Positions 1 through 31,744 of a stretch of DNA of 31,744 bases are shown here, piece after piece. Within the stretch, counting starts at the first letter, position 1. Each line of letters begins with the position of its first letter. Under the pieces are notes generated by a model. That model was not told where the DNA came from, ran no database searches, and saw only the letters and a list, made by a program, of their open reading frames with translations. Both the position numbers and the translations under genes were made by a program. This DNA is from a virus: IMG/VR virus record IMGVR_UViG_3300044703_000110, positions 1-31,744 of that record, one strand, 5' to 3'.

Positions 1-350
<350 letters not shown>

Positions 351-491
351 GTCACCACCAGGGCTTTCGTAGGGACAGGCGCCCTGGCCTGCGATTTCAT
401 CTCCGGCTGCTTCCGGCCCAATCCGTTGTTTTCCGATCCTCTCGCGGCCTGGCCGCGGCCTGGACGACCCTCGCTGGTACCGTGCCCGGCG
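351..491. other. Spacer after rnpB with two inverted repeats
   Basis: I see no gene in these 141 bases. CCAGGGC (358-364) pairs with GCCCTGG (381-387) over a 16-nt loop and could end rnpB transcription, although no T-run follows. CGCGGCC-T-GGCCGCG (443-457) is a perfect palindrome and could be an operator. The local sequence has more T-rich stretches (for example 427-434) than the coding regions around it. Confidence 0.4.
478..491 (+). promoter_or_regulatory. -10-like TACCGT directly before a start codon
   Basis: TACCGT (478-483) is followed by GCCCGGCG and then ATG at 492. The same arrangement, xACCGT then 8 nt then ATG, precedes the genes starting at 14425 and 24081 on the other strand. 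The upstream GAATCC box found there is absent here: bases 449-454 read CTGGCC. This is a candidate leaderless start only. Confidence 0.35.
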
Positions 492-692
492 ATGACCCCC
501 GCCGAGTTCGCCGCCGCCCTCGACGCCATCCTCGCCCGCCTGGCCGAGGCCCGCCTGTGCCTGGGCGAGGGCGGGGCCACCGAGGCGCTGGCGACCGAGC
601 TGTACGACGCGGCCGAGGACCTGCACGAGCTGGCCCCGCGGCTGCCCGTCGCTCAGCCCGGCCCGAACAGCGGCCTGCCGCCTCGCGGGTAG
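492..692 (+). CDS. Small helical protein, unknown function
   Basis: This 66-residue protein starts with MTPAEFAAALDAI and is acidic and alanine/leucine-rich. It has two predicted amphipathic helices (about residues 4-25 and 30-50) and a proline/glycine-rich tail. I do not recognise the family. The ATG at 492 was chosen because it sits 8 nt after TACCGT, the spacing seen at several phage promoters in this window; there is no Shine-Dalgarno sequence. Its last 40 bases overlap the 3' end of the convergent gene at 653-835. Third-position GC bias supports coding. It is the first gene after rnpB, so it belongs either to the phage or to a host flank. Confidence 0.5.
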   Translation: MTPAEFAAALDAILARLAEARLCLGEGGATEALATELYDAAEDLHELAPRLPVAQPGPNSGLPPRG

Positions 693-835
693 GCGCCGGG
701 GCGCCCGTCGGCCGACAGGTACATGCGCAGCCCGCACGACGGGCACGCGCCCTCGTGGCTGGGCGGGCGGCCGTCGCCGTGGTCGACGGACTCGAAGTCG
801 GTGGGCGCCCGGCAGTCGAGGCAGGGGCGGGTCAC
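653..835 (-). CDS. Small zinc-ribbon protein
   Basis: This 60-residue protein has two CxxC pairs, CLDC (about residues 5-8) and CPSC (about residues 33-36), separated by a loop rich in His, Asp and Gly. This is a typical four-cysteine zinc ribbon, and single-ribbon proteins of this size are common in actinobacterial phages, where most have no assigned role. The GTG start at 835 has no Shine-Dalgarno sequence, but a TACGAT hexamer lies 7 nt upstream on the same strand, which fits leaderless transcription. The gene diverges from the forward cassette at 944-1521 and its 3' end overlaps the small forward gene ending at 692. Confidence 0.6.
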   Translation of the reverse strand: MTRPCLDCRAPTDFESVDHGDGRPPSHEGACPSCGLRMYLSADGRPGAYPRGGRPLFGPG

Positions 836-842
836 GGGGCCA

Positions 843-877
843 ATCGTAGGGGCGCGAGCGCTCGTGTTGACACGTTC
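843..877 (-). promoter_or_regulatory. Candidate leaderless promoter of the zinc-ribbon gene
   Basis: On the minus strand GAACGT (877-872), 23 nt, TACGAT (848-843), 7 nt and GTG follow one another. The spacing equals that of the eight GAATCC-N23-xAxxxT sites elsewhere, but only GAA of the upstream box is kept. It overlaps the opposing -35 box of the forward cassette, so the two transcription units would compete here. Confidence 0.35.
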
Positions 878-897
878 GGCCCGCTCGCTCGTATTAC
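867..897 (+). promoter_or_regulatory. Sigma70-type promoter for the forward cassette
   Basis: TTGACA (867-872) is a perfect -35 box, with TATTAC (892-897) 19 nt further on as the -10 box. Transcription would start near 904 and lead into AGGGAGGTG and the cassette at 944-1521. It looks like a host-type housekeeping promoter, unlike the GAATCC promoters of the late operon, so the cassette could be expressed independently of the lytic programme. Confidence 0.5.
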
Positions 898-943
898 CTC
901 CCAGGGAGGTGACGACGACTATGGCCTGGGAGAGGGGACGGCT

Positions 944-1171
944 TTGCCGGCAAGGCCGAAGCATCCGAACAAGGACTTCGAGGCGCTCTTGCGCGAGGCC
1001 GAGCTACGGCATTGGGCCGTGTGGAGGGACGCCCGCTACTTCAAGTGTCGCTGCCCATGTGACGAGAAGCACTACGTCGGGGTTGTGCTGACCCCGTCCG
1101 GAAGCCGTACCCTGATAAACACCAGGAAGAGGTTCGAGAGGCTCCCGTGCTGGAAGGAGGTGGGGCTGTGA
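944..1171 (+). CDS. Small CxC-motif protein, first gene of a two-gene cassette
   Basis: This 75-residue protein carries KDFEALLREAELRHW, then ARYFKCRCPC, LTPSGSR and a final RFERLPCW block. I associate this layout (a helix, a YFKCxCPC strand, and a basic helix ending in CW) with small actinobacterial proteins that occur in pairs and resemble HicA-like toxins. That assignment is from memory and unproven. The TTG at 944 is chosen because AGAGGGGA lies 5 nt upstream. The better-looking ATG at 921, behind AGGGAGGTG, is in another frame, so a frameshift or sequencing error between 921 and 944 is an alternative. The stop overlaps the next gene as GTGA. Confidence 0.6.
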   Translation: MPARPKHPNKDFEALLREAELRHWAVWRDARYFKCRCPCDEKHYVGVVLTPSGSRTLINTRKRFERLPCWKEVGL

Positions 1172-1521
1172 AGTTCGAGGTCACATACTACGGCCAGTTC
1201 GTCTGCTCCCCCGAGTTCGACGGCGAGGTCTACGACGATGCCGAGGAGATCGAGAAGGGCTTCGACGGGACGATGCGCGAGTTGGCGGCGCTCAATGTCG
1301 AGGACGCGTCGGTCAGTGGCTCCATCGCCTCAGGCGACATCGAGATCAGCGGCGTCTTCGAGGGCGATACCCACGCTGACGCCGTCAGCACGGCCGACGT
1401 CGCCTTCCGGTCGGCCTTCCATGCGGCGGGCGTCTTCACCCGCGAGTGGGAGACGGACAACCATCGGCTGTGGCTGCGGATCGAGAAGATCGAGGCTGGC
1501 GACCTCGTGGACGCGCCCTAA
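1168..1521 (+). CDS. Acidic protein, second gene of the forward cassette
   Basis: This 117-residue acidic protein begins VKFEVTYYGQFVCSPEF and contains SGSIASGDIEISGVFEGD, then SAFHAAGVFTREWETD. An alternating beta core followed by a helix and a Trp-rich end fits a small alpha/beta fold. I recall similar proteins encoded right after CxCPC proteins in actinobacteria, which suggests an antitoxin or partner role; this is inference. The GTG at 1168 is preceded by GGAGGTGG (1155-1162), and its first bases overlap the stop of the first gene (GTGA), so the two are translationally coupled. GC content is lower than in the late genes, consistent with cargo acquired separately. Confidence 0.65.
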   Translation: MKFEVTYYGQFVCSPEFDGEVYDDAEEIEKGFDGTMRELAALNVEDASVSGSIASGDIEISGVFEGDTHADAVSTADVAFRSAFHAAGVFTREWETDNHRLWLRIEKIEAGDLVDAP

Positions 1522-1548
1522 GCCACCGGCGTCACCGGCCGTCGGGCG

Positions 1549-1713
1549 TCATCGCACGGGGACGACGGTCGGCTCCTCGACCCACTTGCGGATCGCGGCC
1601 CGGACTGCCTGGGAGACGGTCCAGTCGTAGGAGTCAGCGATGCTCTTGACGCGCTCGTACGGGTCGGCTGGCATCCTGACGATGATCTGCTTGCTGGTCG
1701 GGGTCTCGGCCAT
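1549..1713 (-). CDS. Ribbon-helix-helix DNA-binding protein
   Basis: The 54 residues contain a beta strand SKQIIVRMP (about 7-15), a first helix DPYERVKSIADSYD and a second helix TVSQAVRAAIRKWVEE. This is the strand-helix-helix pattern of the Arc/MetJ/CopG family, which dimerises and inserts the strand into the major groove. It probably acts as a transcriptional regulator or antitoxin-like repressor. It is the last minus-strand gene of the lysis block and converges with the forward cassette ending at 1521. The ATG at 1713 follows a C-rich stretch without a Shine-Dalgarno sequence, so translation may be coupled to the upstream gene, which ends 8 bases before. Its targets are unknown; the late promoters of this phage are one possibility. 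Confidence 0.75.
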   Translation of the reverse strand: MAETPTSKQIIVRMPADPYERVKSIADSYDWTVSQAVRAAIRKWVEEPTVVPVR

Positions 1714-1721
1714 GGGGGGCG

Positions 1722-1931
1722 TCACCGGGCTGGCGTCGCGCAGCAGCCGTCGCAGCCATGGACGCCGTGGTGGGCGCCGCCCGTCGACTCGGCGAGGCGG
1801 GCCACGGAGGCGGGGTCGGGGTGGCCCACGCCGTGCGGGCAGACGCGCTCGACCAGCCCGCCCGCCCGCTGGACCGTGGGCCACTGCCGCCACTCGGGCA
1901 CGGACGGCGACCCCCCTGCCCGCTCGCTCAT
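1722..1931 (-). CDS. Small Cys/His-rich actinophage protein
   Basis: The 69 residues end in VCPHGVGHPDP and then GVHGCDGCC. A CxHG...H...HGCxGCC arrangement suggests metal binding. I have seen this CPHGxGHPD...HGCDGCC layout in many actinobacteriophage genomes near the lysis genes, always without assigned function. The ATG at 1931 overlaps the stop of the holin-like gene (ATGA), so the two are coupled. The N-terminal part (PSVPEWRQWPTVQRAGG) is polar. A role in lysis timing or as an accessory to the holin would be inference from position alone. Confidence 0.7.
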   Translation of the reverse strand: MSERAGGSPSVPEWRQWPTVQRAGGLVERVCPHGVGHPDPASVARLAESTGGAHHGVHGCDGCCATPAR

Positions 1932-2131
1932 GGGGCGGGGGGCGGCGCCGCGGCGGGCTTGGCCACCGGCGTCACCGACTGGCGCACGGCGAGCGCCAGC
2001 ACCGCCGCGACGACGGCCATGACGGCGCCGACCTGCTCGGTCGACAGGCGCACGCCGAACGCCAGCAGCAGCCCGAGGGCGGCCTGGACGGCGCCCGCTA
2101 TGGCGGCGGGCTCGCTCTTGATCCAGCTCAT
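1928..2131 (-). CDS. Two-TM holin-like membrane protein
   Basis: The 67-residue protein begins MSWIKSEPAAIAGAVQ and has two hydrophobic segments, about residues 10-28 and 36-53, joined by a short LSTEQVG turn, with a proline/alanine tail. This size and topology match small holins of actinobacterial phages, which form pores in the cytoplasmic membrane and release the endolysin. It has a good Shine-Dalgarno sequence (AGGAGA, 5 nt before ATG). The endolysin lies about 1.3 kb upstream in the same transcription direction. It could instead be a phage membrane protein of another role, but it is the strongest holin candidate of the four membrane proteins in this block. Confidence 0.7.
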   Translation of the reverse strand: MSWIKSEPAAIAGAVQAALGLLLAFGVRLSTEQVGAVMAVVAAVLALAVRQSVTPVAKPAAAPPPAP

Positions 2132-2245
2132 CTCTGTCTCCTGTCCCTGCTCGTCCTCACCGGCCGCGAGCCGGTACTCGTGTTGCGATGACTCCCCCAG
2201 CGCCAGGTCCTCCTTGGTTGCGGTGGGCGGCAAGCCTCCACGTCC

Positions 2246-2683
2246 TCACCTCACGAGGGCCACGGCGATGGCGACGACGGCGGCGAGGAGGGCGGCGACC
2301 TGGCCGAGGACCAGCCACCCGGCGTTGATGCCGGCGGTGCGGCCCTCCAGCCGGTCGAGGCTGGCGGCCACCATGTCGACCTTGTCCGCGAGCGCCACGA
2401 ACCTTGAGTCGATCGTGGTCAGCTCCGACTTGAGCTCGACGCGGGTGGCGAGCGTGACGATGTAGTCGTTCAGCGCGCCCCGCAGCTCGTTGACGCCGGC
2501 GAAGCGCAGGTCGAGGGAGGCCGCCAGCTTGTCGCCGGCCTCCTTGACGGTCGCGAGGGCGGCGGCGCTCGCGCCCTCCTGGGCCTCGAACCGCTGCTCG
2601 TAGCGGCGGTCGGCCTCGGCGAGCAGCAGCGTGATGTGCTCGCGGAGGGAGTCGACGGTCCACTCGGTGCCGCCGCCGGGCAT
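2246..2683 (-). CDS. Coiled-coil protein with C-terminal membrane anchor
   Basis: This is a 145-residue protein. Residues about 8-118 are heptad-rich (SLREHITLLLAEADRRYEQ, then an alanine-rich part and ELKSELTTIDSRF), predicting a long coiled coil. Residues about 122-144 form one hydrophobic helix (VAALLAAVVAIAVALV), giving a tail-anchored topology. Similar SLREH...EADRRYEQRF proteins sit in the lysis regions of actinophages and are often called holins or membrane proteins. The ATG overlaps the stop of the upstream gene as TGATG. It may form a complex with the neighbouring TM-first coiled-coil proteins; function is otherwise unknown. Confidence 0.65.
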   Translation of the reverse strand: MPGGGTEWTVDSLREHITLLLAEADRRYEQRFEAQEGASAAALATVKEAGDKLAASLDLRFAGVNELRGALNDYIVTLATRVELKSELTTIDSRFVALADKVDMVAASLDRLEGRTAGINAGWLVLGQVAALLAAVVAIAVALVR

Positions 2684-3186
2684 CAGGGGCACCCGACGAC
2701 GGGCAGGGCCGCGCACGCCGTCGTGGTCGTCGTGGCCGGGGGCGTGGGCGGCCGTGCCGTGGTCGTGGTCGTGGCCGGGCTGGCGGAGGTCGTGGTGGAT
2801 GACGGTGGGCGCGCGGCCGTGGTCGTGGCCGTGGCCACCGGGGCCGAGGGCGGGCGGGCGGGCGGCGGCGGCGCGACGGCGGGCGTGATGTGCGCGGCCA
2901 CGAGCTGGGCGGTGAGCGTGCGCACGTCGTCTGCCAGCCGGGCCTGCACGGCGGCGTCGTCTGCCACCTGGCGCCGCAGGGCCGCCACCTGCGCCTGCAG
3001 GACCGCTCGCGGCTCGCTGGACTGGGCGGCCGCGTGGAAGAACGCCACGAGCACGATGGCGAGCAGCGACAGGGCGACGGCCGCCAGGGCGCCGGCCCCG
3101 CCGAGCACGACGCGGCTGCCCAGCCGCCCGAGCCGGCGGGCCTCGGCCGCCAGCGCGTCAGTGGGGCCGGCGGCTGACCCGCTCAT
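2683..3186 (-). CDS. Membrane protein with coiled coil and Thr/Pro-rich tail
   Basis: The 167-residue protein has a hydrophobic helix at about residues 29-52 (ALAAVALSLLAIVLVAFF), a coiled coil at about 58-95 (AVLQAQVAALRRQVADDAAV), then about 60 residues made almost only of Pro, Thr, Ser and Ala. The tail looks like a wall-spanning stalk on the outer face of the membrane. It overlaps the upstream gene by 29 bases in another frame. I do not recognise a family. The topology recalls spanin- or stalk-like lysis accessories, but actinobacterial phages have no established spanin of this kind, so the role is open. Confidence 0.6.
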   Translation of the reverse strand: MSGSAAGPTDALAAEARRLGRLGSRVVLGGAGALAAVALSLLAIVLVAFFHAAAQSSEPRAVLQAQVAALRRQVADDAAVQARLADDVRTLTAQLVAAHITPAVAPPPPARPPSAPVATATTTAARPPSSTTTSASPATTTTTARPPTPPATTTTTACAALPVVGCP

Positions 3187-3433
3187 CGCGCTCGGCCCAT
3201 CGCCGCTCGCACTCGGCCAGCCGGCGGTCGAGGTCCGCCACCTTGCCCTGCAGCGTCTCCCTCCAGCCCTGCTCGCCGCGCGCCTTGCCCTCCCAGGCCG
3301 CGGCCGCCGCCTGGTCCAGGCGCGAGCGCACGACGTAGTACGCGGTCACGACCGCGCCGACCAGGCCGACGAGGCCGACGGCGAGGGCCACGCCCGCCCC
3401 AAGGGCGTCCACGGCGGACTGTGCACACAGCAC
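3158..3433 (-). CDS. Small TM plus coiled-coil protein, holin-like
   Basis: The 91 residues begin VLCAQSAVDALG, have one long hydrophobic segment (about 12-36, ALAVGLVGLVGAVVTAYYVV), and then a charged helix with heptads (LQGKVADLDRRLAECERRW). It is the first gene after the endolysin, and a single-TM protein with a charged cytoplasmic helix in this place is often part of the holin system. The GTG at 3433 is the first possible start in the frame, because a TGA lies 12 bases upstream. Its end overlaps the next gene by 29 bases. It could act as a holin, antiholin or scaffold for the other membrane proteins. Confidence 0.65.
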   Translation of the reverse strand: MLCAQSAVDALGAGVALAVGLVGLVGAVVTAYYVVRSRLDQAAAAAWEGKARGEQGWRETLQGKVADLDRRLAECERRWAERDERVSRRPH

Positions 3434-3476
3434 GCGTGCCCATCACCGCCCTGCCGCGCGCGACATGGGATCCCGC

Positions 3477-4406
3477 CTACTTCGCCCGGAAGCCGTAGAT
3501 GCCGCCGTCGTCGCCGAGCATCGTGTACCCGCGCCCGTCGGGGTGGGCGCTGCCGCCCACGATGTCGCGCTCGCCCTGCCGCTGGGCCAGCGGCAGGGAC
3601 GTGTAGGACCCCCAGAACTGGGCGTCGCCGAACGAGAACACCCCGCCGTCGCGGCCGAGCAGCCAGTAGCCGTTGCCCGTGACCGTCGGCACGATGGCCG
3701 ATATGGGCGCGCCCAGCGGCTTGCCTCCCATGGAGCCGAGGACGGGCGCGCCGCCGAAGGCGCCGACGCCGCCGTCGGCGCCCGCGACCCATGCTTGGCC
3801 TGGGTGGCCCGGGCGCTCGATCGCCATCACGGCGTTGGGGAAACGGGCCATGGCCTCTCCCGGGGTGGTGGGGACGGCGCTCGCCGTCATCTGCTCGTTG
3901 AGGAATGCCCACTCCTCGTCGGTGTAGGCGGGGTCGGTGTGGTCGTTCTCGGGGACCTGGGAGTGCCCGTAGTGGCCCCCTGTGCCGTCCCAGGTGGTGC
4001 TGTCGCGGTTGCCGCCCCCGCTCGTCGGGGGACGGCCCTCGGGCCAGGCCCACGGCACGTGGTGCTCCTCCTCGATCCATCTCAGGAGGCGCACGAGGTG
4101 CACGAGCGTGGAGTGGTCCGTCGGTGGCCCGACCGTCTCGATCTGGATGGCGCCGTCGAAGTTGGTCTCGACGCCGCCCCGCTTGTTGACCAGCGACCGG
4201 GAGCCCTCGCCCGTGTCGACATGCTGGCTCACGCCGCCGGGGTGGACGGTGAAGTGCGGGTCCGACCGGTTGGCCCTGTAGGCCCCCCTCGCGCCGGCCA
4301 GCGTCGAGCCGTACGTCTTGTGGTGCACGACCTTGAGCGGCCCGCCGCGGAACGGCCCTATGCCACCCGAGATGGGGTCCCACGCGGCGAAGGGGCAGCG
4401 GGCCAT
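3477..4406 (-). CDS. Endolysin: amidase domain plus surface-repeat tail
   Basis: This 309-residue protein is a predicted N-acetylmuramoyl-L-alanine amidase that cuts the peptidoglycan stem peptide. The amidase_2/PGRP-like domain (about residues 20-162) shows zinc-ligand candidates His28/His29, His148 and the GHSQVPENDHTDP block (147-159). From about residue 190 the tail holds three repeats, the clearest GRDGGVFSFGDAQFWGS (251-267). I know these repeats from surface proteins of Acidimicrobiia and other actinobacteria, so they may bind the host wall. The ATG lies 6 nt after the -10-like GACGAT of a GAATCC promoter, suggesting a leaderless mRNA. It heads the lysis unit running to 1549. There is no signal peptide, so it needs a holin. 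Confidence 0.88.
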   Translation of the reverse strand: MARCPFAAWDPISGGIGPFRGGPLKVVHHKTYGSTLAGARGAYRANRSDPHFTVHPGGVSQHVDTGEGSRSLVNKRGGVETNFDGAIQIETVGPPTDHSTLVHLVRLLRWIEEEHHVPWAWPEGRPPTSGGGNRDSTTWDGTGGHYGHSQVPENDHTDPAYTDEEWAFLNEQMTASAVPTTPGEAMARFPNAVMAIERPGHPGQAWVAGADGGVGAFGGAPVLGSMGGKPLGAPISAIVPTVTGNGYWLLGRDGGVFSFGDAQFWGSYTSLPLAQRQGERDIVGGSAHPDGRGYTMLGDDGGIYGFRAK

Positions 4407-4412
4407 GGGGCC

Positions 4413-4447
4413 ATCGTCGGGCCACGCGCGCCAGCGGATTCGGATTC
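4413..4447 (-). promoter_or_regulatory. GAATCC late promoter of the lysis unit
   Basis: On the minus strand GAATCC is present twice in tandem (4447-4442 and 4441-4436). Counting from the first copy, 23 nt separate it from GACGAT (4418-4413), and ATG follows 6 nt later. It directly follows the stop codon of the preceding gene. The second copy sits 17 nt from the hexamer, the usual sigma70 spacing, so this site may be stronger or differently regulated. Confidence 0.65.
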
Positions 4448-4448
4448 G

Positions 4449-4988
4449 TCACCCGAGGGAGAAGCCCAGGTTGTCCAGCGACACCCACGTGTTGCTGCCG
4501 ACCGTGCACCTCACGTCGCCCACGGACGTGACGCGGGCCTCGCCGAACAAGTCGTTCGACACAGTGGCCAGTATGTTCTCCCGCGCGGGCCTGAACGCTG
4601 CCGGGAGGTTGAAGATCGGCGTGTTGATCGTGCCGCTCTTGACGAGCCCCCGCAGGACGACCATGCCGCCGACACGCCTGTACCCGGCAGCGTTGAACGT
4701 GGTGACGTCGTAGTTCACCCACGCGTTGAGGAGCGTGGGGGCGACCCACCCGGCCCCCACCGGCCCCAGCACCAGCCAGTCCGGCCCGTCGCGCAGCGCC
4801 CACACCGTGTCGCCCACGACCGGCGCGTAGCTCGCGAGCGCGACATAGCCCGCCTGGGTGGGGCCGCCGCCGATGGACAGGCTGGCCGTGCCGTCGGCCG
4901 CCACCGCCTGCACCGTCGCCTGGCGCATCCGCTTGACCGCCGGCCGGGCGAGGAGCCGGCGCCGCGTGCGCCGGGCGGGGACCGCCAC
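4449..4988 (-). CDS. Small tail-tip / receptor-binding-like protein
   Basis: The 179 residues have a basic start (ARRTRRRLLARPAVKR), a small beta-barrel-like part (about 20-78: ATVQAVAADGTASLSIGG ... GPDWLVLGPVG) resembling the OB-like domain of tail hub or spike proteins, and a C-terminal beta-sandwich-like part (about 85-179: WVNYDVTTFNAAGYRRVGG, then LPAAFRPAREN). The C-terminal style is seen in tail-fibre and receptor-binding heads of siphophages. It is the last gene of the tail unit, just before the endolysin unit, a usual place for an adsorption protein. The stop of the upstream gene abuts the GTG start (TAG|GTG). Assignment rests on pattern and position. Confidence 0.6.
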   Translation of the reverse strand: MAVPARRTRRRLLARPAVKRMRQATVQAVAADGTASLSIGGGPTQAGYVALASYAPVVGDTVWALRDGPDWLVLGPVGAGWVAPTLLNAWVNYDVTTFNAAGYRRVGGMVVLRGLVKSGTINTPIFNLPAAFRPARENILATVSNDLFGEARVTSVGDVRCTVGSNTWVSLDNLGFSLG

Positions 4989-6164
4989 CTACGCCACCCG
5001 CCGCTCGCGCGCCGTGGCCCGCATCCCGTCCCTCGCCCGCAGCGGGATCGTGAGCGCGTCCAGGCTGTACTCGGCGTTGACCCTCGAGATCGCGCGCGTG
5101 ACGTGCACGACGTCCGACTCCTCGTGGCAGGGGTTCACGAGGCCGTTCCATGCCAGCACCTCGGGCACGCCCTTGAGGTTGCGGACCCGCCCGGCCGCCG
5201 CGGCCTGTCCCTGGGCCACCGTCGTGATGAACGGCGAGGCCTCGAAGTACGGGACGAGCCCGTACGGCCCGGGCGGGATGGGCGGCACCGCCTCGGGGTT
5301 GCCCGCGTACGTCGGGCTGCGGGGGTCCGAGTCCCAGGCGCTGCCCCGCACCGCGACCGTGTTCGTCGTGTTCTCGCCCGAGAGCACCACGTAGTTGTAA
5401 ACCCTCTCGTTGTCCATGTCCTTGGACAGGTCGGTGATGGTCATCTGCGGGCCCTCCACGTACGACGCCACGACGGGCGCCGCCGCCGGGTCGGGGACGG
5501 GCTGGATGACGCACACGCCGTCCGGGGCGAAGAACACCTCGTAGCCCATGCTGTCGGCGATCCCCTTGACCGAGTCCGTCCACGGGCTCGCCTGCTCGTC
5601 GAACACCAGGCGCGGCAGCGTGTGCGCGCTGGCCGTGACGCGGAACGCCGTGCCCGGACGGCGGTCGAGGATGATGGCCTGGAGCACGTCCGTGGCAAGC
5701 CCGCCGGCGGCCACGACGTAGGGCGACGCCCACCGGTTGCGGTCGACTGCGCGGCTGCGGTCGTACGCCGTGAGGGCGATGCCGACGCCCTTGGCCGAGT
5801 CCGCCACCTGCACGCGCCCGAGCCCGAACGTGCCCAGCGCCTTGTACTCGGGCGCCGCCACCCCCGGAAGCGCGAGCCCGCGCCAGAGGCGCACCTCGTT
5901 GCCGGACACGACGGAGAGCAGGTCGGTGGCGGCGGCCGGCACGATGGACCCGGTGGGGTCGACGAGGCGCAGGTCGCAGCGCCGCCGGTATGCCTGGGCG
6001 CGGTCGACGCTGACCGACCCGTCATCCACCAGCAGGGCGGGCGACGCCGTCGAGTCAGACGACGCGATGACCTTGCCGGTGGGGTCGAGCACCTCGACCT
6101 TGGACGCGACGACCTGGCTCCCGGACGCCAGGGCGGCCTGGAACGCGGCCGTGCAGCCCTGCAT
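4989..6164 (-). CDS. Minor tail protein, DUF5047-like baseplate hub
   Basis: This 391-residue protein resembles the DUF5047 family of actinophage minor tail proteins, which probably form part of the baseplate or tail hub. Typical features are a start reading FQAALASGSQVVASKVEVLD, the VDDGSVSVDRAQAYRRRCDLRL strand pattern (given here in part), GNEVRLWRGLALP, a middle part with GIADSMGYEVFFAPDG, and MDNERVYNYVVLSGEN. The order tape measure, large minor tail protein, this protein, small tip protein is standard for such phages. The start abuts the stop of the previous gene. The alternative annotation would simply be 'minor tail protein'. Confidence 0.75.
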   Translation of the reverse strand: MQGCTAAFQAALASGSQVVASKVEVLDPTGKVIASSDSTASPALLVDDGSVSVDRAQAYRRRCDLRLVDPTGSIVPAAATDLLSVVSGNEVRLWRGLALPGVAAPEYKALGTFGLGRVQVADSAKGVGIALTAYDRSRAVDRNRWASPYVVAAGGLATDVLQAIILDRRPGTAFRVTASAHTLPRLVFDEQASPWTDSVKGIADSMGYEVFFAPDGVCVIQPVPDPAAAPVVASYVEGPQMTITDLSKDMDNERVYNYVVLSGENTTNTVAVRGSAWDSDPRSPTYAGNPEAVPPIPPGPYGLVPYFEASPFITTVAQGQAAAAGRVRNLKGVPEVLAWNGLVNPCHEESDVVHVTRAISRVNAEYSLDALTIPLRARDGMRATARERRVA

Positions 6165-8252
6165 CTACGGGGCCGGCACTTCGACCCAGGGCACCGACAG
6201 CTCGTGCCAGTGGCGGATGGGGTAGGCGCCGCTGGGGTCGGCAGCGCGGTGGGGCTCGAACGACTGCTCCTCGCCCGTGCGCAGGTAGACGTGCTGCCCG
6301 TGCGGCCCCTGGAGCAGCAGCGTCCGCGAGCTGCCCATCAGCGCCCACAGCGTGTCATAGTCGGCCTTCGAAAGGGCGCGCAGCCCGAGGGTCCCGGCCC
6401 GGCCCTTCACGCCGTCGCTGGCCACGACGGCCGTCGCCCGCCCGAGCGGCTCGAACACCGCCTGGGGCTCGCGGCGGCGGAACGCGGGCGACGTGACGCT
6501 CACCTGCCAGTTCAGCGCCGGCAGCAGCGGGTCCTTGAGCCACCACGACGCGATGGCGAGCGTGCCCAACGGGGCGATGAGCGGGGAGTTGGCGCTGACG
6601 AGGGCGTTTCCCGCGTCCACCGCCTGCACGCGCGCCCGATAGGCGAGCGCCACGCGGGGCGGCGCCTCGTTGTCGTACGCGGCCACGGCCTGCGTGGCCG
6701 CCGAGGCAGGGGCCAGCGGGTAGGCCTGGAGGATGCCGTACGAGAACGCGAGCCGCTTGACCTCGGCGAACGTCAGGCCGCCGTCGACCGAGCGCTCGAC
6801 GATGAACGACTGCGTTGGCGTCAGCCCGCCCCGCGCCCACGTGGTCGACGCGCCAGGCGCGATGCTGGCCTGGTCGACGTAGTGGTCCTCGCTGGCCGCC
6901 CCGGCGGCCAGGACGACGGCCACGACCGTGGCGTACGCCGCGTCGGCCGGCGAGGTCGCGGTGCACGACGCCTGCGCCCAGCCCGTGGTGGCGTCCACGA
7001 CGGTCGCCCCCGAGTCGGACGCCCGCACGGCCGACGCCGCTCCGCTCGCCTGCCACCAGCGGATGTCCACGCGGCACGAGCGGCCGACGGTCGCAGCGCG
7101 GAATGAGGCCAGCGCCGTCACCTGGACGCCGGGCGTCACGGGCTTGCCCGACGCGCCCGTCCCCGTGCGCACGCCCATGCTGCCGGCGGCGGCCGAGCGC
7201 ACGAGCAGCGACGCGCTGCCGTTGAGGGATTGGGCCGTGCTGCGCTGCGGGTACGTGGCGGCCACGTTGGAGTCGGCTGCCCAGCCGGTCGCGTCCACCT
7301 CCACCGACGCCTCGTTCGCCGTGAGCCAGTTGTCCTGGCCCTGGAGCGTGAGGGCCACCCGGTTGAGGGCGGTGTCGAGCACGGCGGCGAGCTGCGGCGC
7401 GGCGGGCTGGTCGATGGCGACGGTGAACGCCGAGAACGCCCACGCGCCGTACCGGCCGCCCGACCCGGCGTCGGCCACCTTCGCGTACGCCCGGTAGGCG
7501 CCGTTCGGCAGCAATGCCCCGACTGCCGCCGACAGGGCGTTGCCGAACTGCTCGCCCGAGTCCCAGTAGGCGGCGGACGCGTCGGGGTCGAAGCCCGCCG
7601 CCCCGTACTGGGCGGCCGTGAACACCTTGGCCCAATAGCGCTCCTGGGCGTCGCCCTCCGGGTCCGCGACCGACCACGCGATGGTGGGCCGCGGGTTGGC
7701 CACGACCGTGCCCGTCGGCCCGGTGACCGTCGCCACCGGCGCCTCGTTGTAGGCGACGTCGAGGAGGAGCTCGTACACCTGCAGCGAGGCGAGGGTGGTG
7801 CCGCCCGGCGCCACGAACACGCCGCCGACCTCGACGCGCATGGCGTCGACGGCCGCCTGTGACACGGGCCCTGTCGGGGCGAGCGCGGGGCCGACGAGCG
7901 TGGCGATGGCCGTGCCCGGCGCGAGCTGCGTGGCGAGGGCCGGGACCGTCGTGCCGGGGAACGTGACGTAGACGGGGATCAGGCGCGCGCCGCCGGTGGC
8001 GCCGCGGGCGCAGCGCAGGCGCGGCGTGATCGAGCGGACCTGGGCGAGGGCCGGGAGGGCGAACGTGCCCATGTCGAGGAGGGCGTCGGCGGCCTGGGCG
8101 GTGTAGGGGCTGGCTCCCGTGAACTGGGCGGCCGACAGGAACGTGGCGTCCGAGTTGTCGGCCAGGGCGACGTCGGCCGACGCGGGCGCGCCGTTGAGCG
8201 CCCAGCCGTTGCTCATCGCCGTGGCATTGGGGCGCAGCGTCACGAGGCCCAT
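6165..8252 (-). CDS. Large minor tail protein with Ig/Fn3-like domains
   Basis: This 695-residue protein is predicted to be all-beta. The first part (about 1-180) looks like a jelly-roll or carbohydrate-binding fold. It is followed by Ig/Fn3-like segments (around EAPVATVTGPTGTVVANPRP and QPAAPQLAAVLDTALNRV). A C-terminal part from about residue 580 (WQVSVTSPAFRRREPQAVF to RHWHELSVPWVEVPAP) resembles the end of distal-tail type proteins. It follows the tape measure with TAG-CCC-ATG spacing, the position of minor tail proteins that build the tail tip. Start ATG at 8252 gives MGLVTLRPNATAMSNGW. A carbohydrate-binding role in adsorption is likely but not shown. Confidence 0.75.
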   Translation of the reverse strand: MGLVTLRPNATAMSNGWALNGAPASADVALADNSDATFLSAAQFTGASPYTAQAADALLDMGTFALPALAQVRSITPRLRCARGATGGARLIPVYVTFPGTTVPALATQLAPGTAIATLVGPALAPTGPVSQAAVDAMRVEVGGVFVAPGGTTLASLQVYELLLDVAYNEAPVATVTGPTGTVVANPRPTIAWSVADPEGDAQERYWAKVFTAAQYGAAGFDPDASAAYWDSGEQFGNALSAAVGALLPNGAYRAYAKVADAGSGGRYGAWAFSAFTVAIDQPAAPQLAAVLDTALNRVALTLQGQDNWLTANEASVEVDATGWAADSNVAATYPQRSTAQSLNGSASLLVRSAAAGSMGVRTGTGASGKPVTPGVQVTALASFRAATVGRSCRVDIRWWQASGAASAVRASDSGATVVDATTGWAQASCTATSPADAAYATVVAVVLAAGAASEDHYVDQASIAPGASTTWARGGLTPTQSFIVERSVDGGLTFAEVKRLAFSYGILQAYPLAPASAATQAVAAYDNEAPPRVALAYRARVQAVDAGNALVSANSPLIAPLGTLAIASWWLKDPLLPALNWQVSVTSPAFRRREPQAVFEPLGRATAVVASDGVKGRAGTLGLRALSKADYDTLWALMGSSRTLLLQGPHGQHVYLRTGEEQSFEPHRAADPSGAYPIRHWHELSVPWVEVPAP

Positions 8253-8255
8253 GGG

Positions 8256-11200
8256 CTAAGCCCCCGCGGCCGTCAGCTCGGCCTCCAGGTCGGCGGCGAA
8301 CGCGGCCAGCGCCGGCTCCACGGCCCGGCGCACCGCGCCCTCGAACGCCCGCTCGTCCACGTTGGCGCTCGTGTGGACCGTGACGGTCAGCGGCGCGTGC
8401 ACGGTGACGGCCCCGCCGCCGCCCGGCCCCACCACCCGCTCGGGCGCGCCCGTCCCGTTCCACGCCATGGTCAGCCCCGGCGGCAGGTAGCCGCCCCGGT
8501 CGAACACCGCCGCGTGCACGTGGTCGGAGTGGCCGCCGATGGCGCCGCGCACGAGGCGCCCGTCCTTCACGTACTGGCCGAGGGGGTCGTAGAACATCTC
8601 GGCCAGCTGCGCCCGGGCGTCGAGCAGCGCCGTCGCGATCTGGCGCATGTCCGACGACACCATGTCGACGGCCTTGCCCCGGTAGTGGTACGAGTTCACG
8701 GCGTGGCGCCCGCCCGTCGTGGACGTGATGACGTACGGGACGTGGCGGCCGTCGAGGTAGGCGGTGATGGCCGGCCAGCGGTCGCCCCGGATCTGGCCCG
8801 GCGCGCCGGGGGCAGGCGATCGGCCCTGGCCCGCCAAGGCCCGCATGGCCGCGTACTCGATGTTCGCCGCCGTCTCCGCCGGGGCCCGCAGCGGCCAGCC
8901 CCATGCCGAGAGGTCGGGCGGCGGCGGGAGCACGCCGCCCTGCGCGTAGGCGGCAAGGCGCATGCCGAAGTGGCCCGCCACCTGGCCGAGGATCTCGGCC
9001 GAGCGGGCGCGCTTGGACGGCGCCAGCGGGATGTACGCCTCGCCCCCCGTCTCGGGCTCGGCCCACAGTCGCGCCGTGTGCGCGACCTGCGCCGTGTGCG
9101 GCGGGTCGAAGCCGCCCTCGGCCTTGACCTTTACGCCCCCTGGCATGTGGTACTCGCCTGTGGTCTGGTCAAAGTAGATCTTCTCGCCCGTGGTGGCTGC
9201 GAGGACGGCGTTCGCCGCGTTCATCAGATCGAGGGCGTACTCATCGGAAATCTGCTGGACCTCGCCCTGCCCGAGCTTGAGCTTCGTGGCAATGGCGTCG
9301 ACTGTGTGGCCTACCTCCAGCTCAGCGATGACTGTCGCCTGCTTAAGCCCGGCATCAAGGCTGTTCTGGTGGTCGAGGACTCCCCTGTCGGTCGCGGTTT
9401 TCATCGTCGAGGCCATGCGACCGAACTGCTCATCGGTGGCGTTCGCCATCTTCGTCACGATGTCCGCGTGGTCACGGCCCAGCTTCGCGAACTCGGATGC
9501 AACCTCGAAGCCGCCCCGCCGAGCAATGGTGACGAGGTTCGCCTCCCACGCATTCTCCTCGTCTACCTGCTTCTGCAGCGCGGCCTGGTATTCGTCCAGG
9601 CTCAGCTTCACGTGATCGGTGCTCGCCGCCACCGAGTCGTTGGACTGGCTGGCCCGGTCCTGCACCTCGATCACCTGCTCGTGCGCCTGCTTGACCCCGA
9701 GCACCGCCTCGGCCAGCGCCTGCTCGGCCGCCGCGAGGTCGCGGGCGTGGCCGCCGTCGCGCATCTCGTTCACCGCCGCCTGCTTGGCCGCCGCCGCGTC
9801 GTCGGCCGCCGCCACGTCGCGCTTGGCCGCCGCGATGTCGAGCTCGGCGTCCCTGACATCGCGGGCGCTTCCCCCCGATCGCAGGTCGGCCAGCGCCCTC
9901 TCGGCGTCGGCCTGGTGGAGCGCTGCCTCCTCGGCCCTGACCCTGGCGTCGCGCACGTCCAGCTCGGCCGCGGCCACGGCGTCATCCGACCCGCCCGCCG
10001 CCCGGGTGTCGGCCAGCTTGGCCTCGGCCGCCGCCTGGTCGGCCGTCGCCCGGGTGGCGGCGATCGTGGCCGACTCGACGTCGAGCTCGCCCTGGCGGAC
10101 GGTCTTGGCCGACGGGTGGCGCAGGTCGGCCAGCCTCTGCTCGGCGTCGAGCTCGCGCTCGCGCGCGCGCGTCGTGTCGTCGACGGCCGTCGCCAGGTCG
10201 CGCTCGGCCTGGCGCAGCGCCGCATAGCCCTTGTCCGACTGGGCCTGGGCCAGCTTGCGGCTCGCGTCCTCCAGCCGGCCCTGCGCCTGGGCGACGCCGA
10301 GGACGGCCGACTGATAGTCGAGCGCGTTGCGGGCCGCGTCGTGCATGTGCTGGGCGGTCGACTTGGTGGACTGCGCGCTCTTTTTCTGGGCCTCGTCAGC
10401 CTGCGATTGAAGGTCTGCGAACACCTGCATCGGGTCGATGAAGTGCCCTACAGCATCGAATAGCGCCTGCTCGGCAGCGGTTAAGCCCTGAGCCGAGCCG
10501 GTGGTCTGATCGAACATGGCGGCAAGTTGCCGCTGTTGCTCGCTGAGCTGAGCCGACGTGGTCGCGACTTTCTTCCCAGCGGCGTCGTGCTCATTGGTCG
10601 CGGCCGTATTCTCGCGGACAGCCTTGGTGGCCGAAGAGTTGGCATCTGACAGGTCACCAACCGTCCTCACGATCTTCATCACGTCGCCAGCGTGCTCGCC
10701 CCGTAGGACCCCCGACGCCATCAGGTTGAGTAGGTCGTTGTACGCCGTGTTGCTCCCGTTCAAGGCGTCGTGCAACAGCCTCATGGCCTTCTCGTTGCCA
10801 TCCAGGCCCGTCACTTGCGCCGCAAGCGACTGAGCGAGGCGGTCTACCGCCGCCTGGTTGCCCTGGATGGCCCCCGTCGCGTCAACAGTCGACACCTTCA
10901 AGCGGATGAGGCGGTCAATCGCTCCCTTCTCGGCAAGGCTCTGGATCGCCCTGGTGTTGACAGAACCTTGGACGCCCTGCTGCTCCTGCATGATCGCGTC
11001 GACGAACCCCTGTGTCGCCTGTCGTGCCTTCTCCTTTTCGGCGGCGTAGTGAGTGAGCATGAGGCTGGCGATCAACAGGGCCGGCGTTAGGTAGCCGAGA
11101 GCACTCGTGGCGGCACCAATCCCTGACGCAACCCTTGGCGCGTCCTTGGCGAGGTCCTCCATGAGCTTTCGAGCCGCCACGATCCGGGGAGCGAGCAGCA

Positions 11201-12428
11201 GGAACCCTCCGCCGAGGAGGGCAATGGCACCCCCAAGACCAACGACCACGGTCACGATGGTGCGAGCTGGGCCCGATAGCCCGGCGAACCCGTCGGCCAG
11301 GGACTTCACGGAGCCAGCAGCCGAACGAAGAACGGGCAGCAGCATGTTCCCGGTCTGGATGGCAAGGGCCATGACGTTGTTCTTGGTGATCTCGATCTGG
11401 AAGCCAAGACCCTTGCTCTGGATATCGAATGCTCTCTGGGCTGCGCCAGCCGCCTGCACCGGATCCTTGATGGCGGCCATTTGTTCCGCAAACAGGCGCC
11501 CACTCTGTGCCGTGAGCGCTAACGCGCCCCGAGCGCTGCGCATCTCCGGGAACATCTTGACGACCATCTCAAGGCTTCCGCCCGTCGCCGTGCGGAGCAT
11601 GTCCATCACGCCCGAGAGCCCCTTGGCTTGAAGTGCCGCGACCCCGGACTCATAGCCCTGCTGCCGTAGCACGAGGGCCAGCGCGTCGCTCGGACGCATC
11701 AGCGATTGGACCACGCGAGTCAGGGAGGTGCCGGACTCGGCGGCCGACAGTCCCGAGAGCGTCATGGTGGCTATGGCGGCGGAGGCGTCCTCGATCGGGA
11801 TGTGTGCCGCCGCTGTAGCGCCCACGAAGTCGCCGACCGTGTTGGCGAGCTCCTCGAACGTCAGCACGCCCTTGTTGACCGTCTGGAACAGGACGTCACT
11901 GACATGGGACGCCTGGCCGGCCGACATGCCGTACGCGTTGAGGACGGCGGTGATGGCGCGCGACGCGGTCGCGGTGTCCGACAGCCCGGCCGACGCGGCG
12001 ACGGCCGAGGCCCGCAGCACCTCCATGCCGGCCGAGCCCTGGAAGCCCGACGACGCGATGTCGTACAGGCCGCGCGCCAGCGTCGACGCGCTCTGCGGCA
12101 TCTGCCTCGACATGTCGACCACGGCCGCGCCCGTCGAGCGGAACTGCGCCTCGCTCATCTGCGAGATGGTGTTGACGTTGCGCATCTGGCGCTCGAAGTC
12201 GATGGACGCCTTGGCCGAGAGGGCGAAGGCGGCGACGACGCCCACGCCGATGGCGGTCGACACCCGGCCCGCCGTGGCCATCACCTGTCGGGTCTGGGCG
12301 TCGGTGCGCCCCGCCACCTCCGTGACCTGAGCGCCGAACAGCCGCACCTCGGCCGCGGCCGACGCCATCTCGGCCCGGAACTGGCCGACGCGCGCGGTGA
12401 GGGCGACCTCGATCGTCTTGAACGTCAT
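8256..12428 (-). CDS. Tail tape measure protein with M15-like peptidase domain
   Basis: This 1390-residue protein sets tail length and is delivered with the DNA. The N-terminus (MTFKTIEVALTARVGQFRAE) and residues about 45-330, including SIDFERQMRNVNTIS, match TP901-type tape measures. Hydrophobic segments occur near 58-75 and 390-415. Residues about 720-930 form a long helical array with repeating AAxAELDxxDAR-type units of some 35-40 residues. Near the end, SYHYRGKAVD (about 1240-1250) and SDHVHAAVF (about 1298-1306) match the HxxxxxxD and HxH zinc motifs of LAS/M15 peptidases, so the protein may also cut the cell wall during DNA entry. The start overlaps the chaperone stop (ATGA). Segments at about 9130-9620 and 10400-11760 are less GC-rich, suggesting mosaicism. 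Confidence 0.92.
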   Translation of the reverse strand: MTFKTIEVALTARVGQFRAEMASAAAEVRLFGAQVTEVAGRTDAQTRQVMATAGRVSTAIGVGVVAAFALSAKASIDFERQMRNVNTISQMSEAQFRSTGAAVVDMSRQMPQSASTLARGLYDIASSGFQGSAGMEVLRASAVAASAGLSDTATASRAITAVLNAYGMSAGQASHVSDVLFQTVNKGVLTFEELANTVGDFVGATAAAHIPIEDASAAIATMTLSGLSAAESGTSLTRVVQSLMRPSDALALVLRQQGYESGVAALQAKGLSGVMDMLRTATGGSLEMVVKMFPEMRSARGALALTAQSGRLFAEQMAAIKDPVQAAGAAQRAFDIQSKGLGFQIEITKNNVMALAIQTGNMLLPVLRSAAGSVKSLADGFAGLSGPARTIVTVVVGLGGAIALLGGGFLLLAPRIVAARKLMEDLAKDAPRVASGIGAATSALGYLTPALLIASLMLTHYAAEKEKARQATQGFVDAIMQEQQGVQGSVNTRAIQSLAEKGAIDRLIRLKVSTVDATGAIQGNQAAVDRLAQSLAAQVTGLDGNEKAMRLLHDALNGSNTAYNDLLNLMASGVLRGEHAGDVMKIVRTVGDLSDANSSATKAVRENTAATNEHDAAGKKVATTSAQLSEQQRQLAAMFDQTTGSAQGLTAAEQALFDAVGHFIDPMQVFADLQSQADEAQKKSAQSTKSTAQHMHDAARNALDYQSAVLGVAQAQGRLEDASRKLAQAQSDKGYAALRQAERDLATAVDDTTRARERELDAEQRLADLRHPSAKTVRQGELDVESATIAATRATADQAAAEAKLADTRAAGGSDDAVAAAELDVRDARVRAEEAALHQADAERALADLRSGGSARDVRDAELDIAAAKRDVAAADDAAAAKQAAVNEMRDGGHARDLAAAEQALAEAVLGVKQAHEQVIEVQDRASQSNDSVAASTDHVKLSLDEYQAALQKQVDEENAWEANLVTIARRGGFEVASEFAKLGRDHADIVTKMANATDEQFGRMASTMKTATDRGVLDHQNSLDAGLKQATVIAELEVGHTVDAIATKLKLGQGEVQQISDEYALDLMNAANAVLAATTGEKIYFDQTTGEYHMPGGVKVKAEGGFDPPHTAQVAHTARLWAEPETGGEAYIPLAPSKRARSAEILGQVAGHFGMRLAAYAQGGVLPPPPDLSAWGWPLRAPAETAANIEYAAMRALAGQGRSPAPGAPGQIRGDRWPAITAYLDGRHVPYVITSTTGGRHAVNSYHYRGKAVDMVSSDMRQIATALLDARAQLAEMFYDPLGQYVKDGRLVRGAIGGHSDHVHAAVFDRGGYLPPGLTMAWNGTGAPERVVGPGGGGAVTVHAPLTVTVHTSANVDERAFEGAVRRAVEPALAAFAADLEAELTAAGA

Positions 12429-12820
12429 GGGGCGCCCGGCCCATAGTCGCCGGGGCGGGCCTCGCGCAGGTACACGTCGAGGCCCGCCCGCGTCACGTCG
12501 TCCATCTCGCCCGTGGGCTCGGCCGAGGCGCGCGCCGCCCGCTGCTCGCAGCCGATGCAGTGGCGCACGTCGGCGACGAGCCGCGGCGGGTCCAGCGTGC
12601 GGCCCGTCACGGGGTCGGCCCAGTCGTCGTCGCGGCTGCCGCAGTGGGGGCAGGACTCGGCGCGGCGGCGGGCCCACGCCAGGGCCTTGTCCTGGTCGCC
12701 GTCCAGCCAGAGGGGCTGGCCGGGGCGCGGCCACGGGCGGCCGAGGAAGACCGAGTGCGGGATGCCGAGCGGGGCGCAGTACGCGAGCTGCTCACGGAGC
12801 GCTAGGTCCTCGGCGAGCCT
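12425..12820 (-). CDS. Tail assembly chaperone, -1 frameshift extension
   Basis: This is the downstream frame of the lambda G/GT-like chaperone pair. Ribosomes that slip -1 at GGGAAAA (12826-12820) leave the upstream gene after its residue 181 and continue with RLAEDLALREQLAYC for 131 more residues, giving a fused protein of about 312 residues. The extension carries CPHCGSRDDDW and CIGCEQRAA, two Cys pairs likely to bind zinc, then ends REARPGDYGPGAP. There is no good independent start in the right place. Its stop overlaps the tape-measure ATG. The product should bind the tape measure and tail tube during tail assembly. Confidence 0.8.
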   Translation of the reverse strand, partial: RLAEDLALREQLAYCAPLGIPHSVFLGRPWPRPGQPLWLDGDQDKALAWARRRAESCPHCGSRDDDWADPVTGRTLDPPRLVADVRHCIGCEQRAARASAEPTGEMDDVTRAGLDVYLREARPGDYGPGAP

Positions 12821-13362
12821 TTTCCCATCTCCACCACCCGGCGCTGCTGGTTGACCGTGATGGCCGCCAGCACGAGCTGCACCCACTCGGCGCCGTTCCA
12901 GTCGGGGCTGGTGGCGATCTCCTTGGCCTCGGCCTCGGTGAGGCGCGGCTCCAGCGACGACGCGGCCACGACCGCCACCTCGAACGTGTCGGGGTTGTAC
13001 GCCAGCGGCGGCGCGTCCGGGCTCTCCCGGCGGTGCCTCTCCTGCTGGTCGGGCGTGGGCGGGTGGCGCTCGATCAGCTCGTCGTACGCGACGCGGCCGA
13101 TGGAGCGGAACCTCATGGTCACGACCGCGTCCGACCCCTCGACCTCGGCCTCGGCCTCGGCCAGGGCGCGCCGGGCGTCGCGCAGGTCGTCGCCCCGGGC
13201 CACGCTCGCCGGCTGGGCCTCGGCCAGCAGCTTGGCCGTCTCGAACGCCTGGAGGGCCTCGGCGTGGCGCTCGGCCAGGTCGGGGTCGAGCACGACGCGC
13301 TCGACCCTCGTGACCGGCCTCTTGCCCGACCGCAGGTGGTCGAGCGTCGCGGGCCGGGGCAT
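12802..13362 (-). CDS. Tail assembly chaperone, upstream frame (lambda G-like)
   Basis: This 186-residue chaperone precedes the tape measure and keeps it soluble during tail assembly. It starts MPRPATLDHLRSGKRPV and has a helical middle (EALQAFETAKLLAEAQP, then DARRALAEAEAEVEG). A part near residues 80-150 (RSIGRVAYDELIERHPP and AYNPDTFEVAVVAASS) matches the RFRxIGRxxYDxLxxxHPPT pattern I know from actinophage chaperones. It ends GKGSPRT, 5 codons after the slippery site. The ATG overlaps the tail-tube stop (TGATG). Most product should stop here, with a minority frameshifted. Confidence 0.85.
   Translation of the reverse strand: MPRPATLDHLRSGKRPVTRVERVVLDPDLAERHAEALQAFETAKLLAEAQPASVARGDDLRDARRALAEAEAEVEGSDAVVTMRFRSIGRVAYDELIERHPPTPDQQERHRRESPDAPPLAYNPDTFEVAVVAASSLEPRLTEAEAKEIATSPDWNGAEWVQLVLAAITVNQQRRVVEMGKGSPRT
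12820..12826 (-). promoter_or_regulatory. Programmed -1 frameshift slippery site GGGAAAA
   Basis: In the upstream frame the site reads ATG|GGA|AAA|GGC, i.e. G GGA AAA, an exact X XXY YYZ heptamer. A -1 slip gives GGG AAA AGG CTC and enters the open frame of the extension. The 0-frame stop TAG follows 5 codons later. This is the conserved place for tail chaperone frameshifting in siphophages. Confidence 0.85.
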
Positions 13363-13817
13363 CAGGCCGGGATGACGGCGTTGACCTCGGGCGTGTCCTC
13401 GACGGAGAACCCGACGGTGAACTTGGCGGGGCCGCGCTCGGTCGAGTCGTTGGGGCCGGTCGAGCGCACCGGCCACACCGTCGCCCGCTTGGTCGGCGTG
13501 TCGCCGTAGGGCATGCGCACGATGAAGCCGACGGTGTTCTTGGCCAGGGCCGTGCGGATCGTCGTCGACGCGGCGTCGTCCCAGAAGCCGAGGGACGAGG
13601 CGTCGCTGGAGTCGAAGCCCGGCACCTCCTTGTCGAACGCGCTGGAGTAGTCGGGGACCTTCTCCGGGTTGTTCTTGTACTGGAACCCGTTGACGTCGGA
13701 CAGCTGCCCGGTCAGCACGGTGCTGGCCGTGATCTCGGCCCGGGTGGGCGCCGCCTTGTTGGCGATGGCGGGGGCGAACAGCCAGCGGTCGAGGCCGGCG
13801 CGGACGTAGCGGGCCAT
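13362..13817 (-). CDS. Major tail tube protein
   Basis: The 151 residues (MARYVRAGLDRWLFAPAIAN at the start) fit an actinophage tail tube subunit: an RAEITASTVLTGQLSDVNGF stretch, a strand-rich core with KEVPGFDSSDASSLGFWDD, and a C-terminal KFTVGFSVEDTPEVNAV strand. Such proteins stack in hexameric rings to build the tube through which DNA passes. It lies directly before the chaperone pair and tape measure, the fixed order in siphophages. The start abuts the stop of the previous gene, with AGGAGG overlapping that stop region, a strong Shine-Dalgarno sequence expected for an abundant product. Confidence 0.85.
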   Translation of the reverse strand: MARYVRAGLDRWLFAPAIANKAAPTRAEITASTVLTGQLSDVNGFQYKNNPEKVPDYSSAFDKEVPGFDSSDASSLGFWDDAASTTIRTALAKNTVGFIVRMPYGDTPTKRATVWPVRSTGPNDSTERGPAKFTVGFSVEDTPEVNAVIPA

Positions 13818-14099
13818 CTAGCCCTCCTTCTTGGGGGTGGGCTTCTCGGGCTTGTGCATCCCGCCCGCGTGTGCGAGGGCGTCGTCGTCCTGCGGCGGCT
13901 GCTGGGGCGCGACGGCATCGGGCAGGGCGGCCGGCTCGGGCTGGGGCGGCTCGGGCGCCAGCACGTCGCCCGTCAACTCGTCCACCGGCTCGGGGGGCGG
14001 CGCGACCTCCCAGCCACGGGCCTCGTACAGCCGCACCTGGTCGGCGTCGACCGCCTCGTACATGCCCTCGATGCCCGGGTGGCGCATGGGCGTGCCCAT
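13818..14099 (-). CDS. Small proline-rich tail-region protein
   Basis: This 93-residue protein begins MGTPMRHPGIEGMYEAVD. Its N-terminal 35 residues (ADQVRLYEARGWEVAPP) resemble the short RHPxLxGxxxVxxxQVxxYxxxGW module found in small connector or tail-tube neighbours of actinophages. The rest is proline-, glutamate- and aspartate-rich and probably disordered, ending in a lysine-rich KPEKPTPKKEG. The start shares its A with the previous stop (TGATG). It ends one base before the tail tube start, so it may be an assembly accessory of the tube. Function is not established. Confidence 0.65.
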   Translation of the reverse strand: MGTPMRHPGIEGMYEAVDADQVRLYEARGWEVAPPPEPVDELTGDVLAPEPPQPEPAALPDAVAPQQPPQDDDALAHAGGMHKPEKPTPKKEG

Positions 14100-14425
14100 C
14101 AGGCCATCACCGCCACGGTCACGGACGTGACGCCCGAGTACGTGATCGCGGCCAGGCCGGTGGACGGCTGCGCGAAGCGCGCTGCGTCGATGGGGCCGAT
14201 CTCGGCCTCGGCGCCGGCGGCGACGGCGACGGTGAGGTTGTGGTCGAAGCCCTGGCTGCACGGCGCAACGGAGTCGAGGGTCACGGTGACGGGGGCGCCG
14301 CCGCCGTTCTTGACCCGCAAGGAGGTCGTCGGCCCGGGGACCATGGTGTCGCCGCCGGCCGACGCGGCCACGAATGCGGGCACCGTCCCGGCCTGGGTCA
14401 CGGTCTGGGTCACGAGGAGGGCCAT
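14099..14425 (-). CDS. Beta-rich virion protein at head of tail unit
   Basis: The 108 residues (MALLVTQTVTQAGTVPAFVA at the start) form a predicted beta-sandwich: SLRVKNGGGAPVTVTLDS, LTVAVAAGAEAEIGPID and a final SGVTSVTVAVMA strand. I recall similar ASAGGDTxxPGxxTxLxVKNGGG proteins in actinophage structural regions, annotated only as hypothetical or virion proteins. It could decorate the tail tube or capsid. It is the first gene of the tail unit: its ATG is 8 nt after the GACCGT box of a GAATCC promoter and has no Shine-Dalgarno sequence, consistent with leaderless translation. The next gene overlaps its stop. Confidence 0.7.
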   Translation of the reverse strand: MALLVTQTVTQAGTVPAFVAASAGGDTMVPGPTTSLRVKNGGGAPVTVTLDSVAPCSQGFDHNLTVAVAAGAEAEIGPIDAARFAQPSTGLAAITYSGVTSVTVAVMA

Positions 14426-14433
14426 CGCCGGCC

Positions 14434-14468
14434 ACGGTCGCAGCCGCGCCGCCGCCCGTTTCGGATTC
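14434..14468 (-). promoter_or_regulatory. GAATCC late promoter of the tail unit
   Basis: GAATCC (14468-14463), 23 nt, GACCGT (14439-14434), 8 nt and ATG follow on the minus strand. The box is immediately downstream of the previous stop. The stretch from the -10-like box to the start, xACCGTGGCCGGCGATG, is the same as at the scaffold promoter (24090-24124), pointing to common descent or common selection. Confidence 0.7.
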
Positions 14469-14473
14469 GCCCG

Positions 14474-14902
14474 CTACGAGGTCGTGACCCAGATGGCGAA
14501 GCGCTCCGACACCTGCGCCAGGCGCTCGCCCGGCGACAGCCCGCCGCCGGAGTCGTGCCGGCGGTCCGTCACCGTTAGGCCCGGGGCCACGAGCGGCACG
14601 GCGAAGGCCCCGGCGGCGTCCCGGGCCAGCAACGCCCAACGGGCCCTGGCGGCCACCATCGAGGTCTGCTGCCACGCTCCCAGCGCGCCCACGGAGTCGA
14701 CTTGGTACACGAACACGGCGTCCGCCTCGGGCGCCGTGTACTCAGGCCCGTGGAACGTGGGGTCAAGCGGGTGAAGCACGAGGTACGGCATCTCGGGGTC
14801 GATGGCGGCCGGCGCCACGAGCACGCCGCACGGGCAGCCCGTGCTGTGCTCCAGCATCGCCTGGACAGCCTCGGTCAGCGGCGTGGCGTCCGGCACGCTC
14901 AC
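14474..14902 (-). CDS. Tail terminator-like protein
   Basis: This 142-residue protein lies between the HK97 gp10-like gene and the tail genes, the position of the tail terminator or tail completion protein that caps the tube and joins it to the head. The sequence (PLTEAVQAMLEHSTGCPCGV, then PYLVLHPLDPTFHGPEY and ARARWALLARDAAGAF) has the helix-strand pattern seen in such neck proteins of actinophages, including the VYQVDSVGAL strand. The GTG start overlaps the previous stop (GTGA). Its own stop is followed within 10 bases by the next GAATCC promoter. Confidence 0.7.
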   Translation of the reverse strand: MSVPDATPLTEAVQAMLEHSTGCPCGVLVAPAAIDPEMPYLVLHPLDPTFHGPEYTAPEADAVFVYQVDSVGALGAWQQTSMVAARARWALLARDAAGAFAVPLVAPGLTVTDRRHDSGGGLSPGERLAQVSERFAIWVTTS

Positions 14903-15303
14903 GCGACCGCCACCAGCTCGCCCAGCGCCACCTCGAACAGGGGCGCCACGGCGTCGAAGGCCGGCCCGAAGTGCGGGTACGGCGGCTGGTCGTACCGGCG
15001 GCCGAGCGAGTCCACGCCGTGGAAGCCCATCTCCAGCCGGCGCCCCTGCGGCTTGTCCGTGCCGACGACGCCCCACACGGTCCCGAGCGCCGTGTCGGCC
15101 CCCGACTGCCAGCCGATGGCCCGGCGGTAGTCGCCCGTCACGGCGTTCGGCCCGGGCCGCCCCGACGCGTTGGCCTGCGCGCGCGTCGCCAGGAGCGCCG
15201 TGTAGTGGGCCACGATGCGCGGCGCGCTGACGACGGCGCGGACGCCTAGGCCCTCCAGCTCGCGGGCCGCCGCCAGGGCGTCGGACTGCATGCTCACGGC
15301 CAC
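14899..15303 (-). CDS. HK97 gp10-like neck protein
   Basis: The 134-residue protein begins MAVSMQSDALAAARELEG, then ALLATRAQANASGRPGPN, DYRRAIGWQSGAD and ends FDAVAPLFEVALGELVAVA. A helix followed by a beta part with GTDKPQGRRLEMGF and a DQPPYPHFGPAFD end is typical of HK97 gp10-like minor tail or neck proteins. The GTG at 15303 was chosen because it is exactly 6 nt after the TACCGT of a GAATCC promoter; longer starts reach into the promoter. It is the first gene after the forward cargo gene, so transcription must restart here. Confidence 0.78.
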   Translation of the reverse strand: MAVSMQSDALAAARELEGLGVRAVVSAPRIVAHYTALLATRAQANASGRPGPNAVTGDYRRAIGWQSGADTALGTVWGVVGTDKPQGRRLEMGFHGVDSLGRRYDQPPYPHFGPAFDAVAPLFEVALGELVAVA

Positions 15304-15309
15304 GCGCGC

Positions 15310-15344
15310 ACGGTACGGCCCCAGCGAGCGCGGCCCCCGGATTC
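15310..15344 (-). promoter_or_regulatory. GAATCC late promoter of the neck unit
   Basis: GAATCC (15344-15339), 23 nt, TACCGT (15315-15310), 6 nt and GTG follow on the minus strand. It lies between the forward cargo gene and the neck genes, so it restarts minus-strand transcription after the terminator at 15929-15970. Confidence 0.7.
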
Positions 15345-15401
15345 GTGGGACGATGGGGACCCGGTTGTGGTGACCGGACCCCTGACGATTGGAGAGCGGC
15401 A

Positions 15402-15929
15402 ATGAGTCGGACTACAGCGCTGGGAGTCATCCCCGGCAAGCGCCCCATAGAGCTCGCTGAGTTTCGGAATGCCCACGGCTGGGGGCCAAGCATCTGGTCG
15501 CGCCTGATGACGCACCACTGCCTTGGTGACTGGCCCTCCAACGATCTCGGCCTGCGTCGCCTCTGTGCGTCCATCGAGAGCCTGCCCGAGTGGCAGCAAG
15601 CGGCGCTCGTCCTCACCTTCGATACCGGGGTCATCCCCTTCCCCTCGTTCGGCTGGGCTGCCCAGCAGATGGAGGAGTTCGACCGTCGCCTCCCGTCTCG
15701 GGAGGGGCACGTCAATCACGTGCCGGCGATGGCAGAGCTCTTGCGGACATGCCCCGAAGTCCCGTTGTTCGGCGTGTGGGGCACCTCGGTGACGGACAAC
15801 CTCTTTGATCCGTGGGATGACGAATCTGACGCGCCAGGCTCAGGGATACCGTTCTCCGGCATGTACGTGTTAGAGCGCCACCGCCGCCTGCTCCCGACCG
15901 GCCAGATCGCTTCCCGTCAGGGGAGCTAG
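15402..15929 (+). CDS. Forward-strand cargo protein (moron), unknown function
   Basis: The 175-residue protein (MSRTTALGVIPGKRPIELAE at the start) is encoded against the direction of the whole late operon. It has a Shine-Dalgarno sequence (GGAGAG, 5 nt before ATG), unlike the leaderless genes around it, and lower GC and less biased codon use. Features include an N-terminal GWGPSIWSRLMTHHCLGDW part, a middle EWQQAALVLTFDTGV, a helix FGWAAQQMEEFDRRLP and a C-terminal VYLER-like strand. I do not recognise the family. A strong hairpin directly after its stop makes it an autonomous unit, as expected for a moron carrying a host-affecting trait such as superinfection exclusion or anti-phage defence (inference). 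Confidence 0.75.
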   Translation: MSRTTALGVIPGKRPIELAEFRNAHGWGPSIWSRLMTHHCLGDWPSNDLGLRRLCASIESLPEWQQAALVLTFDTGVIPFPSFGWAAQQMEEFDRRLPSREGHVNHVPAMAELLRTCPEVPLFGVWGTSVTDNLFDPWDDESDAPGSGIPFSGMYVLERHRRLLPTGQIASRQGS

Positions 15930-15970
15930 CCCCGCCCCCGCACCACCCGGCTCGCCGGAGGGGGCGGGGC
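15929..15970. terminator. Strong GC hairpin ending the cargo gene
   Basis: GCCCCGCCCCC (15929-15939) pairs perfectly with GGGGGCGGGGC (15960-15970) over a 20-nt loop. The left arm touches the stop codon of the forward gene. No T-run follows on either strand, so efficiency is uncertain, but the symmetric stem could stop transcription in both directions, including the minus-strand adaptor unit that ends at 15979. Confidence 0.65.
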
Positions 15971-15978
15971 CACCTCGC

Positions 15979-16386
15979 TCAGTCAGCGGGCAGCGGCGAG
16001 TCGGACTCCAGCACGAGCTGGCGGGTCAGCGCCACGGTCGCCCGGGCCACGTCGATGACGCGCAGCGGCCGGCCGACGAGCGTCGGGTCCGCCGCGCTGG
16101 ACAGCACGGTGAGGATGTCGCCGGCCTCCGGGCTGGGCGCGTCGGCGGGCAGGCGGGCGGTGATGCGCTGGCGCTCGACCGGCTGGCCGCCCCGGTCGAG
16201 GCGCTGGTCGCGCTGGCGCTGCACGCCGATGAGGCACGGCCCCTCGTACACGACGGTGGGCGGGCCCGGCGTCAGGCGCAGCGTCGTGCGGTCGAGCGCG
16301 TCGTTCGACGTGCCGGGGTCGCGGGTCAGCCGCGCTGTGTCGGTGAGGAGCCGGGCCATCGCCCGGCGCCCTGCGTCAAGTCGCAT
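15979..16386 (-). CDS. Head-tail adaptor, DUF6093-like
   Basis: The 135 residues follow the DUF6093/head-closure pattern: DTARLTRDPGTSNDALDRTT, then GPPTVVYEGPCLIGVQ, a GGQPVERQRITARLPAD strand, GDILTVLSSAADPTLVGRPL and RVIDVARATVALTRQLVLE. Such small beta-barrel proteins close the head and form the tail attachment surface. The ATG at 16386 overlaps the previous gene by 11 bases; an alternative ATG at 16359 gives MARLLTDTARL and may be the real start. It is the last gene of the adaptor unit, followed by the bidirectional hairpin. Confidence 0.75.
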   Translation of the reverse strand: MRLDAGRRAMARLLTDTARLTRDPGTSNDALDRTTLRLTPGPPTVVYEGPCLIGVQRQRDQRLDRGGQPVERQRITARLPADAPSPEAGDILTVLSSAADPTLVGRPLRVIDVARATVALTRQLVLESDSPLPAD

Positions 16387-16741
16387 CGGCCACCATGGCG
16401 GCCATCGCCGCCAGCACGGCGCGCGTCATCGGCGCCTCGCCATCCTCGTAGCCCAGCGACTCCAGCGCCACGCGCTCGAGCTCCACCGGGTCGAGGGCCG
16501 AGAGGAACGCCCGCACGGCCTGGCGCTGGTCGAGGTCGCGCACCACGTGCACGACGCCCTCGCCCTCGACCGCCACGTCGCCGTCGAGCTCCAGGTAGAC
16601 GCGCGTGGGCTGGCCCATCTCCGACTTGACGGCCACGGACCGCAGGGCCTCGCGCGCCGCGGGCGCCAGCGGCTCGCCGTCGACCTCGACCACCGTGGCC
16701 GGCCCGCCCACGACGGGGGCCACTATGCGGAAGGCCGTCAC
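16376..16741 (-). CDS. Phage structural-region protein, unknown
   Basis: The 121-residue acidic protein reads VTAFRIVAPVVGGPATVVEV at the start, with LRSVAVKSEMGQPTRVYLEL in the middle and DGDVAVEGEGVVHVVRDL following. The PTRVYLELxGDVxVEGEGVVxVV segment is one I have seen in actinophage head-tail regions. The C-terminal helices (ELERVALESLGYEDGE and TRAVLAAMAAMVAD) are alanine-rich. The GTG start overlaps the previous stop as GTGA. It probably takes part in head completion or is a small assembly factor; no specific function can be given. Confidence 0.6.
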   Translation of the reverse strand: MTAFRIVAPVVGGPATVVEVDGEPLAPAAREALRSVAVKSEMGQPTRVYLELDGDVAVEGEGVVHVVRDLDQRQAVRAFLSALDPVELERVALESLGYEDGEAPMTRAVLAAMAAMVADAT

Positions 16742-16959
16742 CCCAGCCCCCTCATGGCGTTGGCCAGCATGCGCACCGTCGCCATGCCCGGCTGGTGGCC
16801 GACGTGCCACGACGGGCAGAAGATGCACGGGTAGGCGTCGACGCGCTCGCCGCGCTCGCGCATGGCGGCCGCCACGCCACGGGCCGCGCTGGCGCCGTAG
16901 GCGCGCTTGCCGTCGCACGACCGTCGGCGGTGGCGCTCCAGGACGGCGGCCGGGCTCAT
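16738..16959 (-). CDS. Small zinc-binding protein (CxxC-WHVGH)
   Basis: The 73 residues contain SCDGKRAYGASAARGVAAAM, then YPCIFCPSWHVGH. A Cys near residue 15, a CxxC pair and a downstream His form a likely zinc site. Proteins with the pattern C-x-KR-x-Y...A...M...Y-C-xx-C-xxWHxGH are very common as short phage or plasmid genes in actinobacteria; their function is unknown, but nucleic acid binding is plausible. The ATG overlaps the previous stop (ATGA), and its stop overlaps the next start (GTGA), so it is locked into the unit. Confidence 0.7.
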   Translation of the reverse strand: MSPAAVLERHRRRSCDGKRAYGASAARGVAAAMRERGERVDAYPCIFCPSWHVGHQPGMATVRMLANAMRGLG

Positions 16960-17123
16960 GGGCCGACGGCCTCCAGGTCCTCGCACAGCACGCCAGCCTC
17001 GATGCCCTCGGCGTCCCAGCGCACGACGACCGTGTAGGCGATGGCCTCGACCACCGTGCCCACGGCGTCCCACTCCGGGTGCCGCACGCGGTCACCCGGC
17101 TCGAACGGGTTGCCGGTCACCAT
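16956..17123 (-). CDS. Small SH3/KOW-like beta-barrel protein
   Basis: The 55 residues read MVTGNPFEPGDRVRHPEWDA at the start, then GTVVEAIAYTVVVRWDAEG and end LCEDLEAVGP. The GDRVRHPxxDxxGTVV...VxWD...DLE pattern is that of small SH3/KOW-like barrels, often nucleic-acid or protein adaptors. It is shorter than most gene-finder limits but is tightly bound: its stop overlaps the next start as ATGA, and its ATG overlaps the stop of a 10-codon leader frame (17149-17117). It lies in the head-tail adaptor unit; function is unknown. Confidence 0.7.
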   Translation of the reverse strand: MVTGNPFEPGDRVRHPEWDAVGTVVEAIAYTVVVRWDAEGIEAGVLCEDLEAVGP

Positions 17124-17149
17124 GGCGCCCTCGCCGCCGCTGCGTCCAT
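17117..17149 (-). CDS. Ten-codon leader frame overlapping the next start
   Basis: ATG at 17149 lies exactly 6 nt after the TACGTT box of a GAATCC promoter, where the other units have their first gene. It encodes only MDAAAARAPW and stops at 17117. Its last codons, CCA TGG TGA, contain the ATG of the following 55-residue gene. It may be a translated leader that feeds ribosomes into that gene, or an accident of the promoter geometry. Confidence 0.35.
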   Translation of the reverse strand: MDAAAARAPW

Positions 17150-17155
17150 GGCCGG

Positions 17156-17190
17156 AACGTACGGGCGCGCCCGCGGCGCCAGTCGGATTC
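17156..17190 (-). promoter_or_regulatory. GAATCC late promoter of the adaptor unit
   Basis: GAATCC (17190-17185), 23 nt, TACGTT (17161-17156), 6 nt and ATG (17149) follow on the minus strand, directly after the stop of the MuF-like gene. The unit it heads runs to 15979. Confidence 0.68.
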
Positions 17191-17192
17191 CC

Positions 17193-18020
17193 CTACCCCG
17201 CCACCCCCACGTCGGCCGACCCGAGGGGCGTGGCCGCCGCCGCCTCCGTGTCAGACGTGATGTCCGGGCGGGCGCCGAAGCTGCGCTGGCACCGGGGGTG
17301 GCTGATGGCCTGGCCCGCGCACTCGTCGGCCGAGCGGATTGTCCCGTCGGCCGTGTCCGGGTCGTCGTGCGAGCCCCATCCGCAGCCCGCCCCATCCCTG
17401 ACCTCGAAATACTCGATGCCGAATGCCCGCCCGTGGTTGATGGCCCCCGCGTTGTACGCCACGGCCGACTTGGACCGGACCGCCATGTCCGCGTACTCGG
17501 CCAGCCCGTGGCGCGAGCCGTCCGCGTAGACCACGGCCGCCAGCCCCCGCTCGCGCAGCGCGGCCGCCGCCACTCGCGCCCCCTGCACGGCCGTGCGGCC
17601 CTCGGACAGCACCGACAGCGTGGACGAGCGCATCACCTCGCGCACCAGTCGCCTGGCGTCAGCGCGCACGAACGCCGTGGCCGACAGCAGGTCGTCGTAC
17701 AGGTCCTGCGCCAGCACGGCCACCGCGTCGACGTGCGGCTGCGACCACGAGAAGCCGATGCCCACCTGCCCCGCCATCGCCCGCGCCCCCATGTCGTAGG
17801 CGAGCGGGAAGGCGTGCGACACCCACTGGGCCGCCTGGGCGTCGAGATCGTCCATCGTGGACTCGATGGACGCCCGCAGCCCCTCTAGGCGGCGGCGCTG
17901 GCGGGCGAGGGCCGGGCCCTGCGCCAGCGCGGCCAGCGACGCGGTGACGGACGCCCATGCGTCGTCGTACGCCTGGCGCAGGGCCTCCGACGCGGCCAGC
18001 ACCTCGGCCGGCTGGGGCAC
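17193..18020 (-). CDS. MuF-like minor head protein
   Basis: This 275-residue protein resembles the SPP1 gp7/Mu gpF and Phage_min_cap2-type minor head proteins, which enter the capsid with the DNA or sit at the portal. The first 120 residues are helical (EALRQAYDDAWASVTASL, then DLYDDLLSATAFVRADARRL). The C-terminal half has MAVRSKSAVAYNAGAINHGR and the signature run CGWGSHDDPDTADGTIR ... ISHPRCQRSF, where Cys and His residues may bind metal. It is placed late in the head unit instead of next to the portal, which is unusual. The GTG start directly follows the TGA of the previous gene. Confidence 0.75.
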   Translation of the reverse strand: MPQPAEVLAASEALRQAYDDAWASVTASLAALAQGPALARQRRRLEGLRASIESTMDDLDAQAAQWVSHAFPLAYDMGARAMAGQVGIGFSWSQPHVDAVAVLAQDLYDDLLSATAFVRADARRLVREVMRSSTLSVLSEGRTAVQGARVAAAALRERGLAAVVYADGSRHGLAEYADMAVRSKSAVAYNAGAINHGRAFGIEYFEVRDGAGCGWGSHDDPDTADGTIRSADECAGQAISHPRCQRSFGARPDITSDTEAAAATPLGSADVGVAG

Positions 18021-18359
18021 TCACCGCTCCCGGTCGGGCCGCACCAGCCGCGCCACGCCGAGCCCGCCCGAGCGCCCGTCGAGCGCGGCGAGGGCGTCCG
18101 CGTGCTCGGCCCGCAGCCGCGTCGCCTGGGACTGGAGCTCCGTGATGTTGGCCGACCAGTCGAGCGTCGCGTCGCCCTGGGCGTTGAGCACCGCCGGGTC
18201 GGCCAGCATGTCGGCCAGCCGCGCCTGGACGACGTAGAGCGCCACGCCCGCAACGGTGCCCATGTCCTCGTGGATGTCGTCGAGGTCGGCGTCGCTGGGC
18301 GGCGCGGTCGAGCCGACCTCGGCGCGGATGGCGCGGATCTGAGAGGCCGAGAGCGTCAT
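18021..18359 (-). CDS. Head-tail connector-like protein
   Basis: The 112 residues begin MTLSASQIRAIRAEVGSTAP and contain DLDDIHEDMGTVAGVALYVV, then QARLADMLADPAVLNAQGD and a coiled C-terminal helix ending in a basic VARLVRPDRER. A helical protein with a conserved RAxVGSxPxDxxL start, a LADPAxxxxxGD motif and a LVRPxR end is a usual companion of head completion genes in actinophages, probably gp6/gp15-like. It abuts the MuF-like gene (TGA|GTG). Confidence 0.65.
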   Translation of the reverse strand: MTLSASQIRAIRAEVGSTAPPSDADLDDIHEDMGTVAGVALYVVQARLADMLADPAVLNAQGDATLDWSANITELQSQATRLRAEHADALAALDGRSGGLGVARLVRPDRER

Positions 18360-18413
18360 AGGGCTGCCCCCCGGCGCGGCGTGCGGCCCGCGGCGCGCGG
18401 CCAGCGCACGAAC

Positions 18414-18689
18414 TCAGGATGCGGGGGCATCGTCACCCTCCTGGGGGGCGGCGGCCTCGGCCGTGTCCAGCGCCTGGAGCTCGTCGAGCGCCGAGCCGTG
18501 GGCGGCGTCGATGATGCCCATGGCCTCGTCGCATCTCCCGATCTCGTCCGTGGTCCCCGTGCTCGTGTCGCCCGTGGCGACGAGGGCCGCCTTGTTCAAT
18601 TCGTGGCCGTAGAACTCGGCCTCGTATTGCGTCAGGCGCTGCTCGAGCATCGCCTTGCGCTGCGTGACGGTCAGGCGCGTGAACTCCAT
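18414..18689 (-). CDS. Small helical protein after the fibre gene
   Basis: The 91-residue acidic protein begins MEFTRLTVTQRKAMLEQRLT and is helical throughout (QYEAEFYGHELNKAALVATG, then ALDELQALDTAEAAAPQEG). The ATG at 18689 follows GGGGGG-ACC-TGACC, with the Shine-Dalgarno sequence partly formed by the previous stop region. Many phages carry a short coiled-coil protein after a fibre gene, such as a fibre chaperone or a cap protein, and this one has fitting size and charge. I do not recognise the family. About 54 bases without a gene separate it from the next start. Confidence 0.6.
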   Translation of the reverse strand: MEFTRLTVTQRKAMLEQRLTQYEAEFYGHELNKAALVATGDTSTGTTDEIGRCDEAMGIIDAAHGSALDELQALDTAEAAAPQEGDDAPAS

Positions 18690-18702
18690 GGTCAGGTCCC
18701 CC

Positions 18703-20700
18703 CTAGTAGTAGGCGAGCTGGCGAGCCACGCCACCAATGGTCACCGTGGCGTAGCCGGCGGGCAGGGCAGGAAGCACGCCCGCTGCCCCGGCCGCCGGCG
18801 CCACGAGCGTCGTGGTCGGGGCGAACGACAGCCCACCGGGCATCGTCAGCAGCGCTGGCGTGAACGTGTACGTGTTGGCCCCGCTTGAGTCCTGGATCCA
18901 CACGGTGGCGCCCGGCGCCGCCGCCCGGATGGCGAGGTTGGACCCCGAGGTGAACATGCCGCCCGAGACGCCACTGGAACCGCCAAAGCCATACCCGGCC
19001 GAGCCGAGGACGCTGATGCCCCCTCCGGCGAGCACCCGTGCCAGCACACCTCCGCCCGAGTCCGTGATCTGGAGAATGTCGGCGCTCTGGGAGGGCTCGG
19101 CCTGCAGTTTGACCGTCACTCGTGACGCCGAGTTGGAGCGGAACAGCCATCCCAGCGTCCCCGGCTGGGCGTAGGGCAGGTTGCTGGCGTTGCCCTGGAA
19201 CTGCGAGGACCTGACGATGCCGCCGCTGCTGATGGACGCCAGCACCGTCGCCGCTGAGTCCTGCGCTTGGACTATGTCGCCCGTCTGCGCAGCTTGGGCG
19301 CGGACGACGAGGCCGACCCCACTCGCCGTGTTGGGGCGAACCCCCAACTGCCCGCCGATGTCGACGCTCGTCCCCAGGCCCATGCGCCCGCCTGGCCCCA
19401 CGAAGCCCATCACCGCGCCGAGCTGGTCCTGCCATTCGAGGGGGTTGGCCGACTGGGTCGCCGAGTTGCGCCGCAGCACCAGGCCCTTGTTGGCGTCGGC
19501 CTGCGTGAGCACGGCTAGGCCGCCCGCGTCGTAGTTGGTCATCAACACGGCCATCAACGGAGTGACGGACCCGAAGCTCGGGCTGCGCATCGACCCGTCG
19601 GGTCCCACGGAGGCCAGCACGGCCGCCGCCGACGACTGCCACTGGTCGATGTCGCCCACCTGGGCAGCCAGCGCCCGCTTGATGACGGCCGCGGCCGAGA
19701 CGGTGGGCGCCTGTGCCACGACCCCGCCGGTGAACGTCTTGGCCCCCGCCACCGTCTCGGTGCCGGTGACATGCACGACGCTGGCATCGTTCGCCTTGGT
19801 GGCATCGGCGGCGGCCCGGGCGGCGGCCTCGGCATCGAGCTCAGCCTGGGTCGCCGGGTCGAAGGACAGCTTCGGGATGGTCACTGAGCCGTCGACTGGG
19901 ACTCGCTGGTCGGCGAGCCTGGCGTCGTTGCCGGCGACGGCCTGCTGTCCGCCGGGGCCAAGGGTGCGCAGCGACGGCGTGGCAGCGGCTGCGTCCGCTG
20001 GCAGGACGACGGCGCCTGTCAGCCCATCGACGGAGGTGACCACGTCGGCCGGGGTGAGGAGCTCCTGCCAGTCCGCCAGCGCCGTGGGGTCGTCTGCGGC
20101 GAGGATGAGCGACTTGCGCACGTCCGAGCGCACGGCGACATCGCCGCGCTGCGCGGGAAGCGCCAGCATGGCGGCCTGTGACGCGACGGGGAAGGTGTCA
20201 GTTATGGCGATGGCCGGCAATTGGGCGGCCGGGACCCTGGAGCCGGCGTCGAGCGTCGCCACGCCGTTGGGGGCGCCCCGCTGCGCCAGGGGGGTCAGCA
20301 GCGCGTCGGCTGCCGAGCGCGCCGCCGCCTCGGCCGTGTCGCCCGCGGCCCGCGATGCCGCCTCAGCCACGTCCCCGCCGTCTGCGTGGGAGGCTGCCGC
20401 CTCCAGGGTCGCGGCATCGCCCGCGACGCGGTCCGCCACCTCGTCGGCGAAGCGGCTGTCATCCCCGGCTGCCACTGTGCCTGGCGTCGTCCCGACCAGG
20501 ACGCCGATGGCCCGTGTGGGGGCGTCGTAGGTGGCGGGCGCCGTGGCTGACACGACGCCAGTCGGGCCGGTGGGGCCTTCGACTCCAGGCTGGCCGGGCG
20601 GGCCCTCGGGGCCGTCGCCACCAGGCGGCCCGGGCGGGCCCGGCGCGGTGACCCTGACGACCGCCACCGGCTCGCGCACGACGATCACCCGGTCCGTCAT
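18703..20700 (-). CDS. Collagen-like fibre protein (head or tail fibre)
   Basis: This 665-residue protein starts MTDRVIVVREPVAVVRVTA, followed by a Gly-X-Y collagen-like stretch (about residues 20-49, PGPPGPPGGDGPEGPPGQPG and more). Helical alanine-rich parts and a long beta-rich C-terminus follow. The C-terminus repeats a unit of the type DIxQxxDSxxxVLAxVxxxG at about residues 360, 480 and 560, as in trimeric fibre shafts, and ends GYATVTIGGVARQLAYY. Such proteins form trimers that contact the host or mucus. Tail fibres normally follow the tape measure; this one sits among head genes, right after the capsid, so it may be a capsid fibre. The ATG overlaps the previous stop (ATGA). Confidence 0.82.
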   Translation of the reverse strand: MTDRVIVVREPVAVVRVTAPGPPGPPGGDGPEGPPGQPGVEGPTGPTGVVSATAPATYDAPTRAIGVLVGTTPGTVAAGDDSRFADEVADRVAGDAATLEAAASHADGGDVAEAASRAAGDTAEAAARSAADALLTPLAQRGAPNGVATLDAGSRVPAAQLPAIAITDTFPVASQAAMLALPAQRGDVAVRSDVRKSLILAADDPTALADWQELLTPADVVTSVDGLTGAVVLPADAAAATPSLRTLGPGGQQAVAGNDARLADQRVPVDGSVTIPKLSFDPATQAELDAEAAARAAADATKANDASVVHVTGTETVAGAKTFTGGVVAQAPTVSAAAVIKRALAAQVGDIDQWQSSAAAVLASVGPDGSMRSPSFGSVTPLMAVLMTNYDAGGLAVLTQADANKGLVLRRNSATQSANPLEWQDQLGAVMGFVGPGGRMGLGTSVDIGGQLGVRPNTASGVGLVVRAQAAQTGDIVQAQDSAATVLASISSGGIVRSSQFQGNASNLPYAQPGTLGWLFRSNSASRVTVKLQAEPSQSADILQITDSGGGVLARVLAGGGISVLGSAGYGFGGSSGVSGGMFTSGSNLAIRAAAPGATVWIQDSSGANTYTFTPALLTMPGGLSFAPTTTLVAPAAGAAGVLPALPAGYATVTIGGVARQLAYY

Positions 20701-21077
20701 GGCAGCGTCACCTGCCTCTCCAGCGCGACGGCGCCCGCCACGAGGGGGCACGGCACGCCGCCGGACAGCAGCTCGACGTCGTACCAGCCCGGCCGGCGCA
20801 TGGCCGCCGTGGCGGCGTCCGACGCGTACAGCTCGACGTCGTTCGAGTCGAGTGCAACGTCGGCGGGCGTCGCGTCCCGGGGGCCGACGGTCACCCGGAG
20901 CGTGAGCAGCAGCTCCCCGCCCGGCCGGGTGCGGACCTGGGAGCGGCCCTCCCAGCCGGTGAGGTCGATGGGCGTCGCCCCGTCGGGCTCGAAGTACGAG
21001 AGGACGCGCCGGAACGGGGCGCCCTGGCGGATCGTGATGTCGTACGCGCCGCCCGCGAGCACGATGGGCTCGGCCAT
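20697..21077 (-). CDS. Beta-rich protein ahead of the fibre
   Basis: The 126 residues read MAEPIVLAGGAYDITIRQGA, then PFRRVLSYFEPDGATPIDLT, GWEGRSQVRTRPGGELLLTL and PGWYDVELLSGGVPCPLVAG. This YDITIxQGAxFRRxxxx...IDLTGWxxRxQVR pattern is known from phage proteins that resemble the upper baseplate/fibre-carrier (BppU) N-terminal domain. Coupling to the fibre gene (ATGA overlap) suggests the two proteins work together, this one as the attachment base for the fibre. It follows the capsid and connector genes, so the attachment site may be on the head. The start ATG at 21077 has a weak Shine-Dalgarno sequence. Confidence 0.68.
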   Translation of the reverse strand: MAEPIVLAGGAYDITIRQGAPFRRVLSYFEPDGATPIDLTGWEGRSQVRTRPGGELLLTLRVTVGPRDATPADVALDSNDVELYASDAATAAMRRPGWYDVELLSGGVPCPLVAGAVALERQVTLP

Positions 21078-21089
21078 GGCCGCTCGGCG

Positions 21090-21437
21090 CTACTCGCCCG
21101 ACGCGATGGCTTCGAGCTGGTCGACGAGCGTCGTGCGCGGCCTGTCCCGCCCGGACTCGGCGAGGAGCGCGCTGCGCGCCCGCCCGGCGTCGTCGCCCAC
21201 CCAGCGCAGCACGTCGTCGACCGTGCCCCCGCCCGGGTGCCCGCCATCGGCCTCGCCGCCGCCGGGCGGGGCCGATGGTGCCTGCTCGCTCGCGTCGGCC
21301 GGCGCGAGCGCCGCCGGGTTGGTCACCAGCGCCTCGGCCCAGTCGGGCAGCTCGGTCCCGGCCACGAGCGAGACGCGCTCGCGCGTGCCCGGGTGGTACA
21401 CGTGCACGGTGCTGGCCAGCGCCTTGCCCATCGTCAC
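21090..21437 (-). CDS. Head-region protein with C-terminal helical module
   Basis: The 115-residue protein has an N-terminal beta part (VHVYHPGTRERVSLVAGTEL, then PDWAEALVTNP), a flexible Ala/Pro/Gly linker (about 48-72), and a C-terminal module TVDDVLRWVGDDAGRARSAL to TTLVDQLEAIASG. This VDDVLxWVGDDxxRAxxALxAE...R..L...L module is common in small actinophage head proteins; it may mediate binding to other virion subunits. The GTG overlaps the capsid gene stop (GTGA), with an in-frame ATG two codons later. The HxPxTxExxxxxxGxxxPDWA start is typical of the connector gene next to lambda-E-like capsids. Confidence 0.7.
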   Translation of the reverse strand: MTMGKALASTVHVYHPGTRERVSLVAGTELPDWAEALVTNPAALAPADASEQAPSAPPGGGEADGGHPGGGTVDDVLRWVGDDAGRARSALLAESGRDRPRTTLVDQLEAIASGE

Positions 21438-22498
21438 ACCGTCGCCACGAACAGGGCGTTGGGGTCGAGCAGCACGGGCAGGGCCACGGCCTCGGCCGTC
21501 GTGATGATGGCGGCCGGGCGGATCGACGACTCCACGAAGGCGATGATGCCCGGGGCGTCGGTGAACGTGATGGTGCCGTTGCCCGCCATGGTCGCGGCGT
21601 TGGCCGTCAGCCCGTAGAGGGTGGCGCCCATGCCGCCGCGCATGGCGATGACCTTGCGGTTTCCGATGACGCGGGCCATGCCCGTCTCGGCCAGCGTCTG
21701 GCGCTCCACGTCGTTGGTCGTGACCAGCGGGGCGTTGACGCCCGCGGCCCGAAGCACCTGTCGGACCGTCTCGTCCGTCACGATGCCGGGGACGACGCCC
21801 GTGACGGGCGCCAGGTTGCGGACCTGCGCGCTCTGGGCGAGGTCGGCCATGATCTCGGACGACACGCCCCAGCCGTCGGGGTTGCGCCCGCCGTTGTGCG
21901 GGCGGTAGACGGCCTCCCACGCCTTGAGGTCCGTGATGGGCGTGGCGTTGGCGTGGTCCGACCAGGCGGCGCCCGCGGGCACGACGTTGAGGTGGCTGGC
22001 GGGGACGTTGAAGTTGGCCTGCACGGCGCTGCCGGCCTCCACGTCGCCCAGCTCCGTGAGCGTCACCATGCCCGTCTGGAGCACGTCGCCGTGGGCGAGG
22101 GTGAGGCGGTTCTGGACGGCGTTCGCCATGTTCTCCGCGTCGCGGAAGATCACGTCCACCACCTGCTGGTCGGTGGCCGCGGCCACGCCGGCCCGGAGCC
22201 GCTGCAGGCGCAGGATGTCCTTCTCGTTCAGGCGGATGGACCGGCCGAGCGGCGGTATCTCGCCGCCGATGATGGAGAAGCCGGGCCGCTTGGCCAGCGG
22301 TGGCGCGGTGTCCCACGTGCGGTACCGGGCCACCTGCCCGGCGCCCGAGACATCGATCTGGCTCAGCTCGTACTCGATGTCCTCGACCGGGCGCGGCGGG
22401 AACATGCCGGCGAACGGGAGCTGCCCGTCCACCAGCTCGCGGATGAACCCGATCAGCCGGGGGATGTCGATGACGTCGGTGATGAACTCGGTCGCCAT
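21434..22498 (-). CDS. Major capsid protein, lambda gpE-like
   Basis: The 354 residues match the lambda gpE (Phage_cap_E) family in length and pattern: MATEFITDVIDIPRLIGFIR at the start, IGGEIPPLGRSIRLNEKDIL, a helix with RDAENMANAVQNRLTLAHGD, a domain with PITDLKAWEAVYRPHNGGR, a MSSE-like GVSSEIMADLAQSA and a C-terminal IRPAAIITTAEAVALPVLLD. It has the HK97 fold by family knowledge and forms the capsid shell. A strong Shine-Dalgarno sequence, TAGGAGGGG, merges with the stop of the decoration gene, fitting very high expression. Confidence 0.93.
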   Translation of the reverse strand: MATEFITDVIDIPRLIGFIRELVDGQLPFAGMFPPRPVEDIEYELSQIDVSGAGQVARYRTWDTAPPLAKRPGFSIIGGEIPPLGRSIRLNEKDILRLQRLRAGVAAATDQQVVDVIFRDAENMANAVQNRLTLAHGDVLQTGMVTLTELGDVEAGSAVQANFNVPASHLNVVPAGAAWSDHANATPITDLKAWEAVYRPHNGGRNPDGWGVSSEIMADLAQSAQVRNLAPVTGVVPGIVTDETVRQVLRAAGVNAPLVTTNDVERQTLAETGMARVIGNRKVIAMRGGMGATLYGLTANAATMAGNGTITFTDAPGIIAFVESSIRPAAIITTAEAVALPVLLDPNALFVATV

Positions 22499-22511
22499 GG
22501 GGCGTCCCCTC

Positions 22512-23246
22512 CTAGACGGTGTGGGTCACGTACGCGATGTGCGAGCAGTCGGCGCGCCCGTTGGCGTCGATCTGGTGGGCGGGGGCCGGCGGCAGGTGGT
22601 TGGTGACGACCTCGCCCGACCAGAACAGGGCAGCGCCCAGGTCGCCCGTCGAGTCGCGGTCGTACGGGATGGAGGCGAAGAGGTGGCCGACGCACACCTG
22701 GCGGCCGTCGCTCGTGGTGTCGGCGCCGCCCGGCGTCGCCGTGGCCACGGCGGCCGTGCCCGCCCCGCCGGTGAGCGAGGAGGCGTCGGTGGTGACAGCG
22801 GGGACGTCGGTGTTCGCGTACTGGCCGCCGAACGTGAGCGTGTACGGCGCGGTGCCGCCGGGCCCGCCGGTGACCACGATGTCGCCCGCGTTGACGTTGG
22901 GCAGGGCGACGAGGGCGGCCTGCACGGCCGACGCCGCGGCGTTCCACGCGATGGCGGCCGTGGCCTGGCCCGAGAGCGTGATGGTGAACGTCCCGCCGGT
23001 GGCGCTCACCGTGATGGTCTGCACCTCCTCGGTCGAGCCCGTGTACGGCCCGTACAGGCCCGTCGCCGCCACGCGGCCGAGCGGGATGCCCGAGGGGATG
23101 AACCCGTTGGGGTACGCGGTGGCGAGGTCGAGCAGGCTCCGGTCGAGCACGATCGGGCGCGGCCTGCCGATGGGCTCGCCGCCGTTGCCGATCCAGCGCT
23201 GGTCCTCGTTGAGGAGGGTCTTCTTTGTCCGGGTCGAGATGTCCAT
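22512..23246 (-). CDS. Head decoration protein with inserted Ig-like domain
   Basis: This 244-residue protein lies between scaffold and capsid genes, the place of the decoration (lambda D-like) protein that stabilises the expanded head. The start MDISTRTKKTLLNEDQRWIG and the parts PNGFIPSGIPLGRVAATGLY (about 46-65) and VGHLFASIPYDRDSTGDLG (187-205) through ALFWSGEVVTNHLP are the family core. Between them, about residues 73-175 form an extra beta-sandwich with VQTITVSATGGTFTITLSGQ and LTFGGQYANTDVPAVTTDAS, a module I know as a free-standing repeat in actinobacterial and phage surface proteins. It probably projects from the head. The Shine-Dalgarno sequence AAGGAG overlaps the scaffold stop. 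Confidence 0.82.
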   Translation of the reverse strand: MDISTRTKKTLLNEDQRWIGNGGEPIGRPRPIVLDRSLLDLATAYPNGFIPSGIPLGRVAATGLYGPYTGSTEEVQTITVSATGGTFTITLSGQATAAIAWNAAASAVQAALVALPNVNAGDIVVTGGPGGTAPYTLTFGGQYANTDVPAVTTDASSLTGGAGTAAVATATPGGADTTSDGRQVCVGHLFASIPYDRDSTGDLGAALFWSGEVVTNHLPPAPAHQIDANGRADCSHIAYVTHTV

Positions 23247-23256
23247 GGAGGGCTCC

Positions 23257-24081
23257 TTAGGAGGCCGTGGCGCGCTGGAACGGGGCGAACGGGTTCTTGG
23301 CCGGGTCGTTGGCGGACTCGGCCATGCGCAGCCGGGCCTGCTCGCGCCCGGCCTCGAGGCCGGACTTCGTGCCCTGGGCGGCCGGCTGGCCCGACGGGTT
23401 GCTCGACGGCGCCGTGCCCGGGACGCCGAACAGGGCGGGGAACTTGGCCTTGACGGCCTCGACGGCGGCCGTGATGCCGGCCTCGTCGGCCTCGCCGTCG
23501 ACCGCCACGAGCGCCACCAGGTCGGCGACGTGCTCCCTCGGCGCGCCCGCGTCGCGCAGCGCGTCCTTGACGGCGGACGTGCGCGCGGCCGTGGCCGCCG
23601 CCGCCTCGCGCTCGGCCGCCCTGCGCTCGCGCTCCTCGGCGTCGCGCTCGCGCCTCTCCATCTCCGTGAGGCTGGCGGCCTCCTCGTCGCGCTTGGCCTT
23701 GACCCACGCCTGCGCGTCCTCGACCCTGTCGAAGCCCAGCGCGCCGAGCAGCGCCTGGCTGGCCTCCGTCGTCCCCGACGCCTTCGCCTGGTCGAGCGCC
23801 GCCTGGAGCGCCCCCAGGTCGGGCACCCCGGCCGCGGCGCCACCGCCCTGGCTGGCCGCCCCGGTGCCGGTGCCGGTGGCGGCGCCGCCGCCCTGCCCAC
23901 CGGTGCCGCCCGTGGCCGTGCCGCCCCCGCCATCGCCTGGCCCGCCGGTGGTGGCGCCGCCCGGGCCGTCGCCACCGGACACGACGGGCAGCAGCGTGCC
24001 GTCCGACCAGAGGTGGTGCGGGCGGCCGCGGTGGGCCACGACGCCGAGATGGGACGGGGTGGGCTGGGGTGCGCTGCGCAT
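23257..24081 (-). CDS. Capsid scaffolding protein
   Basis: The 274-residue protein has an N-terminal part ending WSDGTLLPVVSGGDGPGG, a Gly/Thr/Ala-rich disordered linker (about 40-90), a highly charged coiled coil (about 120-165, RDEEAASLTEMERRERDAEE) and a C-terminal part with NDPAKNPFAPFQRATA. A disordered linker, a coiled coil and a short C-terminal capsid-binding tail are the marks of scaffolding proteins that guide shell assembly. The ATG at 24081 is 8 nt after the CACCGT of a GAATCC promoter, so its mRNA may be leaderless. It heads the head-shell unit, which includes decoration, capsid and fibre genes. Confidence 0.85.
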   Translation of the reverse strand: MRSAPQPTPSHLGVVAHRGRPHHLWSDGTLLPVVSGGDGPGGATTGGPGDGGGGTATGGTGGQGGGAATGTGTGAASQGGGAAAGVPDLGALQAALDQAKASGTTEASQALLGALGFDRVEDAQAWVKAKRDEEAASLTEMERRERDAEERERRAAEREAAAATAARTSAVKDALRDAGAPREHVADLVALVAVDGEADEAGITAAVEAVKAKFPALFGVPGTAPSSNPSGQPAAQGTKSGLEAGREQARLRMAESANDPAKNPFAPFQRATAS

Positions 24082-24089
24082 CGCCGGCC

Positions 24090-24124
24090 ACGGTGGCAGC
24101 GAGGACTCGCCTGCTTTCGGATTC
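24090..24124 (-). promoter_or_regulatory. GAATCC late promoter of the scaffold-capsid unit
   Basis: GAATCC (24124-24119), 23 nt, CACCGT (24095-24090), 8 nt and ATG follow on the minus strand. The box follows the 52-residue gene's stop by 5 bases. Downstream the sequence CCGTGGCCGGCGATG repeats that of the tail-unit promoter. Confidence 0.72.
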
Positions 24125-24129
24125 GCCCG

Positions 24130-24288
24130 TCAGCCCTCGTCGCCGTCGACCCACTCATGCCCGCTGCTGGCGTACTCCTCGGCGTAGAGCAGGTCAGGGT
24201 CCTCGCCCGCGCTCGCCCGTCGCAGCAGGTCGAGCAGGCGCTCGCCCTCGATGGCCCACCAGCCCAGGGGCGTGACGCGCTCAGCCAC
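24130..24288 (-). CDS. Small conserved actinophage protein, 52 residues
   Basis: The protein reads VAERVTPLGWWAIEGERLLD at the start, then LLRRASAGEDPDLLYAEEYA and ends SSGHEWVDGDEG. I recall the pattern WWxIxGExLLxMLRRAxAGEDPDxLYAExYANS from many actinobacteriophages, where this tiny gene lies next to portal, protease or scaffold genes. The GTG at 24288 overlaps the last bases of the Ntn-hydrolase gene by 8. It is below usual gene-finding limits but has a full-length match to that pattern. The function is unknown. Its acidic, Trp-rich sequence suggests a binding partner, perhaps of the portal or protease. Confidence 0.75.
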   Translation of the reverse strand: MAERVTPLGWWAIEGERLLDLLRRASAGEDPDLLYAEEYASSGHEWVDGDEG

Positions 24289-24841
24289 CGGACGTCGAGA
24301 GCACGGGCCCCGGCGGGCCGACGAACGCCATCACCTCGTGCGCCGCGTGCAGCGCGAGACGCACTCGTTCTTCGGGCGTGGCACCGAAGCATGCCGAGGT
24401 CGCGAGCGAGCCCCGTGCGACCTGCGTGCCCGCTCCGATGGCGTAGTACGGCTCAGCGACCTCGAACGCGGCCATACCCTCGTCGATGCTCCATAGGCGC
24501 CCCTGCCAGCCGACCAGGAACTCGCCATCGACCAGGTCGTTCTCGATCACGCTCCTGGGCACCGGGACATTCGTGAGCACGGCGTGCAGCGAGCGGGCGC
24601 ACCCGTCGACGAAGGCCAGCGCGTCCGTGCCGTCGGCATAGGGCGGGGGCTGCCAGTGGAGGTGGACGGCTTGGCCGATGGCGGCGCTGCCAGCGTGGCC
24701 GACCAGCATCACGTTGTTGCCCACAGCCCTACGAACGACCTTGGGCGTTCGGTGCCGGAACAGCATCTCGTCAGACTGTGACGCCATGTCGTAGCCAAGC
24801 CAGCAGTGGCCGCGCTCGGCCACTGCCGCTATGCACGTCAC
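24281..24841 (-). CDS. Proteasome-beta/HslV-like Ntn-hydrolase, likely prohead protease
   Basis: The 186-residue protein starts MTCIAAVAERGHCWLGYDMA. Counting the Thr after the initiator Met as residue 1, Thr1, Asp17 and Lys33 (in TPKVVRR) occupy the positions of the catalytic Thr, Asp and Lys of HslV and proteasome beta subunits; Gly15 and Ser20 also fit. Later VMLVGHAGSAAIGQAV, FLVGWQGRLWSIDEGM and YYAIGAGTQVARGSL match the beta-subunit core strands, the last two containing the typical G-x-G turn. It is encoded between portal and scaffold, where phages usually have the capsid maturation protease. No other protease is visible in the head module, so it may process the head. The GTG start abuts the portal stop. 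Confidence 0.78.
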   Translation of the reverse strand: MTCIAAVAERGHCWLGYDMASQSDEMLFRHRTPKVVRRAVGNNVMLVGHAGSAAIGQAVHLHWQPPPYADGTDALAFVDGCARSLHAVLTNVPVPRSVIENDLVDGEFLVGWQGRLWSIDEGMAAFEVAEPYYAIGAGTQVARGSLATSACFGATPEERVRLALHAAHEVMAFVGPPGPVLSTSGG

Positions 24842-26641
24842 CTACTGCCCCGCCGGTGGCGGCGCGGGCTGGCCGGGCGGCACCAGCGGGATGACGGGCG
24901 GCGGGGCGGGCGCGGCACGGAGCAGCGACGGGTCGATGCCCAGGTGAGCGGCCGCCGCCTGCGGCGAGCCCGTGGCGTCGGCCAGGTGCACGGCGTTGGC
25001 GAAGTCCTCGTGCTCCATGCGCTCCAGCTCCTCGGCCACGTCGACGTCGACGACGCCGCCGGCGACCAGCATCTCGACGCCCGTCCGGCGGCTGATGGCG
25101 GGCGGGCTGGCCGACAGCAGCGCCACCACCTCGTCGATGACCGCCCGCCGGTCGGTCGGCAGGAACGAGCCGAGCGTGACCTCGGCGCGGGGGTTGGCGC
25201 CAGGGGGCAGGTACCCGCCCGCCTGCGCCATGCGCTGGACGAACTTGAGCAGCAGCGGCAGCTTCTCGCCGCGCACGAGGCGCATCCTGCGCACCAGCCC
25301 CTGGAGGGCGGCGAACTTGAGGGAGCGGGCGAAGCCCGACTCGGCCAGGGCGTGGCCGTCCTGGACGCGCCCGAGGGCCTCGGCCGGCACCTGGGAGTTG
25401 ACGGCGAGCCGCTCCAGCAGGTGGTCCACGTATTTCAGGACCGCGTCCAGGCTCTGCGACGTGTCGACGACCGTGACTTTGCCCGACAGCACGGTGCCCG
25501 GCCCGTACGTCGGGATGGCGGGCACGTCGCCCCCGTCGCGTCGGCGGCCCGTGGTCGGCATGGCGCCCGCGTCCTCGATGGCCAGCGGCGGCGTGCCCGT
25601 CGTGGCGCTGGCCGCCGCCGCGTCGGTGTCCGCCGCGTGCAGCTCGTCGAGCAGCTGCACGACGAGCGCGAGCAGAGAGCGGCCGTAGTGCTGCTTGCGC
25701 GACGGCGTGTTCGGCTCGTGGACGACGGGGATGAAGTCGATCCCCAGGTCGAGGTCGCGCACCTCCAGCCCCTCGTCGTTGAGCGAGTACGCGCCGCGCT
25801 CGGGCGGGAAGTCGTGCACGGTGCGGCCCTGGAGGTCGCTCAGCGCCCACACGCCCTCGGTCATGTAGCACGTGACGGCGCTCGCGTCCTCGCCCGGCGC
25901 CTGCCACGGGTAGCGCCGGGTGGGCGCCGCCCCCGCGGGCGCGGCCTGGCCGGGCGGCGCGGCGATGGGGCGCAGCTCGTAGGTGATCCTGTGCACGAGG
26001 CGCTGGCCCGCCGCGTCGCCCTCGCCCTCGAGCTCCCATGCCAGGTCGACGCGCGGCGGGAACCCGTCCGTCACGTCCGACAGGCGCGGGAAGTAGAACC
26101 CGGGGTCGTAGATGTGGAGCGTGGGCCGCCGCTTGGCGTGCGACAGCCCGATGACGTACACGCCGTCGCCGAGGCTGACCGCGTCCTCCTCCGTCTCCAG
26201 CATGGCGAGCACCAGGCGCTCGTCGTCCGCCCAGTCGCGCAGCCACTGCTCGCGCTCGGCCGCGGCCGCGGCCGCCGCGTTCGCCGCCCGCTCGTCGGGC
26301 GTGGCGTCGGCGGGCAGCGCGGGGTCGAACTCGGCCGCGCCCTCGACGGAGATGGACTGGTCCTCGCCCAGCAGGGCGTCGACCACGCGCGCCACCAGCA
26401 GCCCGGCGTCGCCGTACTCGCGGCGCTTGTGCCGGTCGGCCTCGGAGTCCACGTCCAGGAAGTGCCGGGCGATGTTGTCGTGGTAGGCGGCGAGCAGGAT
26501 GTACGCGTTGAGCCGGCGGGCGTGGTCGCCCACCCACGTCGGGGCCAGCCCCGCCCTGCCCTCGGACGAGCGCTCGGCCACCGCCGTCTTGTGCGACAGC
26601 GGGGTCCATGCGTCGAACACGAGGTCCCAGGGGCGCGCCAC
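24842..26641 (-). CDS. Portal protein
   Basis: This 599-residue protein forms the dodecameric portal ring through which DNA is packaged. Supporting features are its place next to the terminase, its length, an N-terminal helical part (RRLNAYILLAAYHDNIARHF, then RREYGDAGLLVARVVDALLG), a middle part with HEPNTPSRKQHYGRSLLALV, a helix region DAVLKYVDHLLERLAVNSQV, then LKFAALQGLVRRMRLVRGEK, and a C-terminal tail rich in Pro, Ala and Gly. The GTG at 26641 was chosen because it lies exactly 6 nt after TACCGT of a GAATCC promoter. The tail of portal proteins often contacts terminase or scaffold. Confidence 0.85.
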   Translation of the reverse strand: MARPWDLVFDAWTPLSHKTAVAERSSEGRAGLAPTWVGDHARRLNAYILLAAYHDNIARHFLDVDSEADRHKRREYGDAGLLVARVVDALLGEDQSISVEGAAEFDPALPADATPDERAANAAAAAAAEREQWLRDWADDERLVLAMLETEEDAVSLGDGVYVIGLSHAKRRPTLHIYDPGFYFPRLSDVTDGFPPRVDLAWELEGEGDAAGQRLVHRITYELRPIAAPPGQAAPAGAAPTRRYPWQAPGEDASAVTCYMTEGVWALSDLQGRTVHDFPPERGAYSLNDEGLEVRDLDLGIDFIPVVHEPNTPSRKQHYGRSLLALVVQLLDELHAADTDAAAASATTGTPPLAIEDAGAMPTTGRRRDGGDVPAIPTYGPGTVLSGKVTVVDTSQSLDAVLKYVDHLLERLAVNSQVPAEALGRVQDGHALAESGFARSLKFAALQGLVRRMRLVRGEKLPLLLKFVQRMAQAGGYLPPGANPRAEVTLGSFLPTDRRAVIDEVVALLSASPPAISRRTGVEMLVAGGVVDVDVAEELERMEHEDFANAVHLADATGSPQAAAAHLGIDPSLLRAAPAPPPVIPLVPPGQPAPPPAGQ

Positions 26642-26647
26642 GGCCGG

Positions 26648-26682
26648 ACGGTACGGAGGCGCCGGGCCGGGCCGTCGGATTC
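26648..26682 (-). promoter_or_regulatory. GAATCC late promoter of the portal unit
   Basis: GAATCC (26682-26677), 23 nt, TACCGT (26653-26648), 6 nt and GTG follow on the minus strand. This is one of the two sites with the full TACCGT hexamer and gives the clearest example of the element. Confidence 0.75.
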
Positions 26683-26917
26683 AGCGGGACAGGCGGGGCT
26701 AAGGGTCGTGACCCGCCGATGCCATGCCACCGATGCCGTGACCAGTCTTGGGGGAAGGGCTGAGATGCAAAGCCGCCCCCGCCCCCGCCCCCGCCCCCAC
26801 CCATGCCCACACGCCCAGCCACCCGCCCCCTGGCTTACCGCCGCCTACTACGCCGCAGCCACGGCGGCGGCCGTGGTCTACGTGGTGGTGACCCTGCTGC
26901 GGCCATCGCCGGCGGCC
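26683..26917. other. Intergenic stretch between terminase and portal
   Basis: No convincing gene is seen in these 235 bases. A (CCGCCC)n-like tract covers about 26771-26800, and GGGTCGTGACCC (26705-26716) is a palindrome. On the plus strand an ATG at 26765 follows GGGGGAAGG and would give a short Arg/Pro-rich start and a hydrophobic run (AYYAAATAAAVVYVVVTLL), but this frame runs on antisense to the terminase and is doubtful. Confidence 0.4.
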
Positions 26918-28423
26918 CTACCGCCGCCCGCGCCAGCGCCCGTCGCCCATGCCCAGCTGCCCGTCGCCCTCGCCCTCGCCGTCCCAGAACGACTGGATCA
27001 CCGCGTCCGCCGTGTCGGTCGAGCGCCCGATGCGCTTGGCGATCTCGTCCTTGGCCTCGACGCGCAGGCGCCCGCCCGACTGCTCCCGGTAGCGCGGCGC
27101 CGTCAGGTCGCCCGTCAGCAGGTCGTCCGGCGGCAGCGCCACCTCCTCGCCGTTGGCCGGGTCCAGCAGCTCGCGCATCATCCACCACGCGGCCGAGCGG
27201 CAGTCGGCGAAGCGCCACTCGCCCGAGCGGTCGACCCTGTCGGTGCGCGCCCCGGCGATGAAGCCGAGCACCGGGTGGCCCATCTCCCGCAGGCGGTCGA
27301 CCACGCCCGCCCCCACCCCGTTGACGTCGACCACGGCCGGGCGGCCGCGCCCATGGCCGTTGAGCGCGGCGGCGACGCGCGCCGTCGTCTGCATCGTGTC
27401 CTGGCGGTGCTTGCGCCGCACCTCGGCGATGGCGCGGCCGTAGCGCAGGGCGATCACGGTGTCGGACGAGCCCGAGCGCCCGACGTCGACGCCGCAGCCC
27501 GAGAAGCGCCCGACGCGCCCGGCCCGGTCCCACGCCCGCCAGCGCTCGTTGGCCGCCTCCACCCAGGCGAGGGGGATGACGCCGGCCTCGTCCGATGCCG
27601 CGAACTCGCCGAGGACGCGGTTCTGGTAGATCGCCGAGTCCACGCCCCACTGGGCGGCGCGCTGGTCGGCCCACGCCCTGCTGACCTGGCCGGCCGCGAT
27701 CGCCTCGTCGAGCGTCACGTGGCGCGCCCACCAGTCCTCGTAGCCGGCCGCGCGCCTGTGGATCTGGTGGAACCGGCCCTGGGGCTCGCCCGGCGTCGAC
27801 ATGGCCAGCGCCAGCGCCTCGCCCGTGCCGCTGAACGCGCCCTCGGCCGCGTCCCACGTGCCGTCGACGATGGTCTTGGCCTCGTCGAACTCGTACAGCA
27901 CGTGGTCGGCGTGCACGCCCTCGATGTTGGCCGGCACGTTCGACGCCACCGCGAACGCCGAGCCGGTGCGCAGCTTGAGGTGCAGGTCCTGGAGCTCGCG
28001 GGCGGGGGTGAACGCGGCCCGCCCCACGACGTCCCAGCGCAGCAGGCGCGCCCACTTGTGGACCTCGGGCCACAGGTACTCCTCCAGCTGGCGCCACACT
28101 GACGCCGTGGTCGGGCACTTCCAGTCGAGGTGGTCGCCGTCGCGCGTCATGGCGAACCACAGCAGCGCGAACGCCTCCGTGGTCGTCTTGCCCGTGCCGT
28201 GCGGGCCGCGTGCCGACACCTTCTTGCGGGCGGGCAGCTCGGCCAGCACCTCTTGCTGGTACGGCGCCAGCCGCTGGCCCGTCGGCCAGTCGAAGCAGTC
28301 ATGGGCGAAGGCCACGGGGTCGTCGCGGTAGCGGCGCAAGCGCGTCGGCCGGAAGCGCTGGGCCGCGTAGTGCAGTGGGCCAGGGCGCCGGGGCGGGCCG
28401 GGCGACGGCACGGGCAGCGCCAT
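26918..28423 (-). CDS. terL: Terminase large subunit
   Basis: The 501-residue packaging motor has both domains. The ATPase shows Walker A GPHGTGKTT (about 73-81) and Walker B VLYEFDEA (about 175-182), with the catalytic Glu next to Asp. The nuclease shows the acidic residues expected of the RNase H-like fold: Asp313 in GVDVGRSGSSD, Asp366 in AVVDVNGVGAG and Asp473 in RSTDTADAVIQSFW. It cuts the concatemer and drives DNA into the head using ATP. The ATG lies 3 bases after the stop of the preceding gene (TAG-CCC-ATG), so translation is probably coupled. The C-terminus is Gly-rich. Confidence 0.95.
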   Translation of the reverse strand: MALPVPSPGPPRRPGPLHYAAQRFRPTRLRRYRDDPVAFAHDCFDWPTGQRLAPYQQEVLAELPARKKVSARGPHGTGKTTTEAFALLWFAMTRDGDHLDWKCPTTASVWRQLEEYLWPEVHKWARLLRWDVVGRAAFTPARELQDLHLKLRTGSAFAVASNVPANIEGVHADHVLYEFDEAKTIVDGTWDAAEGAFSGTGEALALAMSTPGEPQGRFHQIHRRAAGYEDWWARHVTLDEAIAAGQVSRAWADQRAAQWGVDSAIYQNRVLGEFAASDEAGVIPLAWVEAANERWRAWDRAGRVGRFSGCGVDVGRSGSSDTVIALRYGRAIAEVRRKHRQDTMQTTARVAAALNGHGRGRPAVVDVNGVGAGVVDRLREMGHPVLGFIAGARTDRVDRSGEWRFADCRSAAWWMMRELLDPANGEEVALPPDDLLTGDLTAPRYREQSGGRLRVEAKDEIAKRIGRSTDTADAVIQSFWDGEGEGDGQLGMGDGRWRGRR

Positions 28424-28426
28424 GGG

Positions 28427-28723
28427 CTACCCGCGGCCGGGCGGCGGCTGGACCTCCAGCATGTGCGGCGGCAGCCCACCCCACGTCGAGAGCCAGATGA
28501 CCCCGCCGCCGGCCAGGTGGGCGACGTCGGCCTCGCTGGGCCGCCACGCCACGCGCACGCACGGCACGCCGAGGTCGGCCGGGCCGCGGGGCTGGGTCAC
28601 GACGCCGACAGCAGGCTCGATGCCGGCCTCGCGCTCGCCCGGCGCCGTGAACGTGGCCACCGTGGAGTCGTACCCCGCCCACCAGTCGAGGTGACCGGGC
28701 TCGAGGTCGTTGACGATGTCCAC
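28427..28723 (-). CDS. Small protein before the large terminase
   Basis: The 98 residues read VDIVNDLEPGHLDWWAGYDS at the start, then LGVPCVRVAWRPSEADVAHL, AGGGVIWLSTWGGLPPHML and a proline tail. The VPCVRxAWRPxxxDxxxLAxGGxxWLxxxGGxPPHxL pattern recurs in actinophages just ahead of terminase genes and, less often, in the capsid region. The function is unknown. The GTG at 28723 lies exactly 6 nt after the GATGCT box of a GAATCC promoter and has no Shine-Dalgarno sequence, so this is the leaderless first gene of the terminase unit. It is followed at once by terL, and may supply ribosomes to it. Confidence 0.72.
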   Translation of the reverse strand: MDIVNDLEPGHLDWWAGYDSTVATFTAPGEREAGIEPAVGVVTQPRGPADLGVPCVRVAWRPSEADVAHLAGGGVIWLSTWGGLPPHMLEVQPPPGRG

Positions 28724-28729
28724 CGCGCC

Positions 28730-28764
28730 AGCATCGGGGCCAGCACAGGCGGCGCCGCGGATTC
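28730..28764 (-). promoter_or_regulatory. GAATCC late promoter of the terminase unit
   Basis: GAATCC (28764-28759), 23 nt, GATGCT (28735-28730), 6 nt and GTG follow on the minus strand. The -10-like hexamer is weaker, but the spacing and the A and T at positions 2 and 6 are kept. It starts 3 bases after the preceding stop codon. Confidence 0.65.
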
Positions 28765-28767
28765 GGC

Positions 28768-29022
28768 CTACGGGCCCCAGCGGCCGCGGCGCATCCGCCC
28801 CACGCGCGCGTCCCACTCGGCCGCGGCCGCGTCCATCGCCTGGCGCAGGTCGTCCATCGGGTGCCAGCGCTCGCCCACGCGGCCCCTCGACGCCGCTGTC
28901 GAGCCGCGCCAGACCGGCCCCATCACCGCCCGGTCCGCCCACGGACACAGGGCCAGGCGCAGCGCGTCGTCGGGCACGCACGCGTCGGCCAGGCCGCGCC
29001 AGTACCAGCCGGCGAGCCTCAC
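28768..29022 (-). CDS. Small Trp/Arg-rich protein, unknown
   Basis: The 84 residues begin VRLAGWYWRGLADACVPDDA and contain LALCPWADRAVMGPVWRGST, then a C-terminal helix MDDLRQAMDAAAAEWDARV and a basic end. The motif DLRQAM is shared with the neighbouring gene at 29019-29210, hinting at partial duplication. The GTG overlaps the previous stop (GTGA). It is part of the small-terminase unit. I do not recognise it; a role in DNA packaging is possible from position and basic character only. Confidence 0.6.
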   Translation of the reverse strand: MRLAGWYWRGLADACVPDDALRLALCPWADRAVMGPVWRGSTAASRGRVGERWHPMDDLRQAMDAAAAEWDARVGRMRRGRWGP

Positions 29023-29210
29023 GCCGCGCCGCCGCGACGCCGGAGTCGGGCGTGAGGCCGGTCATGCACCACACGGCGCGTCCGCTCCGCCGCCCACTCG
29101 GAGGCGATGGCCTCGAGATCGCCGCGCACCTGCTCCACGCGCACATCCAAGGTGGCCTGGCGCAGGTCGGCCATCGCCTGGCGCAGGTCGTGCCAGCGGG
29201 CGCGCCTCAC
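29019..29210 (-). CDS. Small coiled-coil protein, unknown
   Basis: The 63-residue protein is one long charged helix: WHDLRQAMADLRQATLDVRV, then EQVRGDLEAIASEWAAERTR, and a basic end. DLRQA occurs twice in tandem. Both its start and stop lie in GTGA overlaps with neighbours, which supports it as a true coding gene in spite of its size. It may pair with the small-terminase protein before it or the DLRQAM protein after it. No known family. Confidence 0.6.
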   Translation of the reverse strand: MRRARWHDLRQAMADLRQATLDVRVEQVRGDLEAIASEWAAERTRRVVHDRPHARLRRRGGAA

Positions 29211-29959
29211 GCCGCGCCGCCGCCCAGCAGCTCCAGCCGGCGGGCCACGACCTCGCCCACGGCCGGGCTCATGGGGTCGACGCCGAGGTCGCGCAGCACG
29301 GCCTCCAGCGCGTCGGCCACCAGCCCGCCCACCCGGTCGTCCCGGCGGTCCTGGCGCTCGGCCACGCCCATGTCGGCCGCCATCTTCGCGAAGCGGGCCA
29401 CGTCGCGCTGGACCTCGCGCCACATCGACCACAGCACGTGGGGGCGGGCGTCGCCCAGGTGGTCGGGGCCGTGGATGCCGGCCGTGGCCCGGCCGTCGGC
29501 CGCGATGGCGCCGCCGGCCTCCAGGCGGCCCACGAGGGTGTGCAGCACGTCCTCGTGCAGCTCGGCGCGGTGCAGCATGCGCCGGATGGCCTCGTGCTCG
29601 TCCACGTCGGCGATGTCGAGCCCCACCCTGGCCAGCTCGGCCGCCAGCGTCACCATCGCGGCCTCCCGCGCCACGCGGCGGGCGGCGGCGGCGACCACCT
29701 GGCGTGACGAGCCGCCGTGCATGCGGCAGACCGTCGAGCCGGTGCGGGGCATGCCGCCGCAGGGCACGGGGCGGCCGTCGGCGTCTCGGCGCTTGCGGTG
29801 CGCCGAGCAGGACGGGCCGGTGTGGCCATGGCCGAGCGAGCGGGTGTGGGGGCGGCCGCACTCGGGGCAGTCGGGCCAGGGGCCACGCGTCGCCTCAGCG
29901 AGCATGCCGGCCATGCCTCGGGTCCGCCGCTCGCGTCGTCGTCGCCCATCGCCCGCCAT
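29207..29959 (-). CDS. terS: Terminase small subunit candidate
   Basis: The protein (about 250 residues) has an N-terminal zinc-like part with CPECGRPHT and SCSAHRKRRDADGRPVPCGG, then the GSTVCRMHGGSSRQV block. The C...C...C-R-M-H-G-G signature, followed by an Arg-rich helix, is common in proteins encoded just before terL in actinophages and is usually taken as the DNA-recognising small terminase. The rest is helical (DVDEHEAIRRMLHRAELHED, then WSMWREVQRDVARFAKMAA). The start is uncertain: ATG 29959 is used, but ATG 29914 or 29905 would fit a transcript begun near 29940 from the GAATCC promoter. It heads the packaging genes; function is by position and motif. Confidence 0.7.
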   Translation of the reverse strand: MAGDGRRRRERRTRGMAGMLAEATRGPWPDCPECGRPHTRSLGHGHTGPSCSAHRKRRDADGRPVPCGGMPRTGSTVCRMHGGSSRQVVAAAARRVAREAAMVTLAAELARVGLDIADVDEHEAIRRMLHRAELHEDVLHTLVGRLEAGGAIAADGRATAGIHGPDHLGDARPHVLWSMWREVQRDVARFAKMAADMGVAERQDRRDDRVGGLVADALEAVLRDLGVDPMSPAVGEVVARRLELLGGGAA

Positions 29960-29982
29960 CGTCGCGCCAGCCGTTCGGATTC
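29948..29982 (-). promoter_or_regulatory. GAATCC promoter-like site of the small-terminase unit
   Basis: GAATCC (29982-29977), 23 nt and GGCGAT (29953-29948) follow on the minus strand. It is the weakest copy: position 2 is G instead of A and no start codon lies 6-8 nt downstream. It overlaps the chosen start at 29959, so if active it favours the start at 29914. Confidence 0.45.
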
Positions 29983-30086
29983 GCCGGCCCTCGGGCCTGG
30001 CCACCCGCACCCCGGGCCACCCCACGACCGCGCCCCGCACGGACGCGGTCACGCCCCACCAGCCGCGCCCCCGGCCCGCTGGCGCG

Positions 30087-30210
30087 ACCTCGCCCCGCTC
30101 TGGACCCCCCCGTAGGGGGGGGTCCTACGGGTCGGGGGCGAGGTTCGGCCCGCCTTTGCCCGCCTCGCCGGGGCGAGGTTGGGGCGAGGTTGGGGCGAGG
30201 GGGCGAGGTT
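30087..30210. repeat. Iteron-like GGGGCGAGGTT repeats
   Basis: GGGGCGAGGTT occurs at 30135-30145, 30170-30180, 30181-30191 and 30200-30210, with a 9-base partial copy at 30192-30200 and an inverted copy of 10 bases at 30087-30096. The copies are spaced unevenly but three are adjacent. The patch lies between the helicase and the packaging genes. It could bind a replication or packaging protein; a packaging (cos/pac) or origin role is inference. Confidence 0.6.
30102..30130. repeat. Two mutually exclusive hairpins
   Basis: GGACCCCCCC (30102-30111) pairs with GGGGGGGTCC (30116-30125), a perfect 10-bp stem with a 4-nt loop. CCGTAGG (30110-30116) pairs with CCTACGG (30124-30130). Both cannot form together because they share bases. 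This could be a terminator with an alternative fold, an attenuator-like switch, or a protein-bound palindrome. Confidence 0.55.
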
Positions 30211-30228
30211 TGGTCATCAGATGCCATC

Positions 30229-31743
30229 TCAGAACATCTCCTCGGGTTGGAACTCATCGTTCTCCACAGGCTCGGACGGCCCGGGGTCGCCGTCCTCGCG
30301 GTACGGCCGGGCCAGGTGGTGGTGCATCGTCTGGCCCACGTGCACCACCCGCACGTGGCCCTCCTCGACCAGCGCGTCGATGGCCTCGCGCACGAACTCC
30401 CGCTTGCCGCGAGCGTTGTCCTCGATCCATCGCCGGCTGACCCCGACGCCCGCCGCCGGCTGCTCCAGCGCCCGCGACACGCGCTCCATGTAGCCCGTCC
30501 GACGCGCCCGGCCGGACGGCGTCTGGGCCAGCGGCGCCGGCGGGTCGACGGCGCCGTCGGCCCCCACCTGGCCCTCCCGGTCCTTGGCCTGGACGAGGTC
30601 GATGCGCCCGGCCTGGCCCCGGCTGTAGGGCCGGCGGGGCCGGATGACCCAGGCGGCGCCCGACACCTCGGCCAGCTTGGCGCCCGAGCCGCGCGCCCAC
30701 AGCCCCCGCCCGTCGGGGTCCTTGGCCATATGGTCGAGGCACAGCACGGCGGCGCCGGCCTCGGTCAGCGGGTCGGCCACGAGGCCGAGCCACGCCACGA
30801 CGTCGGGCGCCGAGTCCTCGTTGTAGCCCTGTCGCTGGAGCGCCTTGGCCACGCCGTCGCACACGACCAGCTCGGCCCCCCGGTCGGCGACCTCGCGCGC
30901 GAGCGAGGACACGATGTCGCCCGTGATGTAGGGCGGGCGCAGGTACAGCAGGCCCCGCCCCACCACGTCGGCCGTGAGCCCCAGGGCGGCGAGGCGAGAG
31001 CCGATGATGCGCCGGTTGCCCTCCCAGTCGAGGTAGACGGCCGTTCCGCCATCGGCCAGCACCTCGGCCGTGGCGTGCAGCGCCACCCACGTCTTGCCCT
31101 TGCCGGGGTCGCCCATCAGCCAGTGGAGCAGGCCGGGGTACACGAGGGCCACCCCGTCCGAGCGGCGCAGGATCGTCGGCACCAGGGGGTCCACCTCGCC
31201 CCGCAGCACGGCCGCCACGTCCTCGTAGGCCAGCGCCCGCCCAGTCCCGCCCGACAGCCCGTCGGCCGCCGCCTCCAGGGCCGCGTACGCGCCCTCGTCG
31301 TCGCCCGCGTACGCGGCCTCCGTGGCCTCGGCCAGCGCCGCGATGGCCCGCCGGCGGGCCGCGGCCCGGGCCACGATGCCGGCGTAGCGCCAGGCGCCCG
31401 ACGTGGACGGGCAGGCGGCCATCAGCGACACGAGCGCGCCCGCGCCCCCGAGGCCCTCGAGGTCGGCCGGCCTCATCTCGGCGCGCAGCGTCACCGGGTC
31501 GACGGGCTCGCCCCGGGCGTGCAGGGCGCCCATGGCGGCGAACAGCCGGGCGTGGGCCGGGCGGTAGAGGTCGTCGGCCGTGGCGTGGGCCAGCCCCTCG
31601 GCCAGCGCCTCGCGCGTCAGCAGCATGGCGCCGAGCAGCGCCTCCTCGGCCTCGGCGCTGTGCGGCGGGACCCTCTGGGCCGGGCGCGGCCGGGACGCCT
31701 CGCCCATGGCCCACGGCGCGGGCGGCCCCGGCTCGTTCGGCAC
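30229..31743 (-). CDS. DnaB/RepA-like replicative helicase, may continue past window
   Basis: The 504 residues combine a DnaB N-terminal-like helical domain (about 24-130: VPPHSAEAEEALLGAMLLTR, then LYRPAHARLFAAMGALHARG and PVDPVTLRAEM) with a RecA-like RepA/AAA ATPase core: Walker A GDPGKGKT (about 211-218), LDWEGNRRIIGSRL (238-251), Walker B ELVVCDG (291-297) and VLCLDH (333-338). A C-terminal winged-helix-like part (RWIEDNARGKREFVREAIDAL, given here in part) follows. This is a hexameric helicase for phage replication, unlike simple RepA because it has the DnaB N-domain. The GTG at 31743 is at the window edge, so the true start may lie beyond; ATG 31707 is an alternative. Confidence 0.8.
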   Translation of the reverse strand: MPNEPGPPAPWAMGEASRPRPAQRVPPHSAEAEEALLGAMLLTREALAEGLAHATADDLYRPAHARLFAAMGALHARGEPVDPVTLRAEMRPADLEGLGGAGALVSLMAACPSTSGAWRYAGIVARAAARRRAIAALAEATEAAYAGDDEGAYAALEAAADGLSGGTGRALAYEDVAAVLRGEVDPLVPTILRRSDGVALVYPGLLHWLMGDPGKGKTWVALHATAEVLADGGTAVYLDWEGNRRIIGSRLAALGLTADVVGRGLLYLRPPYITGDIVSSLAREVADRGAELVVCDGVAKALQRQGYNEDSAPDVVAWLGLVADPLTEAGAAVLCLDHMAKDPDGRGLWARGSGAKLAEVSGAAWVIRPRRPYSRGQAGRIDLVQAKDREGQVGADGAVDPPAPLAQTPSGRARRTGYMERVSRALEQPAAGVGVSRRWIEDNARGKREFVREAIDALVEEGHVRVVHVGQTMHHHLARPYREDGDPGPSEPVENDEFQPEEMF

Positions 31744-31744
31744 G

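Follow-up and report, generated by a model that had tools for sequence, protein, structure and literature searches.

Repeated elements associated with start codons or standing at the heads of operons are a known kind of feature in actinophages, with examples in phiC31 and in phages of clusters K, EC, EF, EG and EI. The lytic (early) promoters of phiC31 (GGGTTGCCGACTYCCTTAC) are short asymmetric repeats that lie in one orientation before many units of a high-GC genome; they depend on a phage factor, are compact, and are followed by a leader with a Shine-Dalgarno sequence before the gene, which is mainly an early one. In the T4 middle promoters an activator box, the MotA box centred near -30, replaces the -35 element while a host-type -10 is kept, the sigma factor being appropriated by AsiA and MotA (PMC6755090). 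These promoters need near-consensus -10 hexamers and serve genes of replication and nucleotide metabolism. In Microbacterium phages of clusters EC, EI and EG (Quhwah, MementoMori, Hyperion), contiguous motifs of 18-30 bp are repeated in small intergenic gaps; in EC and EG they precede start codons by a set distance (21-30 bp and 14-22 bp, respectively; in EC upstream of the ribosome binding site), and a sigma factor gene is present in the EC and EI genomes (PMC7302621). The SAS/ESAS elements of cluster K are likewise repeated, mostly in one orientation, and linked to start codons (PMC3203893), the SAS occupying the Shine-Dalgarno position with a partial match to 16S rRNA. Finally, leaderless SigA promoters, with the -10 hexamer directly upstream of an RTG (ATG or GTG) codon and without a Shine-Dalgarno sequence, are known from mycobacteria and from cluster O phages (PL1, PR2, PL2; PMC4633059, PMC4351075). 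In mycobacteria, ATG and GTG are the two codons that work at +1, and a -10 and a Shine-Dalgarno sequence are mutually exclusive upstream of starts (PMC4633059).

The virus considered here, IMGVR_UViG_3300044703_000110, is an uncultured, high-GC (74% GC) bacterial virus, of which a stretch of 31,744 nt (the window) was analysed. The same 8-letter tag stands in it at a fixed distance before each group of particle-building and lysis genes. Judged from its sequence, this arrangement is real and unusual, and it is known from one genome; phiC31 lytic promoters and T4 middle promoters are the closest kinds, and the element matches neither.

An asymmetric box at a rigid distance from a -10-like hexamer

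The hexamer GAATCC occurs nine times in the 31.7 kb window, always on the minus strand (9/9) and always within one of eight elements, the ninth occurrence being a tandem extra copy at 4436-4441 inside the element at 4413-4447. A preliminary description had listed eight coordinates, eight downstream hexamers and an exact N23 spacing, all of which were correct on recheck, as were its conserved hexamer columns, with T at position 6 in 8/8 and A at position 2 in 7/8. NANNNT is thus present at seven elements, the exception being site 29982 with GGCGAT. The box had been given with the right sequence but too short: with a G at position 7 in 8/8 and an A at position 8 in 6/8, the core is GAATCCGA. It is followed by 22 unconserved bases and then by A (7/8), C (7/8) and T (8/8), so that the only conserved columns past the box are 31, 32 and 35, counted from its start. 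The elements, and a related sequence on the other strand, are as follows.

29948..29982 (minus): element 1, GAATCC-N23-GGCGAT; no RTG at 6-8 nt, next ATG at 29914; precedes the gene at 29914 (phrog_3678 protein, possibly small-terminase region) and small genes behind it
28730..28764 (minus): element 2, GAATCC-N23-GATGCT, 6 nt, GTG 28723; precedes a 98-aa gene, then the terminase large subunit (26918-28423)
26648..26682 (minus): element 3, GAATCC-N23-TACCGT, 6 nt, GTG 26641; precedes the portal-position gene (24842-26641, syntenic with the relative L088 described below) and an HslV-like peptidase gene (24281-24841)
24090..24124 (minus): element 4, GAATCC-N23-CACCGT, 8 nt, ATG 24081; precedes scaffold (23257-24081), decoration and major capsid (21434-22498) genes
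17156..17190 (minus): element 5, GAATCC-N23-TACGTT, 6 nt, ATG 17149; precedes a 10-codon ORF from this ATG, coupled via ATGGTGA to the gene starting at 17123
15310..15344 (minus): element 6, GAATCC-N23-TACCGT, 6 nt, GTG 15303; precedes a neck/tail-completion gene (14899-15303)
14434..14468 (minus): element 7, GAATCC-N23-GACCGT, 8 nt, ATG 14425; precedes a tail gene (14099-14425), tail tube (13362-13817), tape measure (8256-12734) and more tail genes
4413..4447 (minus): element 8, GAATCC-N23-GACGAT (N23 counted from the first of the tandem copies), 6 nt, ATG 4406; precedes the endolysin gene (3477-4406) and genes behind it
478..494 (plus): TACCGTGCCCGGCGATG, related to the downstream half but lacking the box; precedes a 66-aa ORF at 492

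Elements 4 and 7 carry ACCGTGGCCGGCGATG, the counterpart of TACCGTGCCCGGCGATG at 478..494 (plus), where GAATCC is absent from the expected place. Element 1 sits in non-coding DNA (its flank, 29915-30228, is non-coding by GC3), and element 6 reopens the minus strand directly downstream of an inserted opposite-strand gene (15345-15929, plus). A GC-rich hairpin lies upstream of element 6 and has no counterpart at the other seven sites.

The arrangement is not a product of chance

The only point in favour of a chance or compositional artefact, a reading to which we give practically no credence, is that the count of GAATCC by itself (9 versus about 7 expected from dinucleotide shuffles, both strands) is not significantly over the shuffle mean. 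Position, strand, spacing and the A/T columns each separately exclude it. GAATCC is the sole hexamer in the phage with every occurrence (9/9) 25-70 nt upstream of starts, the start-associated fraction of unrelated hexamers being at most 0.4. A position weight matrix scores the eight sites at 25.6-35.7 bits and the next best place in the window at 6.1, and none of 200,000 random sets of eight anchors had one A/T column at 8/8 and a second at 7/8. In an unbiased scan of all hexamers at all spacers with a '-10 then RTG' criterion, the GAATCC/-10 pair reached p of about 10^-17.5 in the window; the best values were 10^-4.1 to 10^-5.2 in 12 Markov shuffles, 10^-3.7 to 10^-4.6 in VWB, phiC31, Angelique and Quhwah, and ~10^-8 in about 100 loci, leaving aside one tandem repeat. 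As a positive control, a scan of this kind was applied to phiC31 (NC_001978) and picked up its repeated lytic element, with GGGTTGCCGACTYCCTTAC copies mostly 40-69 nt upstream of starts. The preliminary description had also proposed a comparison with coding and shuffled sequence, and this came out in its favour: GAATCC is absent from 24.6 kb of minus-strand coding sequence, where codon-preserving shuffles expect 0.24, and the shuffles give far weaker pair scores. The chance reading is already refuted at the sequence level. A possible avoidance of GAATCC elsewhere in the genome was considered and dropped, 19% of codon-preserving shuffles being likewise devoid of it on either strand.

Start codons and leaderless geometry

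A start codon 6-8 nt past the hexamer had been claimed for seven of the eight elements. ATG or GTG, the only start codons found at the elements, indeed stand there at 6 or 8 nt, so that the leaderless geometry (ATG/GTG at the predicted +1) is present in 7/8, but the ATG downstream of 17190 begins an ORF of just 10 codons, which overlaps the start of the real gene. Such a short coupled ORF, leaderless by geometry at 17149, is also a mycobacterial pattern. The rule fails at 29982, where 29914, 33 nt downstream, is the most likely start of the gene. Shine-Dalgarno sequences were not seen at element-headed starts, with no AGGAGG-like match; the accompanying claim that genes inside units often have them holds weakly, a match of at least 4 nt being present at only 4 of 19 internal starts, many of which abut or overlap the preceding stop. 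A -10-like hexamer at leaderless distance was found at just 2/17 internal starts, close to background. This anatomy supports leaderless initiation as fitting seven of the eight sites, one of them via a short leader ORF.

The distance between box and hexamer stays at 23 at 14468 and 24124, where the start lies 8 and not 6 nt away, and at 29982, where the start codon is missing, the T of the hexamer keeps its place. Because the spacing is constant while the start codon moves, the hexamer goes with the box, as in a promoter, and not with the start codon, as expected of a translation signal. This bears on the idea that the element is transcribed and acts in the mRNA near the start codon, in translation or RNA processing, as the cluster K SAS does. 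SAS/ESAS elements offer a precedent (PMC3203893) and 7/8 copies directly precede a start codon, but the spacing is tied to the -10-like hexamer, the bases separating it from the box are unconserved, there is no Shine-Dalgarno complementarity, and RNA folding gave no fold common to the eight sites. Moreover, the box lies 41-43 nt from the start without the partial 16S rRNA match of the SAS, and no cluster K-type 13-bp motif was found at the Shine-Dalgarno position of the elements. We therefore consider such a role very improbable.

Candidate bipartite late promoters

The elements are probably phage-specific bipartite late promoters that combine a factor-bound box with a SigA-type -10, lack a -35 and give leaderless transcripts. 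The asymmetric 8-bp box GAATCCGA, at about -41 to -34, would be bound by a factor that the phage encodes or recruits and that would bring host RNA polymerase, via its primary sigma factor, to an actinobacterial-type -10 hexamer (NANNNT, mostly NACCGT) without a usable -35 element. Transcription would start at the ATG/GTG or within two bases of it, and the first cistron of each late unit would therefore be leaderless, later cistrons being translated by coupling or from their own Shine-Dalgarno sequences. We infer promoter function, the +1 position, the factor and late timing from the statistics and anatomy of the sites, which support the preliminary interpretation as regards a promoter, the heads of late units, the lack of a -35 and the leaderless geometry.

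A sigma-70 -35/-10 scan gave no match in 12000-31744, the region holding seven of the eight elements and free of other promoter-like sites; its single match lies elsewhere in the window, away from the elements. No TTGACA-like -35 was found at 16-18 nt from the hexamers, a GGAA-type (ECF) -35 with the -10 at 16-18 nt has no conserved column at that spacing, and scans for canonical promoters and terminators returned nothing at the junctions. The unconserved middle of the element led us to discard a promoter for a phage RNA polymerase of the single-subunit type. Against the promoter reading stand site 29982, which departs at the A of the -10 and lacks an RTG at +1, the absence of the element from the syntenic relative L088, and the lack of a recognisable activator gene in the window.

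It is also conceivable, albeit unlikely, that GAATCCGA and the -10 are recognised together by a dedicated sigma factor of the phage (or an alternative one of the host), with no separate activator. The rigid 23-nt spacer and the single asymmetric box would suit one protein contacting both parts, and gp12 of phiC31 carries a sigma factor annotation. Measured from the start of the upstream element to the end of the -10, promoters span about 29 bp with sigma-70 and about 25 with ECF sigmas. Here the corresponding distance, from the first base of the box, is 35 bp, longer than in either layout, and no column is conserved at normal spacing. Phage sigma genes do accompany repeated intergenic elements in clusters EC and EI (PMC7302621), but none was recognised in the window, and the hexamer resembles an ordinary SigA -10 and appears without the box at 478 (plus). 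Nor was a gene for an activator or co-activator recognised within the window; the early region lies off the contig.

The box could alternatively be an operator, comparable to cluster A stoperators, with constitutive or weak SigA -10-only promoters and GAATCCGA bound by a phage repressor such as the RHH/Arc-like protein at 1549-1713, although we hold this to be more doubtful still. The RHH-type protein encoded in the window has a weak match to the phage repressor family phrog_876 (E 1.7e-4), and actinophages are known to carry repeated repressor sites. However, a lone -10 without a -35 would make a weak promoter for capsid and tail genes in 74% GC DNA, exact single-base spacing to a -10 is not required of a repressor site, and late units seldom have individual operators.

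Comparison with described systems

The preliminary description knew of no promoter class of this form, which is true of the exact form, as far as checked, but not of the kind, given the repeats of the actinophages listed above. Whereas phiC31 elements are compact and followed by a leader, here 23 nt separate the box from the -10, the start codon of the gene falls on the predicted +1, and the units hold head, tail and lysis genes; no GGGTTGCCGACTYCCTTAC-like sequence with a downstream leader is present at the elements, which differ in sequence, spacing and start distance. The likeness to T4 middle promoters would lie in the replacement of the -35 by a box for a predicted activator: a box and a -10 are present and a -35 is absent, but with +1 at the RTG this box would be centred near -37.5. 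In Quhwah, the same scan found no -10 at a rigid distance. Compared with the SigA-like leaderless promoters of mycobacteria and cluster O, which have no extra motif, the elements add an invariant upstream box and lack a -35.

Search for relatives

Conservation of the element in related phages had been proposed as a test. A query with the major capsid protein and a two-sequence alignment of this protein yielded a sole relative, the syntenic phage L088, whose major capsid protein is 56% identical and in which the element is absent; no contig with repeated copies was found. Among 50,697 phage records none matched at the DNA level, the 80 IMG/VR loci retrieved with a terminase query all lacked repeated elements, and the portal-position and tail queries returned no relatives. 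Two motif scans of IMG/VR returned 54 and 28 matches, scattered, isolated and nearly all at lower GC, including one tandem repeat in two contigs (L118, L134) and one match common to several related contigs of about 157 kb, and never a set of dispersed copies; a motif scan of genome contigs hit a Chloroflexi MAG only. These searches thus yielded no relative carrying the element.

Implications

Little is known of how late transcription is controlled in phages whose hosts are high-GC Gram-positive bacteria, and a rigid, easily searched element offers a concrete starting point. It delimits eight transcription units and predicts their exact 5' ends, and it suggests that a virus can express its entire set of structural genes from leaderless mRNAs. 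Tentatively, a dedicated phage initiation factor might read a box farther upstream than an ordinary bacterial -35, whereby a siphophage would start all its virion and lysis genes from leaderless mRNAs, made at eight dispersed late promoters and not as one long late operon. The factor, if found, would provide a compact, orthogonal promoter system for high-GC bacteria.

Gene content of the viral record

The linear window (a whole IMG/VR virus record, 31,744 bp, 74% GC) is probably a fragment. Read in the direction of transcription, its minus strand encodes a DnaB-like helicase (truncated at the right end), a phrog_3678 protein, the terminase large subunit, a portal-position protein, a peptidase, scaffold, decoration, major capsid, minor capsid and connector proteins, and finally tail tube, tape measure, tail and endolysin proteins. 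The head gene order agrees with that of Streptomyces phage VWB and Gordonia phage Angelique, and no relative at the DNA level was found in the phage collection. Further features are as follows.

1-352 (+): bacterial RNase P class A RNA (Rfam RF00010, 200.7 bits), truncated at the 5' end where the contig stops
653-835 (-): 60-aa zinc-ribbon-like protein with two CxxC pairs, just past the lysis and small-gene region
866-930 (+): TTGACA, 19 nt, TATTAC, then GGGAGGTG ahead of an ATG
1549-1713 (-): 54-aa ribbon-helix-helix (Arc/CopG-like) protein, weakly matching the phage repressor family phrog_876 (E 1.7e-4)
3477-4406 (-): endolysin with C-terminal repeats of the type GYWLLGRDGGVFSFGDAQFWGS
15345-15929 (+): gene inserted on the opposite strand amid the late region, phrog_19610, a family of unknown function
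18703-20751 (-): long protein matching tail-fibre and minor-tail families, unusually located between the capsid and connector genes

The RNase P RNA may belong to host chromosome flanking a prophage, or the phage may carry its own rnpB. In 25 related viral records no such RNA scored above the cut-off, and one 24-mer taken from it had no exact match in IMG/VR. The endolysin repeats, of a kind typical of Acidimicrobiia surface proteins, hint at the class of the host.

A repeated element at the heads of putative late units

The hexamer GAATCC occurs nine times in the window, exclusively on the minus strand and always inside one of eight elements. When these are aligned, GAATCCG is invariant and the next base is A in six of the eight; 22 positions without conservation follow, and beyond them come an A (7/8) and a C (7/8), a pair of variable positions and a T (8/8). 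An ATG or GTG (RTG) lies 6 nt past the -10-like hexamer NANNNT at five sites and 8 nt past it at two, with none at 29982, so that the geometry claimed in the preliminary description is borne out. Scored with their own matrix, the eight sites reach 25.6-35.7 bits, and any other place in the window at most 6.1. As also proposed there, each element stands at the head of a functional unit.

Units headed by the eight elements (minus strand).
Element 1 (29982): phrog_3678 region
Element 2: terminase
Element 3: portal/peptidase
Element 4 (24124): scaffold-decoration-capsid
Element 5 (17190): small unit at 17123
Element 6 (15344): connector
Element 7 (14468): tail
Element 8: endolysin

Element 1 is embedded in 314 bp of non-coding DNA. 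Element 6 lies directly behind the opposite-strand gene 15345-15929, and a transcript entering its unit from further upstream would need to cross this opposing unit.

It is the placement of GAATCC, rather than its raw count, that is remarkable. Minus-strand genes contain no copy on that strand, against 0.24 expected from codon-preserving shuffles; there is no evidence of avoidance, since the two strands together are not significantly depleted and 19% of the shuffles likewise have none. Among all minus-strand hexamers with at least five copies, GAATCC is the only one, besides its own shifted version CGAATC, with every copy 25-70 nt before a gene start, compared with at most 40% of copies for unrelated hexamers. 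A scan of every combination of hexamer and spacer, scored for a subsequent NANNNT and RTG, gave 10^-17.5 in the window versus about 10^-4 to 10^-5 for Markov shuffles as well as four reference actinophages; on some 100 other loci the best value was about 10^-8, a tandem repeat having been set aside. Random anchor sets never reproduced the two conserved A/T columns. The motif thus withstands the comparison with shuffled and coding sequence that had been suggested as a check.

Promoter or translation signal

Where the start codon is displaced by 2 nt (14468, 24124), neither the A nor the T column changes place, the spacing of 23 nt from GAATCC to the hexamer being retained; even at 29982, where the start codon is absent, the T column is kept; the hexamer therefore forms a rigid unit with the box. 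Between box and hexamer the sites share neither a common sequence nor a common RNA fold. A -10-like hexamer at leaderless distance precedes 2 of 17 internal gene starts, roughly the background (6.6% of all RTGs), and no -35/-10 promoter match was found in 12000-31744. Judged from the sequence, the elements are probably promoters rather than a translation signal.

If the hexamer is taken as a -10 box, the predicted +1 falls on the A/GTG or two bases ahead of it. This is the leaderless arrangement established for mycobacteria; there, ATG and GTG are the only codons functional at +1, and short leaderless ORFs are often coupled to the gene that follows (PMC4633059). Element 5 resembles the latter in preceding a 10-codon leader ORF (MDAAAARAPW, 17123-17149 (-)), which overlaps the start of the following gene in the sequence ATGGTGA. 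The leaderless reading put forward earlier would apply to seven of the eight sites and does not extend to 29982, which has no start codon at 6-8 nt. The arrangement at 866-930 (+), unlike the late elements, is that of a conventional leadered promoter.

Relationship to known promoters and to other viruses

That phages use repeated promoters of their own is well established: the same style of scan recovers the repeated phiC31 element GGGTTGCCGACTYCCTTAC ahead of many lytic units. Repeated start-associated motifs with no known function occur in phages of clusters K, EC, EF, EG and EI (PMC3203893, PMC7302621), and T4 middle promoters pair a -10 with an activator box, but that box lies at -30 (PMC6755090). 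With their own box sequence, rigid 23-nt spacer, upstream-shifted box and predicted leaderless starts, the window elements were assigned to none of these systems.

Conservation among relatives, the other check suggested, was not observed. In the one syntenic relative (major capsid 56% and portal-position protein 41% identical), GAATCC is absent from the coding strand within the stretch examined, and the decoration and capsid genes are preceded by Shine-Dalgarno-like sequences. When 2.9 million viral contigs were scanned strictly for the motif, all matches were isolated ones; near-identical records may have been hidden, so that close sisters could exist. One scanned locus (L118, 4-601) was rejected as a carrier, being unrelated to the window, of 32% GC, and fitting the pattern by chance through direct repeats spaced at about 180-187 bp. 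On these data the element is a property of a single lineage.

A possible mechanism

With +1 at the start codon, GAATCCGA would occupy -41 to -34, adjoining and intruding into the -35 position, which is further upstream than sigma-70 or ECF elements would permit. Given this far-upstream position and the exact spacing, the simplest model would be an activator, or a sigma-remodelling protein, that binds GAATCCGA and contacts RNA polymerase, with the host primary sigma factor on the -10. The only small DNA-binding candidates seen in the window are the proteins encoded at 1549-1713 (-) and 653-835 (-), and no link of either to the box was seen there. A box-less sequence, TACCGTGCCCGGCGATG at 478-494 (+), matches elements 4 and 7 in their lower half at 15 of 16 positions, which suggests that this half can serve a different class of genes when paired with some other signal upstream.
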